From Limimaricola cinnabarinus (GTDB taxonomy: Bacteria > Pseudomonadota > Alphaproteobacteria > Rhodobacterales > Rhodobacteraceae), in NCBI RefSeq assembly GCF_002723615.1, contig NZ_KZ304958.1, positions 1 to 64,000 on the forward strand: DNA of 64,000 nucleotides. Reading direction: 5' to 3'. Positions 1-64,000 of this stretch are shown piece after piece (position 1 is the first letter of the stretch; the number at the start of each line of letters is the position of its first letter). A program made the position numbers and the translations under genes. The notes beneath the pieces were generated by a model. It was not told the origin of the DNA. It was given only the letters and a program-made list of their open reading frames with translations, and searched no databases.

Positions 1-243
1 GCCGCGCTGCGCTTCATCGACTACATCCTCGAACCCGAGGTTTCGGCGGCGATCACCAACTACGTCTATTTCGCCAATCCCAACACCGCGGCGACCGAGC
101 ATGTCGATGCGGAGGTGCGCGACGATCCGGGCATCTACCCGCCCGAAGAGACCCGCGCCAATCTCTTTTCCCTCAAGCCGCATGGCGCGCGGTTCGACCG
201 GTCGCTGACCCGCGCCTGGACCGAGATCAAGACCGGGCGCTGA
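1..243 (+). CDS. Polyamine-type ABC transporter substrate-binding protein, C-terminal fragment
   Basis: The window opens inside this reading frame (frame 1), which ends at a TGA. About 80 C-terminal residues are visible, including a stretch reading FIDYILEPEVSAAITNYV, which is typical of the last helices of PotD/PotF-family periplasmic spermidine/putrescine-binding proteins. It sits directly upstream of an ATPase and two permeases in the usual potD(F)-A(G)-B(H)-C(I) order, so it is the periplasmic receptor of that importer. Substrate is inferred from family and from the downstream agmatinase-like and aminotransferase genes. The N-terminus and signal peptide lie outside the window. Confidence 0.88.
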   Translation, partial: AALRFIDYILEPEVSAAITNYVYFANPNTAATEHVDAEVRDDPGIYPPEETRANLFSLKPHGARFDRSLTRAWTEIKTGR

Positions 244-253
244 GCGCCTGCAC

Positions 254-284
254 GGCGCGGCCCCCGCATCGCCGGGGCCGCGCC
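254..284 (+). other. GC-rich stem-loop after binding-protein gene
   Basis: GGCGCGGCCCC (254-264) is perfectly complementary to GGGGCCGCGCC (274-284), giving an 11-bp stem and a 9-nt loop, 10 nt after the binding-protein stop and before the ATPase gene. There is no T-run. Such hairpins between a binding-protein gene and its transporter genes commonly stabilise the upstream mRNA or partly terminate transcription, so the receptor is made in excess. The role here is inferred. Confidence 0.6.
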
Positions 285-306
285 GATCCGACGTGGAGAT
301 CCGCCG

Positions 307-1452
307 ATGACCGAGCTTTCGACCGCCACCACCCCCGCCGTCCCGCCATGGGCCGACCCCGAGGCGCAGCCCTTCCTGCGCCTCGATGGGGTGAGCAAGA
401 GCTTCGGCGGCTTCGAGGCGGTGCGGGGCGTCACGCTCGACATCTATCGCGGCGAGCTGTTCTGCCTGCTCGGCGGCTCGGGCTGCGGCAAGTCCACGCT
501 TTTGCGCATGCTCGCGGGCTTCGAGACGCCGAGCGCGGGCCGCGTGCTGATCGACGGCGAGGATCAGGCCGGGCGCGCGCCGCATGACCGGCCCACCAAC
601 ATGATGTTCCAGTCCTACGCGCTGTTTCCGCATATGAGCGTCGAGAAGAACATCGCCTACGGGCTCAAGCGCGACGGCCTGCCGCGGGCCGAGATCGCCG
701 CCCGCGTGGCCGATATCCTCGCTCTGGTGCAGATGACGCCATTCGCCCGGCGCAAGCCCGACCAGCTTTCGGGCGGCCAGCGCCAGCGCGTCGCCCTCGC
801 CCGCGCGCTGGTCAAGCGGCCCAAGCTCCTGCTGCTCGACGAGCCTCTGGGCGCGCTCGACCGCAAGCTGCGCGAGGAGACGCAGTTCGAGCTGAAGAAG
901 ATCCAGGCCGAAGTCGGCATCACCTTCGTCGTGGTCACCCATGACCAGGAAGAGGCGATGACCCTGTCGAGCCGGATCGGGGTGATGAACGCGGGCGAGA
1001 TCGTGCAGGTCGGCACCCCGCACGAGATCTACGAGCAGCCGCATAGCCGCTTCGTCGCCAATTTCATCGGCTCGGTGAACTGCATCGAAGGCCGGGTGAC
1101 GGGCCGCGAGGGCGGGCATCTGCGGATCGCCTGCCCGGATCTGGGCGCGGAGGTCACGGTCGAGAGCGGCTTCGAGGCGGGCGCGGGCGAAAAGGTGGCG
1201 CTGGCGCTGCGCCCCGAGAAGATCGCCATGGGGCGCACGGCGCGGCCCGGCTTCGAGAACATGGTGACGGGGCGGGTCGAGGAGGTCGCCTATATGGGCA
1301 ATCTCACGATCTTCCAGCTTCGCACCGATGGCGGCGCGCGGCTGCGCGTCACCCAGTCGAACACAACCCGCACCGACGCCGATGTGCCGCGCATCGGAGA
1401 GAATGTGCAGCTGCAATGGACCGGGGCCGCGGGCTTCGTGCTGGGCGCATGA
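307..1452 (+). CDS. ABC transporter ATP-binding protein, PotA/PotG family
   Basis: 381-aa cytoplasmic ATPase that would energise polyamine (spermidine/putrescine) uptake. Visible motifs: Walker A GGSGCGKST near residue 57, signature LSGGQRQRVALARAL near 155, Walker B LLLLDEPLGALD near 177, and an H-loop in VVVTHDQEEAM. The C-terminal third (from about residue 255) is the TOBE regulatory domain typical of PotA/CysA/MalK-type ATPases. The gene overlaps the next permease by ATGA, so the two are translationally coupled. The family is certain; polyamine specificity is inferred from the operon. Confidence 0.92.
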   Translation: MTELSTATTPAVPPWADPEAQPFLRLDGVSKSFGGFEAVRGVTLDIYRGELFCLLGGSGCGKSTLLRMLAGFETPSAGRVLIDGEDQAGRAPHDRPTNMMFQSYALFPHMSVEKNIAYGLKRDGLPRAEIAARVADILALVQMTPFARRKPDQLSGGQRQRVALARALVKRPKLLLLDEPLGALDRKLREETQFELKKIQAEVGITFVVVTHDQEEAMTLSSRIGVMNAGEIVQVGTPHEIYEQPHSRFVANFIGSVNCIEGRVTGREGGHLRIACPDLGAEVTVESGFEAGAGEKVALALRPEKIAMGRTARPGFENMVTGRVEEVAYMGNLTIFQLRTDGGARLRVTQSNTTRTDADVPRIGENVQLQWTGAAGFVLGA

Positions 1453-2354
1453 GCGCGCGGGGCCTTGCGGGGCTGCGCCGCGCATGGTCGGGCCGGGCGC
1501 TGGTCGTCGCGGTGCCGCTGCTGTGGCTGGGGCTGTTCTTCGCCCTGCCCTTCCTCGTCGTGGCCAAGATCTCGCTGTCGGAGCTGGCGATCGCCATGCC
1601 GCCCTACCTGCCCTTGGCCGAATGGGCCGATGGCGCGCTCAGCATCGTGCTGAACTTCGGCAACTACCTGTTTCTGCTCTCCGACGGGCTCTATGTCGCG
1701 GCCTATCTGGAATCGCTCAAGATCGCCGCGATCTCGACGCTCTTCACCCTGCTGATCGGCTACCCGATGGCCTATGTCATCGCCATGGCCCGCCCCGACC
1801 GGCGCAACCTTCTGCTGATGCTGGTGGTGCTGCCCTTCTGGACCTCGTTCCTCTTGCGCGTCTATGCGTGGATCGGTTTTCTGAAATCGAACGGCATCAT
1901 CAACAACGCGCTGATGGCGCTGGGGCTGACTGATGCGCCGCTGCAGCTCATCCAGACCGATATCGCGGTCTATATCGGCATCACCTATACCTACCTGCCC
2001 TTCATGATCCTGCCGCTCTACGCCAACCTGTCGCGGCTCGATCGCAGCCATCTGGAGGCGGCGGCCGATCTGGGCGCGCGGCCGCTCACCACATTCCTCA
2101 CCGTCACCTTGCCGCAATCGGCGGGGGGCATCGTCGCGGGCTGCATGCTGGTCTTCATCCCGGCGGTGGGCGAATTCGTGATCCCGGCGCTCTTGGGCGG
2201 GCCCGACACGCTGATGATCGGCCGGGTGCTGTGGGACGAGTTCTTCTCCAACCGCGACTGGCCCGTCGCCTCGGCGGTGGCGGTGGTGATGCTTCTGGTG
2301 CTGATCGGGCCGATCCTGCTCTTGCGGCGCGCACAGGCGCGCGAGGAAAGCTGA
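1449..2354 (+). CDS. ABC transporter permease, PotB/PotH family
   Basis: 301-aa inner-membrane permease. The start at 1449 is chosen because its ATG overlaps the ATPase stop (ATGA) and leads straight into a basic N-terminus and first membrane helix; an ATG 33 nt upstream in the same frame would extend it into the ATPase gene. About six hydrophobic segments are visible. The EAA-type loop that contacts the ATPase appears as LEAAADLGARPLTTFLTVTLP. It forms the channel together with the next gene product. Substrate (polyamine) is inferred from family and context. Confidence 0.9.
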   Translation: MSARGLAGLRRAWSGRALVVAVPLLWLGLFFALPFLVVAKISLSELAIAMPPYLPLAEWADGALSIVLNFGNYLFLLSDGLYVAAYLESLKIAAISTLFTLLIGYPMAYVIAMARPDRRNLLLMLVVLPFWTSFLLRVYAWIGFLKSNGIINNALMALGLTDAPLQLIQTDIAVYIGITYTYLPFMILPLYANLSRLDRSHLEAAADLGARPLTTFLTVTLPQSAGGIVAGCMLVFIPAVGEFVIPALLGGPDTLMIGRVLWDEFFSNRDWPVASAVAVVMLLVLIGPILLLRRAQAREES

Positions 2355-3163
2355 TGCGACAGAAATTCCCCGTCATGACCGTGATCGCGGTGCTGGGCTT
2401 CGTTTTTCTCTACGCGCCGATCCTGTCGCTGATCGTGTTCAGCTTCAACGAAAGCCGCCTCGTCACCGTCTGGAGCGGCTTTTCGCTGAAATGGTATGCC
2501 GAGCTGTTCCGCGACACGCAGATCCTGGAGGCGGCCTGGCTCAGCCTCAAGATCGCCGTGGCGAGCGCCTCCCTGGCGCTGGTGATCGGCACGCTCGCGG
2601 CCTTCGCGCTGGTGCGCTTCGGACGGTTTCGCGGGCGCATGGCGCTTGGCGTCATGGTCTCGGCCCCCCTGGTGATGCCCGAGGTGATCGTCGGGCTGTC
2701 GCTCCTTTTGCTGTTCGTCTCGATGGAGGGGCTGATCGGCTGGCCCGGCGGGCGCGGGCTTTTGACCATCACCATCGCCCATGCCACCTTCGGCGCGGCC
2801 TTCGTCGCGGTGGTGATCCAGTCGCGGCTGGTGTCGATGGAGATGGATCTCGAGGAGGCCGCGCTCGATCTGGGCGCGCGGCCCCTGCGGGTCTTCTTCG
2901 ACGTGACGCTGCCGGTGATCGCCCCGGCGCTGGTCTCGGGCTGGCTTCTGGCCTTCACGCTCAGCCTCGACGATCTGGTGATCGCGAGCTTCGTCTCCGG
3001 CCCCGGCGCCTCGACATTGCCGATGGTGATCTTTTCCAAGGTCCGGCTCGGCGTCAGCCCGGACGTCAACGCGCTGGCCACGCTGATCATCGTCATCGTT
3101 TCACTCGCCGTGACCGTCGCGGCGCTGCACATCACGAGGAGCAACAGACATGCGGCAAGGTGA
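2354..3163 (+). CDS. ABC transporter permease, PotC/PotI family
   Basis: 269-aa second permease of the polyamine-type importer. Its ATG shares one base with the stop of the previous permease (TGATG), indicating translational coupling. It starts with a membrane helix after MRQKFPVMTV, has about six membrane segments and carries the EAA loop EEAALDLGARPLRVFFDVTLP. Its end overlaps the agmatinase-like gene by 14 nt, placing uptake and catabolism in one transcript. The family is clear from sequence; substrate is inferred. Confidence 0.9.
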   Translation: MRQKFPVMTVIAVLGFVFLYAPILSLIVFSFNESRLVTVWSGFSLKWYAELFRDTQILEAAWLSLKIAVASASLALVIGTLAAFALVRFGRFRGRMALGVMVSAPLVMPEVIVGLSLLLLFVSMEGLIGWPGGRGLLTITIAHATFGAAFVAVVIQSRLVSMEMDLEEAALDLGARPLRVFFDVTLPVIAPALVSGWLLAFTLSLDDLVIASFVSGPGASTLPMVIFSKVRLGVSPDVNALATLIIVIVSLAVTVAALHITRSNRHAAR

Positions 3164-4115
3164 TCAGGCCTTCCGGCGCGACGACACGATGGGCCGCTGG
3201 CCCGAGATGACCTATGGCGGCGCGCTGAGCTTTTTGCGCCGCCGCTACAGCCGCGACCTCGCGGGCGTCGATGTCGTCGTCTCTGGCGTGCCCTTCGATG
3301 CGAGCGTCACCAACCGCCCCGGCTGCCGCTTCGGCCCGGCGGCGATCCGCGCCGCCTCGACCCAGCTCGCCGAGCTCAAGGCCTTTCCCTTCGGCTTCGA
3401 CCCGTTCGAAACATTGGCCGTCACCGATTGGGGCGATTGCATGATCGACCCGCACCACCCCGAAACCGTCGCCCCGGCGATCGAGGCCCATGCCGAGGCG
3501 ATCCTCGCCTCGGGCGCGCGGATGCTCACGCTGGGCGGCGATCATTCGATCTCCTACCCGCTCCTGAAGGCCCATGCGAAGGTTCACGGTCCCGTCGCGC
3601 TGCTGCAATTCGACGCGCATTGCGACACATGGGAGGATGACGGCACGCGCATGGATCACGGCACCATGTTCGCCCGCGCCGCCGCCGAAGGCGTGATCGA
3701 CGTGGCCCGCTCGACCCAAGTCGGCCTGCGGACCTTCAACGACCACGACCACGGCTTCGAGATCCTCACGGCACCCTGGCTGCACCGCAACGGCATCGAC
3801 GCCGCGCTTGAGGTGGTGCGCGCGCGGGCGGGCGACGCGCCGGTCTATCTCAGCTTCGACATCGACGGGCTCGATCCGGCCTTCGCGCCGGGCACGGGCA
3901 CGCCGGTGGCGGGCGGGCTGGCCTCGTGGCAGGCGCTGGAATTCGTGCGGGGGCTGAAGGGGCTGAACCTCGTCGGCATGGATCTGGTGGAGGTCTCGCC
4001 GCCCTATGACCATGCCGAGATCACCGCCATCGCCGCGGCCACCGTGGCGCATGACTGGCTGTGCCTTCTGGCGCAGGCCAAGGGGGCCGAGCCCCGCGCC
4101 GTGGGCCGGCTCTAG
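3150..4115 (+). CDS. speB: Agmatinase-family ureohydrolase
   Basis: 321-aa Mn-dependent ureohydrolase of the arginase/agmatinase family, predicted cytoplasmic. The binuclear metal site is intact: GGDHS, DAHCDTW and SFDIDGLDPAFAPGTGTP. The family cleaves a guanidino group to urea; the product would be putrescine if the substrate is agmatine. It overlaps the permease upstream and lies 90 nt before a class III aminotransferase, consistent with agmatine/putrescine catabolism. Guanidinobutyrase or another guanidino hydrolase activity is a real alternative, because this family is frequently mis-assigned. A stem-loop (4119-4145: 9-bp CGCGCGCCC/GGGCGCGCG) follows the stop. Confidence 0.85.
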   Translation: MRQGDQAFRRDDTMGRWPEMTYGGALSFLRRRYSRDLAGVDVVVSGVPFDASVTNRPGCRFGPAAIRAASTQLAELKAFPFGFDPFETLAVTDWGDCMIDPHHPETVAPAIEAHAEAILASGARMLTLGGDHSISYPLLKAHAKVHGPVALLQFDAHCDTWEDDGTRMDHGTMFARAAAEGVIDVARSTQVGLRTFNDHDHGFEILTAPWLHRNGIDAALEVVRARAGDAPVYLSFDIDGLDPAFAPGTGTPVAGGLASWQALEFVRGLKGLNLVGMDLVEVSPPYDHAEITAIAAATVAHDWLCLLAQAKGAEPRAVGRL

Positions 4116-4205
4116 CCCCGCGCGCCCTCTCGACAGGGGCGCGCGCCTGCGCGAGGCTCGGCCCCGACCCCCGCCCTTTACCTTACCCTTCAAACGGAGT
4201 CCGCG

Positions 4206-5588
4206 ATGACCAAGCTTTCGAACTCGCTCGCGCAGGCCGATATCTCCACGGCGCTGCACCCCTATACCAACGCCCGCCGCCACGAGGAGAAGGGTCCGCT
4301 GGTGATCGAGCGGGGCGAGGGCGTGCATGTCTTCGACACCACCGGCAAGCGCTACATCGAGGGGCTCGCCGGGCTCTGGTCTGTCGGCGTCGGTTTTTCC
4401 GAGCCGCGGCTGGTCGAGGCGGCGCACAGGCAGATGCAGGCGCTGCCCTACTACCACAGCTTCGCGCACAAGGCGCATGAGCCTTCGATCCGCCTTGCGG
4501 AAAAGCTGATTGAGATGACGCCTCAAGGACTTGACCGGGTGTTCTTCACCTCCTCGGGCTCGGAGGCCAACGACACCGTCGTGAAGTTGGTGTGGTACAT
4601 GAACAATGCGCTGGGACGCCCTGAAAAGAAAAAGTTTTTGGCGCGAACCAAGGGCTATCACGGCATCACCGTCGCCTCCGGCTCGCTCACCGGTCTGCCC
4701 TACAACCACATGGATTTCGACCTGCCCGTGATCCCGGTGTCGCACCTGACCTGTCCGCATCACTACCGCTTCGGCCATGAGGGCGAGAGCGAGGCGGAGT
4801 TCACCGCGCGGCTTCTGGCCGAGGCCGAGGAGGTGATCGAGCGCGAAGGCCCCGAGACCATCGCCGCCTTCATCGGCGAGCCGCTGATGGCGGCGGGCGG
4901 TGTCATGCCGCCGCCCGAAGGCTACTGGAAGGGGATCGAGGCGCTGTGCCGCAAGCACGACATCCTGCTCGTCTCCGACGAGGTGATCTGCGGCTTCGGT
5001 CGGCTCGGCTCCTCCTTCGGCTGCGTGCATTACGGCTTCAGCCCCGACATCATGGTGACCTCCAAGCAGCTCACCTCCTCCTACATGCCGCTCGCCGCGA
5101 TCGTCTTTTCGGAAAAGGTCTATGACGCCATCGCCGACAACACCGCGCGGATCGGCACCTTCGGCCATGGCTTCACCGCCTCGGGCCACCCGGTGGCGAC
5201 CGCCGTGGGGCTGGAGAACCTCAGGATCATCGAGGAGCGCGACCTGATCGGCAACGCGGCCCGGATGGGCGCGCGGATGCAGGAGGGGCTGCGCCGGCTC
5301 GGCGATCACCCGCTGGTGGGCGAGGTGCGCGGCGCGGGGCTGATCGCGGGGCTGGAGCTGGTCGCCGACAAGGCGACGAAGCGGCCCTTCGACCCCGTCG
5401 GCAAGGCCGGGCTCATGGCCTTCGAGATCGGCCATGAGGAGGGGCTGATCATCCGCAATGTCGGCGACACGCTGGCGCTCTGCCCGCCGATGATCGTCAC
5501 CGAAGACGACATCGACGAGATCGTGGGCAAGATGGGCCGCATCCTCGAGCGGACCGCCGATTGGGTCGCGCAGGAAGGGCTGGCCTGA
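4206..5588 (+). CDS. Class III PLP aminotransferase (putrescine/omega-amino acid-pyruvate type)
   Basis: 460-aa fold-type I, class III aminotransferase. Visible features: SSGSEANDTVVKL (cofactor phosphate loop), YHGITVASGSLTG, the aspartate in LLVSDEVICGFGR that holds the PLP nitrogen, and the PLP lysine in VTSKQLTSSYMP. It resembles SpuC/omega-aminotransferases that move the amino group of putrescine or another terminal amine to pyruvate. Its position behind the polyamine importer and ureohydrolase supports conversion of putrescine to 4-aminobutanal. Beta-alanine or taurine transaminase activity cannot be excluded. Confidence 0.87.
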   Translation: MTKLSNSLAQADISTALHPYTNARRHEEKGPLVIERGEGVHVFDTTGKRYIEGLAGLWSVGVGFSEPRLVEAAHRQMQALPYYHSFAHKAHEPSIRLAEKLIEMTPQGLDRVFFTSSGSEANDTVVKLVWYMNNALGRPEKKKFLARTKGYHGITVASGSLTGLPYNHMDFDLPVIPVSHLTCPHHYRFGHEGESEAEFTARLLAEAEEVIEREGPETIAAFIGEPLMAAGGVMPPPEGYWKGIEALCRKHDILLVSDEVICGFGRLGSSFGCVHYGFSPDIMVTSKQLTSSYMPLAAIVFSEKVYDAIADNTARIGTFGHGFTASGHPVATAVGLENLRIIEERDLIGNAARMGARMQEGLRRLGDHPLVGEVRGAGLIAGLELVADKATKRPFDPVGKAGLMAFEIGHEEGLIIRNVGDTLALCPPMIVTEDDIDEIVGKMGRILERTADWVAQEGLA

Positions 5589-5672
5589 CCGCGCGATCAT
5601 GAGCGGGGATGGGTGATGCGGTGGCGCGCCACCGGGATCGCCCATCCTCGCGTTGTCATGAAAGCTGGCCTC

Positions 5673-6170
5673 TCAGCTATAGGCGCCCGCCGAATAGGTC
5701 AGCTCGTAGCTGTGGCTGTAGAGCTCGAACACGATGCCGAAGGGGTCCTCGACATAGACCATGCGGTAGGGCTTGTCGTCGGGGAAATACTCGCGCACCG
5801 GCATGCGCTGCTTGCCACCGGCGGCGACGATGCGGGCCAGCAGGCCTTCGAGACCGGGGTCCTGGATCGCGAAGTGGAAGGTGCCGTGGCGGCGGAAGCC
5901 GAGATTGTCCTCGGGCGCTTCGTTGCCCTCGAACTCGAACAGCTCGAAGCCGATCCGGTCGGCCGTCGCCAGATGCGCGATGCGCAGGCTGCCCCAGCCG
6001 GGGCCGAAGACATCGGTGCACATCTGGCCGATATCGCTGTCATCCTCGACGATCCCGGTGGGCTGCATGATGGTGTAGAAGCCGAGAACCTCGGTGTAGA
6101 AGCTCACGGCCGCGTCGATATCGGGCACCGACAGGCCGATATGCGAAAAGCTGCGGGGGGTCGGGCGCAT
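5673..6170 (-). CDS. VOC (glyoxalase/bleomycin-resistance fold) protein
   Basis: 165-aa single VOC-domain protein. The start at 6170 is preferred over an upstream ATG at 6224 because an AGGAG lies 7 nt before it and the protein then begins with the first beta-strand (FSHIGLSVPDIDAAVSFYTE). The ending (VYVEDPFGIVFELYSHSYE) carries the family's metal-ligand glutamate. Such proteins are dioxygenases, lyases or isomerases; the substrate cannot be read from sequence. It is divergent from a LysR gene, a common regulator-target pair. Confidence 0.8.
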   Translation of the reverse strand: MRPTPRSFSHIGLSVPDIDAAVSFYTEVLGFYTIMQPTGIVEDDSDIGQMCTDVFGPGWGSLRIAHLATADRIGFELFEFEGNEAPEDNLGFRRHGTFHFAIQDPGLEGLLARIVAAGGKQRMPVREYFPDDKPYRMVYVEDPFGIVFELYSHSYELTYSAGAYS

Positions 6171-6271
6171 GGGACACTCCTGTGTTGCAATGTGAGGCCG
6201 GTTCTGGACCGGACACGCCCTCATGTGAAATTATCATTTCGATGCGAAATCATAACGCTTTGTGATGCACG
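6171..6271. promoter_or_regulatory. Divergent VOC/LysR promoter region with GAAAT palindrome
   Basis: This 101-nt intergenic stretch is clearly AT-richer than its surroundings. It holds a 14-nt interrupted palindrome GAAAT-TATC-ATTTC at 6227-6240 and a further GAAAT at 6246-6250. Interrupted dyads of this kind between a LysR gene and a divergent target are typical LysR operators. Assignment as the binding site is inference. Confidence 0.45.
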
Positions 6272-7168
6272 ATGCTGAACGCCCAATGGCTGGAAACCTT
6301 CACGGTGCTGAGCGAGACCGGCCACTTCACCCGCGCCGCCGACCGGCTCGGCATGACGCAGCCCGGCGTGTCGCAGCACCTGCGCAAGCTCGAGGCGCAG
6401 CTCGGCCAACCGCTGATCTCGCGTCACGGCAAGGGCTTCGAGCTGACCTCCGCCGGAGAGGCGGTCGCGGCCATGGGGCTGGCGCGCCGGGCCGAGGAGC
6501 GCGCCCTGCGCGAGGGGCTGCGCGCCGATGACCCGGAGGCGGGCGAGGTGGTCGTCGCCTGCTCGGGCAGCTTCGCGCTGCTGCTGCATCCCGTGCTTCT
6601 GGCGCGGATGCGGGGCGCGCCGCGGCTCGTCCTGCGGCTGATCGCGACGCCGCAGGAGGACATTCCCGCCGGCCTGCTCGAAGGGCGCTTCGACTTGGGC
6701 GTGCTCGGCCATGCGCCCACCCATCCCCGGCTCGACGCGCAGCGCATCGGGCGCGAGGAGCTGTGCCTCGTCCTGCCGGCGGAGGCACCCGACGCGCCGC
6801 TGCGGCTGGAAGATCTCGACGCGCGCGGCTTCATCGGCCATCCCGACGGTTTCGGCCATGCCGACGAGCTTCTGGCCGCGAATTTCCCCGAGGAGTTCGC
6901 CGGGGCCGACCGGCTGCGCCTGCGCGCCTTCGTCAACCAGATCGGCCAGATCTGCGCGCCGGTGGCCGAGGGCATCGGCTATACGCTGCTGCCGCGCAGC
7001 GGGGTCGATGCCTTTCCGGCCCGGGAGAAGCTGCGCGTCGCCCCCCTGCCCCGGCGGTGCCATCACGAGCTGTGGCTGGCCGGGCGGCGCGGGCGCGAGA
7101 TGCCGGCGCGTTTCGCAAGCGTCGCGCAGGACATCCGCGCCGTCGCCGCCCGCCTCGACGCCGATTGA
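6272..7168 (+). CDS. LysR-family transcriptional regulator
   Basis: 298-aa regulator. The N-terminal winged helix-turn-helix (about residues 4-62, with FTRAADRLGMTQPGVSQHLR) is characteristic of LysR proteins; the rest is the periplasmic-binding-like effector domain. It is divergent from the VOC gene across a palindrome-bearing intergenic region, so the VOC gene is the likeliest direct target; the SDR gene downstream may also respond. The effector is unknown. Confidence 0.9.
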   Translation: MLNAQWLETFTVLSETGHFTRAADRLGMTQPGVSQHLRKLEAQLGQPLISRHGKGFELTSAGEAVAAMGLARRAEERALREGLRADDPEAGEVVVACSGSFALLLHPVLLARMRGAPRLVLRLIATPQEDIPAGLLEGRFDLGVLGHAPTHPRLDAQRIGREELCLVLPAEAPDAPLRLEDLDARGFIGHPDGFGHADELLAANFPEEFAGADRLRLRAFVNQIGQICAPVAEGIGYTLLPRSGVDAFPAREKLRVAPLPRRCHHELWLAGRRGREMPARFASVAQDIRAVAARLDAD

Positions 7169-7239
7169 ATGTTTCGCGGTGCAGCCGCGCCGAATCCCGC
7201 GTAGCAGGGGCCGCAACGCAGACAGAGGTGAGGAACGGC

Positions 7240-8013
7240 ATGACCAAGGGCAGCAGAACGGCGATCGTGACGGGCGGGCTTTCGGGGATGGGGCTGGCCA
7301 TCGCGCGGCGGCTGATCCGCGACGGGGTGGATGTGAGCATCGGCGCGCGCCGGGGCGGCGATGCGGGGGCCGTGCGCGAGATTCTCGGGCCCGATGGGAT
7401 CGGCGCGCATGTCGCGGCGCTGGACGTGCGCTCCAGCGAAAGCGTCGAGGGCTTCGTCGCCGAGGTGGTCGCGCGGCGCGGCGGCGTCGACATTCTCGTC
7501 AACGCCGCCGGGGTCTATTCCGAAGCGCCGGTCATCGGCCATCCCGACGATGTCTGGGACGGGCAGATCGACACCAACCTGTCGGGCACCTTCCGCATGA
7601 TCCGCGCGGTGATGCCGCACATGAAATCCGCCGGTTTCGGGCGGATCGTCAACATGGCCTCGGTCGCGGCGCATCAGGGGCTGGCCGACAACGCGGCCTA
7701 TTGCGCCTCGAAGGCCGGGCTTCTGGGGCTGGGCCGCTGCGTCAGCCTCGAAGGGGCCGCGAATGGCATCACCTGCGTCTCGATCAGCCCGACATGGGTC
7801 GAGACCGAGATGCTGAAATCCTTCATCGACGCCGACATCGCGGCCAGCGGCAAACCGCGCGAGGAGGTCCGCGCCGATTACGCCGCCTCGAACCCGCAAA
7901 ATCAGCTGGTCCAGCCCGAGGAGATCGCCGAGCTGGCCGCCTTTCTGGTGAGCGAGGCCGGGCGGGCGATCACCATGGAGGACATTCAGGTCAACGCCGG
8001 CTCGCTCTGGTAG
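7240..8013 (+). CDS. Short-chain dehydrogenase/reductase (SDR)
   Basis: 257-aa classical SDR, cytoplasmic NAD(P)-dependent oxidoreductase. The cofactor motif TGGLSGMGLAIA is at the N-terminus, NAAG-type motif at NAAGVYSEA, catalytic serine in VNMASVAAHQ and the Tyr-Lys pair in YCASKAG. Overall it resembles 3-hydroxybutyrate dehydrogenase or 3-oxoacyl reductase types, but the substrate is not determinable. The ATG at 7240 follows GAGGTGAGGAACGGC. Its 3' end overlaps by 28 nt, convergently, the end of the A-T-R gene. Confidence 0.88.
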   Translation: MTKGSRTAIVTGGLSGMGLAIARRLIRDGVDVSIGARRGGDAGAVREILGPDGIGAHVAALDVRSSESVEGFVAEVVARRGGVDILVNAAGVYSEAPVIGHPDDVWDGQIDTNLSGTFRMIRAVMPHMKSAGFGRIVNMASVAAHQGLADNAAYCASKAGLLGLGRCVSLEGAANGITCVSISPTWVETEMLKSFIDADIAASGKPREEVRADYAASNPQNQLVQPEEIAELAAFLVSEAGRAITMEDIQVNAGSLW

Positions 8014-10778
8014 GCCGCGCGGCGGCGCGCGAGCAGGGCGGCGGGGTCGCTGATCGTCTCGAACGGAGCGTCCGAGATCCGCGCCCAGGCCGCGCGCGCC
8101 GCGCCCGCCTCGAAGGTCGCGTCGGCGCGCAGCGTGTCGGGGTGCTGCGCGATCACGGCGGCGATGCCGCTTGGCAGCTCCACCGCCTCCAGCCAGTCGC
8201 GGGGCGGCATCGTCCCCGTGGGAGCGATGCGCGCTGGCGCGATCAGGTTGTAGACCGGCGCGTCCGGCGCGGTGACCGGGCCGAGCAGCAGGGCCGCGGC
8301 GGCGGTCACATCCGTCATCGGAAAGCACAGCCCTTGCGGGAAGGCATTGGCGCGATACGCGGCGGCGAGGATCGTCTCGCAGATGTCGCGCGGGTTCGGC
8401 GCGTCCAGATCGTAGAGCGAGGGCAGCCGCAGGATCGCGGCGGGCACGTTCGATGCGGTGATCGCCGCCTCGGCCGCGATCTTGGCCGCGCCATAGCCGG
8501 TGCAGCCCTCCCAAGTGCGGGCCGGGGCCTCGGGCCAGGGGCCGCCCCGGTCGGGGAAGACCGCGCTCGACGAGGTGAAGCGCAGATCGGCCCCGGCGGC
8601 GCGGCAAAACGCGAGCACCGTCTCGATGCCGCGCGCCGACCATTCCAGCATCTCCGTCCGGCCCACCGCCATGTTGACCATGGCCGCGCAATGCACCACC
8701 GACGTCACCGATCCGGCCAGCGCCTCATGCGCCGCCCCGCCCAACCCGAAGCGCGGCGCGTCGAGCGCGCCGGGCACCATGACATAGCGGTCGGCGGCGA
8801 CGCCATGCGCCCGCGCCGCGGCATCGAGCCGCTCGCGCGCATCGCGGCGCTTGTCGCGCACGAGGCAGTAGACGACATGGCCGGGCGGCAGGTCGCGCGC
8901 GGCGCGCGCCAGCACGTGCCCGCCGAGAAAGCCGGTCGCCCCGGTGAGAAGCAGGCCGGGCCTGTCGAAGCCTTCGCCGGACGCCGCCATGCGCCCCTCC
9001 CCCGCCAGAAGCCGTTCGAGCCGGGCCAGCGGCACGCTCATCGCGAGGTCGAAATCGACCGGGCCGTCATGGATCTTCTCCAGTTCGAGGATCAGCGCCA
9101 CGCCCATCAGGGAATCCCCGCCCTGCTCGTGAAAGCTCAGCTCCGGGTCGATCCGCTCGGCCGGGCAGTTCATCGCGCGGGCGGCGGCGGCGATCACCGG
9201 GCTTTGGGGCGGGCGTTCGGCGGCGCCTTCGTCACCGGCGGGGTCGGTCACCGGCGGCAGCGCGCGCAGGTCGGCCTTGCCCGAGACCGGGTGCAGCGGG
9301 ATCGCGTCGAGCTGCACGAGGAAGGAGGGCACGCAATAGGCGGGCAGCACCGCGCGCAGCGCGGCGGCAAGGGCCGCGGGCATCGGGTTGCTGCCCGCCT
9401 TGATCCCCCAGCGCGCCGCATTGGCGCGCGCCTGCGCCGCATCGGCCGAGAAGTAGAAGACCAGCGCCTGCCCGCGCGCCCCGACCTCGCCCACCCAGGG
9501 CACGCCCTGGGCGAAGTCCAGCCGCTCCTGCAGGCTCTCGGTCAACTCGCGGGTCTGGATCGAGAAGCCGCGCAGCTTGAGCATATGCGCCACGCGGCCG
9601 ATGATGTGCAGCGCGCCCGCTTCGTCGAGCCAGGCCTGGTCGCCGGTATCGTAAAGCCGCGCGGCCCGCCCGTCGAAGCTCAGCTCGCGAAACCGCAGCG
9701 CCGTTTCCTCGGGGCGGTTCACATAGCCCGGCCCGAGCATGCGCGGCCCCTCGAAATGCAGCTGCCCCGGCATGCCCGGCGGGCAGGGCCGGTCGTTCTC
9801 GTCGAGGATCACCGCGCGCAGATGCTCCATCGGCACGCCGACCGAAACCGGCCCGTCGCCTGCCGGCGCGGTGAGCCGGGAGATGCAGATGTCGTGGGTC
9901 TCGCAGATGCTGTAGAGATTCCAGAGCGCGGCCCCGGGCACCCGGTCGAGCGAGCGGGCGATCAGCGCATCGCCCACCACCTCGCCATTGAGCACCACCC
10001 GGCGCAGCGGCAGCGCGGCGGCGGTGTCGCGGTCGATCGCGCCGAGGAAGGTGTCGTAGAAGGACGGCGTGAACAGCATCTCGTCGATGTCGTTGCGGAT
10101 CAGGAAATCGGCCAGCCCGCGCGGCGCCATCAGCACGTTGGGATCGGGGAACCACAGCTCCGCCCCGTGGCGCAGCGGGCGGAACATCTCCCAGATCGCG
10201 AAGATGTAGATGCCGACCCGCTGGCCGGGGGCATAGGGGGTGAAGGCGTCGCGCCAGTCATAGGAGAGGCGCGCCGCGTCCTGCGTGACGGGGATGCATT
10301 TGGGCTTTCCGGTCGTGCCCGAGGTGGCCACGAGGTAGATCGGGTCCTTCGGCGCGACCGGCGCGGGGCGCAGCTCCGTCGCGGGGGCCGCAGCGGTCCG
10401 CCCGAGCAGGGCGCGCGCGTCCAGCGTCGGGCAGTCTTCGGGAAGCTGCCCGGGGCTTGCGTCCTGCGCCAGGATCACCAGCCCCACCTCCAGCTCCGAC
10501 AGGATGTTGCGCAGCACCGCGCGCGGCATGGCCGGGTCGAGATGCACGAAGGGCCGCCCCTCGAGCACGCAGGCCACGGCGCTCGCCGCCATGGCGAGGC
10601 CCGGCGATCCGAACAGGGCGACCGCGCCCGTGCCTTGCAGAAACGGTGCGACGAGGCGGACGAAGCCTCCGAGTTCGCCATAGGTGAGGCGCGCGCCATC
10701 CTGCGCCATGGCGGGGCGCGCGGCATGCGTCTCGATGGCGCGCACCAGATCGGCGGCAACGGTCTGGGTCAGGGACAT
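7986..10778 (-). CDS. Adenylation-carrier-thioester reductase (A-T-R) protein, carboxylic acid reductase/NRPS-like
   Basis: 930-aa three-domain megaenzyme. Adenylation domain, about residues 1-490: TSGTTGKPK near 150, YDTGDQ and GRVAHMLKLRG near its end. Carrier domain: phosphopantetheine serine in EQGGDSL at about residue 556. Reductase domain from about 608: Rossmann motif TGATGFLGGHV followed by an extended-SDR body. Such proteins activate a carboxylate, load it on the carrier arm and release it reductively as aldehyde or alcohol using NADPH. A phosphopantetheinyl transferase would be needed. The start at 10778 has GAGGA upstream; an in-frame ATG at 11111 would add a low-complexity tail and is unlikely. 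It is divergent from a type III PKS operon, so the two probably belong to one pathway. The substrate is unknown. Confidence 0.88.
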   Translation of the reverse strand: MSLTQTVAADLVRAIETHAARPAMAQDGARLTYGELGGFVRLVAPFLQGTGAVALFGSPGLAMAASAVACVLEGRPFVHLDPAMPRAVLRNILSELEVGLVILAQDASPGQLPEDCPTLDARALLGRTAAAPATELRPAPVAPKDPIYLVATSGTTGKPKCIPVTQDAARLSYDWRDAFTPYAPGQRVGIYIFAIWEMFRPLRHGAELWFPDPNVLMAPRGLADFLIRNDIDEMLFTPSFYDTFLGAIDRDTAAALPLRRVVLNGEVVGDALIARSLDRVPGAALWNLYSICETHDICISRLTAPAGDGPVSVGVPMEHLRAVILDENDRPCPPGMPGQLHFEGPRMLGPGYVNRPEETALRFRELSFDGRAARLYDTGDQAWLDEAGALHIIGRVAHMLKLRGFSIQTRELTESLQERLDFAQGVPWVGEVGARGQALVFYFSADAAQARANAARWGIKAGSNPMPAALAAALRAVLPAYCVPSFLVQLDAIPLHPVSGKADLRALPPVTDPAGDEGAAERPPQSPVIAAAARAMNCPAERIDPELSFHEQGGDSLMGVALILELEKIHDGPVDFDLAMSVPLARLERLLAGEGRMAASGEGFDRPGLLLTGATGFLGGHVLARAARDLPPGHVVYCLVRDKRRDARERLDAAARAHGVAADRYVMVPGALDAPRFGLGGAAHEALAGSVTSVVHCAAMVNMAVGRTEMLEWSARGIETVLAFCRAAGADLRFTSSSAVFPDRGGPWPEAPARTWEGCTGYGAAKIAAEAAITASNVPAAILRLPSLYDLDAPNPRDICETILAAAYRANAFPQGLCFPMTDVTAAAALLLGPVTAPDAPVYNLIAPARIAPTGTMPPRDWLEAVELPSGIAAVIAQHPDTLRADATFEAGAARAAWARISDAPFETISDPAALLARRRAAYQSEPALT

Positions 10779-11086
10779 GTGATCGGTTCCTCGGGGCGCG
10801 GGGGGCCGGGCGCGGGGCCGGCCTTGTGGGGGATCGCATCGCGCCCCGGGCCTGCGCGACCGCGCAGGAGGGCGACAGGCGGATATGTGGCCAAGATCGC
10901 GGGCGACTACAACCAATGCCTGCGCCGGTGGCGCGGGATCTCCGCGCGGCGGCGACCCTTCGCCCATTCCCTGCCCGTTTGGTGATGAAATATCGGGCCG
11001 CGACGGGCCTTTCGGCCAGCCGCTGGCAGGGCATGTCCCCCCGAGCCACCGGAACAGACAGGCGCGGCGCGGTGTTGAAAACGAGG
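10779..11086. promoter_or_regulatory. Divergent intergenic region between A-T-R gene and type III PKS operon
   Basis: 308 nt between two divergent starts. I see no confident promoter boxes. The plus-strand frame of the PKS stays open through most of it, so alternative PKS starts exist at 10985 (ATG) and 11072 (GTG). It must hold the promoters of both transcripts. Confidence 0.4.
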
Positions 11087-12196
11087 ATGCCGCTCGTATC
11101 GGGACGGCCATTGCCGGAGACCGCCTTGTCCCAAGCCCATGTAAACCGCATCTCCACGGCCGTTCCGGGCAACGAGATCCACGGCTTCTTCCGGCAGTTC
11201 GCGGCCGCCAGCCTGCGTGACCAGCCGCGCGAGCAGAAGCTGTTTCTCAAGATGAGCGAAAAGTCGGGGATCGAGCGGCGTCATTCCTGCATCGAGACCG
11301 CCGAGGACGCGGCGGGGCCGGTGGTGGACCGGGCGGGCATGTTCCGGCGCGGCGCCTTTCCCGGGACGGGCGAGCGGATGGATTTCTACGAGGCCCACGC
11401 CGCCGATCTCGCCATGCGGGCGATCGGGGGGCTGGAGCTGGACGATCCCTCCGCGATCACCCATCTCGTGGTGGCCAGCTGCACCGGCATGTCCGCGCCG
11501 GGGCTCGATCTGCAGATCCTGCGACGGCTCGGGCTCGATCCTTCGGTCGAGCGGACGCTGATCGGCTTCATGGGCTGCTACGCCGCGATCAGCGCGCTCA
11601 AGGCCGCCCGCCACATCGTGCGCTCAGAACCGGACGCAAAGGTGCTGGTCGTCAATTGCGAGCTGTGCACGCTGCACCTGAAGGAGACGACCGACCTCGA
11701 ACAGCTGCTGACCTTCTCGATCTGGGGCGACGGCGCATCGGCCGCACTCGTCACCGCCGAGCCCACCGGCCTGCGGCTCGACGGGTTCAGGGCGCTTCTG
11801 GCGGGGGATGCGGACGAGTTGATGACATGGAACGTGCGCGACGACGGCTTCGACATGGTGCTGTCAGGCCGGGTGCCGGCGACGATCCAGTCGGTGCTGG
11901 GCGCGCATCGCGGCGAGATACTGGGCAATCGCGACGTCGACGAGATCGACCTCTGGGCGGTGCATCCCGGCGGCCGATCGGTGCTCGACGCGATCCAGAA
12001 GACGCTCGATCTCGCCCCCGAGGCGCTGGCCCCCTCGCGCGAGGTGCTGCGCGACAATGGCAACATGTCCTCGGCCACGGTGATGTTCGTGCTCGAAAAG
12101 ATGCTGGCCGATGGCAGGCCGGGCCAGCAGGGCATCGGCATGGCCTTCGGCCCCGGCCTCACCGCCGAGACGATGAGCTTCGGCGTGGCGGCGTAA
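11087..12196 (+). CDS. Type III polyketide synthase (chalcone/stilbene synthase-like)
   Basis: 369 aa with the chosen ATG, matching the usual 350-390 aa of the family. It would condense acyl-CoA starters with (methyl)malonyl-CoA extenders to pyrones, resorcinols or phloroglucinols, without a carrier protein. The catalytic triad is visible: Cys164 in FMGCYAAIS, His293 in AVHPGGRSVLDA and Asn326 in DNGNMSSATVMF. The start is uncertain: ATG 11087 has little ribosome-binding-site signal, with GTG 11072 and ATG 10985 as in-frame alternatives. It is followed within 5 nt by a methyltransferase and then a flavoprotein, an arrangement reminiscent of srsABC-type phenolic lipid operons. Product is unknown. 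Confidence 0.9.
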   Translation: MPLVSGRPLPETALSQAHVNRISTAVPGNEIHGFFRQFAAASLRDQPREQKLFLKMSEKSGIERRHSCIETAEDAAGPVVDRAGMFRRGAFPGTGERMDFYEAHAADLAMRAIGGLELDDPSAITHLVVASCTGMSAPGLDLQILRRLGLDPSVERTLIGFMGCYAAISALKAARHIVRSEPDAKVLVVNCELCTLHLKETTDLEQLLTFSIWGDGASAALVTAEPTGLRLDGFRALLAGDADELMTWNVRDDGFDMVLSGRVPATIQSVLGAHRGEILGNRDVDEIDLWAVHPGGRSVLDAIQKTLDLAPEALAPSREVLRDNGNMSSATVMFVLEKMLADGRPGQQGIGMAFGPGLTAETMSFGVAA

Positions 12197-12201
12197 GCTT
12201 C

Positions 12202-12897
12202 ATGGCGATGCGGCGACAGCTTGTGCCCGAGATGCTCGACGTGCTGCCCCCCGGCGATCCGCGCGCCCGCGCCTCGCGCGCCGATCTGCGGCGCATCAAC
12301 GCGCTGATGTTCAACGCCCGCATCGCCGCATCGCTGATCCGCGCCCATGCGACATGGCCGCCCCGCCACCTCGTCGATCTGGGCTGCGGCGATGGCATCG
12401 GGGCGCTGCGCCTTGCCCGCGCGCTCGGCCCGGTGGAGGGCGCGCCACGCCTCGTGCTGCTCGACATGCAACCGGTGGTGACGGAGACGACGCGGCAGGC
12501 GCTCGGCGGGCTGGGCTGGCGGGTGGAGGTCGCGGCCAGTGATGCAGGGCGGTGGCTGGCGGCGCAGCCCGGTCGGGTCGACCTCATCGTCGCCAACCTG
12601 TTTCTCCATCATTTCGAGGGGGCCGAACTGCGCGGGCTTCTGTGCGCTCTCGCGCATCGCGCCCGCCATGTCGTGGCGACCGAGCCGCTGCGCACGCCCC
12701 TCTCCTACCTCGCCGCGCGGGCGGTGGGCGCGATCGGCGCGAATGCGGTGACGCGCCATGATGCGCCCGCGAGCGTGCGCGCGGGGTTTCACGGCGCGGA
12801 GCTGACGCGGCTCTGGCCCGGCGAGGTCGGCTTCGAGGGGCGGCGCGGGCCCTTCACCCATGGCTTCGCGGCGCAGGGGCTGCGGCATGACCCATGA
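12202..12897 (+). CDS. SAM-dependent class I methyltransferase
   Basis: 231-aa methyltransferase with SAM-binding motif I LVDLGCGDG (about residues 57-65), the acidic end of strand 2 (LVLLDMQP) and motif IV-like LIVANLFLHHF. It starts 5 nt after the PKS stop and overlaps the flavoprotein gene by 11 nt, so the three form one operon. The expected role is O- or C-methylation of the type III PKS product; this is inferred from context only. A second ATG at 12208 is an alternative start. Confidence 0.82.
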   Translation: MAMRRQLVPEMLDVLPPGDPRARASRADLRRINALMFNARIAASLIRAHATWPPRHLVDLGCGDGIGALRLARALGPVEGAPRLVLLDMQPVVTETTRQALGGLGWRVEVAASDAGRWLAAQPGRVDLIVANLFLHHFEGAELRGLLCALAHRARHVVATEPLRTPLSYLAARAVGAIGANAVTRHDAPASVRAGFHGAELTRLWPGEVGFEGRRGPFTHGFAAQGLRHDP

Positions 12898-14047
12898 CGC
12901 CATCATCATCGGCGGCGGTCCGGGCGGTGCCTCGACCGCGATCGGGCTGGCGCGCGCGGGGCGGCGGGTGGCGCTTATCGAGCGCGCGGCCTTTCCGCGC
13001 CGCAAGGTCTGCGGCGAGTTCATCTCCTCGGCCAGCCGTCCCGTGCTCGACGCTCTCGGCGTCGGCGAGGACTGGGATGCCGCCGCAGGTCCCGAAATCC
13101 GGCGGCTGGCCCTGTTCATGGGCGCGCGCGTGGTGACGGCGCCGATGCCCGCCTCCGGCGGGGCCGGGCGCGGGCTGGGGCGCGACGTGCTCGATGGATT
13201 GCTGCTCGATCAGGCCCGGCATTGTGGCGTCGAGGTTCTCCAGCCCTGCCGCGCGACCGGCTTCGAGCGCCACGCGGCGGGTCACGAGGTCACGATCGAG
13301 ACGACGCAGGGGAGCACGACGCTCGCCGCCCCGATCCTGGTCGCGGCGCATGGATCGTGGGACCGAGGCCCCCTCCCCACCCAGGCCCCCAAGAGCCATG
13401 CGCCGCGTGATCTCCTTGGCTTCAAGGCGCATTTCCTCGAAAGCGGTCTCGATCCGGAGCTGATGCCGCTCCTGTCCTTTCCGGGCGGCTATGGTGGCAT
13501 GGTGCGGGTCGATGGCGGACGCGTCTCGATCTCCTGCTGCATCCGGCGCGACGTGTTGAAGGGCCTGCGGCAACGCGGCGAAACCGCGGGCGACGCGCTC
13601 GAGGCGCATCTTGCGCGGTCCTGCCGGGGCGTGCGCGAGGCGCTCGACGGCGCGCGGCGCGAGGGGCCATGGCTCGCGGCGGGGCCGATCCGCCCTGCCC
13701 TGCGGCCCTGCTACGCCGATGGCGTGTTCCGCGTCGGCAATCTCGCGGGCGAAGCGCATCCGGTCATCGCCGAGGGCATCTCCATGGCGATCCAGTCGGG
13801 CTGGCTGCTGTCGCGCGCGCTCGACGGCTGCGATCCGTCCATGGCGGAGGCGCGCGACCGGGCGGGCGCGCGCTATCAGGCAGCGTGGCGCAGGCAGTTC
13901 TCGACCCGCATCCGCGCCGCCAATGCCTTTGCCCATCTCGCGATGCGGCCCGCGCGCTTTGCCGGGCTGGGCGGGCTGATCGCGGCCATGCCCGGAACCC
14001 TGACGCTCGGCGCGCGGCTCAGCGGCAAGGTGAAGCCGGTCTGCTGA
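12887..14047 (+). CDS. FAD-dependent oxidoreductase (geranylgeranyl reductase/monooxygenase-like)
   Basis: 386-aa flavoprotein. The start at 12887 (overlapping the methyltransferase) places the FAD dinucleotide motif IIIGGGPGGASTAIG at residues 6-20. A second FAD motif, RVGNLAGEAHPVIAEGIS, lies near residue 285. Such proteins hydroxylate aromatic polyketides or reduce isoprenoid chains. In srs-type operons a flavoprotein hydroxylase follows the PKS and methyltransferase, so hydroxylation of the PKS product is the favoured guess. Confidence 0.83.
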   Translation: MTHDAIIIGGGPGGASTAIGLARAGRRVALIERAAFPRRKVCGEFISSASRPVLDALGVGEDWDAAAGPEIRRLALFMGARVVTAPMPASGGAGRGLGRDVLDGLLLDQARHCGVEVLQPCRATGFERHAAGHEVTIETTQGSTTLAAPILVAAHGSWDRGPLPTQAPKSHAPRDLLGFKAHFLESGLDPELMPLLSFPGGYGGMVRVDGGRVSISCCIRRDVLKGLRQRGETAGDALEAHLARSCRGVREALDGARREGPWLAAGPIRPALRPCYADGVFRVGNLAGEAHPVIAEGISMAIQSGWLLSRALDGCDPSMAEARDRAGARYQAAWRRQFSTRIRAANAFAHLAMRPARFAGLGGLIAAMPGTLTLGARLSGKVKPVC

Positions 14048-14160
14048 TCCGCGCGCCTGTCCTTGGCAGCGCGATCCGCTCCCCGCGGCGCTGGCGCTGC
14101 TGCCCTGCCCTCCGGCTCTGCAGATCTTTTCCCCTGTTCTTGCCGAGTATCGGCCTCATC

Positions 14161-14600
14161 GCCGAAAGGTACCCCAAGGTACCCTATCATACCCTAACCT
14201 ACCAATGGGAACCCCATGGTCGGGTAGGCAATGAATGCCTGGCCATGCATACCCAACCCTACCCTGCCCCGGCTGGCTCTGGCCAAAGATGGCCGTGGTC
14301 TCGAACGTGGCTCCCCTGATGCTGCGACGGGATTATTCATGTTTCCCATGATCTTGATAGAGATGCCTGGAAGGATGTCATTGCCGTTCGAGCGGCTCTC
14401 CATGGACGGCATTCCATCTCTACCCTCGGGTACCTTGGGGTATCCGAGGGTAGGATAGAGTACCTATGGCTACCCTACTTATGGCATTCAAACCACAGGT
14501 TACCCATGGCAATCCATGCCTAGGCAGGCCTGTCCTTGCCAGACCATTCCTGTCCATGAGTAGGTGGGTCCAGAGCAGTCAAGAACAGGGAACCTGTCTC
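14161..14600. repeat. Repeat-rich putative centromere (parS) upstream of parA
   Basis: This gene-free stretch is filled with short copies of TACCC/GGGTA and ACCCTA in both orientations (for example 14169-14216, 14248-14263, 14421-14475, 14501-14505), with several CCATGG and GGCCAT words between them. It is immediately upstream of a small ParA gene. In type Ib partition systems the centromere and operator lie upstream of parA and are bound by a small ribbon-helix-helix ParB. A centromere role is inferred. The preceding 14048-14160 shows nothing recognisable. Confidence 0.6.
14421..14452. repeat. 32-bp near-perfect palindrome in putative parS
   Basis: The arms TACCCTCGG (14421-14429) and CCGAGGGTA (14444-14452) are exact inverse complements, and the next five bases on each side also pair with a single mismatch (GTACC against GGTAT). 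It is the most ordered element in the repeat region, about 150 nt before parA. It could be the core ParB-binding site or the par operator. Confidence 0.65.
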
Positions 14601-15281
14601 ATGCCTACGATATCATTCGCCAGCTCCAAGGGCGGGGCGGGCAAGACCACCTCCTGCATCGTGTTGGGCACCGAGCTTGCGGCGCAGGGCACACAAGTCG
14701 TCATCATCGACGCCGACCCGGCGCAGCGCCTGGTCCGATGGTCGCAGCTCGCGCCTTTGCCGCAGGGCATCGAAGTGATCGCAAGCGCGGGGGAGCGCCA
14801 TATCCAGGACGAGATCGCCGTCGCGCGCGGGCGCGCGCCATTCGTGCTGATCGATCTCGAAGGCACGGCGAGCCGGCTGACCTCCTTTGCCATTTCCGAA
14901 TCCGATCTCGTCATCATCCCCGCGGGCGAAGAGCAGCAGGATGCCGATGCCGCTGTGGATACGCTGGCCGAGGTGGCGATGGAGGGCAGGGCGCGGCGGC
15001 GCGACATTCCGGCCGCGATCCTTTTCGCGCGCACTTCCGCCGCGGTGAAGAGCAAGCTCGAACGTCATATCCAGACCGAGCTGAAGGCCGCGGCCCCGGT
15101 CTTTGCCACCCAGCTGCACCGCCGTACGGCGTTTTCATCCTTGCACAATGCCGGCGCCGGTCTTCGCGATCTCAACCCCGCCGATGTGAACGGCATCGAC
15201 AAGGCGGTCGAGAACGCGCAGCGCTTTGCATCCGAAGTGATCGACATGCTCGAGGAGGCCATGAATGCCCAAGTCGCTTGA
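14601..15281 (+). CDS. parA: ParA-family partition ATPase (type Ib, short form)
   Basis: 226-aa deviant Walker ATPase that would segregate the replicon with the downstream partner and the upstream repeats. The N-terminus is the deviant Walker A itself, SSKGGAGKTT at residues 8-17, so there is no N-terminal helix-turn-helix, which marks a type Ib ParA. DADPAQ is the A' motif and LIDLEGTAS the Walker B region. ATG 14601 is preferred over in-frame upstream ATGs because the beta-strand before the P-loop begins there. A short dyad ACAGG-GAA-CCTGT at 14585-14597 lies over its ribosome-binding position and may be autoregulatory. Confidence 0.9.
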   Translation: MPTISFASSKGGAGKTTSCIVLGTELAAQGTQVVIIDADPAQRLVRWSQLAPLPQGIEVIASAGERHIQDEIAVARGRAPFVLIDLEGTASRLTSFAISESDLVIIPAGEEQQDADAAVDTLAEVAMEGRARRRDIPAAILFARTSAAVKSKLERHIQTELKAAAPVFATQLHRRTAFSSLHNAGAGLRDLNPADVNGIDKAVENAQRFASEVIDMLEEAMNAQVA

Positions 15282-15576
15282 TTTCAGCCGCCTGCGGCAG
15301 TTCGAACCCGAACCCCGCGAGCGTCCCGCTCTTCGCGAAGAACCCAAGCCCGAACGATCGGCCCCGGATTCCTCATTTTCCGAGGCACCGCAGGGGCAGG
15401 GGGGCTCACCTGCTCGTTGGCCGAGCCGACAGGAGGTGCGGGACGGCCAGATCTCGATCAAGGCGCCACTCGATACCATCGAGCGCTTCAAGCATCTCTG
15501 CAAATCGGATCGCCGGACCTATGCCGACATGCTCGACATCCTGATGCGTGCATTCGAAGGGCAGGGGAGGCGCTAG
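15265..15576 (+). CDS. Small partition partner, ribbon-helix-helix-like (ParB/ParG-type)
   Basis: 103 aa, overlapping parA by 17 nt. The N-terminal half (about residues 1-58) is proline-, charge- and glutamine-rich and probably disordered. The C-terminal part, from DGQISIKAPLDTIERF onwards, has a short beta-strand followed by two helices, as in ribbon-helix-helix DNA-binding proteins. Small RHH proteins after a short ParA are the centromere-binding components of type Ib systems. Part of its coding DNA (15362-15380) resembles a degenerate, reversed iteron. The role is inferred from position and fold. Confidence 0.7.
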   Translation: MPKSLDFSRLRQFEPEPRERPALREEPKPERSAPDSSFSEAPQGQGGSPARWPSRQEVRDGQISIKAPLDTIERFKHLCKSDRRTYADMLDILMRAFEGQGRR

Positions 15577-15584
15577 ACCGCTTC

Positions 15585-15640
15585 AATCCCTTTCGGGATT
15601 CTAGATTCTAAGATTCAGGGGCGATTTTTCCCCTGAATCT
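15585..15640 (+). terminator. Two stem-loops between par and the iterons
   Basis: AATCCC-TTTC-GGGATT (15585-15600) is followed by a stronger 11-bp stem AGATTCAGGGG/CCCCTGAATCT with an 8-nt loop containing five T residues (15611-15640). They lie 9 nt after the stop of the ParB-like gene, so they may end the par transcript and shield the origin. No T-run follows the second stem, so termination is not certain. Confidence 0.5.
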
Positions 15641-15661
15641 CCGGCACTTGTGAGCTGAAAA

Positions 15662-15761
15662 GTGAAGCTTTCGGGGTTTGCGGTGAGGTTTTCGGGGCGA
15701 AGAGTGAGGTTTTCGGGGCGAAGAGTGAGGTTTCCGGGGCCTTAATGTGAGGTTTTCGGGG
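15662..15761 (+). repeat. Five iterons of the replication origin
   Basis: Five direct copies of GTGAGGTTTTCGGGG start at 15662, 15683, 15704, 15725 and 15747, a spacing of 21, 21, 21 and 22 nt, close to two helical turns. The first reads GTGAAGCTTTCGGGG and the fourth GTGAGGTTTCCGGGG; copies 2, 3 and 5 are identical. They lie just upstream of the replication initiator gene, exactly where Rep_3-type initiators bind iterons to open the origin and repress their own gene. Confidence 0.92.
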
Positions 15762-15775
15762 AAGGGTGGGCACAC

Positions 15776-15796
15776 TTATCCACAGTCTGTGGATAT
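15776..15796. promoter_or_regulatory. DnaA-box palindrome at the origin
   Basis: TTATCCACA (15776-15784) is a perfect consensus DnaA box. It is followed by TGTGGATAT (15788-15796), a one-mismatch box in the opposite orientation; together TATCCACAG-T-CTGTGGATA is a perfect 9-bp inverted repeat. An AT-rich stretch (15792-15845) follows and could be the unwinding region. Host DnaA joining iteron-bound Rep at oriV is standard for iteron plasmids. Confidence 0.85.
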
Positions 15797-15864
15797 ATTG
15801 TAAAGTGTGAAGCCCGGTGATTATTTCCTTTCACAATACATTCGACTCCTCCTAGGGTGGCGCC

Positions 15865-16752
15865 ATGACCGAAGAGCTCCGAGTCCTGTCCCTGACGCCG
15901 TCCCATGATGAGGCCATCAAGCCCTCTGAACTCATACAAATCACGGGACATCAGACGCTTACGCTGAACGCGCGCCGCGCGATCACCATTCTTTGGCACA
16001 ATGCCCACCAGCAGGGCATCCGTGAGGGCAAGGATTACACCATCGAACTCGCCGAATTGCGCCCGGACGGGCACAAGGGCTCCGAGATGGTCGAAGAGGC
16101 GATCGTGTCGCTGATGCAGACGATCCTAACTGTGAAGCTTTCGGGGGGGCGAACGCGTCGGGTGCAGTTTCTCGGTGGCAACGACATGGATGATCCGGAC
16201 CGACCGGCCGGGGCACTGACCTATTCCTTCGACAAGCGGTTGGTGGAGATGCTGCGCGACAGCTCCATCTGGGGCAAGATCGCCCTGCCGGTGCTGATGG
16301 CGTTCAGCTCCAAATACGCGGTGTCCCTCTACGAGAACGCTTCGCAGTGGTCCAATCTGAGCCGCAAGGTGTTCCAGGAGATCTCGCTCGACGATTTCCG
16401 GCAGATGCTCGGTGTCGAGGACGGCAAGTACCCGGCTTTCGGCGCGCTGAACAAGCATGTGCTCAAACCGGCGGTCGATGAAATCAACGCGCTCGCGCCC
16501 TTCAACATCACGGTTGCGCCGCTGAAGACCGGGCGGCGGGTGACGCATATCCGCGTCGGATGGTGGCGCAAGTCCGAAGAGGAGTTGCAGGCGGCCTGGG
16601 CGGAGGCCCAAAGGCCCAAGGTCGGGCGCCGGGCGCGCATTGCCGGGCAGGTACAGCACATCACCCCTTTGCCCTCCATCGCGAATTCGCTGCGCAAGGC
16701 GCGGCTGATGCGCAAATCCGCCCCGGATTCCTCACTTTTGGACGAGGGATGA
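15865..16752 (+). CDS. Plasmid replication initiator protein, Rep_3-like (winged-helix)
   Basis: 295-aa initiator. Its body resembles Rep_3/RepB-type initiators with two winged-helix domains: the first over about residues 30-130, and the second containing SLYENASQWSNLSRK and LDDFRQMLGVEDGKYPAFG, the conserved region that reads the iterons. It starts 104 nt after the last iteron, with GGTGG before the ATG. It would melt oriV and control copy number. A tail rich in basic residues follows the core. Its last codons overlap a degenerate reversed iteron (16721-16735). The exact replicon type is not determinable by eye. Confidence 0.88.
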   Translation: MTEELRVLSLTPSHDEAIKPSELIQITGHQTLTLNARRAITILWHNAHQQGIREGKDYTIELAELRPDGHKGSEMVEEAIVSLMQTILTVKLSGGRTRRVQFLGGNDMDDPDRPAGALTYSFDKRLVEMLRDSSIWGKIALPVLMAFSSKYAVSLYENASQWSNLSRKVFQEISLDDFRQMLGVEDGKYPAFGALNKHVLKPAVDEINALAPFNITVAPLKTGRRVTHIRVGWWRKSEEELQAAWAEAQRPKVGRRARIAGQVQHITPLPSIANSLRKARLMRKSAPDSSLLDEG

Positions 16753-16830
16753 TCCGGCTCCGAAGAGGCTGTTCCCACTCGGCTTCGGGATCGGCGCGCC
16801 TTTCCCCGAATCCCTCATTTTCCCGATGAG
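16721..16830 (-). repeat. Degenerate iteron-like sites in reverse orientation, downstream of rep
   Basis: CCCCGGATTCCTCAC (16721-16735) and CCCCGAATCCCTCAT (16804-16818) each match the inverse complement of the origin iteron (CCCCGAAAACCTCAC) at 12 of 15 positions. The stretch 16753-17145 holds no gene I can support: a 79-codon minus-strand frame (16854-17093) and an 18-codon frame at 16893 behind AAGGAGG are both unrecognised. Confidence 0.5.
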
Positions 16831-17145
16831 CCTCGATGGCGAATACCGTGCTGTCATGTGAACGCTTTCTTCGCTGGCTCAGGCAAGGAGGCATGATGAG
16901 CCGCAGGTTCAGGCGGGATGCGGCCGCGCAGATCACCGGGCGGGGCTAGCCGGTCAGGGAGGCGTCGCAGCTCGTTCAGCATGCGGATGATCCGCTTTTC
17001 GCCGAACCGGCTTCTTCCCGTCGTCTGTCTCCTCGTCAGGAGAACAGGCCTACCTCGAGCTGCGGACAGTTCAGGGGCGCAGGCCGGCATCAATGGGCCG
17101 AAAACGACCAGACCCTGAACAGAGCTGACCTATGAACGAGGGCGC

Positions 17146-17685
17146 TCAGGGGGGCAGGTCGGGATAGATGACCGCCCCGTCCTCTCGCAGGCGCGCGCCT
17201 TCCGAAGGGCGCGCCGGATCGATGCGGCCCGGCGCCATCAGGTGGCGCACCTCGTGGCCGTGAAGCAGCAGGTAATCGGTGATGATCCTGCGGTGGCAGC
17301 GCCACCAGACGGCTTCGGAGCACATCATCGCAAGGGGTTGCTCACGGCCAAGCTCCACCAATTCCCGCAAGGCGCCCCGAAATTCGGACCCAAGGGCATA
17401 ATCGGCGTAGTTGTGAAAGCTTCGGACCCGCCAGAAGGCGTTCAGCCCGTCATCGATTTCGGGCTGCTTGCGGCGGCGTCCGCCGAGCGCCAGCATGTGC
17501 CGATAGCCGATCTGGTGCTCGGCCAGCCTCTGGGGGAACCTGTCGTCGTTGAAGTCGGGGTTGCTGCGCGATTTCGGGAAGGACCGCACATCGACCAGCA
17601 GCCGGATGCCCGCTTCCCGCAGCATGTCGATGACCACCTGCGGCGGCCGGTTGGAATGCCCGATGGTGGCGAAGCCGCCGCTCAT
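17146..17685 (-). CDS. DUF488 family protein
   Basis: 179 aa. Hallmarks of DUF488 are present: TIGHSN at the N-terminus, LLVDVRSFPKSRSNPDF, and CSEAVWWRCHRRIITDYL near residues 121-138 with the conserved Cys-Ser-Glu and Cys-His pair. The molecular function of the family is not established. It overlaps the DUF2945 gene by 4 nt (17682-17685), so the two are co-translated. Confidence 0.9.
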   Translation of the reverse strand: MSGGFATIGHSNRPPQVVIDMLREAGIRLLVDVRSFPKSRSNPDFNDDRFPQRLAEHQIGYRHMLALGGRRRKQPEIDDGLNAFWRVRSFHNYADYALGSEFRGALRELVELGREQPLAMMCSEAVWWRCHRRIITDYLLLHGHEVRHLMAPGRIDPARPSEGARLREDGAVIYPDLPP

Positions 17686-17894
17686 TTGTCGAGCTTGGTC
17701 AACGCATCCTCCTTGTGCGCCGCGACATGGTCGGTCTTGTCGCTCTCGATCTCGTATTGCGGCTCCTGCTTCGAGGCCCGGCGCCGATGCCCCTTGTAGT
17801 CGAAATCCGCTTCATGGACCTTCACGATGCGGCCGCTGACGCGCCCGGCTTCCGAGTTCCAGCTGACGCGATCGCCTTTCGAATACTTCGCCAT
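17682..17894 (-). CDS. DUF2945 (Tudor-like HVA1) small protein
   Basis: 70-aa basic protein. KGDRVSWNSEAGRVSGRIVK and the closing HVAAHKEDALTKL are typical of the DUF2945 domain, a small Tudor-like beta barrel. Its function in bacteria is unknown. AGGAGGTGCG upstream of the ATG is a clear ribosome-binding site. It is the first gene of a two-gene unit with DUF488. Confidence 0.85.
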   Translation of the reverse strand: MAKYSKGDRVSWNSEAGRVSGRIVKVHEADFDYKGHRRRASKQEPQYEIESDKTDHVAAHKEDALTKLDK

Positions 17895-18040
17895 CGACGC
17901 ACCTCCTTTCCTCGTTCAACACCCGTATCCTTCCCGCCGTTCCAGGCCGGGCTCCATCTTCAGGATTGACAGCCTGCGCGCAGTGGCTAGGCTCTCGTGA
18001 TGGTCATGCACGAGAACCTTTTCCGGTTTCTGCTTCTGAA

Positions 18041-18060
18041 CCGCCCGGGTCCCCGGGCGG
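18041..18060. other. Perfect 9-bp hairpin in divergent intergenic region
   Basis: CCGCCCGGG and CCCGGGCGG are separated by only 2 nt, within the 253-nt gap between the DUF2945 gene (minus) and the first Rnk-like gene (plus). It could be part of a leader or an operator. No T-run follows. Confidence 0.4.
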
Positions 18061-18147
18061 TCCGCGCTCACGCGCGTCTCTGACCACCCGGGGCTTTCTC
18101 ACATCATCGAATTGAGAATGCGGGCTTCGCCGCCCCGGGAGACAACC

Positions 18148-18615
18148 ATGACCATCACCAATTTCATGCAGCTGCCCTCGGGCAGCGACCTTCGAGCGCT
18201 GTTCGAACGGCCCGCTGCCGAGACCGGCTTCTTCCTCACGGTCGAGGACCGCGCCGGGATCGAGCGCCTGCTGCGCAACCGCGCGGCCCGGCACGCTCCG
18301 AATCCGCCGCTTCTGAACGGGCTCTTGCGCCACAAGCTGCGGATCTCCCGCGGCGCGACCGAGCCCGTCTCGCCCGAACTCGTCGTGGCCGGGTGCCATG
18401 TCACCTACATGATCAGCGGCGAAGGCTCGCGCTCCGGCCTGCTCACCATGAGCTCTGCCCCGGCCCCGGGGCACATTCTCGTGGCGTCGCTGCTCGGGGC
18501 GACCCTGATCGGGATGCGAAAGCTGCAAAAATCCCCGCTTCTGCGCGAGGACGGGCAGATCGACATCGTCGTCGTGCTCGATGTGCGCACGCCGCCGGAT
18601 CACGCGGCGGCCTGA
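18148..18615 (+). CDS. Rnk/GreA-like protein, divergent
   Basis: 155 aa. The start at 18148 has GGGAGA 6 nt upstream. The C-terminal half (CHVTYMISGEGSRSGLLTM, then HILVASLLGATLIGMRKLQ) aligns with the GreA/GreB-type C-terminal domain seen more clearly in the next gene. The usual ILTPxGxALIG pattern is eroded to LVASLLGATLIG. Rnk proteins bind RNA polymerase near the secondary channel. This copy may have lost or changed that activity. Confidence 0.6.
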   Translation: MTITNFMQLPSGSDLRALFERPAAETGFFLTVEDRAGIERLLRNRAARHAPNPPLLNGLLRHKLRISRGATEPVSPELVVAGCHVTYMISGEGSRSGLLTMSSAPAPGHILVASLLGATLIGMRKLQKSPLLREDGQIDIVVVLDVRTPPDHAAA

Positions 18616-18693
18616 TCCTTCCTGCCCTTGGCGGCGCGGGCCCTGCTCATCTGCGAGGCGCCCGCGCCATGCTTCGTCGAAAAGGAGAAACCG

Positions 18694-19134
18694 ATGAACG
18701 CACAACGCCCCACGTCACGCGGCGGCAGGCGGCCCCGGATCGTCATCGCCGCCGATTGCCTGAATCGGCTCGAAGCCCTCGCGGAGCGCGCGATCGAGCG
18801 CGACCCGGATCTTGCCGACCGATTGCTCGGCGAGATCGGCCGGGCCCGTATCGTCCCGGCGGCGAAGCTTCCGGCGAACGTGGTGGCGATCGGCCGCGCG
18901 GTCACCTACCGCGATGAAACCACCGGCCGGGAAACGACCGTCACGCCGGTCTTCCCCGAGGAGGCCGACATCGCATGCGGCCGGATTTCGATCCTGACCC
19001 CGATCGGGGTCGCATTGATCGGCCTGGCCGAAGGCGCCTCGCTCCATTGGGATACCAGAGACGGCAAGCGACGGGTGCTGACCGTGCTCCGCGTCGTTCC
19101 CGATGATGCCGCCGAAGTGCTGGAGGCCGGATAG
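18694..19134 (+). CDS. rnk: Rnk-type regulator of nucleoside diphosphate kinase (GreA/GreB C-terminal domain)
   Basis: 146 aa. The C-terminal domain is well conserved: AVTYRDETTGRETTVTPVFP, then GRISILTPIGVALIGLAEG and LHWDTRDGKRR. The N-terminal coiled-coil is short (about residues 20-60), as in Rnk rather than full GreA, so transcript-cleavage activity is not expected. ATG 18694 has AAAGGAG at good spacing. It forms a tandem with the divergent paralogue 78 nt upstream. Confidence 0.82.
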   Translation: MNAQRPTSRGGRRPRIVIAADCLNRLEALAERAIERDPDLADRLLGEIGRARIVPAAKLPANVVAIGRAVTYRDETTGRETTVTPVFPEEADIACGRISILTPIGVALIGLAEGASLHWDTRDGKRRVLTVLRVVPDDAAEVLEAG

Positions 19135-19460
19135 GCAATGCATCCCGGGCCTCGCGCTCTGCCGGGGCAGGGACGCCGACCGTTCAGCGGGGGGCCATGA
19201 GATCGGCCATGATCGACGCTCCGGGGCGAAGCGGATCCGAAGACGGCTTCGAGCGCCTGCCCGGCATGGATCCTTTCCCCTTTCCCTCGCGGAGAGAAGG
19301 ATCCCCTTTTCCCGGCGCGCGGGCGTTGCCTCGTCGCCCGCCTCAAGGGCATAGCGCCTCGCGGCAGCCCGAGGCGCGGGACGCGAACGCGCGGCTATCG
19401 CCCTTGCCCATCTCTGCGGTAGGCTGTTTCGGCCGCATGGGCTGCAACGGGTGATGTGAC
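19135..19460. other. Intergenic region, nothing recognised
   Basis: 326 nt between the Rnk-like gene and the 5-formyl-THF cyclo-ligase gene. I see no gene. Because 6S RNA often precedes this ligase gene in proteobacteria I looked for the long-bulged-hairpin layout and did not find a convincing one. Confidence 0.35.
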
Positions 19461-20135
19461 ATGGAAGACGATACCGGCGGAGGGACCTCGCCCTGCTTTG
19501 CCCATCTGCTCGTCGACGGGCATCCGGTCGATGCCGAGACGGCGCGCGACGTGGCGCGGTTCAGGCGCGCCGAGCGGGCGCGGCTACTCGCGGCCCGCAC
19601 CATGCCCGTGCAGGAGCGCGAAAGGGCGACGGCGGCGCTGATCGCGGGCCTCGACAGGATCGTCGCGCCGAAGCCCGGCATCACCATCGCGGCCTACTGG
19701 CCGATCCGCGGGGAGCCGGATCTGCGGCCATGGATGGCCAGGGCCCATGCGGCGGGTGCGGGCATCCTGCTGCCGGTCGTGGTCGCCAAGGCCATGCCGC
19801 TCGAATTTCACGGCTGGTCGCCCGGCTGCCCTATGGTCCGCGGCATCTGGAACATCCCCGTGCCGGCGGATGGCGAGGCGCGCGTGCCCGATATCGTCAT
19901 CGCGCCCCTCCTCGGCATCGACCGGGATCTTTACCGGCTCGGCAATGGCGGCGGCTATTACGACCGGACCTTGGTGCGGCTTCAGCCGCGGCCACGGATC
20001 ATCGGCCTGGGCTTCGCGGGCTGCGATCTGCCGAGCATCTATCCGATGCCGTGGGACGTGCCGATGAATGAGGCGCTTCTTGCGGATGGCACGGGCGCCG
20101 TGGCAGAGCGTCCCGCCCGGCATGTCACGGGCTGA
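19461..20135 (+). CDS. 5-formyltetrahydrofolate cyclo-ligase
   Basis: 224-aa ATP-dependent enzyme of folate metabolism that converts 5-formyl-THF to 5,10-methenyl-THF. The decisive motif GNGGGYYDRTL is at about residues 155-165. AAYWPIRGEPDLRPW is the substrate-side motif and DIVIAPLLGIDR precedes the nucleotide loop. Cytoplasmic. The N-terminus carries some 30 residues more than minimal homologues. It stands alone with no clear operon partner. Confidence 0.9.
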   Translation: MEDDTGGGTSPCFAHLLVDGHPVDAETARDVARFRRAERARLLAARTMPVQERERATAALIAGLDRIVAPKPGITIAAYWPIRGEPDLRPWMARAHAAGAGILLPVVVAKAMPLEFHGWSPGCPMVRGIWNIPVPADGEARVPDIVIAPLLGIDRDLYRLGNGGGYYDRTLVRLQPRPRIIGLGFAGCDLPSIYPMPWDVPMNEALLADGTGAVAERPARHVTG

Positions 20136-20492
20136 CGCCGCCGCACGGTCTCGGCCGCCTCCACGCTCCTCGAAGGCGACCGACCAACGCCGGACATTAC
20201 CCTACGTCGCAAGGCACCGATAGACTTTCAAATATTTCTTCAAGATATGCGCGGCGGCATTGGGGTAGGCTTTGTTGATCGCAGGGAGATTTCGACATGA
20301 TCCGCAGCCTCTACCGGTAACCGGTTCGAATATCGCGGCATCGCCTTGCGCGGCGCTTGGCCTTGAGCGAACACGGCCCACCCGGATCACCCCCTTTGCG
20401 AGACCGCGGCTCGATGCGCTTGCATGTCATCGAGCGACAGAGATGGAACCGGCGTCAAGATCGGTCCCGTCGCAGCCGAGAGGGAGGACACC
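20136..20492. other. Intergenic region upstream of NCS2 permease
   Basis: 357 nt. It contains an AT-richer patch around 20217-20260 and ends with GAGAGGGAGGACACC before the permease ATG. A 62-codon minus-strand frame (20202-20390) ends in a plausible coding-like stretch (AAHILKKYLKVYRCLAT) that I do not recognise; it may be a gene remnant. Otherwise nothing is seen. Confidence 0.35.
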
Positions 20493-21926
20493 ATGGCTGA
20501 CACTTCCATTGGGACACCGGAGCAACTCCGCGATCCCAATTTCACGCCGCCGCTCTACAAGGCGATCCCGCTGGGAATCCAGCACGTGCTCGCCATGTTC
20601 GTGGCCAATGTCACCCCGGCCATCATCGTCGCGGGCGCGGCGGGCTTCGGTTTCGGCTCCAACTCGCCCGATTTTCCCGAGCTGCTCTACCTGATCCAGA
20701 TGTCGATGCTCTTCGCGGGCCTCGCCACGCTGTTGCAGACGATCACCGTGGGGCGCGTCGGCGCGGCGCTGCCGATCGTGCAGGGCACCTCGTTTGCCTT
20801 CCTGCCGGTGATGATCCCGCTGGTGGCCGGCAAGGGGGTGGACGGCCTCGCCGCGCTTTACGGCGGCATCATCGTGGGGGGGCTGTTCCATGCCAGCCTC
20901 GGCCTCGTCATCGGGCGCATCCGCTTTGCGCTTCCGCCGCTCGTCACCGGCCTCGTGGTGACGCTGATCGGTCTCGCCCTGGTGCAGGTCGGCATCCAAT
21001 ACGCGGCGGGCGGTGTGCCGGCCAAGGCCTCCGGCGCGGCCGAATACGGCTCGGCGCTCAACTGGTCGGCCGCCTTCGTGGTCATCCTCGTGACGCTCGG
21101 GCTCAAATTCTTCACCCGCGGCATGCTTGCGGTCTCGGCGGTGCTGATCGGCCTGATCGCGGGCTATTTCTACGCGCTGGCCGTCGGCATCCTGACGCCC
21201 GAGGCGATCGCCGGGTCGTGGAACAACGCCGCCGCCTTCGCCCTGCCCGATCCCTTCCGCTACGGCATCGACTTCACCGTCGCCGCGATCCTGGGCTTCT
21301 GCCTGATGGCCTTCGTTTCGGCGGTCGAGACGGTGGGCGACGTGTCGGGCATCACCAAGGGCGGCGCGGGGCGCGAGGCGACCGACCGCGAGATCGAGGG
21401 CGCGACCTTCGCCGACGGCCTCGGCACCGCCGTCGCCGGCGTGTTCGGCGGCCTGCCCAACACCTCGTTCAGCCAGAATGTCGGCCTGATCGCCATGACC
21501 GGCGTGATGAGCCGCCACGTCGTCACCTGCGACGCGATCTTCCTGATCGTCTGCGGGCTGGTGCCCAAGGTCGGCGGGGTGATCCGCACCGTTCCGATCG
21601 AGGTGCTGGGCGGCGGCGTGATCGTGATGTTCGGCATGGTCGTCGCCGCCGGCGTGTCGATGCTGTCGGAGGTCGACTGGAACAAGCGCAACATGGTGAT
21701 CTTCGCGGTGTCGCTGAGCCTTGGCCTCGGTCTGCAACTCGAACCGCAGGCGGTGCAATACCTGCCGGAGACGGCGCGGGTCCTGCTGACATCGGGCCTT
21801 CTGCCCGCGGCCTTCATCGCCATCGCGCTGAACCTGCTCCTGCCGGAAACGCTCGCCGAGGAGACCTTTCCGCCGGTGCCGGACCCGAATGCGCGGATGA
21901 TGCCGCCCGAAACGCCCCGGCACTGA
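20493..21926 (+). CDS. NCS2 family nucleobase:cation symporter (xanthine/urate/uracil permease)
   Basis: 477-aa inner-membrane carrier with about 14 hydrophobic segments. IQHVLAMFVANVTPAIIV near residue 30 is the family's first-helix signature and NTSFSQNVGLIAMTGVMSRHV near 320 is the NCS2 signature (substrate-site region). The start at 20493 has AGGGAGG 7 nt upstream. Given the urate-degradation genes 14-18 kb away, a purine (xanthine or urate) is the likely substrate; uracil is an alternative. It lies directly before bhcR. Confidence 0.88.
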   Translation: MADTSIGTPEQLRDPNFTPPLYKAIPLGIQHVLAMFVANVTPAIIVAGAAGFGFGSNSPDFPELLYLIQMSMLFAGLATLLQTITVGRVGAALPIVQGTSFAFLPVMIPLVAGKGVDGLAALYGGIIVGGLFHASLGLVIGRIRFALPPLVTGLVVTLIGLALVQVGIQYAAGGVPAKASGAAEYGSALNWSAAFVVILVTLGLKFFTRGMLAVSAVLIGLIAGYFYALAVGILTPEAIAGSWNNAAAFALPDPFRYGIDFTVAAILGFCLMAFVSAVETVGDVSGITKGGAGREATDREIEGATFADGLGTAVAGVFGGLPNTSFSQNVGLIAMTGVMSRHVVTCDAIFLIVCGLVPKVGGVIRTVPIEVLGGGVIVMFGMVVAAGVSMLSEVDWNKRNMVIFAVSLSLGLGLQLEPQAVQYLPETARVLLTSGLLPAAFIAIALNLLLPETLAEETFPPVPDPNARMMPPETPRH

Positions 21927-21945
21927 AGCCGCCTTCGAGAACCGG

Positions 21946-21970
21946 ACGCCAGCCCTCGACGGGCTGGCGT
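21946..21970 (+). terminator. Terminator-like hairpin after NCS2 permease
   Basis: ACGCCAGCCC (21946-21955) and GGGCTGGCGT (21961-21970) form a perfect 10-bp stem with a 5-nt loop, 20 nt after the permease stop, followed by CTTGCC. The T-tract is short, so termination is likely but not certain. It separates the permease from bhcR. Confidence 0.6.
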
Positions 21971-22033
21971 CTTGCCATGAAGCTGCACCAGCTTGCGCCG
22001 ACACGGATGACAGCGGCAGGGAGGGCCGGAGCG

Positions 22034-22861
22034 ATGCAGACAGAGCCGATGACCCCACGGCGCCGGGGGCGCCCGCGCGGCAGCCTCAAGGATACAAGAC
22101 CACCGGCGATCAAATCGCTCGATCGGGCCATCGATGTGCTCGAAAGGATCGGCGCGGGCGGCACGACATTGTCGCTGCTGGCCGCCGATCTCGATGAATC
22201 GCCCTCCACGCTCTACCGCGTATTGTTGACGCTCGAGGCGCGCGATCTGGTCGAGTTCGAAGAGGACGGGCAGATCTGGCACATGGGGTCCGGCGCGTTC
22301 CGGTTGGGGTCGACCTTTCTGCGCCGCACCAATCTCGTCGATCGGGCCCGGCCGATCCTGCGCCGCCTGATGGAGGAGACGGGCGAAACCGCCAATCTCG
22401 GCGTCGAGCGCGGCGGGCAGGTGCTGTTTCTCAACCAGGTCGAGACGCATGCGCATATCCGGGCCTTCTTTCCGCCGGGAACCGTCTCGGCGATGCATGC
22501 CTCGGGGATCGGGAAGGCATTGCTCTGCACGTTCGATCCGGCGCGGCGCGACCGTATTCTCGATGCGCACCCGCTCGAACGCTTCACGCCCCGCAGCCTG
22601 ACCGATCGCGCCGCCCTGATCGCCGATCTCGACCGCTGCGCCGCGCGGGGCTATGCCGTCGATGACGAGGAGCGCAACGAGGGCATGCGCTGCATCGCGG
22701 CGGCGGTCTGCGATGCGCAAGGCGAAGCGGTGGCAGGGCTGTCGGTCTCCGGGCCGGTGGCCCGGCTTGCCGATACGGATCTGCCCCGGCTGACCGAAGC
22801 GGTGCGAGAGGCCGCGGCGCAGCTGACGCGGGCGATCGGGGGCATCGCGCAAGCGCGCTGA
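22034..22861 (+). CDS. bhcR: IclR-family regulator, BhcR-like
   Basis: 275-aa regulator. The N-terminal winged helix-turn-helix (about residues 24-85, with TLSLLAADLDESPSTLYRVLLTLE) and C-terminal IclR effector domain (HASGIGKALLCTFD and RGYAVDDEERNEGMRCIAAAV) are both complete. The start at 22034 is chosen for AGGGAGG 9 nt upstream; in-frame ATGs at 21977 and 22007 are weaker. Its place directly before bhcABCD matches BhcR of Paracoccus, which senses glyoxylate and controls the beta-hydroxyaspartate cycle. The symbol rests on this context. Confidence 0.87.
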   Translation: MQTEPMTPRRRGRPRGSLKDTRPPAIKSLDRAIDVLERIGAGGTTLSLLAADLDESPSTLYRVLLTLEARDLVEFEEDGQIWHMGSGAFRLGSTFLRRTNLVDRARPILRRLMEETGETANLGVERGGQVLFLNQVETHAHIRAFFPPGTVSAMHASGIGKALLCTFDPARRDRILDAHPLERFTPRSLTDRAALIADLDRCAARGYAVDDEERNEGMRCIAAAVCDAQGEAVAGLSVSGPVARLADTDLPRLTEAVREAAAQLTRAIGGIAQAR

Positions 22862-23254
22862 TCCTTGCGCCGCGATCGAGACCACGCAGGAACAAGCCGG
22901 TCGGTTGCCAGTGATGCGCAAGGCCGCGCTGCCGATCGGGCCGGGCTGCTTTCTGCAACCGGGGTGCCCTGCCGCGCCTGCACGGCCCCGCGCCACGGCG
23001 GCGCAAACCGCATCTGCCCCAAGGCGCGGCCGATCCCGGTTTCGGCGATATCCTTCGGCTCCAGCCCGATCATCTGGAAAATCAAGAAAGTCATAAACAT
23101 ACGGCCGGCCACGGCCCGCGGCGAGTGAAAAATGCAAGGCACTGATATAATTTAATTTATCTTAATAATGCGAAAAGGAAAAACGATTTCAAAAATATAT
23201 ACGGCTCGGTTGGCGCATCCTAACCTCTCTCCAAGGCACTCCATGGAGGATAGG
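22862..23254. promoter_or_regulatory. bhcR-bhcA intergenic region with AT-rich promoter island
   Basis: 393 nt. The part 23124-23210 is strikingly AT-rich in this GC-rich genome and holds TATAAT at 23146-23151 and an interrupted dyad GAAAAACGATTTC near 23178-23190; this is the expected bhcA promoter and BhcR-binding area. A GGAGGATAGG just before the bhcA ATG is the ribosome-binding site. In 22862-23092 the minus strand has a GC3-rich open frame with no recognisable product. Confidence 0.55.
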
Positions 23255-24445
23255 ATGAGCTTTCAGAACCCGGTCTTCATTCCAGGTCCGACCAACATGC
23301 CGGAGGCGCTGCGCCAGGCCTGTTACATGCCGACGATCGATCATCGTTCGCCGGTTTTCGGAAAGATCCTGCATCCCTGCCTCGACGGCGTGCGAAAGGT
23401 GCTGAGATCCGAGAGCGCGAAGATCTTCATCTTTCCCTCGACCGGCACCGGCGGCTGGGAAACGGCGCTGACCAACACCCTTTCGCCGGGCGACGGCGTT
23501 CTGGCCGCGCGCAACGGCATGTTCAGCCATCGCTGGATCGACATGTGCCAGCGCCACGGGCTGGATGTCACGGTGGTCGAGGCGGCCTGGGGCGAGGGTA
23601 TTCCCGCCGATCGCTACGAGGAGATCCTGCGCGCCGATACCGCGCATGAGATCAAGGTCGTGCTCGCCACGCATAACGAGACCGCGACGGGCGTGCGCTC
23701 GGACATCGCCGCCGTGCGCCGCGCGCTCGACGCGGCGGGGCACCCGGCGCTGCTCTTCGTCGATGGCGTCAGCTCGATTGCCTCGATGGAATTCCGCTTC
23801 GACGATTGGGGCGTCGATATCGCCGTCACCGGCAGCCAGAAGGGCTTCATGCTGCCCGCGGGCCTCGCCATTCTCGGCTTTTCCGACAAGGCGATGAAGG
23901 CGGTGGAAACGGCGCGGCTGCCGCGGACCTTCTTCGACGTGCGCGACATGATGAAGGGCTACGCCGCCAATGCCTTTCCCTACACGCCGCCCGTCGGGCT
24001 GATGAACGGGCTGAAGCTGTCGCTCGACATGCTGCTCGAAGAGGGGCTCGACGAGGTCCATGCCCGCCACCACCGGATCGCGGAGGGCGTGCGCCGGGCG
24101 GTCGGCGCCTGGGGGCTGGAGCTCTGCGCCGTCTCGCCGGATCTCTATTCCGACACGGTGACGGCGGTGCGCACGCCCGAGGGCCATGATGCCACCGACA
24201 TCGTCACCGTCGCGGCCGAACGCTACGGCATGGCCTTCGGCGTCGGGCTGGGCGAGGTGGCGGGCAAGGTGTTCCGCATCGGCCATCTGGGTTCGCTCAC
24301 CGACGCGATGATGCTGTCGGGCCTCGGGGTCGCGGAGATGGTCATGGTCGATCTCGGCCTGCCGATCACGCTCGGCTCGGGCGTGGCGGCGGCGCAGGAG
24401 CATTACCGCCATGGCAAGGCCGCCCCGGCCGAGGCGGCGGCGTGA
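23255..24445 (+). CDS. bhcA: L-aspartate--glyoxylate aminotransferase BhcA
   Basis: 396-aa PLP-dependent class V aminotransferase (serine-glyoxylate/alanine-glyoxylate aminotransferase fold). PGPTNMPEALRQA at the N-terminus, FPSTGTGGWETAL (cofactor phosphate site) and the PLP lysine in VTGSQKGFMLPAGLA are visible. BhcA converts glyoxylate to glycine using aspartate as amino donor, the first step of the beta-hydroxyaspartate cycle. ATG 23255 has GGAGG at good spacing; the frame continues upstream but into the AT-rich promoter. The stop overlaps the bhcB start. Serine-glyoxylate aminotransferase would be the call without the bhcBCD neighbours. Confidence 0.92.
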   Translation: MSFQNPVFIPGPTNMPEALRQACYMPTIDHRSPVFGKILHPCLDGVRKVLRSESAKIFIFPSTGTGGWETALTNTLSPGDGVLAARNGMFSHRWIDMCQRHGLDVTVVEAAWGEGIPADRYEEILRADTAHEIKVVLATHNETATGVRSDIAAVRRALDAAGHPALLFVDGVSSIASMEFRFDDWGVDIAVTGSQKGFMLPAGLAILGFSDKAMKAVETARLPRTFFDVRDMMKGYAANAFPYTPPVGLMNGLKLSLDMLLEEGLDEVHARHHRIAEGVRRAVGAWGLELCAVSPDLYSDTVTAVRTPEGHDATDIVTVAAERYGMAFGVGLGEVAGKVFRIGHLGSLTDAMMLSGLGVAEMVMVDLGLPITLGSGVAAAQEHYRHGKAAPAEAAA

Positions 24446-25428
24446 TGAAGGATCAATGCGAGATGCCCATCCCGACCTATGAGGACGTGAAGGCCGCGCA
24501 TGAGCGCATCCGCCCCCATGTCCACCGCACCCCGGTTCTGACCTCGTCGCATCTGAACGACCTCGCCGGCTGCGAGCTGTTCTTCAAATGCGAGAACTTC
24601 CAGAAGGCCGGCGCCTTCAAGGTGCGCGGCGCCTCGAACGCGGTGTTCGGCCTTTCGGACGAACAGGCCAGGCGCGGCGTGGCGACCCACAGCTCGGGCA
24701 ACCACGCGCTGTCGCTCAGCTATGCCGCCGGGCGGCGCGGCATCCCGTGCCACGTGGTCATGCCGCGCACCGCGCCGCAGGCCAAGAAGGACGCGGTGCG
24801 CGGCTATGGCGGCATCATCACCGAATGCGAGCCCTCGACCTCCTCGCGCGAAGAGTACTTCGCCCGCGTGCAGGAAGAGACCGGCGCCGATTTCGTGCAT
24901 CCCTACAACGACCCGCGCGTGATCGCGGGGCAGGGGACCTGCGCGCGCGAGCTGATGGAGCAGATGGGCGAGAGGGGCGGCGGGCTCGATTGCGTCGTCG
25001 CGCCGATCGGCGGCGGCGGCATGATCTCGGGCAGCTGCCTGACGTTGTCGACCATCGCGCCCGAGGTGAAGATCTATGCCGCCGAGCCCGAGCAGGCCGA
25101 CGATGCCGCGCGCAGCTTCCGCGCCGGCCACATCATCGCCGACGACGCGCCCGAGACCGTCGCCGACGGGCTGAAGGTGCCGCTCAAGGATCTGACCTGG
25201 CATTTCGTGTCGCACCACGTGACCGACATCCTGACCGCTTCGGAGGCCGAGATCGTCGATGCGATGGAGCTGATCTGGAAGCGCATGAAGATCGTGATGG
25301 AGCCATCGAGCGCGGTGCCGCTCGCGACCATCCTGAAGAACCCGGACGTCTTCGCGGGCCAGCGCGTCGGCGTCGTCATCACCGGCGGCAATGTCGATCT
25401 GAACAAGCTGCCATGGATGCAGAAATGA
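24445..25428 (+). CDS. bhcB: Erythro-beta-hydroxyaspartate dehydratase BhcB
   Basis: 327-aa PLP fold-type II enzyme of the serine/threonine dehydratase family. The PLP lysine is in GAFKVRGA (about residue 59), SSGNHALSLSYAA follows, and the phosphate-binding loop GGGGMISG is near 185. BhcB releases ammonia from beta-hydroxyaspartate to form iminosuccinate. Start options are GTG 24442, ATG 24445 (one-base overlap with bhcA stop) and ATG 24463, which leads into MPIPTYEDVKAAHERI and may be the true one. The ending ITGGNVDLNKLPWM is typical of the family. Its stop overlaps bhcC. Confidence 0.93.
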   Translation: MKDQCEMPIPTYEDVKAAHERIRPHVHRTPVLTSSHLNDLAGCELFFKCENFQKAGAFKVRGASNAVFGLSDEQARRGVATHSSGNHALSLSYAAGRRGIPCHVVMPRTAPQAKKDAVRGYGGIITECEPSTSSREEYFARVQEETGADFVHPYNDPRVIAGQGTCARELMEQMGERGGGLDCVVAPIGGGGMISGSCLTLSTIAPEVKIYAAEPEQADDAARSFRAGHIIADDAPETVADGLKVPLKDLTWHFVSHHVTDILTASEAEIVDAMELIWKRMKIVMEPSSAVPLATILKNPDVFAGQRVGVVITGGNVDLNKLPWMQK

Positions 25429-25439
25429 AAGGCCACGCC

Positions 25440-26600
25440 ATGAAGGACCATTCCCACCAAGACCTCGAAGTCGGTTTCGACGTGCCTGCCCTGCCGGGCA
25501 TGGATGCAAGCGAGATCCAGACGCCTTGCCTGATCCTCGACCTCGACGCGCTGGAGCGCAACATCAGGAAGATGGGCGATTACGCCAAGGCGCATGGCAT
25601 GCGCCACCGCTCCCACGGCAAGATGCACAAGTCGGTCGATGTGCAGAAGCTTCAGGAAGAGCTTGGCGGCGCGGTCGGCGTCTGCTGTCAGAAGGTCTCG
25701 GAGGCCGAGGTCTTCGTGCGCGGCGGGATCAAGGACGTGCTGGTGTCGAACCAGGTGCGCGACCCGGCCAAGATCGACCGGCTGGCGCGGCTGCCCAAGC
25801 TCGGCTCGAAGATCATCGTCTGCGTCGACGACGTGGACAACGTGGCCGACCTGTCGGCCGCGGCCGAAAAGCACGGCACGGTGATCCACTGCTTCGTCGA
25901 GATCGATTGCGGCGCCGGGCGCTGCGGTGTCACCACCACCGAGGCGGTGGTCGAGATCGCCAAGGCGATCGACGCGGCGCCGGGGCTCGAATTCACCGGA
26001 CTGCAGGCCTACCAGGGCGCGATGCAGCACATCGACAGCTTCGAGGAGCGCAAGGCCAAGCTCGACGCCGCCATCGCGCAGGTGACCGAGGCGGTCGAGG
26101 CGCTGAAGGCCGAGGGGCTGGAGCCCGAGCTGGTCTCGGGCGGCGGCACCGGCAGCTATTACTTCGAGAGCAATTCGGGCGTCTACAACGAGCTGCAATG
26201 CGGCTCCTACGCCTTCATGGACGCCGATTACGGGCGCATCCATGACAAGGAGGGCAAGCGCATCGACCAGGGCGAATGGGAGAACGCGCTGTTCATCCTG
26301 ACCTCGGTGATGAGCCACGCCAAAGCCGACAAGGCGATCGTCGATGCGGGGCTCAAGGCGCAGTCGGTCGATAGCGGCCTGCCCTTCATCTACGGGCGCA
26401 GGGACGTCGAATACGTCAAATGCTCGGACGAGCACGGCGTGGTGGCCGACCCCGAGGGCGTGCTGAAGATCAACGAGAAGCTGCGGCTGGTGCCCGGTCA
26501 CTGCGACCCGACCTGCAACGTCCATGACTGGTATGTCGGCGTGCGGAACGGCAAGGTCGAGACACTCTGGCCGGTCTCGGCGCGCGGCAAGGCCTACTGA
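25440..26600 (+). CDS. bhcC: Beta-hydroxyaspartate aldolase BhcC
   Basis: 386-aa PLP fold-type III enzyme related to D-threonine aldolase. The N-terminal barrel holds the PLP lysine in HRSHGKMHKS (K61). VSGGGTGSYYF is the cofactor phosphate-binding region, and the C-terminal beta domain ends with the metal-binding GHCDPTCNVHDW. BhcC condenses glycine with glyoxylate to erythro-beta-hydroxyaspartate. ATG 25440 (with AAAGG upstream) is chosen; an ATG at 25425, overlapping the bhcB stop, would add five residues. A GC-rich stem-loop follows the gene. Confidence 0.93.
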   Translation: MKDHSHQDLEVGFDVPALPGMDASEIQTPCLILDLDALERNIRKMGDYAKAHGMRHRSHGKMHKSVDVQKLQEELGGAVGVCCQKVSEAEVFVRGGIKDVLVSNQVRDPAKIDRLARLPKLGSKIIVCVDDVDNVADLSAAAEKHGTVIHCFVEIDCGAGRCGVTTTEAVVEIAKAIDAAPGLEFTGLQAYQGAMQHIDSFEERKAKLDAAIAQVTEAVEALKAEGLEPELVSGGGTGSYYFESNSGVYNELQCGSYAFMDADYGRIHDKEGKRIDQGEWENALFILTSVMSHAKADKAIVDAGLKAQSVDSGLPFIYGRRDVEYVKCSDEHGVVADPEGVLKINEKLRLVPGHCDPTCNVHDWYVGVRNGKVETLWPVSARGKAY

Positions 26601-26616
26601 GCTTTCGCCAAGCACC

Positions 26617-26641
26617 GCCGGGGGCGGGCGCCGCCCCCGGC
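26617..26641 (+). other. Stem-loop between bhcC and bhcD
   Basis: GCCGGGGGCGG (26617-26627) pairs perfectly with CCGCCCCCGGC (26631-26641), an 11-bp stem with a 3-nt loop, 16 nt after the bhcC stop and 24 nt before bhcD. No T-run follows. It could stabilise the bhcABC message or reduce read-through into bhcD. Confidence 0.6.
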
Positions 26642-26665
26642 CCATTCGAACGACAGGACATTCCC

Positions 26666-27631
26666 ATGATCATCGTGCCCGAAGCGGTCATCGCCGACCT
26701 CATCACCCCCGAGGCGAGTTTCGACGCGGTCGAACAGGTCTTTGCCTCGATGGCGGCGAAATCGGCCTACAACTTCCCGGTCATCCGCGAGGCGATCGGC
26801 CATGCCGACGCGCTTTACGGCTTCAAGTCGGGCTTCGACCGGGCGGGGCTGAATCTCGGGCTGAAATCGGGCGGCTACTGGCCGGGCAATGCCGAGCGCG
26901 GCCTGACCAACCACCAGTCGACCGTCTTCCTGTTCGACGCCGACACCGGCAAATGCCGCGCCGTGGTGGGCGGCAACCTGCTGACCGCGCTGCGCACCGC
27001 CGCCGCCGCCGCCGTTTCGGTCGCGCATCTGGCGCGAAAGGACGCGAAGGTGCTGGGCATCGTCGGCGCGGGGCATCAGGCGGCGTTCCAGCTGCGCGCG
27101 GTTGCCGCGCAGCGCGGTTTCGAGCGCGTGGTGGCCTGGAACCGCAGCCCCGAAAAGCTCGACCGTCTGGCGAAGGTCGCCGCCGAGCTGGGCCTGCCCT
27201 TCGAGAGCGTCTCGCTCGACGATCTGGGCGCGCAATCGGACGTGATCGTCACCATCACCTCGAGCTTCGACGCGATCCTGCGCGACGCGCAGGTCCGGCC
27301 CGGCACGCATCTGGCCTGCATGGGCACCGACACCAAGGGCAAGCAGGAGGTCGAGGCGGCGCTGCTGGCCCGCACACGCGTCTTCACCGACGAGATCGCG
27401 CAGTCGGTCAGCCTCGGCGAGGCGCAGCACGCGATCGCGGATGGCCACCTGCGCGAGGCCGACATCGCCGAGCTGGGCGCCGTCATCAACGGCACCCATC
27501 CGGGGCGGGCTTCGGCCGATGAGATCACCCTGTTCGACGGCACCGGCGTCGGGCTTCAGGACCTCGCCGTCGCCTCCGCCGCGGTCGATCTCGCGGTCGA
27601 GAAGGGCGTCGCCGTCGAGGTGGAGTTCTAG
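26666..27631 (+). CDS. bhcD: Iminosuccinate reductase BhcD (ornithine cyclodeaminase/mu-crystallin family)
   Basis: 321-aa NAD(P)-dependent enzyme of the ornithine cyclodeaminase family. LYGFKSGFDRAG and LGLKSGGYWPGN contribute substrate-site lysines, and GIVGAGHQAAFQ (near residue 133) is the dinucleotide motif. In the beta-hydroxyaspartate cycle BhcD reduces iminosuccinate to aspartate, which BhcA then uses as amino donor, so the cycle nets oxaloacetate from two glyoxylates. The cluster order A-B-C-D is what makes this assignment firm. Confidence 0.92.
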   Translation: MIIVPEAVIADLITPEASFDAVEQVFASMAAKSAYNFPVIREAIGHADALYGFKSGFDRAGLNLGLKSGGYWPGNAERGLTNHQSTVFLFDADTGKCRAVVGGNLLTALRTAAAAAVSVAHLARKDAKVLGIVGAGHQAAFQLRAVAAQRGFERVVAWNRSPEKLDRLAKVAAELGLPFESVSLDDLGAQSDVIVTITSSFDAILRDAQVRPGTHLACMGTDTKGKQEVEAALLARTRVFTDEIAQSVSLGEAQHAIADGHLREADIAELGAVINGTHPGRASADEITLFDGTGVGLQDLAVASAAVDLAVEKGVAVEVEF

Positions 27632-27634
27632 GTC

Positions 27635-28618
27635 ATGGCCCTGCGCGTCGCGATCAACGGCTTCGGGCGGATCGGGCGCAGCATCCTGCGCCTGCTGGCG
27701 ACCGCGCGGCGCGACGACGGCATCGAGATCGCCTGCATCAACGACATCGCGCCGCTCGACAGCTGCGCCTACCTGTTCGAATATGACAGCGTGTTCGGCC
27801 CCTTTCCGGGCCGGATCGAGGCGGGCGACGGGGTGCTCTCGGTCGAGGGGCGGGCGATCCCGTTTCACCACGAGGCCGACCTGTCGCGGCTCGATCTTGC
27901 GGGGGTCGACCTGGTTCTGGAATGCACCGGCCGGGCGAACGACCCCGCCGTGGCCGCGCGCGGGCTCAAGGCCGGGGCGGGGCGGGTGCTGATCTCGGGC
28001 CCGTCGGAGGCGGCGGAGGCGACCGTGGTGCTTGGTGCCAATGACGGGATCCTGGCCGATCAGCGCATCCTCTCCTGCGGCTCCTGCACGACCAACGCGC
28101 TCGCGCCGCTGTTGCGGCTCATCGACGGGCTGTTCGGGCTCGAGGGCGGGCACATGACGACGGTGCATTGCTATACCGGGGCGCAGCCCACGGTCGACGC
28201 GCCGCGCGCCGATCCGGCGCGCAGCCGCGCGGCGGCGCTGTCGATGGTGCCGACCAGCTCCTCGGCCGGGCGGCTGACCGACCTGGTCCTGCCGGATCTG
28301 GCCGGGCGGGTGAGCTGCACCGCGCTGCGGGTGCCGGTGGCCAGCGTCTCGGCGGTCGATCTGACCGTCAGGCTGCGCGACCGGGGCGACATCGACGCGC
28401 GGCTGCGCGCGGCGGTGGCGGGGTCGCCTGTCCTTGGCTGGACCGACCGGCCGCTGGTCTCCTCGGACCTGCGGGCGCGGCCCGAATCCCTGATACTGGC
28501 GGGCCCCGAGATCCGCCACGGCCCCGAGCTGAGCCGCCTGTTCGGCTGGTACGACAATGAATGGGGCTTTTCCAACCGGATGATCGATCTGGCGCTGCGC
28601 ATGGGCGCGCGCCGGTAA
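27635..28618 (+). CDS. gap: Glyceraldehyde-3-phosphate dehydrogenase family protein
   Basis: 327-aa NAD(P)-dependent dehydrogenase. INGFGRIGRSILR at the N-terminus, the catalytic cysteine in SCGSCTTNALAPLL (about residue 151), TVHCYTGAQPTVDAPR with the catalytic histidine, and the C-terminal WYDNEWGFSNRM are all present, so it should be active. It starts 4 nt after bhcD, inside the bhc transcript. Family members also include erythrose-4-phosphate dehydrogenase; cofactor preference is not readable. The HMTTVHCYT region departs modestly from housekeeping Gap proteins, suggesting a second, specialised copy. Confidence 0.88.
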   Translation: MALRVAINGFGRIGRSILRLLATARRDDGIEIACINDIAPLDSCAYLFEYDSVFGPFPGRIEAGDGVLSVEGRAIPFHHEADLSRLDLAGVDLVLECTGRANDPAVAARGLKAGAGRVLISGPSEAAEATVVLGANDGILADQRILSCGSCTTNALAPLLRLIDGLFGLEGGHMTTVHCYTGAQPTVDAPRADPARSRAAALSMVPTSSSAGRLTDLVLPDLAGRVSCTALRVPVASVSAVDLTVRLRDRGDIDARLRAAVAGSPVLGWTDRPLVSSDLRARPESLILAGPEIRHGPELSRLFGWYDNEWGFSNRMIDLALRMGARR

Positions 28619-28630
28619 AGGAGACGAAAC

Positions 28631-30910
28631 ATGTCGCTCGATGACACCAAGATCGCCGCCGACCGCGAGGCGGCGCTGAATTATCATGCCGAGCCGCGGC
28701 CCGGAAAGCTGGAGATCCGCGCGACCAAGCCGATGGCGACGGGGCGCGATCTGAGCCGCGCCTATTCGCCCGGCGTGGCCGAGCCCTGCCTCGACATCGC
28801 CGCCGATCCGGCATTGGCGCGGCGCTACACCGCCAAGGGCAACCTCGTCGCCGTGGTCTCGAACGGCACGGCGGTGCTGGGCCTGGGCAATATCGGCGCG
28901 CAGGCCTCCAAGCCGGTGATGGAGGGCAAGGCGGTCTTGTTCAAGAAATTCGCCGGCATCGACTGCTTCGACATCGAGGTGGACGAGACCGACCCCGAAA
29001 GGCTCGCCGATCTGGTCTGCCGGCTGGAGCCGACCTTCGGCGCGATCAACCTTGAAGACATCAAGGCGCCCGACTGCTTCATCGTCGAGAAGATCTGCCG
29101 CGAGCGGATGGGCATTCCCGTCTTTCATGACGACCAGCACGGCACCGCCATCGTTGCCGCCGCCGCCGCCAGCAACGCGCTGCGCATCACCGGCAAGCGG
29201 TTCGCGGAGATCCGCATCGTGGCGCTCGGCGCAGGCGCCGCCGGGATCGCCTGCCTGAAGATGCTGATGGTGATGGGCGCGCGGGCCGAGCACATCACCA
29301 TGATCGACAGCAAGGGCGTCGTGCATGACGGGCGCGAGGACCTGACCCCGGAAAAGGCCGAGTTCGCGCGACGGACGGAGATGCGCAGCACCATGGAGGC
29401 GATGGAGGGGGCGGACCTGTTTCTGGGCGTTTCCGGGCCCGGCCTGCTGACGCCAGAGATGGTGGCGCGGATGGCGCCCGACCCGATCGTCTTTGCGCTG
29501 GCCAACCCGGTGCCCGAGATCATGCCCGAGGCGGCGCGCGCCGCCGCACCGGGCGCGCTGATCGCCACCGGGCGCAGCGATTATCCCAACCAGGTCAACA
29601 ACGTATTGTGCTTTCCCTTCATCTTCCGGGGCGCGCTCGACGCGGGCGCGACCACGATCAATGACGAGATGAAGATCGCCTGCGTCGAGGCGATCGCCGG
29701 GCTGGCCCGCGCCCCGGCCAGCGCCGAGCTTGGCGCGGCCTATCAGGGCGAGCGGCTGAGTTTCGGCCCCGACTACCTGATCCCCAAGCCCTTCGACCCG
29801 CGGCTGCTGCCCACGGTCGCGACCGCGGTGGCCCGTGCGGCGATCGAAAGCGGCGTGGCGACGCGCGATCTCGATCTCGACGCCTATGCCGCGGGGCTGC
29901 GCGGGCAGGTTCATCGCTCGTCGCTGGTGATGCGCCCGGTGTTCGAGGCGGCGCGCAGCGCCGGTCGGCGCATCGTCTTTGCCGAGGGCGAGGAGCCGCG
30001 CGTGCTGCGCGCCGTGCAGGCGATGCGCGAGGAAGGCATGGCAAGGCCGATCCTGGTCGGCCGCCCCGAGGTGGTCGCGGCCCGGATCGAGCGCGAGGGG
30101 CTGTCGCTGCAGCCGGGCGAGGCCTTCGATCTGGTCAACCCCGAGAGCGACGAGCGCTACCGAGACTACTGGGGCAGCTATCACGCGATCATGTCGCGGC
30201 GCGGCGTCTCGCCGGATCTCGCCAAGGCGATCCTGCGCACCAACAGCACCGCGATCGCGGCGGTGATGGTGCATCGCGGCGAGGCCGACAGCCTGATCTG
30301 CGGCACGGTCGGCGCCTATTCCTGGCACCTGAAATACGTCTCGGAGGTGCTCGCGCGCGATCATCTGCAGCCGGTGGGGGCGATGTCGCTCATCCTGCTC
30401 GATCGCGGCCCGCTCTTCGTGGCCGACACGCATGTCCATCTCGAACCTGACGCCGGGCAGATCGCGCAAACGATGATCGCCAGCGCCCGCCATGCGCGCC
30501 GCTTCGGCCTCGCGCCCAAGGTCGCGCTGTGCTCGGGCTCGCAATTCGGCAGCCTCGACAGCCGCGCGGCCCGCGCCGCGCGGGATGCGATCGCGCTGCT
30601 CGACGCGCAAGGGGCCGATTTCGAATACGAGGGCGAGATGCACACCGATGCCGCGCTCGACCCGGATCTGCGCGAGCGGCTCCTGCCGGGCAACCGGCTG
30701 CGGGGCAGGGCCAACATCCTAGTCTATGCTGGCGCAGAGCCCGCGGGTGCCGCGCGCAACCTGCTGAAATCCATGGCCGAGGGCATCGAGGTGGGGCCGG
30801 TGCTCATGGGCATGGGCAACCGCGCCCATATCGTGACGCCGGGCGTCACCGTGCGCGGCCTGCTGAACATCTCGGCGCTGGCCGCGACGCCGGTCGAGAG
30901 CTACGGCTGA
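28631..30910 (+). CDS. maeB: NADP-type malic enzyme with C-terminal phosphotransacetylase-like domain
   Basis: 759 aa, the length of MaeB/TME hybrid enzymes. Malic enzyme domains occupy about residues 1-425: [13 protein letters not shown], the metal-binding [11 protein letters not shown] and a Rossmann motif [11 protein letters not shown] phosphate acetyl/butyryl transferase-like domain follows (about 435-755), in this family usually a regulatory domain binding acetyl-CoA. It decarboxylates malate to pyruvate with NAD(P)H. AAAGGAG precedes the ATG, 12 nt after the GAPDH-like gene. In this operon it would drain C4 products of the bhc cycle. A GCCGGG/CCCGGC hairpin follows at 30924-30953. Confidence 0.92.
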
Positions 30911-31153
30911 GCGCTCGGCGCAGGCCGGGCGGGCCAAGGGGGGCCGGCCCGGCGTGACGGCATTCTCAAACTTTTGACGAAGGTAATTGAAACAGAACCG
31001 ACCTACCGGAGCGGGCCGCTGGCGTTGCACGTTCCGAGGAAACGGTTTTCGGGCAAATCCGGGATCGAGATCCCGATTGCCCCGTCGGCTCGGACGCGTG
31101 GAGGAGACGCGTTCGATATCTTGGCCGACGACAAATCCCGGGAGGAGAACTGA

Positions 31154-32650
31154 ATGACGACAATCCGTGACACGACCGATGGCCGCGATGCGGTCGACGA
31201 GATGATCCCGCCGGGCAAGCTGTTCACGCTCGGGCTTCAGCATGTTCTGGTGATGTATGCCGGCGCCATCGCGGTGCCGTTGATCATCGGCCGCGTGCTG
31301 GGGCTCGACTCCGAGCAGGTGGCCTTCCTGATCTCGGCCGATCTTTTCGTCTGCGGTCTCGTCACCATCATCCAGTCGCTCGGCGCGTCGAAATGGTTCG
31401 GGGTGCGGCTGCCGGTGATGATGGGGGTGACCTTTGCCAGCGTCGGCCCGATGGTCTCGATCGGGATCGCCAATCCGGGCACCGAAGGGGCACGGATGAT
31501 CTTCGGCGCGATCATCGGCGCGGGCGTGATCGCGATGCTGATCGCGCCGCTGGTCAGCCGGATGCTGCGCTTCTTTCCGCCGGTGGTCACCGGCACGATC
31601 ATCCTGGTGATCGGCGTGACGCTGATGCGGATCGGCATCAACTGGATCTTCGGCCTGCCGGTCGGTCCGACCGCGCCCAAGCTCGTCGATCCCAGCCATG
31701 CCGCCTGGCTCGAACAGGTGCGCGCCATGACCGGCGCCCCCGAGATGCCCGGCGGCCTGGCCATCGCGCCCTCGGCCGAGAACCCGGCCTATGCCGCGCC
31801 TGTCAACATCGCCATCTCGGCGGTGGTGCTCGGCACGATCATCCTCGTGATGAAGCTCGCCCGCGGCTTCTGGTCGAACATCTCGGTGCTCTTGGGCATC
31901 GTCGTGGGGGGCAGCGTCGCCGCCTCGCTCGGGATGATGCATTTCGAGCATGTCGCGACCGCCGACTGGTTCGAGCTGATCACGCCGTTCCGCTTCGGCC
32001 TGCCGATCTTCGACCCGGTGATGATCCTGACCATGACGCTGGTGATGATCGTGGTGATGATCGAATCCACCGGCATGTTCCTTGCCCTGTCGGACATGTG
32101 CGAGCGCAAGCTGGAGCGTCCGACGCTCTCGGCGGGGCTGCGTACGGATGGCTTGGGCACCCTGATCGGCGGTCTGTTCAACACCTTTCCCTACACCTCG
32201 TTCAGCCAGAATGTCGGACTCGTCGGCGTCACCGGCATCCGCTCGCGCTATGTCTGCGTGATGGGTGGCGCGATCATGATCGTGCTGGGGCTGATCCCCA
32301 AGATGGGGGCGCTGGTCGAGGCGCTGCCGGTGGCGGTGCTGGGCGGCGCCGGGCTGGTGATGTTCGGCATGGTCGCGGCGACCGGCGTGCGCATTCTCGG
32401 CGGCGTCGATTTCAAGCTGAACCGCTTCAACGGGTTGATCGTGGCGATCTCGCTCGGTGTCGGGATGATCCCGCTCATCGCGCCGGACTTCAAGATGCAC
32501 ATCCCCCACGCGATCCACCCGCTGATCGACAGCGGCATCCTGCTGGCCTCGATTTCGGCGGTGCTGCTCAACGCCGTGTTCAACGGCACCTCGGCCGAAG
32601 CCGAGGCGCAGGCCCGCGAAAGCGCGCTGGCCTCCGACGGAGCGCACTGA
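31154..32650 (+). CDS. NCS2 family nucleobase:cation symporter (urate/xanthine permease)
   Basis: 498-aa membrane carrier with about 13-14 hydrophobic segments. LGLQHVLVMYAGAIAVPLII at the N-terminus and the signature NTFPYTSFSQNVGLVGVTG near residue 345 are typical of PucJ/PucK/UacT-type urate and xanthine permeases, which differ from uracil carriers. GGAGGAGAACTGA precedes the ATG. It begins the ureide block (channel, PuuD, HIU hydrolase and others), so urate is the best guess. It is clearly a different subgroup from the 20.5 kb paralogue. Confidence 0.88.
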   Translation: MTTIRDTTDGRDAVDEMIPPGKLFTLGLQHVLVMYAGAIAVPLIIGRVLGLDSEQVAFLISADLFVCGLVTIIQSLGASKWFGVRLPVMMGVTFASVGPMVSIGIANPGTEGARMIFGAIIGAGVIAMLIAPLVSRMLRFFPPVVTGTIILVIGVTLMRIGINWIFGLPVGPTAPKLVDPSHAAWLEQVRAMTGAPEMPGGLAIAPSAENPAYAAPVNIAISAVVLGTIILVMKLARGFWSNISVLLGIVVGGSVAASLGMMHFEHVATADWFELITPFRFGLPIFDPVMILTMTLVMIVVMIESTGMFLALSDMCERKLERPTLSAGLRTDGLGTLIGGLFNTFPYTSFSQNVGLVGVTGIRSRYVCVMGGAIMIVLGLIPKMGALVEALPVAVLGGAGLVMFGMVAATGVRILGGVDFKLNRFNGLIVAISLGVGMIPLIAPDFKMHIPHAIHPLIDSGILLASISAVLLNAVFNGTSAEAEAQARESALASDGAH

Positions 32651-32765
32651 AACAGGGCGCGGCAACACGCGGCGCGGCAGCGCCGGACCACCGGGAGGCC
32701 GCCCATGCGGCCTCCCTCGTCGCATCGGGACCGGGCGCCGCCCGTCCCGCCACCGGATAGACCCC

Positions 32766-33278
32766 ATGCTCCTGCCCCTGTCGCTGCTGTTCGTCGGTGC
32801 CGTCCTCGTGCTGAACGGCATCTGGATGACCGGGCGCATCGACGATCGAGAGATCGTCCTGATCAACCTCGTGACCGCGACCGTCACCGCCGCGGTGGCG
32901 GTGGCGACGGCGATCGGCGCGGCCGAGATGGCGGCGGTCAGGTCGGCGGCGCTGACCTTGCTGTTCACCACCACCTATCTCTGGGTCGCCTACAACCGGA
33001 TGACCGGCGCCGATGGCCGTGGCCTGGGCTGGTTCAGCCTTTTCGTCTCGCTCACCGTGCTGCCGGTGGCGGCGCAGGCCGTGATGGCGGCAGAGGGGCC
33101 GATGTCGCTTTGGCTGGGCCTGAACTGGGCCGCCTGGTCGGGGCTGTGGTTCATGTATTTCCTGCTGCTGGCGCTCGGGCGTCCCCTGCTTCGGGTCACC
33201 GCCCTGGCCACGCTGGCCAGCGGCGTCTTCACCGGCTGGCTGCCGGGGCTTGTCCTGTTGAACGGCTGGGGATCGTGA
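32766..33278 (+). CDS. AmiS/UreI-family urea/amide channel
   Basis: 170-aa membrane protein with about six hydrophobic segments. TTYLWVAYNRMTG followed by GRGLGWFSLFV, and the C-terminal FTGWLPGLVLLNGWG, fit the AmiS/UreI channel family in both position and total length. UreI of Helicobacter passes urea; AmiS homologues accompany amidases. Here urea is produced by ureidoglycolate breakdown nearby, so urea import or release is a reasonable role. Its last 50 nt overlap, convergently, the end of the LysR gene on the other strand. Confidence 0.8.
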   Translation: MLLPLSLLFVGAVLVLNGIWMTGRIDDREIVLINLVTATVTAAVAVATAIGAAEMAAVRSAALTLLFTTTYLWVAYNRMTGADGRGLGWFSLFVSLTVLPVAAQAVMAAEGPMSLWLGLNWAAWSGLWFMYFLLLALGRPLLRVTALATLASGVFTGWLPGLVLLNGWGS

Positions 33279-34200
33279 TCGCGCGGCTCGTGCCGTCCTT
33301 GCCGAAGCTGCGCTGAATCGCCTCGACGAGAAAATCGATGAACAGCCGCGTCTTCGGGTCCTGATGCCTGCGATGCACGAACAGGCAAGCGAGCTGCACC
33401 GGCAAGGGAGGCGTCTTCTCGCAGACCTGCACCAGGGCGCCGCTTTCGAGATAGGGCGCAACCTCGATGAGCGGCTTCATGATGATGCCCTGATCGGCCA
33501 GCGCCCAATCGGTCAGCACGTCGCCATCGTCGGATTCGAGCCGGCCGCGCACGTCGAACCGCCGCGGACCCTCACTCGTCGACAGCATCCACTGGAACTC
33601 GGTCGCGCCGGGAAAGCGCAGGTTGAGGCAGCTGTGCCGGCCCCCCTCGATCTCGCGGCCTTCCGTGGGATGGCCGGCGCGGGCGATGTAGCCGGGGCTC
33701 GCGCAGAGCACCCGCGGGCAATCGGCGATGTTGCGGATGCGCAGGCTGCTGTCTTCGGGCCGGCCGAGGATGAAGGCCAGGTCGAGCCCCTCGGTGGCGA
33801 TGTCGACCTTGCGGTCGCTGAGCCGCAGCCGAATGTTGATCAAGGGATAGGCCTCGCAGAACCGCGGGATCTGCGGCGCGATCAGCCTTCGCCCGAGACC
33901 CAGGGGCGCCGCGATGTGCAGCGTGCCGCGCGGGTTCTCGGTGGTGTCGTCGACCGCGGCCTCCGCCCGCTCGACCGTGGCCAGGATATCCTGCGCGCCT
34001 TCGTAGAAGATCTGGCCATGCTCCGTCGGCGACAGGCTGCGGGTGGTCCGCAGGAACAGCCGCACGCCGAGATGCTCCTCGAGCTGGGCGATGCGGGCCG
34101 AGGCCACCGCCGCCGAGATACGCTGATCCCGCGCCGCCGCCGACATGCTGCCGAGTTCGTATATGCGCGTGAAGGTCCGGATATTGTCTAGATAGGCCAT
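33229..34200 (-). CDS. LysR-family transcriptional regulator of the ureide block
   Basis: 323-aa regulator with an N-terminal winged helix (MSAAARDQRISAAVASARIAQ region) and a LysR substrate-binding domain (GTLHIAAPLGLGRRLIAPQI). It is divergent from puuD across only 95 nt, so urate hydroxylase is the likely target; the effector could be urate or a ureide. The C-terminal 25 residues are polar and lie over the end of the convergent AmiS/UreI gene. Confidence 0.88.
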   Translation of the reverse strand: MAYLDNIRTFTRIYELGSMSAAARDQRISAAVASARIAQLEEHLGVRLFLRTTRSLSPTEHGQIFYEGAQDILATVERAEAAVDDTTENPRGTLHIAAPLGLGRRLIAPQIPRFCEAYPLINIRLRLSDRKVDIATEGLDLAFILGRPEDSSLRIRNIADCPRVLCASPGYIARAGHPTEGREIEGGRHSCLNLRFPGATEFQWMLSTSEGPRRFDVRGRLESDDGDVLTDWALADQGIIMKPLIEVAPYLESGALVQVCEKTPPLPVQLACLFVHRRHQDPKTRLFIDFLVEAIQRSFGKDGTSRAITIPSRSTGQAPAASR

Positions 34201-34213
34201 TATTCATCTATTT

Positions 34214-34244
34214 TTGACAGTCATGCTTCATCGGCAAAGATACA
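34214..34244 (+). promoter_or_regulatory. Candidate puuD promoter
   Basis: TTGACA at 34214-34219 is a perfect -35 hexamer; GATACA at 34239-34244 is the best -10 match, but the spacing of 19 is long. The 95-nt gap between the LysR gene and puuD is AT-rich compared with neighbouring DNA, and GAGGAGGATGCCGA precedes the puuD ATG. Confidence 0.4.
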
Positions 34245-34295
34245 CAGAAAATGCGCCCCGCGGTACTGTCTTCTCGATCTTGAGGAGGATGCCGA

Positions 34296-35573
34296 ATGTA
34301 TGATCTGGCCATTATCTGGGACTGGCTGGCCTTTGCGGTCCGCTGGTTGCACGTCATCACCGCGATCGCCTGGATCGGATCGAGCTTCTACTTCGTGGCG
34401 CTGGATCTGGGGCTGAACCGCAATATCTCCGGCCCCGCCGATGGCGAGGAGTGGCAGGTGCATGGCGGCGGCTTCTACCACATCCGCAAATATCTCGTGG
34501 CCCCCGATGCGATGCCCGACCACCTGACATGGTTCAAATGGGAGAGCTACGCGACCTGGCTCTCGGGCGCGGCGCTTTTGATGATCGTCTATTGGGTCGG
34601 GGCGGAGCTTTATCTCATAGATCCCTCCAAGGCCGATCTCGCGGTCTGGCAGGGCATCGCGATCTCGGGCGCGTCGCTGAGCATCGGCTGGCTGGTCTAT
34701 GACCGGCTGTGCAAATCGCCCCTGGGCGACAGGCCGACCACGCTCATGCTGCTTCTGTTCGTGCTGCTGGTCGTCATGAGCTGGGGCTATCACCAGGTCT
34801 TCACCGGGCGCGCGGCGCTGCTGCATCTCGGCGCCTTCACGGCGACGATCATGTCGGCCAACGTGTTCTTCATCATCATGCCGAACCAGCGCATCGTGGT
34901 CGCCGATCTGAAGGCGGGCCGCAAGCCCGACCCGAAATACGGCAAGATCGCCAAGCTGAGAAGCACGCATAACAACTACCTGACCCTGCCGGTCCTGTTC
35001 CTGATGCTGTCGAACCACTACCCGCTGGCCTACGGCACCGAACATGCCTGGATCATCGCGGCGCTGGTGTTTCTCATCGGGGTCTGCATCCGGCACTACT
35101 TCAACACCATGCACCAGCGGAAGGCGGCGCCGAGCTGGACCTGGGCGGTCACGGTCATCCTGTTCATCACGCTGGCCTGGCTCTCGACCGCGCCGTTCAT
35201 GTTCGAGGAGTACGAGACCTCGGAGGCCGCCGAACTGGAAGGCAGCGCGCTGCATTATGCCCAGGCCGCCGGTTTCGACGAGGTGGAGCAGATCGTGGTC
35301 GGCCGCTGCTCCATGTGCCACGCGCGCGAGCCGGTCTGGGAGGGCATCCGCTGGGCCCCCAAGGAGGTACTGCTCGAAACCCGCGCCGACATCGCGGGCG
35401 CGGCGCGGCAGATCTATCTGCAGGCGGGGGTCAGCCACGCGATGCCACCCGCCAACATCACCGAGCTTCCCGAAGAGGATCGGCGGGCGATCCGGCGCTG
35501 GTATCGTCAGGCCGACGAGACCCCGCGCCCCGTCGAGGAGACGGGCGAGATCGTGATCGGGCAGGGGTCATGA
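34296..35573 (+). CDS. puuD: Urate hydroxylase PuuD (membrane, cytochrome c domain)
   Basis: 425 aa. About eight membrane helices (residues 1-310; first helix region WLHVITAIAWIGSSFYFV) followed by a C-terminal cytochrome c domain with heme motif CSMCH starting at residue 338 and a downstream methionine in SHAMPPANIT. PuuD oxidises urate to 5-hydroxyisourate, passing electrons to the respiratory chain through its c-type heme instead of making hydrogen peroxide as UOX does. It opens the urate catabolic branch, with the HIU hydrolase following. Confidence 0.92.
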   Translation: MYDLAIIWDWLAFAVRWLHVITAIAWIGSSFYFVALDLGLNRNISGPADGEEWQVHGGGFYHIRKYLVAPDAMPDHLTWFKWESYATWLSGAALLMIVYWVGAELYLIDPSKADLAVWQGIAISGASLSIGWLVYDRLCKSPLGDRPTTLMLLLFVLLVVMSWGYHQVFTGRAALLHLGAFTATIMSANVFFIIMPNQRIVVADLKAGRKPDPKYGKIAKLRSTHNNYLTLPVLFLMLSNHYPLAYGTEHAWIIAALVFLIGVCIRHYFNTMHQRKAAPSWTWAVTVILFITLAWLSTAPFMFEEYETSEAAELEGSALHYAQAAGFDEVEQIVVGRCSMCHAREPVWEGIRWAPKEVLLETRADIAGAARQIYLQAGVSHAMPPANITELPEEDRRAIRRWYRQADETPRPVEETGEIVIGQGS

Positions 35574-35707
35574 TCATCGTGACCGGCGCCGGTTGCCGGG
35601 GGAAGGGATCGACCGGCGGCGCCGTGCTTTCGGGCGATGACGTGCCCGGTGCCCTGTCTCATGCGCCCGCATACACCGAACGAACCTGATCGAAAGGAGC
35701 CATCTTC

Positions 35708-36061
35708 ATGCCCGGATACCTGACCACCCATGTTCTCGACACCGCGCGCGGCGGCCCCGCCGCGGGGGTGCGGATCACGCTCGCGCGGATCGAGGGGGAG
35801 AGGCGGCGGGTGATCAAGGAGATGGTCACCAACGAAGATGGCCGCACCGATGCGCCGATCCTGCCCGAGGCGGAGTTCGAGACCGGCACCTACGAGCTGG
35901 TCTTCGCGGTGGGCGATTATCTCGATGGCTGCGGCGTCGCACCCGAGAGCCCGCGCTTTCTCGACGCGGTGCCGCTGCGCTTCGGCATGTCGCGGCAGGA
36001 TCATTACCACGTGCCGCTCCTGGTCTCGCCCTTCGGCTATTCGACCTATCGCGGCAGCTGA
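35708..36061 (+). CDS. uraH: 5-hydroxyisourate hydrolase (transthyretin-like)
   Basis: 117 aa, the usual size. [19 protein letters not shown] at the N-terminus and the C-terminal YSTYRGS are diagnostic of HIU hydrolases and distinguish them from transthyretin. It hydrolyses 5-hydroxyisourate to OHCU. AAAGGAG precedes the ATG. It is the second step after PuuD; a hairpin that may serve both strands follows. Confidence 0.95.
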
Positions 36062-36069
36062 GACTGAGG

Positions 36070-36097
36070 GCGATGGCCGGTCAGCGCCGGCCATCGC
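36070..36097. terminator. Bidirectional terminator-like hairpin between uraH and allA
   Basis: GCGATGGCCGG (36070-36080) pairs perfectly with CCGGCCATCGC (36087-36097), an 11-bp stem with a 6-nt loop, in the 49-nt gap between two convergent genes. The position suits a shared terminator; no strong T-runs are visible. Confidence 0.6.
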
Positions 36098-36110
36098 GCA
36101 TCATCCGGTT

Positions 36111-36599
36111 TCAGCCGGTGATCTGCCAGGGCACCTCGAGCCGGTGCTCCTGCAGGTTCGCGCCGGGGCCGATGCGGTCGACCACGGCAAAGAGCCCCGG
36201 CGCCGCAAGCGGCGTCAGCACGCCGTGCCAGGTGTTGCGCAGCAGGTTGATCCCCTGTCCCGGCGTGGTGACGAAGGCGCGCGGCGTGCCGGGGCGGCCT
36301 TCTTCGTCGGGTGCCACGATGACGAGAAAGGCGGCGAGGCTGAGCGGCAGGAAGGCCTGGCTGCCATCGGGGTGCCGCTCCAGCAGGTCGAGCCTGTAAG
36401 GCAGGGCGCGCGGCTCGGCGTCGAAGACCGAGATCCCGGCGCGACCGCCTTCCCCGAAATCGAGCCGGGCGAGGTCGTGGTGCCGCCCGCAGAGCCCCTC
36501 ATTGATGATCCTGTCGGGCGCGCCCGCGGCCTCGATCACGTCGCCATAGGGGGCGAAGGCCTCGCGCGTCAGCGGCTCTGTGCGGATTTCGCGGCTCAT
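36111..36599 (-). CDS. allA: Ureidoglycolate lyase
   Basis: 162 aa, the AllA family length. TREAFAPYGDVIEA at the N-terminus, GISVFDAEPRALP, LLERHPDGSQAFLPL and a C-terminal NTWHGVLTPL are conserved family features. It splits ureidoglycolate to glyoxylate and urea, the final step supplying glyoxylate to the bhc cycle. Its start overlaps the PuuE-UraD stop by 4 nt (ATGA), so they are co-translated. Confidence 0.92.
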   Translation of the reverse strand: MSREIRTEPLTREAFAPYGDVIEAAGAPDRIINEGLCGRHHDLARLDFGEGGRAGISVFDAEPRALPYRLDLLERHPDGSQAFLPLSLAAFLVIVAPDEEGRPGTPRAFVTTPGQGINLLRNTWHGVLTPLAAPGLFAVVDRIGPGANLQEHRLEVPWQITG

Positions 36600-38005
36600 G
36601 GCAGGATCGCCTTCAGCCGGTGCAGCGCGATCCGCTCGACCTGGGCGCAGGCCTCGGCGAACTCGGTGTCGCGGTCGCTGTTCACGCGCGCCTCGAAGGC
36701 GGCGAGAATGCCCGCCTTGTCGTGATCGCGCACGGCGATGATGAAGGGGAAGCCGAACTTCGCGACATAGGCATCGTTCAGCTCGGTGAAGCGCGCGCGC
36801 TCTTCGTCGGTCAGCGCATCGAGCCCGGCGCTGGCCTGCTCGGCGGTGCTCTCGGCGGTCAGGCGTTTGGCCGCCGCGAGCTTGCCCGCGAGATCGGGGT
36901 GCGCGGTCAGCACGCCAAGCCGCTCCTCGTCGCTGGCGGCGCGGAAGGCGCGGGCGAGCGCGTTCTGCAGGCCGACCGCCGTGTCATGCGCGGGACCGAG
37001 CTCGAGGTCATGCGCGCGCTCGGCGATCCAGGCCGAATGCTCGAAGATGCCGCCGAAGCGGTCGACGAAGCGCGCGCGGTCCATCTCGGAGGGGCGCTCG
37101 CGCGCCACCGGCGGATGGGTCGCGGCCCAATGCTCGGCAATTTCGAGCCTCGTGGCGAACCACACCCCCTCGTGGCGGCGGACATAATCGAGAAAGCGCC
37201 GGAGCGCCTGCGCCCGGCCGGGCCGCCCGACGAGGCGGCAATGCAGGCCGATCGACATCATCTTCGGCGCGCCTTCGAGCCCTTCCTCGTAGAGGCAGTC
37301 GAAGCTGTCCTTCAGGTAGGAGAAATACTGGTCGCCCGAGTTGAAGCCCTGCGGCGTGGCGAAGCGCATGTCATTGGCGTCGAGCGTGTAGGGCACGATC
37401 AGCTGGTCATGCTCACCGAAGCGCGACCAGTAGGGCAGGTCGTCGGCATAGGTGTCGGCGGCATAGGCGAAGGAGCCGTTCTCGGCCACGAGCCGCACCG
37501 TGTTGTCCGAGGAGCGGCCCGTGTACCAGCCGCGCGGCGCCTCGCCGACCACCTGCGTGTGCAGCCGGATCGCCTCTTCCATGTCGGCGCGCTCGGTCGC
37601 CTCGTCGGCGTCCTTGTACTCGATCCATTTCAGGCCGTGCGACGCGATCTCCCAGTTCGCCGCCTTCATCGCCGCGACCTGTTCGGGGCTGCGCGCCAGC
37701 GCCGTGGCGACGCCGTAGACGGTGACGGGGAGATCCTCGAGCATCCGGTAGAGCCGCCAGAACCCGGCGCGCGCGCCGTATTCATAGATCGACTCCATGT
37801 TCCAGTGCCGCTGGCCCGGCCATTGCGCGGCGCCGACGATCTCCGAGAGGAAGGCTTCCGATCCCGCGTCGCCATGCAGGATGTTGTTCTCGCCGCCCTC
37901 CTCGTAGTTGAGCACGATCTGCACGGCGATCTTGGCGCCGTTCGGCCATTTCGGATCGGGGGTCTCGGCGCCGTAGCCGATCATGTCGCGGGGATAGCGG
38001 GTCAC
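36596..38005 (-). CDS. puuE-uraD: Allantoinase PuuE fused to OHCU decarboxylase UraD
   Basis: 469 aa, two enzymes in one chain. Residues 1 to about 300 are a PuuE-type allantoinase of the polysaccharide-deacetylase fold (YPRDMIGYGAETPDPKWP, SHGLKWIEY, SIGLHCRLVGRPGR). About 310-469 are 2-oxo-4-hydroxy-4-carboxy-5-ureidoimidazoline decarboxylase (FEHSAWIAERA, TAHPDLAGKLAA, FGFPFIIAVRD). It would take OHCU to S-allantoin and then to allantoate. The start is GTG at 38005 with GGAGAT upstream; the in-frame ATG at 38065 has no such signal. The fusion order decarboxylase-last is reverse to pathway order. Confidence 0.92.
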   Translation of the reverse strand: MTRYPRDMIGYGAETPDPKWPNGAKIAVQIVLNYEEGGENNILHGDAGSEAFLSEIVGAAQWPGQRHWNMESIYEYGARAGFWRLYRMLEDLPVTVYGVATALARSPEQVAAMKAANWEIASHGLKWIEYKDADEATERADMEEAIRLHTQVVGEAPRGWYTGRSSDNTVRLVAENGSFAYAADTYADDLPYWSRFGEHDQLIVPYTLDANDMRFATPQGFNSGDQYFSYLKDSFDCLYEEGLEGAPKMMSIGLHCRLVGRPGRAQALRRFLDYVRRHEGVWFATRLEIAEHWAATHPPVARERPSEMDRARFVDRFGGIFEHSAWIAERAHDLELGPAHDTAVGLQNALARAFRAASDEERLGVLTAHPDLAGKLAAAKRLTAESTAEQASAGLDALTDEERARFTELNDAYVAKFGFPFIIAVRDHDKAGILAAFEARVNSDRDTEFAEACAQVERIALHRLKAILP

Positions 38006-38200
38006 GCGGGGATCTCCTTCTTCTGCCTCGGGCAGCATAGCGGCGAGGCGGCCGCCCGGCTGCACGAATTAATTTGAAGCTGTCTCGCGCAGAGCCTGCA
38101 TGATTATCAAGCGCAGGCTGAAATACCTTGCGGGCGGCCGGCGCTAGCCCGGTCTTGCCGGGCCATGCCAGACTGGCCCGCGACCCCACAGGAGATCGAC

Positions 38201-39031
38201 ATGACCGAGCGCAGCTATTTCGCCCAAGCCGGGGGGCACCCGACACAGACCGAGCTGATGACCGGGCGTGCCGTCTTCACCGAAAGCTATGCCGTGCTGC
38301 CCGCGGGCACGATGCGCGACATCACCACGAGCTTTCTGCCGTTCTGGGACGAGACCCGGCTTTGGGTGATCGCCCGGCCGCTCAGCGGCTTTGCCGAGAC
38401 CTTCTCGCAATACGTGATGGAGGTGGGGCCGGGCGGCGGCAGCGAGCGGGGCGAGACCGAGGCCGGTGTCGAAGGGGTGATCTTCGTGGTCGGCGGAGAG
38501 GTCGAGCTGTCCTTGAATGGCCAAACGCATGTGCTGGGCGAGGGGGGCTTTGCCTATCTTCCGGCCGGGCAGGGCTGGAGCCTGCGCAACCGCGGCGCCG
38601 GCCCGGCGCGGTTCCACTGGATCCGCAAGCTCTACGAGGCGGTCGAGGGGCTGGAGCGGCCCGATCCGATCATCAGCTCCGATGCCGAGGTCACGCCGAC
38701 CGAGATGCCCGGCACCGAGGGCCGCTGGGCCACGACCCGCTTCGTCGATCCCGCCGACCTGCGCCACGACATGCATGTCACCATCGTCACCTTCCAGCCC
38801 GGCGGCGTCATCCCCTTCGAGGAGACGCATGTGATGGAGCACGGGCTCTACGTGCTGGAGGGCAAGGCGGTCTACAAGCTCAACCGCGACTGGGTCGAGG
38901 TCGAGGCGGGCGATTTCATGTGGCTGCGCGCCTTCTGCCCGCAGGCCTGCTATGCCGGCGGGCCGGGGCCGTTCCGCTATCTTCTCTACAAGGACGTGAA
39001 CCGCCACGCGGGTTTCCTGCCGCGCCGCTGA
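38201..39031 (+). CDS. allE: (S)-ureidoglycine aminohydrolase
   Basis: 276-aa bicupin of the YlbA/AllE family. Two cupin domains (about residues 50-150 and 180-270); the C-terminal one carries the metal-binding EETHVMEHGLYVLEG. It hydrolyses ureidoglycine to ureidoglycolate and ammonia with the correct stereochemistry for AllA. ATG 38201 has GGAGATCGAC upstream and is preferred over the in-frame 38165. It is divergent from the puuE-uraD/allA operon across 195 nt that contain an AT-rich patch at 38066-38120. Confidence 0.92.
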   Translation: MTERSYFAQAGGHPTQTELMTGRAVFTESYAVLPAGTMRDITTSFLPFWDETRLWVIARPLSGFAETFSQYVMEVGPGGGSERGETEAGVEGVIFVVGGEVELSLNGQTHVLGEGGFAYLPAGQGWSLRNRGAGPARFHWIRKLYEAVEGLERPDPIISSDAEVTPTEMPGTEGRWATTRFVDPADLRHDMHVTIVTFQPGGVIPFEETHVMEHGLYVLEGKAVYKLNRDWVEVEAGDFMWLRAFCPQACYAGGPGPFRYLLYKDVNRHAGFLPRR

Positions 39032-39561
39032 GCTGAAAGCGCCGCGCGCGGCGCATCCTGAGCGTGAGCCCGGGCCTTTGGCTTCGGCGCCCGGCGAATG
39101 GTCCGTTCGCCGGGCGCAAGGCCGCGCAGACCGGCCTTTCCGCCCCTTCGCCTGCCTCGCGGCATGGCAGCCTGCCAAGGCCCGCGGGCGGAACGATCCT
39201 CCAGGATTTCCCACGATATCCAGACGCTTGCAGCATGCCGACCCCGGCCCGGCGGCGCATGATGTCCGGTGCCGCGCCGCTTGCACAGGGCGCTGCCGCC
39301 TGCGGGGGGCGGGGTGGGGCCGCCGAGTGCTCGCCTGCAACCTCAAGCTGATGATGCGGCCATGCGCCCATCCCTTGCCCTTGCTTGCCATGACACATGC
39401 CCCCTCGAACCGATTGGCAATCGGTTCGAGGGGGCATGGCCGTTTTCCTGATTTACCGGCTTGTCAGACTGCAAATCATTTGCCACCAATCCTGCATTGG
39501 TTTGCGAATGGGTTCGGCAATGGTGCCGGGTCGGATCGTGGATGAGGGAGACCGCCGAGAT
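39032..39561. other. 530-nt intergenic region with several hairpins
   Basis: No gene seen. It holds a GC palindrome at 39039-39054, a 12-bp stem GCGCCCGGCGAA/TTCGCCGGGCGC with a 7-nt loop at 39087-39117, and the long inverted repeat listed separately. The first hairpins probably end the ureidoglycine aminohydrolase transcript. AT-richer sequence at 39440-39510 may hold the promoter of the ABC operon that follows. Confidence 0.5.
39396..39438. repeat. Perfect 21-bp inverted repeat
   Basis: The arm at 39396-39416 (beginning CATGCCCCCTCGAACC) is the exact inverse complement of 39418-39438, with a single central G at 39417. It lies about 124 nt upstream of the first ABC gene. A perfect 43-nt palindrome of this size is unusual outside terminators and mobile-element ends, and no T-run follows. 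Confidence 0.85.
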
Positions 39562-40548
39562 ATGGACAGACCGCTCCTGCAGGTGGAGAAACTGAAATTC
39601 CGGTTTCGTGGGCAGTCGCAGGACGTGGTCGAGGACATCTCGTTCCGGGTCGGGCGCAACGAGACGCTCTGCATCGTCGGAGAGTCGGGCTGCGGCAAGA
39701 GCGTCACCGCGCTGGCCCTGATGGGGCTTCTGCCGCGCGACTCCGTGCGCTTCGGCTCCGGCGAGATCCGCTTCGACGGCGAAAGTTTCGCCCCCTCGGA
39801 TCACGACCGCATCGCCGCGATGCGCGGCGACCGGATGGCGATGATCTTCCAGGAGCCGATGACCTCGCTCAACCCGGCCTTCCGCATCGGCGACCAGATC
39901 GCCGAGGCCGTGGAGCAGCACCGCAAATGCGGCAAGGCCAAGGCCCGGGAGCGCGCGGTCGAGATGCTGCGCCGGGTCGGCATCCCCGCGCCAGAGCAGC
40001 GGATGGGCGAATACCCGCACCAGCTGTCGGGCGGCATGCGCCAAAGGGTGATGATCGCCATGGCGCTGGCCAATGACCCCGAGCTTCTGATCGCCGACGA
40101 GCCGACCACCGCGCTCGACGTGACGGTGCAGGCGCAGATCCTCGAGCTGATCGCCGAGCTGCAGGCCGAGACCGGCATGGGCACGATCATGATCACCCAT
40201 GATCTCGGCGTGGTGGCCGAGATCGCGACCGACGTGGCGGTGATGTATGCGGGGCAGGTGGTCGAATACGGCCCCGCCGAGGCGATCTTCAACGACCCGC
40301 AGCACCCCTACACCATCGGGCTGATGGCCTCCGTCCCCTCGCTCACCGGCCCGCGCCGCCGTCTCTCGACGGTGCCGGGCTCGGTGCCGGGCATCGGCCA
40401 GATGCCCGAGGGCTGCCGCTTTTCCTCGCGCTGCCCCTTCGCGGCGCCGGTCTGCGCCAGCCGCCCCGATCTCGCCGAGATCGCGCCGGGCCACCGCGCG
40501 GCGTGCCATTTCGCACCGCTGGACCAGAGATTGGAGCGCCGGGCATGA
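39562..40548 (+). CDS. Peptide/glutathione-type ABC transporter ATP-binding protein (DppD/OppD)
   Basis: 328-aa ATPase. Walker A GESGCGKS near residue 38, signature [15 protein letters not shown] near 157, Walker [13 protein letters not shown] near 177. The C-terminal oligopeptide-transporter extension contains [13 protein letters not shown] and a four-cysteine-type [14 protein letters not shown] region that in this family can bind an iron-sulphur cluster. It pairs with the next ATPase, which it overlaps by ATGA. The true start could lie slightly upstream; [13 protein letters not shown] fits the family. Confidence 0.9.
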
Positions 40549-41654
40549 GCGACACGATCCTGAAGGCCGACGGTCTCAAGAAGCATTTTCATCTCGGCGG
40601 CGGCTTCATGGCCGAAACCAAGCTGGTGCGCGCGGTCGACGGCGTGTCGATCGAGGTCCGGCGCGGCGAGACCTTTGCCATCGTCGGCGAATCCGGCTGC
40701 GGCAAGTCGACCCTCGCGCGGCTGCTGATGCGGCTTCTGGAGCCGACCGAGGGGGCGATCGAGTTCGAGGGGCGCGACATCGCGGGCATCCGCGGGCGCG
40801 ATCTGCGCGAGCTGCGCCGCGACATGCAATTCGTGTTCCAGGACCCGTTTTCCTCGCTCAACCCGCGTATGAGCGTCGGCAAGCTGGTAGGCGAGCCGAT
40901 CGAGACGCACCGGCCCGGGCTCAGCCGCGCGCAGCGCCGGCAGGAGGTGGCCCGGCTGTTGAGCACCGTCGGCCTGCGCCCCGAGCATGCCGACCGCTAT
41001 CCGCACGAGTTCTCGGGCGGGCAGCGCCAGCGGATCGGCATCGCCCGCGCGCTGGCCTCGAACCCGCGCCTCGTGATCGGCGACGAGCCGGTCTCGGCGC
41101 TCGACGTTTCGGTGCAGGCGCAGGTGGTCAACCTGCTGCATGATCTGAAGTCCGAGCTCGACATGACGCTGGTGATCATCGCCCATGACCTCGCCGTGAT
41201 CCGCCACATGAGCGACCGGGTCGCGGTGATGTATCTGGGCCAGGTGGTCGAGAGCGGGCCGACCGACGAGATCTTTGCCAATCCGCGTCACCCCTACACC
41301 ATGGCGCTTCTCTCCGCGATCCCCGAGGCCGCGCATGGCCGGGCCAGGACCCGGCTGGCGCTTTCGGGCGAAACGCCGAGCCCCGCGGCCCCGCCTTCGG
41401 GCTGCCGCTTTCATACCCGTTGCCCCTTTGCCCGCGAGGATTGCGCGACGCGCATCCCCGAGCTTGGCGCGGCAACACAGGAATCCCGCGTCGCCTGTCA
41501 TTATTGGCAGGAGATCGCGGCAGACCGCCCGGCGGCGGGCCTCACCCCCGCCGCCGGGCTCAGCGAAGGCGCGCAAAGACGCTTCGCTCTCTACGAGGCA
41601 GCCACGCAGGCCACGACACCACACCCCAGAACGGCGGCCAACGCCGAAGCCTGA
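40545..41654 (+). CDS. Peptide/glutathione-type ABC transporter ATP-binding protein (DppF/OppF)
   Basis: 369-aa second ATPase. Walker [18 protein letters not shown] near residue 54, Q-loop [14 protein letters not shown], signature [15 protein letters not shown] near 161 and Walker [12 protein letters not shown] are visible, with the usual C-terminal CRFHTRCPF cysteine motif. ATG 40545 overlaps the preceding stop and has TTGGAG upstream. The last 50 residues are low-complexity and alanine-rich. Confidence 0.9.
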
Positions 41655-41682
41655 ACTTGGACCGACAGACAGAGGTACACGC

Positions 41683-43194
41683 ATGACTTTCCGCAAGACC
41701 ACGCTGCTTGCGGCGCTCCTGAGCGCCACCGCGCTTTCGGCGCAGGCCGCCGATCTAAGGGTCGCGCTGCAATCCGATCCCGACATTCTCGATCCCGATC
41801 CGGGCCGCTCCTTCGTCGGACGCATCGTCTTCACCGCGCTGTGCGACAAGCTGGTCGACATCACCCCCGATCTGGAGATCGTCCCGCAGCTTGCCACCGA
41901 ATGGAGCTGGAACGAGGACAACACCCAGCTTACCCTGCAGCTGCGCGAGGGGGTGACGTTTCATGACGGGACCGTCTTCGACGCGCAGGCCGTGGCCGAC
42001 AACATCGAGCGTTCCCAGACCCTGGGCCAGAGCCAGCGCAAGACCGAGCTGTCCTCGATCACCGAGACCGAGATCCTGGGTCCGCACGAGATCCGGCTTC
42101 ACCTTGGCGGGCCGGACGCGACCCTTCTGGCGCAGTTCGCCGACCGGGCCGGCATGATGCTGTCGCCCAAGGCGGCCGCCGAGGCGGGCGATGATTTCGG
42201 CCTGAACCCGGTCTGCTCGGGCCCTTTCAAGTTCGAGGAGCGCGTGGCGCAGGACCGCATCGTGCTGTCCAAGTTCGCGGAGTACTGGAACGCCGACGAG
42301 ATCAATTTCGATACCGTGACCTACCTGCCGATCCCCGATGACACGGTCAGGTTCGCGAACCTGCAATCGGGGGATGTCGACATCATCGACAGGCTCGCCG
42401 CCACCGATCTGCCGCAGGCCAGATCCGCCGAAGGGATCGAGGTCGAGCCGGTGGTGTCGCTCGGCTATCAGGGCCTGACCTTCAACCTCGAAAACGGCGA
42501 GCGCGGCGACAACCCCTGGGGCAACGATCCGCGCCTGCGCCGGGCGCTCAGCCTTCTGATCGACCGCGAGGCGCTCAATCAGGTGGTGTTCGAGGGGGCC
42601 TATCAGCCGGCGAACCAGCCCTTTCCCCCGGCCTCGCCGTGGTACGATGCGGACAACCCGCTGCAGGGCCGCGATGTCGAGCAGGCCCGGGCGCTGCTGG
42701 CCGAGGCGGGGTATCCCGACGGCCTTCCCCTCGAGGTTCAGGTGCCCAACAGCACTCAGCCGCAGCAGGTCATGCAGGTGATCCAGTCCATGGCCGCCGA
42801 GGCCGGTGTCGATATCACGCTGCGCGCCAAGGAGTTCGCGACGCTGCTGAACGATCAGGCGGCGGGCGCCTTCGAAGCCAGCCAGATCGGCTGGTCCGGC
42901 CGGGTCGATCCGGATGGCAATACCCACATCTTCCTGCACAGCGAAGGCGGGCTGAACGATTCCGGCTATTCCAAGCCGGAGGTCGACGCGCTCCTGCAAG
43001 AGGCCCGCGCCGTGACCGACACGGCCGAGCGCAAGGCGCTCTACGACCAGATCCAGGACATCGCCGATGCGGACGGGCCGATCCTGTATCTCTATCACCA
43101 GACCTGGATCTGGGGGCTCGACGACGACATCGAGGGCTTCAAGGCCTATCCCGACGGCATGCTGCGCCTCGAAGGCGTGAGCAAGGCCGAGTGA
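41683..43194 (+). CDS. Peptide/glutathione-type ABC transporter substrate-binding protein
   Basis: 503-aa periplasmic receptor of the SBP_bac_5 family. A signal peptide (MTFRKTTLLAALLSATALSAQA, cleavage after about residue 22) is followed by LRVALQSDPDILDPDPGRSF, typical of DppA/GsiB proteins. The mature chain carries FRLREGVTFHDGT-like and FNLENGERGDNPWGNDPRLR motifs. Ligands of the family are di/oligopeptides, glutathione or opines; the following gamma-glutamyltransferase-like gene makes gamma-glutamyl compounds plausible. AGAGG lies before the ATG. Confidence 0.9.
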   Translation: MTFRKTTLLAALLSATALSAQAADLRVALQSDPDILDPDPGRSFVGRIVFTALCDKLVDITPDLEIVPQLATEWSWNEDNTQLTLQLREGVTFHDGTVFDAQAVADNIERSQTLGQSQRKTELSSITETEILGPHEIRLHLGGPDATLLAQFADRAGMMLSPKAAAEAGDDFGLNPVCSGPFKFEERVAQDRIVLSKFAEYWNADEINFDTVTYLPIPDDTVRFANLQSGDVDIIDRLAATDLPQARSAEGIEVEPVVSLGYQGLTFNLENGERGDNPWGNDPRLRRALSLLIDREALNQVVFEGAYQPANQPFPPASPWYDADNPLQGRDVEQARALLAEAGYPDGLPLEVQVPNSTQPQQVMQVIQSMAAEAGVDITLRAKEFATLLNDQAAGAFEASQIGWSGRVDPDGNTHIFLHSEGGLNDSGYSKPEVDALLQEARAVTDTAERKALYDQIQDIADADGPILYLYHQTWIWGLDDDIEGFKAYPDGMLRLEGVSKAE

Positions 43195-43204
43195 TCCGAC
43201 CCCG

Positions 43205-43234
43205 CCGCGCCGCCCCTCTCCGGGGGCGGCGCGG
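43205..43234 (+). other. GC-rich stem-loop after binding-protein gene
   Basis: CCGCGCCGCCCC (43205-43216) pairs with GGGGCGGCGCGG (43223-43234), a perfect 12-bp stem with a 6-nt loop, 10 nt after the receptor stop and 25 nt before the first permease. It mirrors the hairpin at 254-284 after the polyamine receptor gene, in line with differential mRNA stability. Confidence 0.65.
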
Positions 43235-43258
43235 TCCACCCTCCCACGGGACGATCCA

Positions 43259-44203
43259 ATGCTGAATTTCCTGCTGCGCCGCGTGGCAATCGCGCTGCCG
43301 ACCGTCATCCTGATCTCGATCTTCGTCTTCGGGCTGCAAAAGCTCTTGCCGGGCGATCCGGTGCTCGCCATGGCGGGCGAGGAGCGCGACCCGGAGGTGA
43401 TCGAGTTCTTGCGCGAGAAATATCGCCTGAACGACCCCGTCCCGGTGCAGTATCTCGCCTGGGTCAAGGGCGCGCTGACCGGCGATCTCGGCATCTCGCT
43501 CAGGACCAACCAGCCGGTGACCGAGCTCATCGGACAGAAGCTTCCCGTGACGATCCAGCTCGCGGTGATGGCGCTGATCTTCGCCATGGTGATCGGCATC
43601 CCGGCGGGCATCCTCTCGGCGGTCAAGAAGGGCACGGTGACCGATTACGTCGCCAATGTCGTGGCGCTCTCGGGCCTGTCGATCCCCAATTTCTGGCTCG
43701 GCATCATGCTGATCCTGCTGGTGGCGGTGAACTGGCAGCTTCTGCCCGCCTCGGGCTACGTGCCGCCCTCCGAAGACCTGTGGCTGTCGATCAAGACCAT
43801 GCTGATGCCCGCCTTCGTGCTGGGCACGGCGCTTGCCGCGACGCTGATGCGCCACACTCGCTCGGCCATGCTGGGCGTGCTCAAATCCGACTATGTGCGC
43901 ACCGCGCGGGCCAAGGGCCTCGCCGAGCGGCGCGTGATCCTGCGCCACGCCTTCCGCAACGCGCTCACCCCGATCGTCACGCTGACCGCGCTTCTCTTCG
44001 GTGAGCTGATCGCGGGGGCGGTGCTGACCGAGCAGATCTTCACCATCCCCGGCTTCGGCAAGCTCGTGGTCGATGCGGTGTTCAACCGCGACTACGCGGT
44101 GGTCCAGGGCATCGTGCTGGTCACCGCGCTCGGCTTCATCGTCATGAACATCCTCGCCGACGCCGCCTATTTCGTCCTGAACCCGCGCCTGAGGAAGCAA
44201 TGA
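43259..44203 (+). CDS. Peptide-type ABC transporter permease (DppB)
   Basis: 314-aa inner-membrane permease with about six helices. It begins directly with a membrane segment (MLNFLLRRVAIALPTVILIS) and contains the cytoplasmic coupling loop KSDYVRTARAKGLAERRVI and the PGDP motif (LLPGDPVLAMAG) of DppB/GsiC proteins. The stop overlaps the next permease start (ATGA). Confidence 0.92.
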   Translation: MLNFLLRRVAIALPTVILISIFVFGLQKLLPGDPVLAMAGEERDPEVIEFLREKYRLNDPVPVQYLAWVKGALTGDLGISLRTNQPVTELIGQKLPVTIQLAVMALIFAMVIGIPAGILSAVKKGTVTDYVANVVALSGLSIPNFWLGIMLILLVAVNWQLLPASGYVPPSEDLWLSIKTMLMPAFVLGTALAATLMRHTRSAMLGVLKSDYVRTARAKGLAERRVILRHAFRNALTPIVTLTALLFGELIAGAVLTEQIFTIPGFGKLVVDAVFNRDYAVVQGIVLVTALGFIVMNILADAAYFVLNPRLRKQ

Positions 44204-45123
44204 TGGCCCAGCCCGCGACCGCCCAGCCCGCGACCCCCGCCACCATCGATCCCCAGACCGTCGTCGCCGATGACCCAGTTCTGGCGGCGCGCCCCGAGAA
44301 CCGGGTGTGGAAGAAGTTCCGCAGCCACAAATCCGCGATGCTGGGCGGCATTCTCGTCGGCTTCTTCGTGCTGATGGCCGTCTTCGCGCCGCTGCTGCCG
44401 ATCCCCGATCCGACCGCCACCGATTGGGGCGCCGTGCGCAAGGCCCCCTCGGCCGCTCATTGGCTCGGCACCGACGAGATCGGCCGCGACGTGCTCTCGC
44501 GCCTCGTCTGGGGCGCGCGCGCCTCGCTGATGGCGGGGGTGGTCTCGGTCGGCATCGCCGTGGCCTTCGGCGTGCCCTTGGGCATCCTCGCGGGCTATTT
44601 CGGCGGCTGGACCGACGGCATCATCTCGCGCTGCACCGAGGCGCTCCTCGCGGTGCCGTTCCTGATCCTCGCCATCGCGCTCGCGGCCTTTCTCGGGCCG
44701 TCGCTGACCAACGCCATGATCGCCATCGGCCTTTCGGCCACGCCGGTCTTCGTGCGGCTGACGCGCGGGCAGGTGATCTCGGTCAAGGCCGAGGATTACG
44801 TCGAGGGCGCGCATGCGATCGGCCTGTCGACGCCGAAGATCCTGCGCCGCTACGTCTTTCCCAACATCCTGCCGCCCGTGCTGGTGCAGGCGACGCTGAC
44901 CATCGCCACCGCGATCATCGCCGAGGCGTCGCTGTCCTTCCTCGGGCTGGGCCAGCAGCCGCCCGCGCCCTCGTGGGGCTCGATGCTCAACACCGCCAAG
45001 AACTTCCTCGCCCAAGCGCCCTGGATGGCGATGTGGCCGGGCATCGCAATCTTTCTCGTGGTGCTGGGCTTCAACCTTCTGGGCGACGGGCTGCGCGACG
45101 CGCTCGACCCGCGCGAACACTGA
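44200..45123 (+). CDS. Peptide-type ABC transporter permease (DppC)
   Basis: 307-aa partner permease. An N-terminal cytoplasmic segment of about 50 residues is followed by six helices; HWLGTDEIGRDVLSRLVWG and the coupling loop EDYVEGAHAIGLSTPKILRR are DppC/GsiD features. Two successive ATG codons (44200, 44203) can serve as start. The gamma-glutamyltransferase-like gene follows after 21 nt, so uptake and hydrolysis are co-transcribed. Confidence 0.92.
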   Translation: MMAQPATAQPATPATIDPQTVVADDPVLAARPENRVWKKFRSHKSAMLGGILVGFFVLMAVFAPLLPIPDPTATDWGAVRKAPSAAHWLGTDEIGRDVLSRLVWGARASLMAGVVSVGIAVAFGVPLGILAGYFGGWTDGIISRCTEALLAVPFLILAIALAAFLGPSLTNAMIAIGLSATPVFVRLTRGQVISVKAEDYVEGAHAIGLSTPKILRRYVFPNILPPVLVQATLTIATAIIAEASLSFLGLGQQPPAPSWGSMLNTAKNFLAQAPWMAMWPGIAIFLVVLGFNLLGDGLRDALDPREH

Positions 45124-45144
45124 ATTTCAAGAAAAGAGTTACAA

Positions 45145-46929
45145 ATGACCGGTTTCACCACCCGCCCCGAGATCCGCGGCACCTTCGGCACCGTCACCTC
45201 GACCCACTGGATCGCCTCCGCCACCGGCATGGGCATCCTCGAGCGCGGCGGCAACGCTTTCGATGCCGCCGTGGCCACCGGCCTCGTGCTGCAGGTGGTC
45301 GAGCCGCATCTCAACGGCCCGGCGGGCGACCTGCCGGTGATCTTCCGCACGGCCAGCACGGGCAAGGTCGAGGTGGTCTGCGGGCAGGGCCCTGCGCCCG
45401 CGGGTGCCACGATCGAGCATTACAAGGCGCAAGGCTTCGATCTCATCCCCGGCACCGGGCTTCTGGCGACCGTCATCCCCGGCGCCTTCGACGGCTGGAT
45501 GCTGATGCTGCGCGACCATGGCACGATGGAGATCGCGGACGTGATGCGCCCGGCCATCGACTATGCCCGCGACGGCCACCCGGTGCTGCCGCGCGTGGCG
45601 GCGACGATGCAGGGGCTGGTGGAATATTTCCAGACCGAATGGCCGACCTCCGCCAAGGTCTGGGCACCGCAGGGCCGCGCGCCCGAAGCGCATGAGCTGT
45701 TCCGCAACCCCGACCTCGCCGACACCTATGAGCGGCTCTCGAAGGCCGAGGGCTGCAGCCGCGCGGCGCGGATCGACGCGGCCCGCGCGATGTGGGCCGA
45801 GGGCTTCGTCGCCGAGGCGGTGGAGGGCTACCTCAAGGAAGCCGAGGTGCATGACGTCTCCGAACGCAGGAACCGCGGCGTGCTGACCAAGGCCGACATG
45901 GCGGGCTGGCGCGCGAGCTACGAGGCGCCGGTCTCGATCGACTACCATGGCTGGACGGTCCACAAGACCGGGCCTTGGGGGCAGGGGCCGGTGCTGCTGC
46001 AGGCGCTCTCGATCCTGAAGAATTTCGACCTCGCGGCGATGGACCCGAACGGGCCGGACTTCGTGCATACCGTGATCGAGGCGATGAAGCTCGCCTATGC
46101 CGACCGCGAGGCCCATTACGGCGATCCGGCCCATTCCGATGTTCCTCTGAACCTGCTGCTCTCGGACGACTACGGTGCCGAGCGCGCGAAGCTGATCGGC
46201 GAGACCGCCTCGACGGAGCAGCGTCCGGGCCGGATCGAGGGCTATGAGCATCAGGCCGAGGCGGCGATCGAGCGCGCCGCCCGCGAGTTCGACCGCAACC
46301 CCGCGGCCGCACCGCAGGAGCCGACCATGGCGCACCTGTCGGAAAAGCGCGGCGACACCGTGCATCTCGACGTGATCGACAAATGGGGCAACATGGTCGC
46401 CGCGACCCCTTCGGGCGGCTGGCTGCAAAGCTCCCCCGTCATTCCGGGCCTCGGCTTCCCGCTCAACACCCGCGCCCAGATGTTCTGGCTCGACGAAGGC
46501 CTGCCCACCTCGCTCGCTCCGAGCCGCCGCCCGCGGACCACGCTGACCCCGACGCTGGCCGAAAAGGACGGTCGCGGCCTCGTCTTCGGCACGCCGGGCG
46601 GCGACCAGCAGGACCAGTGGCAGCTGGTGTGGTTTTTGCGCTTCGTGCATCACGGGACGGACCTGCAGGAGGGCATGGACGCAGCCCTGTTCCATTCGAT
46701 GCATTTCCAGGGCTCCTTCTACCCGCGCGAATGCAAGCCCGGCGAGATGATGATCGAGCCCGCTATGGGCGAGGACACCATCGAGGCGCTGCGCGCGCGT
46801 GGCCACAAGGTGACCGTGGCCGAGCCGTGGAGCGTCGGTCGGCTGACAGCGGCGCTGCGCGAGCCCGACGGGCTGTTGCGCGCCGCCGCCACGCCGCGGC
46901 TGATGCAGGCCTATGCGGTGGGGCGCTGA
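45145..46929 (+). CDS. ggt: Gamma-glutamyltransferase family protein
   Basis: 594-aa Ntn-hydrolase precursor. Large-subunit hallmarks LERGGNAFDAAVATGLVL and ANLxxGGPAG-like HLNGPAGDLPV are present. The expected autoprocessing threonine is the T of GDTVHLDVIDKWGNMVA (about residue 405), where the small subunit would begin. FGTPGGDQQDQW is the C-terminal substrate motif. No signal peptide is seen, so unlike E. coli Ggt it should act in the cytoplasm on imported gamma-glutamyl or related amide substrates. Oxamate amidohydrolase and cephalosporin acylase are relatives to keep in mind. Confidence 0.87.
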   Translation: MTGFTTRPEIRGTFGTVTSTHWIASATGMGILERGGNAFDAAVATGLVLQVVEPHLNGPAGDLPVIFRTASTGKVEVVCGQGPAPAGATIEHYKAQGFDLIPGTGLLATVIPGAFDGWMLMLRDHGTMEIADVMRPAIDYARDGHPVLPRVAATMQGLVEYFQTEWPTSAKVWAPQGRAPEAHELFRNPDLADTYERLSKAEGCSRAARIDAARAMWAEGFVAEAVEGYLKEAEVHDVSERRNRGVLTKADMAGWRASYEAPVSIDYHGWTVHKTGPWGQGPVLLQALSILKNFDLAAMDPNGPDFVHTVIEAMKLAYADREAHYGDPAHSDVPLNLLLSDDYGAERAKLIGETASTEQRPGRIEGYEHQAEAAIERAAREFDRNPAAAPQEPTMAHLSEKRGDTVHLDVIDKWGNMVAATPSGGWLQSSPVIPGLGFPLNTRAQMFWLDEGLPTSLAPSRRPRTTLTPTLAEKDGRGLVFGTPGGDQQDQWQLVWFLRFVHHGTDLQEGMDAALFHSMHFQGSFYPRECKPGEMMIEPAMGEDTIEALRARGHKVTVAEPWSVGRLTAALREPDGLLRAAATPRLMQAYAVGR

Positions 46930-46931
46930 GC

Positions 46932-47681
46932 ATGACCTATTCGATCATCGCGCATGACCGGGACACCGGCGAGATCGGCCTCGCCGTCGCCTCGCGCTTC
47001 TTCGCCGCTGGCGCCGCCGTCCCCTATGTCGGCGCGCGCTGCGCCGTCGCCACGCAGGCCTTCGTCAACCCGCTCTGGGGCGTCGAGGGGCGCCAGCGCC
47101 TCGCGGCGGGCGAAGGCGCAAGCTCGGTGCTGGCCGATCTGAAATCCCGCGACGCGGCGCAGGCGATCCGCCAGTGTCACATGATGGACGCGCAAGGCGA
47201 CTTTGCCGCGCATACCGGGGCGGAGTGCATCGACTGGGCCGGGCATCTGGTCGGGAAGACCCATTCCGTCGCGGGCAACATGCTGGTGGATGCGGGCGTC
47301 GTCGAGGCGACCTTCGCGGCCTATGAAAAGGCCGAAGGCACCATGGCCGAGCGCCTGCTCGCGGCGATGGAGGCGGGCGAGGAAGCGGGCGGCGACAGGC
47401 GCGGACGCCAGGCCGCGGGGCTGACCGTGCATCGCGGGCAGGACTACCCCTTCCTGTCGCTGCGGGTGGATGACGACGCCGATCCGCTGGCCGAGCTGCG
47501 CCGCCTGCTCGACGTGGCCGACGAGCGTTACCTGCATGTCGCGGGCGCGATGCCGACCGCCGAGAACTTCTCGGGGCTCACCGATCGCGCGCCGATCGAC
47601 CGGGCCATCGAGGCGGCCGAGGCGCGCCGCCGCGCCGAGGGCCGCGTCTCGCGCTCGCGCGCGACCGAAACGGGGGCCTGA
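46932..47681 (+). CDS. DUF1028 family (Ntn-hydrolase-like) protein
   Basis: 249 aa. The N-terminus YSIIAHDRDTGEIGLAVASRFFA and VGARCAVATQAFVNP are diagnostic for DUF1028, predicted Ntn-fold hydrolases that often neighbour peptidase and Ggt genes. Starts 2 nt after the ggt-like stop. It may process a related amide or gamma-glutamyl substrate; activity is unproven for the family. The arginine-rich C-terminal 25 residues are poorly conserved. Confidence 0.85.
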   Translation: MTYSIIAHDRDTGEIGLAVASRFFAAGAAVPYVGARCAVATQAFVNPLWGVEGRQRLAAGEGASSVLADLKSRDAAQAIRQCHMMDAQGDFAAHTGAECIDWAGHLVGKTHSVAGNMLVDAGVVEATFAAYEKAEGTMAERLLAAMEAGEEAGGDRRGRQAAGLTVHRGQDYPFLSLRVDDDADPLAELRRLLDVADERYLHVAGAMPTAENFSGLTDRAPIDRAIEAAEARRRAEGRVSRSRATETGA

Positions 47682-47682
47682 G

Positions 47683-48516
47683 ATGGATCTCGGCACGATC
47701 CTGACGCTTCTGGGCGTCGCCGTCGGGGCGGGTGTCGCGGGCGGCATCCTCGCCGGGCTTCTGGGCGTGGGCGGTGGCATCGTCATCGTGCCCGCGCTTT
47801 ATTTCGCGCTGTCGCTCACCGGCATGGAGCCGGGGCTGACCATGCAGCTCGCGGTCGGCACCTCGCTCGCCACCATCGTCTTCACCTCGCTGTCTTCCGC
47901 CCGCGGGCATTACAGGAAGGGCGCGATCGATGCGGGCCTGCTGAAGCTCTGGGCGCCCTCGATCCTCGTCGGCGTGGTGCTGGGCAGCTTCACCGGCGGG
48001 CTGATCGACGGGCGCATCCTGATCGCGGTCTTCGCGGCGGTGGCGGCGGCGGTGGCGCTCGACATGGTGCTGCGCGGGCGCAAGGGGGAGGTGACGCCGA
48101 AGGGCTTCTCGAAACCCGCTTGGGCGGGGTTCGGGGTCTTTGCGGGCACGGTTTCGTCGATGATGGGGATCGGCGGCGGCACGGTCTGCGTGCCACTCCT
48201 CAATTTCCTCGGCTACGACATCCGCCGCGCCGTCGGCACCTCCGCCGCGATCGGCTTCGTGATCGGCCTGCCCGGCGCGATCATCTACATGCTGACCGGG
48301 CTCGGGGCCGAGGGGCTGCCACCGTTTTCGCTGGGCTATGTCAACCTCGTGGCCGTGGCGGTGATCATCCCGCTGACCACCAGCTTCGCGGGCGTCGGCG
48401 TGAAGCTCGCCCATTCGATCCCGCAACGCGCGCTGCGCCTCTCCTTCGGGGTGTTTCTGGCGCTGACATCGGCGCGCATGCTATGGGATCTGGCATCGGC
48501 AACGGGGGTGGCATGA
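47683..48516 (+). CDS. TauE/SafE-family sulfite/organosulfonate exporter
   Basis: 277-aa membrane protein with about eight helices and two glycine-rich repeats characteristic of the family: LAGLLGVGGGIVIVPAL near residue 25 and SSMMGIGGGTVCVPLL near 165. Family members export sulfite, sulfoacetate or similar anions. Starting 1 nt after the DUF1028 stop, it is in the same operon as peptide uptake and ggt-like genes, which hints at breakdown of a sulphur-containing gamma-glutamyl compound. The exported anion is unknown. Confidence 0.88.
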   Translation: MDLGTILTLLGVAVGAGVAGGILAGLLGVGGGIVIVPALYFALSLTGMEPGLTMQLAVGTSLATIVFTSLSSARGHYRKGAIDAGLLKLWAPSILVGVVLGSFTGGLIDGRILIAVFAAVAAAVALDMVLRGRKGEVTPKGFSKPAWAGFGVFAGTVSSMMGIGGGTVCVPLLNFLGYDIRRAVGTSAAIGFVIGLPGAIIYMLTGLGAEGLPPFSLGYVNLVAVAVIIPLTTSFAGVGVKLAHSIPQRALRLSFGVFLALTSARMLWDLASATGVA

Positions 48517-49217
48517 GCGGGGATGACGAAACGCTGCTCGATCGGCTGCGCGAGGGGCTGCGCGACGAGAGCCTGCTGTCGAACGGCAAGGTGATGCCCG
48601 AGCGGCAGCTGGCCGAGCGGCTCGGGCTTGGCCGGGCGCGGCTCAGGCGGCTTCTGGGCGTGCTCGAGGCCGAAGGCACGATCTTTCGGCGACAGGGGCA
48701 GGGGACCTTCGCCGCACCGCCGCCCGCGGGCGGCGGCATAGAGACGCTGGTGCGCTGCGTCACGCCGCACAATCTCATGGAGGTCCGGCTCGAGATCGAG
48801 CCGGCGCTCGCCGCCCATGCCGCGCAGCGCGCCACGCCCGAGGAACTCGTGGTGCTGGAGCGGCTGATGCAGGCGACGCTGACGCCCGACGATCCGCGCG
48901 GCTACGAGACGGCGGACGACATCTTTCACTTCAAGATCGCCGAGCTGGCGCACAACCCGCTGTTCCTGACGATCCACCAGTCGATCCGCGCGGTGCGCCG
49001 CCACGCGCAATGGACCGACCGCCGCCGCGAGACGCTTTCGGCCGAGCGGATATCGACGCTGGGCCGCCAGCACGCGGCGCTCTATGCGCATATCGCCGGG
49101 CGCCGCCCGGCCGAGGCCGCCGCCGAGATGGAGCAGCACCTGCTCACCGTGTCGAGCACGATGCTGCGGGTGCGCCGCCACGAGACGGCCCTCGGCGGCG
49201 AGCTGGCCAGGGAATGA
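48513..49217 (+). CDS. GntR-family regulator (FadR/FCD subfamily)
   Basis: 234 aa. N-terminal winged helix (about residues 5-70, PERQLAERLGLGRARLRRLLGVLEAEG) and C-terminal all-helical FCD domain (EVRLEIEPALAAHAAQRAT; HFKIAELAHNPLF). ATG 48513 overlaps the exporter stop. As the last gene of the peptide-ggt operon it probably regulates that operon in response to a carboxylate metabolite. Confidence 0.9.
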   Translation: MSGDDETLLDRLREGLRDESLLSNGKVMPERQLAERLGLGRARLRRLLGVLEAEGTIFRRQGQGTFAAPPPAGGGIETLVRCVTPHNLMEVRLEIEPALAAHAAQRATPEELVVLERLMQATLTPDDPRGYETADDIFHFKIAELAHNPLFLTIHQSIRAVRRHAQWTDRRRETLSAERISTLGRQHAALYAHIAGRRPAEAAAEMEQHLLTVSSTMLRVRRHETALGGELARE

Positions 49218-49234
49218 AGACAGGCGCGGGCGGC

Positions 49235-49456
49235 CTAGAGCTCGCCCGCCCTGATCCTGCGCTCATAGGCATCGAGCATCGCCGTCAGGGGGTCGGCCCC
49301 CCCGAGGCTCTCCGCATCGCGGCGATAGGCCCCCGGCACGCGCCCGGCGGTGCAGACCACCTTGTCGCCGCGCATGGCCCGGACATGCCAGACATCGTCT
49401 TCGAGCCTCGCCTCGATCCGGCAGGCTTCGCCGTCGTGTTCGAATGCACGCTCCAT
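49235..49456 (-). CDS. Small hypothetical protein downstream of cobalamin-type ABC operon
   Basis: 73 aa, acidic and soluble, starting MERAFEHDGEACRIEARLED; no recognised domain. GGAGGATCCG before the ATG is a strong ribosome-binding site and codon use is like that of neighbours, so it is likely real. It is the last minus-strand gene after the permease, 77 nt downstream, and may be part of the riboswitch-controlled transcript. Confidence 0.65.
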   Translation of the reverse strand: MERAFEHDGEACRIEARLEDDVWHVRAMRGDKVVCTAGRVPGAYRRDAESLGGADPLTAMLDAYERRIRAGEL

Positions 49457-49533
49457 CGGATCCTCCTTGCAGGTTCGACCGGCACGGGTGCCGCCCGCGA
49501 TCGCACCACAAAAGCGCTGCGTTGCCAAGACGA

Positions 49534-50613
49534 TCATGCCCGGCGCGGCGCGCCGCCCTGTCGCCGGCCCAGCAGCCAGACGAAGAACAGCCCGCCCACG
49601 AGACCGGTCACCACGCCGATCGGCATGTCCTGCGGCGCCATCACGGTGCGGGACAGCAGGTCGCACCAGATCAGGAACACCGCGCCGAGCAGCGCCGAAA
49701 GCGGCAGCACCCGGGCATGGCCGCCCCCCACCATCATCCGGGCGACATGCGGGACCATCAGCCCGACGAAACCGATCACGCCCGAAAAGGCCACCATGGT
49801 GCCGGTCAGGAGCGCGCCTGCCACGAACACCTCCAGCCGGAACCGCGCCACCGGGATGCCCAGGGTCGCGGCGGATTCGTCGCCGATGGTCATCGCGTCG
49901 AGATCCTGCGCCCTGCTCCACAGCCATGCGCCGCAGACCGCCAAGGCAAAGGCGGGGAAGACAAGCTGCGACCATTGCGCGAGGCCGAGGCTGCCCAGCA
50001 TCCAGAAGATCACCATATGCGACGCGCGCGGATCGCCCAGAAAGATCATCACGTTGGCCCCGGCCATCACGACGAAGGACACCGCGACACCGGCCAGCAC
50101 CAGCCGCTCGGCCGAGGCCGCGTCGGCCAGCCGCGCCACGCCGAGCACCAGCGCCATCGCGCAAAGCGCGCCCGCGAAGGCGAAGAGCGGCACCGTGGCG
50201 AGACCGAGGATCAGCCCGGTATGCAAGAGCGCGGTGATCGCGCCGAAGGCCCCGCCAGAGGAGATCCCGAGCAGGTGCGGATCGGCCAGCGCGTTTCGCG
50301 TCACCGCCTGCAACCCGGCCCCCACCAGCGCAAGCCCTGCCCCCACCAGCCCGGCGAGGATCGTCCGCGGCACCCGCAGCTCCCAGATGATGGCCTCGTG
50401 ACCGGCGGGCCAGGCGGTCTCGACCAGGCCGGGCAGGAGCCGGTCGGCGATCACGCCCCAGACCGTCCCGGCCGCGATGGGCACCGCGCCGACGCTGACG
50501 GCGGCGGTGAAGGACAGGCCGAGGATTAGCACCGCCAGGCCGAGCGCGGCGGGAAACAGCCCGGCCCGCCGGCGGGGGGGCGTCCGGGCGACCGAGAGCG
50601 AAGAGCCGGTCAT
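49534..50613 (-). CDS. btuC: FecCD/BtuC-family ABC transporter permease (cobalamin/siderophore type)
   Basis: 359-aa permease with about nine to ten helices. LRVPRTILAGLVGAGLALVGAGLQ and NALADPHLLGISSGGAFGAI are hallmark BtuC/FecCD motifs. Its start overlaps the receptor gene stop. Because the operon lies behind a cobalamin riboswitch, uptake of cobalamin or another corrinoid is the leading assignment; iron-siderophore or related uptake is the alternative for the family. Confidence 0.87.
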   Translation of the reverse strand: MTGSSLSVARTPPRRRAGLFPAALGLAVLILGLSFTAAVSVGAVPIAAGTVWGVIADRLLPGLVETAWPAGHEAIIWELRVPRTILAGLVGAGLALVGAGLQAVTRNALADPHLLGISSGGAFGAITALLHTGLILGLATVPLFAFAGALCAMALVLGVARLADAASAERLVLAGVAVSFVVMAGANVMIFLGDPRASHMVIFWMLGSLGLAQWSQLVFPAFALAVCGAWLWSRAQDLDAMTIGDESAATLGIPVARFRLEVFVAGALLTGTMVAFSGVIGFVGLMVPHVARMMVGGGHARVLPLSALLGAVFLIWCDLLSRTVMAPQDMPIGVVTGLVGGLFFVWLLGRRQGGAPRRA

Positions 50614-51554
50614 TCCACCGCCCCGGCAAAGGCCCGCGCCAGAAGGCCCACCGCCTCGATGTTGCGCGGCCCCGGCGTGGCGGCGACATAATCGAGGATG
50701 ACGAAGTTGTCCTCGCGGATGGCGGTGAGACCGGCGAGGGCCGGGTTGGACGTCAGAAAGTCGCGCTTCTGGGCGGCGGTGACCTCGCCGTAATCGACGA
50801 TCACGATCACCTCCGGGTCGCGGGCGATCACCTCTTCCCAGCCGATCATGGCCCAGCTCTTGCCGAAATCCTGCATGATGTTGACCCCGCCCGCCGCCTC
50901 GATCAGCGCGGTCGGCATGGCGTAGCGCCCGGCGGTGTAGGGCGTGTCCTCGCCGCTGTCATAGACGAAGACGCGCGGCGGCGTGCCGGTCCCGATCGCG
51001 TCCGACAGCGCGGCAAGCTCGGCCCGCCAGCCCGCGATGAGCGCCTCGGCCCGCTCCGAGACCCCGAAGATCGCACCGAGATTGCGGATGTCGGTATAAA
51101 GATCATCGAGGCTGGCCCGGGGCTTCTCCATCACGTGGATGCAGCTCTCGGCCAGCTCGTAGACCGTGATGCCGAAGGGGGCGAGCCTGTCCGGCGTGAC
51201 CTCGCCGCCGATGGACATGCCGTAATTCCAGCCGGCGAAATAGAAATCGGCATTCGCGCCCAAAAGCACTTCGCGCCCCGGATATCGCGGCGACAGCTCC
51301 GGGATCTCCGCGAGCGCGGCCTGCAACGGCCCGTGGACCGTCCGCGCGTCGGAAATGCCGGTATGGCCGGCCATGCGGTCCTGCAGGCCGAGCGCCAGCA
51401 TCATCTCGGTCAGGTTGACGTCGTTCGAGACCGCCCGCCGGGGCGGGGCCTCGACGGTGATCTCGCGGTCGCAGCTCTGCACCGTCACGGGAAAGGCCTG
51501 CGCCTTGGCGGGAGAGGCGAGGAGGGCGGCGAGGAAAAGGAGGGATCGGGTCAT
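50610..51554 (-). CDS. btuF: BtuF-type ABC transporter substrate-binding protein
   Basis: 314-aa periplasmic receptor (class III, helical-backbone). A signal peptide (MTRSLLFLAALLASPAKAQA, about 19 residues) precedes FPVTVQSCDREITVEAPPRR. The SSDVNLTEMMLALGL-like region and AAGGVNIMQDFGKSWAMIGW are typical of BtuF/FhuD-like proteins. It would deliver corrinoid to the BtuC-like permease. It is the middle gene of the riboswitch-led operon. Confidence 0.85.
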   Translation of the reverse strand: MTRSLLFLAALLASPAKAQAFPVTVQSCDREITVEAPPRRAVSNDVNLTEMMLALGLQDRMAGHTGISDARTVHGPLQAALAEIPELSPRYPGREVLLGANADFYFAGWNYGMSIGGEVTPDRLAPFGITVYELAESCIHVMEKPRASLDDLYTDIRNLGAIFGVSERAEALIAGWRAELAALSDAIGTGTPPRVFVYDSGEDTPYTAGRYAMPTALIEAAGGVNIMQDFGKSWAMIGWEEVIARDPEVIVIVDYGEVTAAQKRDFLTSNPALAGLTAIREDNFVILDYVAATPGPRNIEAVGLLARAFAGAVE

Positions 51555-51557
51555 GGG

Positions 51558-52349
51558 TCAGCTCCTGTCGCGGGAAGCGAGCGCATAGGTGAGGCGGCTG
51601 CGTCCCGAGGGTTCGAGACGCTCGCGGCGGGCGGTGACGGCAAAGGCGCGGGCGACGGTCGCCGCGTCGAGCGCGGTCTCGGGCGGGCCGAGTGCGATCA
51701 TCTCGCCGCGAGAGAGCACCAGCACCTCGTCGCAAAGATCGAAGGCGAGATCGAGATCGTGCAGGCTGGTGACGATGGTGACGTCGAGCCCGCGCAGCAT
51801 CTCCAGAAGTTCGAGCCGGTGGCGGATGTCGAGATGGTTGGTCGGCTCGTCGAGGATCAGCACCTGCGGCTCCTGCACCAGCGCGCGGGCCAGCATCGCG
51901 CGCTGCTTCTCGCCGCCAGACAGCGCGCCGAAGCGGCGTTCGGCCAATCCCGAAAGATCGAGCCTTCGCAGCACCGCCTCGACGATCGCCGCGTCCTCCT
52001 CGCCCGGCGCCGCGCCCCCGCGCCGATGCGGCACCCGCCCCAGCGCCGCGATCTCGCGCAGGCTCAGGGCGAAATCCGTCGGCTGCTCCTGCAGCACGGC
52101 GGCGACGCGGCGCGCGGCGGCGCGGGGCGGCATGGCCCATATGTCCTCGCCATCGATGCGGACCGTGCCGCTTCGGGGCCGGTGAAACCGGTAGAGCAGC
52201 CGCAGCAGCGTCGACTTGCCCGCGCCATTGGCCCCGACCACGCCCAGCCTTCGGCCGGCGGAGAGCGTGAAGCTCACACCGTTCAGGATGTCCGGGCCGC
52301 GGCGCGGCCCCCAGCCCAGATCGGTGGCGCTGATCGAGGCGGCGCTCAT
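51558..52349 (-). CDS. btuD: BtuD-type ABC transporter ATP-binding protein
   Basis: 263-aa ATPase. Walker A GANGAGKSTLLRLLYR near residue 38, signature LSGGEKQRAMLARAL near 143, Walker B VLILDEPTNHLD near 163, H-loop TSLHDLDLAFDL. This pattern is that of FecE/BtuD-type ATPases. GGAG lies 8 nt before the ATG. It is the first full-length gene of the operon, about 220 nt downstream of the riboswitch. Confidence 0.88.
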   Translation of the reverse strand: MSAASISATDLGWGPRRGPDILNGVSFTLSAGRRLGVVGANGAGKSTLLRLLYRFHRPRSGTVRIDGEDIWAMPPRAAARRVAAVLQEQPTDFALSLREIAALGRVPHRRGGAAPGEEDAAIVEAVLRRLDLSGLAERRFGALSGGEKQRAMLARALVQEPQVLILDEPTNHLDIRHRLELLEMLRGLDVTIVTSLHDLDLAFDLCDEVLVLSRGEMIALGPPETALDAATVARAFAVTARRERLEPSGRSRLTYALASRDRS

Positions 52350-52406
52350 TGCGGCGGCTCCGTGGTCATGCGGCCCGGCCCATGGCCGGTGCCAAGAGCG
52401 GCGTCT

Positions 52407-52523
52407 CTAATGAAAGAGGTGAGTGATCGAATTCGGGTCCGGCCCATGCAGCCCTCCGCGCAGTTGCGGGGTGCGCAGGGGCAGGGACCGGCAATTTCGG
52501 TTCGGCACGGGCCGACAAGCCAT
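52407..52523 (-). CDS. Small open frame (38 aa) between the cobalamin riboswitch and btuD
   Basis: Reads from ATG 52523 (MACRPVPNRNCRSLPLRT...) to TAG 52407-52409; an adjacent ATG at 52526 would add one Met. AGGAGG lies 5 nt before the ATG, the best ribosome-binding site in this leader, and GC3 is high. It contains two cysteines and two histidines. No family is recognised. It could be a leader peptide or a true small protein in the cobalamin regulon. Confidence 0.45.
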   Translation of the reverse strand: MACRPVPNRNCRSLPLRTPQLRGGLHGPDPNSITHLFH

Positions 52524-52569
52524 CATGGCCTCCTGTCCGGGACACCCCGCCCGGTTTGAATGACATCCA

Positions 52570-52775
52570 CGATGGCAGGTCTCCTGACTTGCGGGTCAGC
52601 GCTTTTCCGAACCTTCCCGGGTGGGGACACCCAGTGGCATTCTCGGAATCGCTCGCCGCTCACAGTTGCGGGGGCAGTCACGGAGTCGGCGCCTTTTGGC
52701 TACACCTCACCGTATTCCCTTTTCATCCCGCGTCGCCCTCGGGGGCCAACGGGAACCATCATCCCAAAGCCTTGC
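52570..52775 (-). ncRNA. Cobalamin riboswitch
   Basis: On the minus strand, in order: GGTTCCCGTTGGCCCCCGAG, AAAAGGGAATACGGTGAGG, CTGCCCCCGCAACTGTGAGC, GAGAATGCCACTGGG, CCGGGAAGG and the closing AAGTCAGGAGACCTGCC (52574-52590). These are the conserved core elements of the AdoCbl riboswitch, including the B12 box. It precedes the BtuD-BtuF-BtuC-like genes on the same strand and should repress them when cobalamin is plentiful. It starts only about 36 nt after the znuA stop, so its promoter must lie inside or just after znuA. Confidence 0.95.
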
Positions 52776-52811
52776 CACGCCGCGGGCACGAAAGGCAAGC
52801 CGGGCGCTGCC

Positions 52812-53810
52812 TCAGGAGGCGCAGCCGGCGATGTCCTCGGCGACGGACCGGATCAGGGCGGGGTAGAAGCCCGGCCCTTCCTCGAGGTCGAGGCCGATCG
52901 GATCGATGACCGCCGCGCGGGCCGACGTGCCTTCGGTGACGGTCTCGACGAGGTTCTGGTTGAACTGCGGCTCGGAAAAGACGCAGGCGACGCCGAGATC
53001 GCGGACCCTGTCGCGCACCTCCTCGATCCGGGCCGGGCTCGGATCGGAGGCGTCGCTAAGCGAGATCGCGCCCGCCGCCGAGATCCCGAAGCGGTTCTCG
53101 AAATAGTGGTAGGCGTCATGGAACACGACGAACTCGATCTCGCCGGCCGAGGACAGCGCCGCGCGCGCATCGGCCATGGCCGCGTCGATCTCGTCCCGGC
53201 CCGCGGCGGCGTTGCCGCGATAGGTGTCGGCGTTCTCGGGGTCGAGCGCCGCGAGCTCATCGGCGATCAGGTCGAGCCAGACCTTGCCGTTCTCGGGGTC
53301 GAGCCAGGCATGGGGGTCGGTCCCCTCATGGTCATGTTCCTCGTGATCGTCATCATGATCATGGTCGTCATGCGCCGCGTCGGTCTCGTGCGCCTCGTCA
53401 TGCGTACTCCCATGCGCCCCGTCGCCATGGTCGTGGTCGTCGAACACCGCGCCCTCGCGGAAGTCGAGCGTGACGGTGCCCGGCGCGTCGAGCAGTTCGA
53501 CCACCAGCGCCTCCGGGGCCAGCGTGTCGATGGAGCCCCCGAGCCAGGGCTCCAGCGCCGGCCCGACCCAGAACACCGCATCCGCCCGTTCGAGCGCGCG
53601 CGCCTCCGAGGGGCGCAGCGAATAGTCATGCGGCGAGCCGCCCGCCCGCACGACGAGATCGGGGGTGCCGAGCCCGTCCATCACGCGGGCCACGAGGCTG
53701 TGCACCGGCGCGATGTCGGTGGCGACACGCGGCACCTCCGCGGTGACGGCGGTGGCGGCGGTCAGGGCGATAACGCTGCCGATCAGCGATCCTGCGGAGG
53801 TGATGGACAT
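52812..53810 (-). CDS. znuA: Zinc ABC transporter substrate-binding protein ZnuA
   Basis: 332-aa periplasmic zinc receptor of the cluster 9 family. A short signal peptide (cleavage near residue 23) precedes VATDIAPVHSLVARVMDG. GGSPHDYSLRPSEA carries the first zinc histidine. A long His/Asp-rich loop (about residues 125-165, with HDDHDHDDDHEEHDHEG) is the metal-collecting insert of ZnuA. AGGAG precedes the ATG. It is divergent from zur-znuC-znuB with putative Zur operators between. Confidence 0.93.
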   Translation of the reverse strand: MSITSAGSLIGSVIALTAATAVTAEVPRVATDIAPVHSLVARVMDGLGTPDLVVRAGGSPHDYSLRPSEARALERADAVFWVGPALEPWLGGSIDTLAPEALVVELLDAPGTVTLDFREGAVFDDHDHGDGAHGSTHDEAHETDAAHDDHDHDDDHEEHDHEGTDPHAWLDPENGKVWLDLIADELAALDPENADTYRGNAAAGRDEIDAAMADARAALSSAGEIEFVVFHDAYHYFENRFGISAAGAISLSDASDPSPARIEEVRDRVRDLGVACVFSEPQFNQNLVETVTEGTSARAAVIDPIGLDLEEGPGFYPALIRSVAEDIAGCAS

Positions 53811-53822
53811 CGGAAGCTCCTG

Positions 53823-53871
53823 TGATTATATAACACACGACACCCCATAGATCGTATGATATAACATATCA
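53823..53871. promoter_or_regulatory. Putative Zur operators between znuA and zur
   Basis: The 86-nt intergenic region is very AT-rich. TGATAT-AAC-ATATCA (53857-53871) is a palindrome 26 nt before zur, and TGATTATATAACACA (53823-53837), 13 nt before znuA, shares the TATAACA core. Alphaproteobacterial Zur boxes are AT-rich palindromes with this core. Position and content fit zinc-dependent repression of both transcripts; binding is inferred. Confidence 0.6.
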
Positions 53872-53896
53872 ACCCCATCCCATGCGGGAGAGTGCA

Positions 53897-54373
53897 ATGA
53901 CCAGCCAGGCGTTCGAAGCGCATGATCACCGCAGCTGCATCGCCGCAGGCGTCGCCTCGGCGGTCCAGATCTGCGCGGAGCGAAACCTCCAGCTCACGGC
54001 GGCGCGCCAGCGCGTGCTCGAAATCCTGCTCTCCGAGCACCGGGCCATGGGCGCCTACGAGATTCTCGAACATCTGCGCGCCGAGGGGCTCGGATCGCAG
54101 CCGCCGGTGGCCTACCGGGCGCTCGAATTCCTGACCAAGAACGGGTTCGCGCACCGGATCGAGCGGCTCAACGCCTTCATCGCCTGCTCGCATCTCGACA
54201 ATGCGCATGCGCCGGTCTTCCTGATCTGCCGCGCCTGCGAGCGCGTGGTCGAGGCCGAGGCCAACGCGGCGCAGGGCGAGATCGACCGTGTCGCCAGGCG
54301 GGCGGGCTTCGTCGTCGAACGGGCCGTGCGCGAGGCCGAGGGCCTCTGTCCCGCCTGCGCGCCCACGGCCTGA
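53897..54373 (+). CDS. zur: Zinc uptake regulator Zur (Fur family)
   Basis: 158-aa Fur-family repressor. The winged helix spans about residues 25-85 (LTAARQRVLEILLSEHRAMGAYEILEHL). The structural zinc site is formed by CRAC near 116 and CPAC at the C-terminus. Its place between znuA and znuCB identifies Zur rather than Fur. ATG 53897 with GGGAG 7 nt upstream is preferred; an in-frame ATG 53882 would add five residues. Confidence 0.93.
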   Translation: MTSQAFEAHDHRSCIAAGVASAVQICAERNLQLTAARQRVLEILLSEHRAMGAYEILEHLRAEGLGSQPPVAYRALEFLTKNGFAHRIERLNAFIACSHLDNAHAPVFLICRACERVVEAEANAAQGEIDRVARRAGFVVERAVREAEGLCPACAPTA

Positions 54374-54377
54374 TCCC

Positions 54378-55142
54378 ATGTCGCATCCCCTGATCGCCGC
54401 ACGAAACCTCACCGTCCGCCATGGCGAGACGACGGTCCTGCACAATGTGGATCTTCGGGTCGAGGCGGGCGAGATCGTCACCATCGTCGGGCCGAACGGC
54501 TCCGGCAAATCGACGCTGATCGCCGCGCTGCTCGGCGGCGTGCGCCCGACCACCGGCGGCGTGGAGCGCGCCGGCGGGCTCAGGATCGGTTACGTGCCGC
54601 AGCGGCTCGTGCTCGACCCCACCTTGCCGATGACGGTCGAACGCTTTCTCGGCCTGCCGCGCCGGATCTCCTCGGCCCGCGCCCGCGAGGCGCTGGAGCG
54701 GGCCGGCGTGCCGGAAATCGGGGGGCGGCAGATGGCGGCGCTGTCGGGCGGCCAGTTCCAGCGCGCGCTGCTGGCCCGGGCCATCCTCGAAGCGCCGCAG
54801 CTTCTCATCCTCGACGAGGCCACGGCCGGGCTCGACCAGCCGGGCTCCGCGGCCTTCTACGAGCGGATCGCGGAGGTGCGCCGCGACACCGGCTGCGGCG
54901 TGCTGATGGTCAGCCACGATTTGCATGTGGTGATGAGCGCCTCGGACCGGGTGATCTGCCTCAACGGTCATGTCTGCTGCGAGGGCACGCCCGAGGTGGT
55001 CGCCGCCGCGCCGGACTACCGGCGGCTGTTCGGGGCCGGGACGCGCGGCGCGCTGGCGCTCTACCGCCATCACCATGATCACGGGCACGACCACCCGCAT
55101 CACCACCACCATCACGACCAACCGCAGGATGCCGCAGAATGA
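54378..55142 (+). CDS. znuC: Zinc ABC transporter ATP-binding protein ZnuC
   Basis: 254-aa ATPase. Walker A GPNGSGKSTLIAALLGG near residue 35, signature LSGGQFQRALLARAI near 124, Walker B LLILDEATAGLD. The C-terminus carries a long histidine tract (RHHHDHGHDHPHHHHHH) that can bind zinc, as in many ZnuC proteins. ATG 54378 is 5 nt after the zur stop; the stop overlaps znuB. Confidence 0.94.
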   Translation: MSHPLIAARNLTVRHGETTVLHNVDLRVEAGEIVTIVGPNGSGKSTLIAALLGGVRPTTGGVERAGGLRIGYVPQRLVLDPTLPMTVERFLGLPRRISSARAREALERAGVPEIGGRQMAALSGGQFQRALLARAILEAPQLLILDEATAGLDQPGSAAFYERIAEVRRDTGCGVLMVSHDLHVVMSASDRVICLNGHVCCEGTPEVVAAAPDYRRLFGAGTRGALALYRHHHDHGHDHPHHHHHHDQPQDAAE

Positions 55143-55936
55143 TCCTCGACGACTTCATGACCCGCGCGACGCTCGCCGGGATCGGCACCGGCCTCGCGGC
55201 GGCGCCGCTGGGCTGCTTCGTGGTCTGGCGGCGCATGGCCTATTTCGGCGACGCGACCGCGCATGCGGCGATCCTCGGCGTGGCGCTGTCTCTGGCGCTG
55301 TCGCTGCCGGTCTTCATCGGGACGCTGGTGGTGGCGCTGATGATGGCGACGATCGTCGCCCTGATCTCGGGGCGCGGCTACGCGATGGACACGCTGCTCG
55401 GTGTCATGGCCCATTCGGCGCTGGCCTTCGGCCTCGTCGGCGTGACCTTCCTCGACGGCGTGCGGATCGACCTCATGGCCTATCTCTTCGGCGACATCCT
55501 GTCGGTGTCGCGCGCCGATCTCGCCGTGGTCTGGGGCGGTGCCCTTCTGGTGCTGGCGCTGATCGGCTGGCGCTGGTCGGCGCTGCTGACCGCGACGCTC
55601 AACCCCGATCTTGCCCGCGCCTCCGGGATCGACCCCAAGCGCGAGCAGCTGGTTCTGACGCTGGCGCTCGCCGTGGTGGTCGCGGTGGCGATCAAGGTGG
55701 TCGGCGTGCTGCTGATCACCGCGCTGCTGATCATCCCCGCCGCCACGGTCCGGCCCTTTGCCTCGACGCCCGAGCGCATGGGCCTTCTCGCGGCGCTCGT
55801 GGCGATGGTCTCGGCCTGGGCGGGGCTGCACGCCTCCTATGCGCTCGACACGCCCACCGGCCCGACCATCGTCTGCGTCACCGCGCTGCTCTTCAGCGCC
55901 TCGACCGTCGCCTCGGGCCTGCGCCGGGCGGCGTAA
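55139..55936 (+). CDS. znuB: Zinc ABC transporter permease ZnuB
   Basis: 265-aa permease of the ABC-3 family with about eight helices. LGCFVVWRRMAYFGDATAHAA near the N-terminus and YLFGDILSVSRADL are family markers. It overlaps znuC by ATGA. With ZnuA and ZnuC it completes high-affinity zinc uptake under Zur control. Confidence 0.94.
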   Translation: MILDDFMTRATLAGIGTGLAAAPLGCFVVWRRMAYFGDATAHAAILGVALSLALSLPVFIGTLVVALMMATIVALISGRGYAMDTLLGVMAHSALAFGLVGVTFLDGVRIDLMAYLFGDILSVSRADLAVVWGGALLVLALIGWRWSALLTATLNPDLARASGIDPKREQLVLTLALAVVVAVAIKVVGVLLITALLIIPAATVRPFASTPERMGLLAALVAMVSAWAGLHASYALDTPTGPTIVCVTALLFSASTVASGLRRAA

Positions 55937-56289
55937 GGGCGGGCATGCAGGCGCGGTCCCCCGGTGCCGCCGATCCTTCCGGGCGAACATGGCTTCGGCC
56001 CGGCTGCGGCGCTTGTCGTGCTTCGCCGCCGTCTTCTGCTTTCGTCTGGCGGCCCCTGATGCTGCCGGGAAGGCTGATCCTACGCTCGGGGCTCTGAGCC
56101 GCGGCCGCGCGGCCTCGTTGGCCGAAATACGCAGCCGGCGAAATCGAAGGGCCGGGCTTTGCGCGGGAAGACCCGGAAACTCCAGTTCCCGGCGCAACCG
56201 CAGATCGGAACAATCCCCGCCACCAGCCCATTGGACCGCTGCACCCCTGCGGGCGCAACTAGAAGGATGTCCCGAGGGAGAGCGATCGG
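55937..56289. other. Intergenic region between znuB and BCCT gene
   Basis: 353 nt with no gene I can support and no clear terminator. Codon-like signals are absent on both strands. The BCCT promoter should lie near its 3' part; CCGAGGGAGAGC just before 56290 is the ribosome-binding site. Confidence 0.35.
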
Positions 56290-57900
56290 ATGCAGAGACT
56301 GGCAGACCGGATGGGGCTCAGGACCGAGCCCGTCATCTTCTTCGCCTCCGCGGTATGTACGGCGGTGTTCGTGCTGGCACTGGTGATCGCGCCTGAGCCG
56401 ATCGGCGATGCCTTTGCCGCCGGACGAGCGTGGATCGTGACCAATCTGGGCTGGTTCTTCATCCTCGGCGTCAATGTCTGGCTCGGCTTTCTGGTCTGGG
56501 CCGCGATGAGCCGGCATGGCCATATCCGGCTCGGGCCCCGCGACAGCAGGCCGGACTACACGAACCTCTCCTGGTTCACGATGCTCTTTGCCGGCGGCAT
56601 CGGCACGGTTCTGATGTTCTGGGGCGTGGCCGAGCCGATCAGCCATTTCGCGACCCCGCCGCTGCCGGGCGTCGAGCCCTTTTCCGAGCAGGCGGCGCGC
56701 GATGCGATCTCGATCGCCACCTACCACCTCGCGCTGCACACCTGGACGATCTTCGCGCTGCCCGGCCTTGCCTTTGCCTATTTCATCAACCGCTACGATC
56801 TGCCGGTGCGGGTCAGCTCGGTGTTCTACCCGCTGCTGAGAGAAAACATCCACGGGCCATGGGGCAAGGCGATCGACATCGCCTCGATCCTTGGCACGCT
56901 GTTCGGCGTGGCGGTGTCGCTGGGGCTCGGCTCCTCGCAGATCGCCTCGGGCCTGTCGGCGCTGTTCGGCTGGGAGGCGGGCGTGCCGCTCAAGGTCGGC
57001 ATTCTCGCGGTGCTCACCGGCGTCGCCGTGGTCTCGATCGTGGCCGGGCTCGACAAGGGCGTGAAGCTCCTGTCGAACCTCAATATCGGCATGGCGGTCG
57101 GGCTGATGATCTTCGTGCTGGTCTTCGGCTCGACGCTGTTTTTGCTGCGCGGGATGGTCGAAACCTTCGGGCTCTATCTGGGCAACCTGCCGCGGCTCGC
57201 CTTCTGGAACGACATGCTGGCCGACACCAATCCCGGAAACGACGATTGGAGCTGGCAGGGCGGCTGGACGGTGTTCTACTGGGCATGGACCGTGACATGG
57301 TCGCCCTTCATCGGGCTTTTCGTGGCGCGGATCTCGCGCGGGCGGACGATCCGCGAATTCGTCTTCGGCGTGCTGCTGGCGCCATCGCTCTTCACCCTGA
57401 TCTGGTTTTCGATCTTCGGCTGGCAGGCGATGGAGATCGACGGCATCGGCACGGCCGCCCGCGCGGCGCTTGGCGAAGAGGCCGGAAAGCTGAGCGCCGC
57501 GGTCGCGGAGTCGGTGCCGCTGGCCATGTTCGCCTTCTTCGAGAACTTCCCGCTGGCCGATCTGGTGCAGGGCATCGCGGTGCTGGTGGTGGCGATCTTC
57601 TTTGCGACCTCGTCGGATTCGGCCTCGCTGGTGGTCGACATGCTCTGCACCGGCTCCGCCAAGCCCGGCCCGGTCCGCCAGCGCGTGTTCTGGGGCGTGT
57701 CAGAAGGGCTGGTGGCCGCGATGCTCCTGGTGCTTGCCGGCGATCTTGGGCTGACGGCATTGCAACAGGTCATCACGGTGGTGGGCCTGCCGATCTTCTG
57801 CCTCGTCTTCGCGATGATCCCCTCGCTGATACGCGGATTCCGCATCGAGGAGATCGACCATGTATCCGTCGGAAAGCGACCGGGCCTGTCGGATCTTTGA
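56290..57900 (+). CDS. BCCT-family betaine/carnitine/choline transporter
   Basis: 536-aa sodium- or proton-coupled carrier with 12 predicted helices. The family signature is visible in YWAWTVTWSPFIGLFVARIS (about residues 330-350), and the N-terminal WGVAEPISHFATPP and FFATSSDSASLVVDML complete it. BCCT carriers take up glycine betaine, choline, carnitine or related quaternary amines. No catabolic neighbours indicate the substrate. The short hydrophilic C-terminus suggests nutrient uptake rather than osmosensing. Confidence 0.92.
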   Translation: MQRLADRMGLRTEPVIFFASAVCTAVFVLALVIAPEPIGDAFAAGRAWIVTNLGWFFILGVNVWLGFLVWAAMSRHGHIRLGPRDSRPDYTNLSWFTMLFAGGIGTVLMFWGVAEPISHFATPPLPGVEPFSEQAARDAISIATYHLALHTWTIFALPGLAFAYFINRYDLPVRVSSVFYPLLRENIHGPWGKAIDIASILGTLFGVAVSLGLGSSQIASGLSALFGWEAGVPLKVGILAVLTGVAVVSIVAGLDKGVKLLSNLNIGMAVGLMIFVLVFGSTLFLLRGMVETFGLYLGNLPRLAFWNDMLADTNPGNDDWSWQGGWTVFYWAWTVTWSPFIGLFVARISRGRTIREFVFGVLLAPSLFTLIWFSIFGWQAMEIDGIGTAARAALGEEAGKLSAAVAESVPLAMFAFFENFPLADLVQGIAVLVVAIFFATSSDSASLVVDMLCTGSAKPGPVRQRVFWGVSEGLVAAMLLVLAGDLGLTALQQVITVVGLPIFCLVFAMIPSLIRGFRIEEIDHVSVGKRPGLSDL

Positions 57901-57929
57901 AGGACGGTTCGTGGCGAGGTGTTCGGAGC

Positions 57930-58330
57930 GCTGATCCAAGCGCAGGATGCCTCGCCGAAAGATGACGGTGGCGATGCGAGCGATGGCCGGGCGGAAGAGT
58001 TTGGGAGATCAGGCGCGGCGGGTCGCCACGCGCCTCCAGTCTTGAAGCCTGCCGAGCATGATCTCGATGCGGCTGAGCCGCTTTCGCCCGGGAACGCTGC
58101 TTATCCCTTGTCCTGCAGCGCTTTTCGAAACCCGTCAGCGTCATGGCCGCGATCCTCGCGCAGCCACTCGCTGTCAGACAGGCTGCTGATCAGCGCGCAT
58201 GCGCCGATATGATCGCTGGCCTGTCCGGCGGTGCGCAGGTCAATCGGTCGCCTCATGCTGTCACGACTGGCGTAAGGCTTGGTGTTCATGCCGCCCTTGG
58301 TTCGACCGGTGAGGCGACCGCGTCTCCTTT
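57930..58330 (-). pseudogene. Decayed IS5-family transposase remnant
   Basis: On the minus strand, fragments such as RTKGGMNTKPYASRDSMRRP, RGHDADGFRKALQDKG, RIEIMLGRLQDWRRVATRRA and PAIARIATVIF follow the order of the C-terminal half of IS5-type transposases. A frameshift lies near 58100, an in-frame stop near 58010, and the segment between the DADGFR and RIEIM motifs is shortened. The N-terminal half is missing. No terminal inverted repeats are found. It marks an old insertion next to the BCCT gene. Confidence 0.75.
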
Positions 58331-58440
58331 TTTGCGGCCATGCTGGTCGCAGTCCGGCGTGCTTTCAGATCGCTCGCGTCTTCGCTTCGTTATCGGAGCC
58401 AGGAAACATGCGCGGCGGCACAGATCAGCGCCTCCCGACG

Positions 58441-58671
58441 CTACCGCGCGTTTCGCGCCCAAGCCGCCATGACGGCGTGAACGGCCCCGGTTGTCGCGAT
58501 GATGGGGGTCATTGCCAGGACGACCGCCGTTTTATTTGAACCGTGCGAAGCCTCATGATCGGGCGGAACGTTCCTGTCCGAAAGGGGCGGCGGACGGAAA
58601 GTCTCCGGGATTCGCGGCTTTGGCGAAAAGGATTCTGGAAACAGGTCTTCGAAATCGACATTGCTGAGCAT
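58441..58671 (-). CDS. Small hypothetical protein
   Basis: 76 aa, starting MLSNVDFEDLFPESFSPKPR with a proline-rich middle and a hydrophobic C-terminal segment (TAVVLAMTPIIATTGAVHAV) that could be a membrane anchor. GGAGG 9 nt before ATG 58671 supports this start; an ATG at 58680 would overlap the ribosome-binding site. No family is recognised. It is in the same orientation as the DUF1127 gene 55 nt upstream and may share its transcript. Confidence 0.55.
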   Translation of the reverse strand: MLSNVDFEDLFPESFSPKPRIPETFRPPPLSDRNVPPDHEASHGSNKTAVVLAMTPIIATTGAVHAVMAAWARNAR

Positions 58672-58725
58672 CACGGACATCCTCCATCGAAACCGTTATC
58701 TGAGAGACGCGGTTGGAAATTCCGG

Positions 58726-59028
58726 TCACCAGAGGGATTCGAACAGGCAAGGTCGCCGCAGATGCGCCTTCGCAGTGGTCCGCGCGACCGGACTCATTCT
58801 CAATTCGCGGTCATCAAGACCGTATACGACGTTCTTGATTTCACCACGATATATCCCGATGTCGCGCAGCAACCTGTCATCCATGGCCTCGAGCGAGGCG
58901 ATCATCTTGCGACGTTGCCATCCCCGCATGACAGCCGCGATCCCACGACGAATGCCGCCCGGTGACGATTTTGAATGGTCGCAGCGCGGCAGCCGATTGA
59001 GTGCGTTTTTCTCGATGGAAAGATACAT
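58726..59028 (-). CDS. DUF1127 domain protein
   Basis: 100 aa. The DUF1127 (YjiS-like) motif is clear: RKMIASLEAMDDRLLRDIGI, followed by YRGEIKNVV. The family comprises small basic proteins that in alphaproteobacteria affect stress responses and RNA turnover. GGAGAAAATC precedes ATG 59028. About 180 nt upstream of the start is a structured element shared with the second DUF1127 gene. Confidence 0.82.
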   Translation of the reverse strand: MYLSIEKNALNRLPRCDHSKSSPGGIRRGIAAVMRGWQRRKMIASLEAMDDRLLRDIGIYRGEIKNVVYGLDDRELRMSPVARTTAKAHLRRPCLFESLW

Positions 59029-59207
59029 GATTTTCTCCGGTAAAAGGACCAGCAAAACAGGACGTCTGGCAGCATGCGGACCGCCCGGCAAAATAAGTCG
59101 ACCGGCGGAACGCTTTTGCCAGACAGCGCAATCGCGCCGTCGGCCTGTTCGATTTGTTGCGGATCAGAAGAACCCCGGTGCGAAACCGGCCCAGCCGGAC
59201 CGGACCG

Positions 59208-59280
59208 CCCGGGGCTACCGGCGGTTCAGCAGATTGCCTGCGAAAAACAGGAACCTCGTATGAAGGCTGAACATCATCAT
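59208..59280. repeat. Structured repeat copy 1, upstream of DUF1127 gene
   Basis: About 73 nt matching the copy at 62491-62560 at roughly 80 percent. It contains an outer inverted pair GTTCAG (59224-59229) and CTGAAC (59267-59272) and an inner CCTG/CAGG hairpin (59237-59251). It lies 180 nt before the start of the minus-strand DUF1127 gene. It may be a promoter/leader element or a small RNA; orientation is not established. The remaining gap 59281-59595 shows nothing else. Confidence 0.75.
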
Positions 59281-59595
59281 GCGTTCAATATACGTCTTTG
59301 ACTGTGTGAACTCAAGCGAGTGATGGGGGCATGCGACATTAAGGCGCGAAGCTGCCCATGGTGAAGATCATGGGGTGGCATAGGGAATTTCCGAAAAATC
59401 CACCGGATCTGGATGTGAATTCAGTTCAGCGCCGATCTTTCCATTCCTTTTCATCATCGAATTATGTCACATGTTGCCCGGCCCATCGGATATTTCGAAA
59501 ATCCCTGCCGCTGTCGTTTCACTCTGCCTGTGGCCCGGCCTCCGGTATCGCGATGAGGCGACCGGAAGGCTTTGCATGTCGAACCGGCCGCTTCG

Positions 59596-60897
59596 TCACC
59601 GGCCGACCGCGCTTTCCCTCGCTGATGCCGAAGGACTGCCCGGCTCCGTCGGGTCGGGCTCCGTGCGCGGGTCGAGCCCCACGGTAACGGGCGAAATGTC
59701 GGGGAGCGGCACGAATTTCTCGCGTTCGCCGACGGTCATCTCGGGCCCCGCCTTGATATGGGCGAGAACGAACAGCGCATAGGAGATCGCGATGGCGGAT
59801 TCGAACAGGAAGAACGAGAACGGTCCGTAAAGCGACATGAGGGCCGAGGCGAGCAACGGGCCGATCGCCGCGCCGATCGAATAGACCATCAGCAGCCGCC
59901 CCGAGGCCGCGACGTAGTATCTCCTGTCCAGCCGGTCGAAGGTCTGCGCGACGCAGAGCGGGTAGACACTGCTGATGGCACCGCCGAAGGCCAGCGCCAT
60001 GAGCATCAGGGCGGGCAGGGACACCTCGCTCGCGATCGACTTCGAAAGCAGGCCCCACGACACGCCCACAGCGATCAGCATCAAGGACATGACGATCCGC
60101 CGGTCGAACCGGTCCGCCAGCATGCCGATGGGCACCTGAAAGCTCAGCCCGCCGAGCACCACGGTGCTCATGAACAGCGCAGCCTCCGTCACGCTCAGCC
60201 CGATCTGGCGGGCAAAGACGACGCCCAAGGCGTAGAAGGAGCCGACGAGCATGCCCGCCACGCCGGCGCCGACCACGCCGACCGGGGAGGCTTCGAACAG
60301 CGCCTTCACGTTCAGGACGCGCAGCTCGCCCAAGTTCGGCTCTCCCAGGGTGGTCAGGGCCACGGGAACGAGCGACAGGCTCATCAGCGCGGCCGCCATC
60401 ATCATGAGATCGCTCCCCGCGACGGGGGCCGTGTTCACCAAGGTCTGGCCAAGGGCGATGGCGAGGTAGAAGGTCAGCATGTAATAGCCGAGAACGCGCC
60501 CGCGGGTTTCGTTGCTGCTGCGATCGTTGAGCCAGCTTTCGATCGCCGTCGTCATGCCGGCGATGCAGAACCCGTTGACGAGCCTCAGGATCATCCAGGC
60601 CGCCGGGTTGAAGAAGAACGCATAGGCCAGACAGGTCGCGGCGGTGAGCGCGGCAAAGGCCGAGAAGGCCCGGATATGTCCGATCCGCAGGATGACGTGC
60701 TTGCACTTCATCCCACCGAAGGCGAGGCCGAGGTAATAGGCCGCCATGATCGCGCCCGTCAGCGCGACCGGATAGCCCCCGGCTTCCATGCGAAGCGGCA
60801 GAACGACGCCGAGCAGGCTGTTTCCGGCCATGAAGGCTGTCGTGCCGCCGAGCAGGGATTTCACGGGTGCCAGGAGTTCGCGTAGTTTGTATGCCAT
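59596..60897 (-). CDS. MFS transporter (YcaD-like)
   Basis: 433-aa major facilitator with 12 predicted helices. RLVNGFCIAGMTTAIESWLN and TRGRVLGYYMLTFYLAIALG fall in the first half, and QVPIGMLADRFDRRIVM is the typical cytoplasmic loop between helices 8 and 9. The pattern resembles the YcaD/MFS_1 family; substrate is unknown. The C-terminal 40 residues are hydrophilic. GGAG lies before the ATG. Confidence 0.88.
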   Translation of the reverse strand: MAYKLRELLAPVKSLLGGTTAFMAGNSLLGVVLPLRMEAGGYPVALTGAIMAAYYLGLAFGGMKCKHVILRIGHIRAFSAFAALTAATCLAYAFFFNPAAWMILRLVNGFCIAGMTTAIESWLNDRSSNETRGRVLGYYMLTFYLAIALGQTLVNTAPVAGSDLMMMAAALMSLSLVPVALTTLGEPNLGELRVLNVKALFEASPVGVVGAGVAGMLVGSFYALGVVFARQIGLSVTEAALFMSTVVLGGLSFQVPIGMLADRFDRRIVMSLMLIAVGVSWGLLSKSIASEVSLPALMLMALAFGGAISSVYPLCVAQTFDRLDRRYYVAASGRLLMVYSIGAAIGPLLASALMSLYGPFSFFLFESAIAISYALFVLAHIKAGPEMTVGEREKFVPLPDISPVTVGLDPRTEPDPTEPGSPSASARESAVGR

Positions 60898-60992
60898 GGC
60901 CTGCTCCGCAATCTTGTCCTCAGGCGGGACAATTCATTTCGAACGTGAAGGCGGCCCGGCGATTGAGGGCCGCGCCGGGACCGCAACAATGA

Positions 60993-61018
60993 AAATACCC
61001 CGGCCGAAGCCGGGGCAT
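60993..61018 (-). terminator. Intrinsic terminator of dps
   Basis: On the minus strand GCCCCGGC-TTCG-GCCGGGG is followed by TATTTTCA: a 7-bp GC stem with a UUCG-type tetraloop and a T-rich tail, 32 nt after the dps stop. It is the clearest intrinsic terminator in the window. Confidence 0.85.
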
Positions 61019-61049
61019 TTCCTTCGCCTGCTGCCGCGGCGGGCCGCGT

Positions 61050-61559
61050 TCATGCGGCTGTCGCTCGCAGCATCCAGGCTGCCTTGTCGTGGAATGCCGC
61101 GCGCTCCGTCGCGAGGTCGGCGGTGACCGGATCGCCCGAAATTTCGGCGGCCTCCACGAGGGCATAGAAGCGCTGCGACAGCGCCTCGTGATCCGACAAA
61201 AGCCCCCTGACCATCTCGTCCGCCGTCGGGTCCGCGTCCGTGTCCGAGCCCGTGTCCAGGCCATCGATCATCCGGGCGGGTTTCACCGAGGCGCGTTTTC
61301 TCAAGGCCCTGATGCGCTCGGCCAGAACGTCCGCGGCGGCGAACATGTCGGTGTAGTGCTCTTCCGTCATCTGGTGCAGCGGGTAGAACATCGGGCCCGC
61401 CACGTTCCAGTGGCAGGCATGGGTCTTCAGCACGAGGCGGTAGGTGTCCGTCAGAGCGTCGGACAGGGCGTCGGCAATGGCCACGGCATTGCGGTCGACG
61501 GGTTTGGCGTCTTCGGCGTATCGGCCGTGCTTCAGGGTGATCGTCAATGGTGCCTCCAT
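61050..61559 (-). CDS. dps: Dps-family DNA protection/ferritin-like protein
   Basis: 169 aa. The ferroxidase and subunit-interface motif HACHWNVAGPMFYPLHQMTE followed by YTDMFAAADVLAERIRALR is diagnostic. Dps dodecamers oxidise iron with peroxide and shield DNA. The start is uncertain: ATG 61559 has no ribosome-binding site, whereas TTG 61547 lies 5 nt after a perfect GGAGG and would give a protein four residues shorter. An ATG at 61676 is far upstream of the family's N-terminus. Confidence 0.92.
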   Translation of the reverse strand: MEAPLTITLKHGRYAEDAKPVDRNAVAIADALSDALTDTYRLVLKTHACHWNVAGPMFYPLHQMTEEHYTDMFAAADVLAERIRALRKRASVKPARMIDGLDTGSDTDADPTADEMVRGLLSDHEALSQRFYALVEAAEISGDPVTADLATERAAFHDKAAWMLRATAA

Positions 61560-61688
61560 CGTGAGAGAAAAGAATGTCTTTCGGGGCGACATGCCGAAAT
61601 GGGTGCGGGAGCGGGACGCCGGCTTCCGTTTCGAATGAACATCGTGGTGGTTTGCTCGTATCGAGCGCCTGTCCATTTGCCCGCTGCA

Positions 61689-61946
61689 TCACGCTGCGTG
61701 ACGTTCATTCCCGGGGGCCTTCATTGAGGGTTTGCTTCTTTCGAAGCAGGCATGTTTGGCCCGTTGCCGCAAAGATCTCGCGGCGGGCAGCCGACCGATA
61801 CGGCGCGCTTTCGGACCCGGCGAGCGATTGGCCAACGCGAGGGGGCCGGGCCCGCCGCCGTCATCCTCCCAGCGGGCGATGCATGTGGCATTGGGCGCGG
61901 TTTCAATGGATCGCGGGCTTTCGATATTCATCTGGTAAATCATCAT
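61689..61946 (-). CDS. Small hypothetical protein
   Basis: 85 aa, with a motif ARWEDDGGGPGPLA near residue 25 and a basic C-terminus. GAGG 6 nt before ATG 61946 supports translation. No family is recognised. It lies between dps and the second DUF1127 gene in the same orientation. Confidence 0.4.
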   Translation of the reverse strand: MMIYQMNIESPRSIETAPNATCIARWEDDGGGPGPLALANRSPGPKARRIGRLPAARSLRQRAKHACFERSKPSMKAPGNERHAA

Positions 61947-62053
61947 CTCAATCCTCATTGCACGGGGGTGAACAAGATAAGTGAACAGGACCGGCGGCGG
62001 GCATGTCTGGCGCATGGTGCTGGCCCGCCGCCCACGAAAAGAGATCTCGCCCA

Positions 62054-62317
62054 TTACGCCCTGTAGGTCCGCCCCATGTTCTGCATGCGCAGATCGCAAT
62101 CGCCCAACGAGCCGACCAGGCGCGGAATATCCGCTCGACGGATTCCGATATCGTCGAGCATCTTGTCATCCATCGCCTGAAGGTCGAATATCATGCTGCG
62201 TTTTTGAAGTTGCTTGCGGGCCCACCGGAACAGAACCGTGAAGATGGAGCCGTTCATCTGAGCCTTGCTTTTCCGAATGGAGGAATCGATCATTTCGCGC
62301 GTGATGTATATGGACAT
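62054..62317 (-). CDS. DUF1127 domain protein
   Basis: 87 aa. The domain is visible in RKQLQKRSMIFDLQAMDDKM, LDDIGIRRADIPRLVG, with the conserved aspartates and the final arginine motif. It is a paralogue of the 58.7 kb protein. A copy of the structured repeat lies 174 nt upstream of its start, almost the same distance as in the other case. Confidence 0.83.
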   Translation of the reverse strand: MSIYITREMIDSSIRKSKAQMNGSIFTVLFRWARKQLQKRSMIFDLQAMDDKMLDDIGIRRADIPRLVGSLGDCDLRMQNMGRTYRA

Positions 62318-62490
62318 GTTCTTTCAGCCCTGAATCTATTGATGCCGGGACGACTGGCGCCATTTCACACGAAAGCAAGACGCGCGATTGCGCGCCCTGC
62401 ATTGCGGACGTGACGCCTTTGTCGTGTCGATTGGATCTGTGAGAGATCAAAAATCCCCGAGACGTGAACAAGCATCATGGCTTGCCCGCT

Positions 62491-62560
62491 CGGGGTTACC
62501 GGCGGTTCAGTAGCTTTCCTGCGGTGAGCAGGAACCTCTTATGAGCGCTGAACATGGTCA
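62491..62560. repeat. Structured repeat copy 2, upstream of DUF1127 gene
   Basis: Homologous to 59208-59280. The outer pair GTTCAG (62505-62510) / CTGAAC (62548-62553) is kept, and the inner hairpin is better: TTCCTGC (62516-62522), loop GGTGA, GCAGGAA (62528-62534). The loop sequence differs completely from copy 1 while the flanks are kept. The gap 62561-62822 shows no gene. Confidence 0.75.
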
Positions 62561-62822
62561 TGGCTCGGATATAGGGGGTCCAAAAAAATAAGCAAGCCTC
62601 TCCATGAGGGCCGGGAAGAAACTTGCCAAAAGGACAGAAGGACAATCACCGATTGCTCCCGGTTTTTCGGTTTTCCCCCGTGGTTCGGCCAAACGCAATA
62701 TGCCGGGGCATGAAATGGAGACGCCATGGCGATATTTGCAGAACGGGGGCTCGAACCTGCGCCGGGCCTGCTGTATCGAGCCTCATGCGCTGCCTGTTTT
62801 CACGCGTCAGGAAAGATCCCAG

Positions 62823-63170
62823 ATGAAAAGAACGATTTCGAGTGCCATCCTTCTCGCACTGTCCTCCTCGGCGGCTCTGGCCGACACATCGCTCTCGGTC
62901 GGCCTGCAGCTGGCCGACGCGCAGCTGACGGCCAGCACCTATGCGTGCGGAGAGGCCCCCTCCATCGAAGTGCGGTATGTCTTGTCGGGTACCGAAAGCC
63001 TGGCGCTTGTCCCGGTCGAGGGCGAGCAGCGCATCTTCGTCCAGGTCGTGTCCGCGTCGGGCGCGCGCTATGTCTCCGGGCAATACGAATGGTGGGTCAA
63101 GGGCGATGACGGCATGCTCACCGACCTCATCGCCGAGGACAGGCTCATGACCTGCGAGGCCGAAAGCTGA
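62823..63170 (+). CDS. MliC-like C-type lysozyme inhibitor domain protein
   Basis: 115-aa secreted protein. A signal peptide (about residues 1-20, ending SSAALA) precedes a domain with YACGEAPSIEVRYV, SASGARYVSGQYEWWVKGDD and a final cysteine in LMTCEAES. The two cysteines can form the family's disulphide, and the SGxRY-KGD pattern is the inhibitory loop of MliC/PliC proteins. No lipobox cysteine, so it should be periplasmic rather than a lipoprotein. Confidence 0.78.
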   Translation: MKRTISSAILLALSSSAALADTSLSVGLQLADAQLTASTYACGEAPSIEVRYVLSGTESLALVPVEGEQRIFVQVVSASGARYVSGQYEWWVKGDDGMLTDLIAEDRLMTCEAES

Positions 63171-63248
63171 CGATCGCTCGGCAGGGTCAGCCGGGGGCCT
63201 GCGCCTGATCGCGCAGGGGTCCGACCGGCCCCGGGCACCGGTGGAACG

Positions 63249-64000
63249 CTAGGCACGATCGACCGGCTCGGGCGCGATGGCGCCCGCGGCCTGCAGAACC
63301 TCGGGCCGGGTGCCATCGCCGAAATGAACCCGCGCGCCGAAGCGTTTCGCTTCGCGGATGCGGTCGGCATCATGATCGAGCAAGGTGACGTTGTACCTCT
63401 CGAGGAGCGGCTGCGCGACGAGTTGGCCGACCCGGCCGAACCCGATCACCAGCACCGATCCATCGGCATCCGAGTACGTCTCGTCGATCGTCTCGCGTTT
63501 CTGCGCGCCGGCCACCAAGCGATAGGCGCGGTCGAATTGGGAGGAAAGGGCCATCGACAGGGCTGCGAACACCACGACGCCGAGCGCCGCCGCCGTCATC
63601 AGCTCGGGCGTGCGGGTGCGCGCGATGACCCGGAACATCGGGTCCAGCGCGTAGCGGCCGATCGTGATCAGCAGCGCGATGGCGCCAAGGCCCAGTGCGA
63701 GCGCGCGCATCATCGGCCCAGCTCGCCTCCGCGCCCGATGGGCCAGAAGCGTGACGAGCAGCAGCAGCGGTATGATGGCCAGATCCTCGAACAGCAGCAG
63801 CGCGATGGCGGTCTGCCCGAAGGGCGTGTCCCTCTCGCCGCCCTCGTCGATTTCGCGCATCACGAGGGCGGTCGACAACAGGGCGAGCCCCAGTCCGATG
63901 ATGAGGGCCGCGCGCCAGTCGAGGCCGAAAAGCAGGGCCGGCACCGCGAGCAGGGCCGCACAAGCCAGCACCTGCGCCAACCCGCGGCCGAAGATGGTGC
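63249..64000 (-). pseudogene. Truncated Kef-type cation:proton antiporter (CPA2), internally deleted
   Basis: The frame runs off the window end. LDWRAALIIGLGLALLSTA, FGQTAIALLLFEDLAIIPLL are classical KefB/KefC membrane motifs, and VLVIGFGRVGQLVAQPLLE starts the cytoplasmic nucleotide-binding (RCK/KTN) domain. Between them the chain jumps from GVVVFAALSMALS directly to the linker before the RCK domain, so the last five or so membrane helices (about 150 residues) are missing. The RCK domain is also cut short by a stop after AAGAIAPEPVDRA. The product is unlikely to transport ions. Confidence 0.7.

Follow-up and report, generated by a model that had tools for sequence, protein, structure and literature searches.

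The new analysis indicates that the segment 20493-39031 of the window, the whole 64,000-nucleotide stretch of DNA analysed, is probably a catabolic island for the assimilation of purine-derived glyoxylate through the beta-hydroxyaspartate cycle (BHAC), an analogue of the E. coli all/gcl system with another assimilation module. Specifically, profile searches identify in this block bhcR-bhcABCD, two NCS2 permeases, a urea/amide channel and a LysR gene, together with a purine set comprising PuuD, HIU hydrolase, AllA, a PuuE-UraD fusion and ureidoglycine aminohydrolase (UGLYAH) (Table 1). The searches thereby confirm the identities given in the original prediction (permeases, PuuD, UraH, PuuE-UraD, UGLYAH, AllA and bhcR-bhcABCD) as well as its claim that purine genes are physically joined to the bhc cluster, and they support its pathway logic, namely that the purine branch ends in glyoxylate, the substrate of the BHAC. 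From this, we infer that the two halves are metabolically coupled. Two additional genes that the prediction did not name, encoding a GAPDH-like protein and an NADP-malic enzyme, lie between bhcD and the second permease gene. The island is probably plasmid-borne; no plasmid record covering at least 80% of window positions 12000-36000 was found.

Table 1 Features of the purine-bhc island, with positions in the window and supporting matches (bits unless stated otherwise)
Feature	Position	Strand	Evidence
Candidate BhcR-type box	20227..20243	.	Score 12.1; upstream of permease-bhcR unit
NCS2 xanthine-type permease 1	20493..21926	+	TIGR03173 (pbuX) 410.6, cut-off 414.15; TIGR00801 327, cut-off 292
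bhcR, IclR-type regulator	22049..22861	+	NF045644 371, cut-off 350; start 22034 or 22049
Candidate BhcR-type box	23176..23192	.	Score 16.6; ~60 bp before bhcA start 23255
bhcA, L-aspartate--glyoxylate aminotransferase	23255..24445	+	NF045640 743, cut-off 650
bhcB, beta-hydroxyaspartate dehydratase	24442..25428	+	NF045641 601, cut-off 550
bhcC, 3-hydroxy-D-aspartate aldolase	25440..26600	+	NF045642 773, cut-off 690
bhcD, iminosuccinate reductase	26666..27631	+	NF045643 585, cut-off 500
GAPDH-like dehydrogenase, exact substrate uncertain	27635..28618	+	SCTTN catalytic motif; GAPDH-I 300, cut-off 367; E4PD 236, cut-off 531
NADP-dependent malic enzyme	28631..30910	+	Malic and PTA domains (Pfam); PRK12861 956, below cut-off 1178
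NCS2 xanthine permease 2	31154..32650	+	TIGR03173 498, cut-off 414
AmiS/UreI-type urea/amide channel	32766..33278	+	PF02293 E=1e-49
LysR-type regulator	33229..34200	-	PF03466/PF00126
puuD, membrane cytochrome c urate hydroxylase	34296..35573	+	PF06181 E=2e-134; CSMCH heme motif at residue 338
uraH, 5-hydroxyisourate (HIU) hydrolase	35708..36061	+	TIGR02962 127, cut-off 87
allA, ureidoglycolate lyase, glyoxylate-releasing	36111..36599	-	NF002952 282, cut-off 260
puuE-uraD fusion, allantoinase and OHCU decarboxylase	36596..38065	-	TIGR03212 528, cut-off 425; TIGR03164 208, cut-off 96
(S)-Ureidoglycine aminohydrolase (UGLYAH)	38165..39031	+	NF008373 510, cut-off 445; NF040771 'bifunctional allantoicase/UGLYAH' 487, cut-off 350

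The genes for BhcA, BhcB, BhcC and BhcD, which convert two glyoxylate into one oxaloacetate without loss of CO2, are contiguous, and each product exceeds its equivalog cut-off, as does BhcR, encoded next to bhcA. The bhcA match begins at residue 30 of a longer frame, and the start of permease 1 is placed at an ATG after a ribosome-site-like stretch within a longer frame from 20424; its product falls just below the pbuX cut-off and above that of the NCS2 superfamily. On the purine side, PuuD carries both its membrane domain (PF06181) and a cytochrome c CXXCH motif, and the profile searches find UraH, UraD, allantoinase, UGLYAH and AllA all encoded in the block, with allA the sole match in the source genome at E<=1e-15. 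In this pathway, PuuD oxidises urate, UraH and UraD lead on to allantoin and PuuE to allantoate, and a cupin enzyme then leads on to ureidoglycolate, which AllA cleaves to glyoxylate and urea. The allantoate step is assigned from the family name of the 'bifunctional allantoicase/UGLYAH' model, according to which UGLYAH possibly also acts on allantoate; the profile search returned no AllC above the cut-off (best match 256 against 598), and an allantoicase search gave no match, its controls being equally silent. XdhA and urease exceed their cut-offs in the source genome, where no glyoxylate carboligase does so (best match 314 against 711 in the whole genome).

These genes are compatible with a model in which xanthine or urate would be imported and degraded to glyoxylate, ammonia and urea, with glyoxylate then assimilated as carbon. 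The resulting oxaloacetate could be converted to malate and further to pyruvate via the adjacent malic enzyme, and urea would pass through the UreI-type channel to be hydrolysed by a urease encoded elsewhere in the genome. With urate as carbon source there would be a large surplus of nitrogen, as each oxaloacetate (4 C) takes two urate (10 C, 8 N). The LysR-type protein, the probable regulator of the purine genes, would sense purine and BhcR would sense glyoxylate, such that the product of the first half would induce the second. Xanthine use by Ruegeria pomeroyi was reportedly described in a 2016 FEMS paper.

The two halves seem to be regulated separately. A box matrix was derived from the intergenic regions between bhcR and bhcA at other loci (188 regions, of which 181 are unique) and finds matches there by construction; the region of the window locus (L091) lies outside this training set, and the locus was left out of the box count. 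Strong BhcR-type boxes number 276 in 215 loci, with 3 of the 276 at purine promoters and 26 near no labelled gene. The near-confinement of these putative boxes to bhc promoters speaks against a shared operator linking both halves, and against one IclR-type regulator that covers both the purine and the glyoxylate genes. The candidate palindromic box upstream of bhcA, a putative BhcR site recognised from sequence, recurs near-identically in a Limimaricola variabilis plasmid, where it lies equally far from bhcA. The box before the permease-bhcR unit, the second-best site in the window, is a single case picked out post hoc, for which chance provides 0.035 sites of score >=12 per block-shuffled window. 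Furthermore, bhcR is co-oriented with bhcA in the window, which sets it apart from all others of the 114 loci with a BhcR match; bhcR is divergent in 112 and occurs in both orientations in one. Divergence of bhcR is a matter of arrangement and no defining enzyme of the BHAC cluster.

The union of purine and bhc genes recurs in relatives. The survey covered 129 bhcD loci (window included) from 126 genomes of the same family, and loci were called linked if at least two of AllA, PuuE-UraD, UraH, PuuD and UGLYAH lay within ~10 kb of bhcD. At least two markers were found in 39 loci, one in 11 and none in 55, with the flank too short in 24. AllA lies within this distance in 39 of the 129 loci, the window among them, which exceeds chance, as 20 kb amounts to ~0.5% of a 3.8-Mb genome. 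Among 73 non-duplicate named loci, 24 were likewise linked, including four from Hyphomicrobiales. Absence of the linkage from related genomes, which the original prediction named as a refutation, is thus not what the survey shows, and the idea that the linkage is peculiar to this window was rejected; rather than being something special, the arrangement is common, occurring also in Paracoccus, to which the BHAC model organism belongs. Genome-level co-occurrence of bhc and purine genes was dropped as evidence, given that nearly every genome of the family encodes PuuD and AllA (277 and 272 of 295, respectively); both are present in G107, the sole other genome sampled from the same genus, which has no BhcD match.

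When neighbour families were counted across the 129 loci without choosing pathways (frames of at least 120 aa), the commonest were UGLYAH (38 loci), PuuE-UraD (35), GAPDH-like (29) and LysR (29), followed by AllA (26), NCS2 permease (26), PuuD (24) and UraH (15). Apart from bhcR-bhcABCD and a frame seen in 25 loci, which by its position is antisense to bhcC, every remaining family with at least five members occurred in at most 9 loci, with unlabelled families among those of 9. A LysR match of at least 45% identity was present in 29 loci, all of which carry at least one purine marker. For genes just outside the block, the counts near bhc were 1 for Rnk (the window itself), 0 for GGT, 0 for TauE, 3 for 5-formyl-THF cyclo-ligase (window included) and 4 for a DppD-like gene. 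The recurring pairing suggests that purines, and not glycolate alone, feed the BHAC.

It is unlikely, in our estimate, that the purine genes act in nitrogen supply alone while bhc handles glycolate, the two being separate nutrient modules brought together on an accessory replicon and purine glyoxylate a minor by-product. The C:N ratio of purines does make nitrogen the obvious benefit, hardly any BhcR boxes lie at purine promoters, and of 80 bhc genomes selected from the 126 (38 linked, 42 unlinked), 79 have a GlcD-like glycolate oxidase gene, though no match exceeds the family cut-off; the source genome is among them (C3, 456 bits, cut-off 568). A purine dedication shown by missing glycolate oxidase was rejected on this account, and the scarcity of boxes at purine promoters together with the GlcD-like gene makes it probable that bhc is not purine-dedicated; it may serve glycolate too. 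However, were glycolate the selective partner, the neighbourhoods would be expected to show the reverse of what they contain: GlcDEF is adjacent to bhc at a single locus of 129, to which one hydroxyacid-oxidase match can be added, against 39 loci with purine genes. There is, in turn, a slim chance that the union reflects mere inheritance, an ancestral cluster hitch-hiking and repeatedly broken up without present advantage. Such a history would fit the label 'unlinked' being clustered on a quick BhcABCD tree (30 changes against 41 in shuffles) and the commonest marker order recurring in 17 of 63 linked loci, but it sits poorly with quite different layouts, in which purine genes lie upstream, downstream or on both sides of bhc and Paracoccus shows an arrangement of its own that includes xdhA and a guanine-deaminase-type gene, and with a window order that is shuffled against the nearest linked loci while the gene set is kept together. 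In total, 31 marker orders were counted among the 63 linked loci, in part owing to clipped flanks, and the label 'some purine marker / none' changes at least 20 times on the tree, where gain and loss are indistinguishable; together, these figures indicate that the union was reshuffled and either retained or formed anew. In one clade of 24 loci, none is linked (17 lack markers, 7 have short flanks).

A BHAC that mainly detoxifies glyoxylate, with incidental carbon gain, would fit the reactivity of this compound, one molecule of which is freed from each urate by AllA, and the closeness of the two gene sets; such a role seems improbable, since a simple reductase would suffice for the purpose and the full four-enzyme cycle, accompanied by malic enzyme (6 of 129 loci, window included) or a GAPDH-like gene (near bhcD in 36 of 129), looks like assimilation. 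Assimilation of purine-derived glyoxylate, the preferred reading, can be extended, tentatively and with some doubt, to the proposal that the BHAC in Rhodobacterales is retained mainly to assimilate the carbon at the end of purine catabolism, glycolate being a second substrate supplied from elsewhere in the genome, and that the window presents the most extended form seen, one transferable urate-to-pyruvate island of permeases, urate degradation, BHAC and malic enzyme. If purine breakdown is the commonest genomic partner of the BHAC, as counted in one family, nucleic-acid debris such as xanthine and urate may give net carbon, the assimilation of glyoxylate costing no CO2 and most nitrogen being released as ammonia and urea, and the BHAC would be linked to dissolved organic nitrogen in addition to glycolate.

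No published report of the bhc-purine gene linkage was among the open-access literature matches listed. In one published account, the BHAC is studied as a route for algal glycolate, and purines and allantoin are already named as glyoxylate sources alongside it (PMC11323563). The five families of the Paracoccus denitrificans bhcR-bhcABCD cluster exceed their cut-offs here (P. denitrificans itself lies outside the loci read), and the palindrome described before bhcA (PMC11323563) has a candidate counterpart in the window; unlike there, bhcR is co-oriented here, and purine, malic-enzyme and GAPDH-like genes are attached. Pairing of glycolate genes with bhc does occur in some Hyphomicrobiales. Rhizobium-type clusters (R. 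sophoriradicis; L205, L211) carry bhcR-bhcABCD beside glcDEF, another glyoxylate producer, whereas the adjacent glyoxylate source here is purines.

Further likenesses come from four plasmid islands, all with bhcR-bhcABCD beside an annotated bifunctional allantoicase/UGLYAH and a nucleobase permease, yet with gene orders that differ from the window. The Defluviimonas sp. SAOS-178_SWC plasmid reads UGLYAH-bhcR-bhcABCD-NCS1-malic enzyme-NCS2-UreI and is the only one of the four with an annotated malic enzyme. The plasmids of Leisingera aquaemixtae, Pseudosulfitobacter pseudonitzschiae and Alloyangia pacifica have bhc beside ureidoglycolate lyase, PuuE and PuuD, and the 108-kb Pseudosulfitobacter plasmid holds allA, puuE, uraH, puuD, xdhABC, guaD, UGLYAH, bhcR and bhcABCD within 24 kb; within the stretches read, xdh is included in Pseudosulfitobacter and Leisingera, and guaD in Pseudosulfitobacter and Alloyangia. 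Leisingera aquaemixtae CECT 8399 (L232) has the full set next to bhc, and Paracoccus versutus DSM 582 (L225) carries the linked cluster with no AllA in the part read. The Limimaricola variabilis plasmid, with the closest BhcD among the named plasmids, carries bhcABCD-GAPDH, and purine genes are not beside it. In E. coli, the all/gcl system leads from allantoin via glyoxylate to glycerate, and AllR belongs to the IclR family. There, glyoxylate is produced from purines and then assimilated, with an IclR-family regulator that senses glyoxylate in charge, and the island would work in a similar way. AllR is described as controlling the allantoin and glyoxylate operons (PMC11323563). The island differs from this regulon in employing the BHAC instead of glyoxylate carboligase, in its urate entry via PuuD and in its two regulators.

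In this family, the usual identified neighbours of the bhc genes are purine genes, not glycolate oxidase. Of 295 family genomes, 126 gave BhcD scores above the cut-off, at 129 sites; flanks of up to 10 kb per side, contig ends permitting, were taken for all of them and queried with the window's proteins. With the window counted, ureidoglycine aminohydrolase (UGLYAH) lies near bhcD at 40 of the 129 loci, AllA at 39, UraH and a GAPDH-like gene at 36 each, PuuE-UraD at 34, an NCS2 permease at 31, PuuD and LysR at 29 each, malic enzyme at 6 and an AmiS/UreI-type channel at 3. Under a stricter rule, by which a locus is linked if it holds two or more of the five purine markers (AllA, PuuE-UraD, UraH, PuuD, UGLYAH), 39 loci are linked, 11 have a single marker, 55 none and 24 too little flank. 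Purine genes again come out top, together with LysR and the GAPDH-like gene, when neighbour families are counted blind to pathway. GlcDEF (glycolate oxidase) adjoins bhc at one of the 129 loci and a hydroxyacid oxidase at one; a GlcD-like gene occurs somewhere in 79 of 80 bhc genomes tested, none over the family cut-off. The joining of purine degradation to the beta-hydroxyaspartate cycle (BHAC), which the original prediction proposed to compare across relatives, is recurrent and ordinary among them, at 39 of 129 loci, and no curiosity of the window. For specialists, the interest lies in this neighbour count, with purine genes rather than glycolate oxidase beside bhc. Three genomes hold two bhcD loci each (L046, L047, L062, L076, L088, L101): G099 pairs a linked locus with an unlinked one, G055 pairs a linked locus with one that has UGLYAH alone of the five markers, and G173 has no linked locus.

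ORF calling and profile searches placed the genes named in the original prediction within the block proposed for them. Specifically, bhcR, bhcA, bhcB, bhcC and bhcD all exceed their curated equivalog cut-offs in the window, which by the BHAC enzyme criteria makes this a true bhc cluster. The purine branch comprises PuuD (with the heme motif CSMCH), UraH, a PuuE-UraD fusion, AllA and UGLYAH, accompanied by two NCS2 permeases and one AmiS/UreI-type channel. Between bhcD and the second permease lie two genes that the prediction had left unnamed; one encodes a GAPDH-like dehydrogenase, the other an NADP-malic enzyme. The GAPDH-like protein scores under the cut-offs of the GAPDH-I and erythrose-4-phosphate dehydrogenase models alike, and a gluconeogenic and a vitamin-B6-related role are both possible; PLP is the cofactor of three Bhc enzymes.

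Positions of features in the window and of a second PuuD elsewhere in the genome
Feature	Position	Remarks
ParA/VirC1-like gene and Rep3/RepM-like replication gene	14466-16752	profile searches
5-formyltetrahydrofolate cyclo-ligase	19461-20135	immediately upstream of island
Interval between permease and bhcR	21927-22049	holds the hairpin below
Perfect 11-bp-stem hairpin	~21945-21971	no T-run; within this interval; read by eye
GAPDH-like dehydrogenase	27635-28618	directly after bhcD; SCTTN motif
Dipeptide-type ABC transporter genes, then gamma-glutamyltransferase	39397-46929	directly after island
Cobalamin riboswitch	52557-52775	minus strand
Second PuuD (L167)	G000:C20:33031-33909	80% identical to window's

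By established pathways, two urate yield two glyoxylate and hence one oxaloacetate, the other six carbons leaving as CO2 and urea, with eight nitrogens freed. On contigs other than the window's, the genome encodes XdhA (565 versus a cut-off of 467 bits), which would make urate, and urease (959 versus 680 bits), which would use urea. A whole-genome profile search found no glyoxylate carboligase over cut-off, making the BHAC the likely net route for glyoxylate. AllA is single-copy, inside the window, and in the 20 kb fetched around the second PuuD no further purine gene among the queries was matched. No AllC for the allantoate step exceeds its cut-off in the genome; the cupin enzyme matches an NCBI model named bifunctional allantoicase/UGLYAH and, if that name is right, would fill this gap. 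Coupling of purine breakdown to the BHAC is likely.

The linkage extends to named genomes, for which the best 80 of 567 loci by match to the window's BhcC were scanned. Seven were copies of the 129; the remaining 73 comprise 24 linked, 9 single-marker and 40 markerless loci. The linked set takes in 13 of the 23 Paracoccus-titled loci, with P. versutus, P. thiocyanatus and P. yeei among them, and four from Hyphomicrobiales; at three Hyphomicrobiales loci a glycolate or hydroxyacid oxidase stands in their place. Layouts differ as well: that of Paracoccus, made up of bhcABCD, permease, guanine-deaminase-type gene, uraH, puuD, LysR and xdhA, is unlike the one in Leisingera and similar loci. A BhcD relative lies on 114 plasmid records, and stretches of ten records were examined for bhc neighbours: four have the ureide enzyme and a permease beside bhc (three of them also AllA, PuuE and PuuD), one has guaD, xdhC and UGLYAH, one (Methylobacterium) purine-oxidation-type genes, two a glycolate or hydroxyacid oxidase, and two (Limimaricola, Paracoccus marcusii) none of the marker genes in their stretches. 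On a Limimaricola variabilis plasmid (L177), bhcABCD-GAPDH (BhcD 88.5%) has no adjacent bhcR in the annotation, yet a box precedes bhcA; some 4-12 kb upstream are genes for a urea transporter and urease. A 91% BhcC match (L187) sits on a contig labelled Spirulina subsalsa, whose DNA is probably that of an associated alphaproteobacterium.

A quick tree built from BhcABCD of 125 loci, in which 35 of the 122 inner branches are weak, requires at least 20 changes between presence of any purine marker and absence of all, gains and losses not being separable. One 24-locus clade contains no linked member (17 markerless, 7 with too little flank). The window clusters with two other linked loci, in genomes G288 and G094, whose gene orders differ from its own. 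G107, the sole other genome of the genus in the sample, has PuuD and AllA, and the profile search among the 295 genomes gave no BhcD match there. The window itself covers positions 1-64000 of contig C8 (142,801) in a 3.80-Mb genome, and the partition and replication genes suggest that C8 may be a plasmid or chromid. As to the flanks, a 63% identical copy of the cyclo-ligase sits between bhcD and the permease in another bhc locus (L093), and of the genes following the island only the DppD-like one matched near bhc elsewhere, at 4 of 129 loci.

The bhcR-bhcA intergenic regions share the palindrome TTGAAAAAnTTTTTCAA, and 71 of 112 such regions in the 129-locus set carry at least two boxes scoring 8 or more, most commonly spaced 71-73 bp, in agreement with the two-site hypothesis in PMC11323563. 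The 215 loci searched hold 276 strong BhcR-type boxes, of which 233 lie at bhcR/bhcA promoters, partly by construction, 26 near no labelled gene and 3 at purine promoters; block-shuffled loci yield 8 strong sites in total. Because so few boxes mark purine promoters, the purine genes are probably outside BhcR control. In the window, bhcR follows the first permease and shares the strand of bhcA, an arrangement found at no other of the 114 BhcR-positive loci (one further locus has bhcR in both orientations). Of all boxes in the window's 64 kb, the two strongest are one some 60 bp ahead of the bhcA start and one preceding the permease-bhcR unit, a single case with a candidate operator that we read as bhcR relocated with an operator of its own. 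Co-transcription of permease and bhcR is uncertain, since the hairpin between them could be a terminator or attenuator.

The introduction of PMC11323563 also names purines and allantoin as glyoxylate sources. Among the open-access matches listed, no report of bhc-purine gene linkage was recognisable from titles and abstract openings, and its novelty is therefore provisional. The island works like the all/gcl system of E. coli, except that the BHAC replaces the glycerate route used there.
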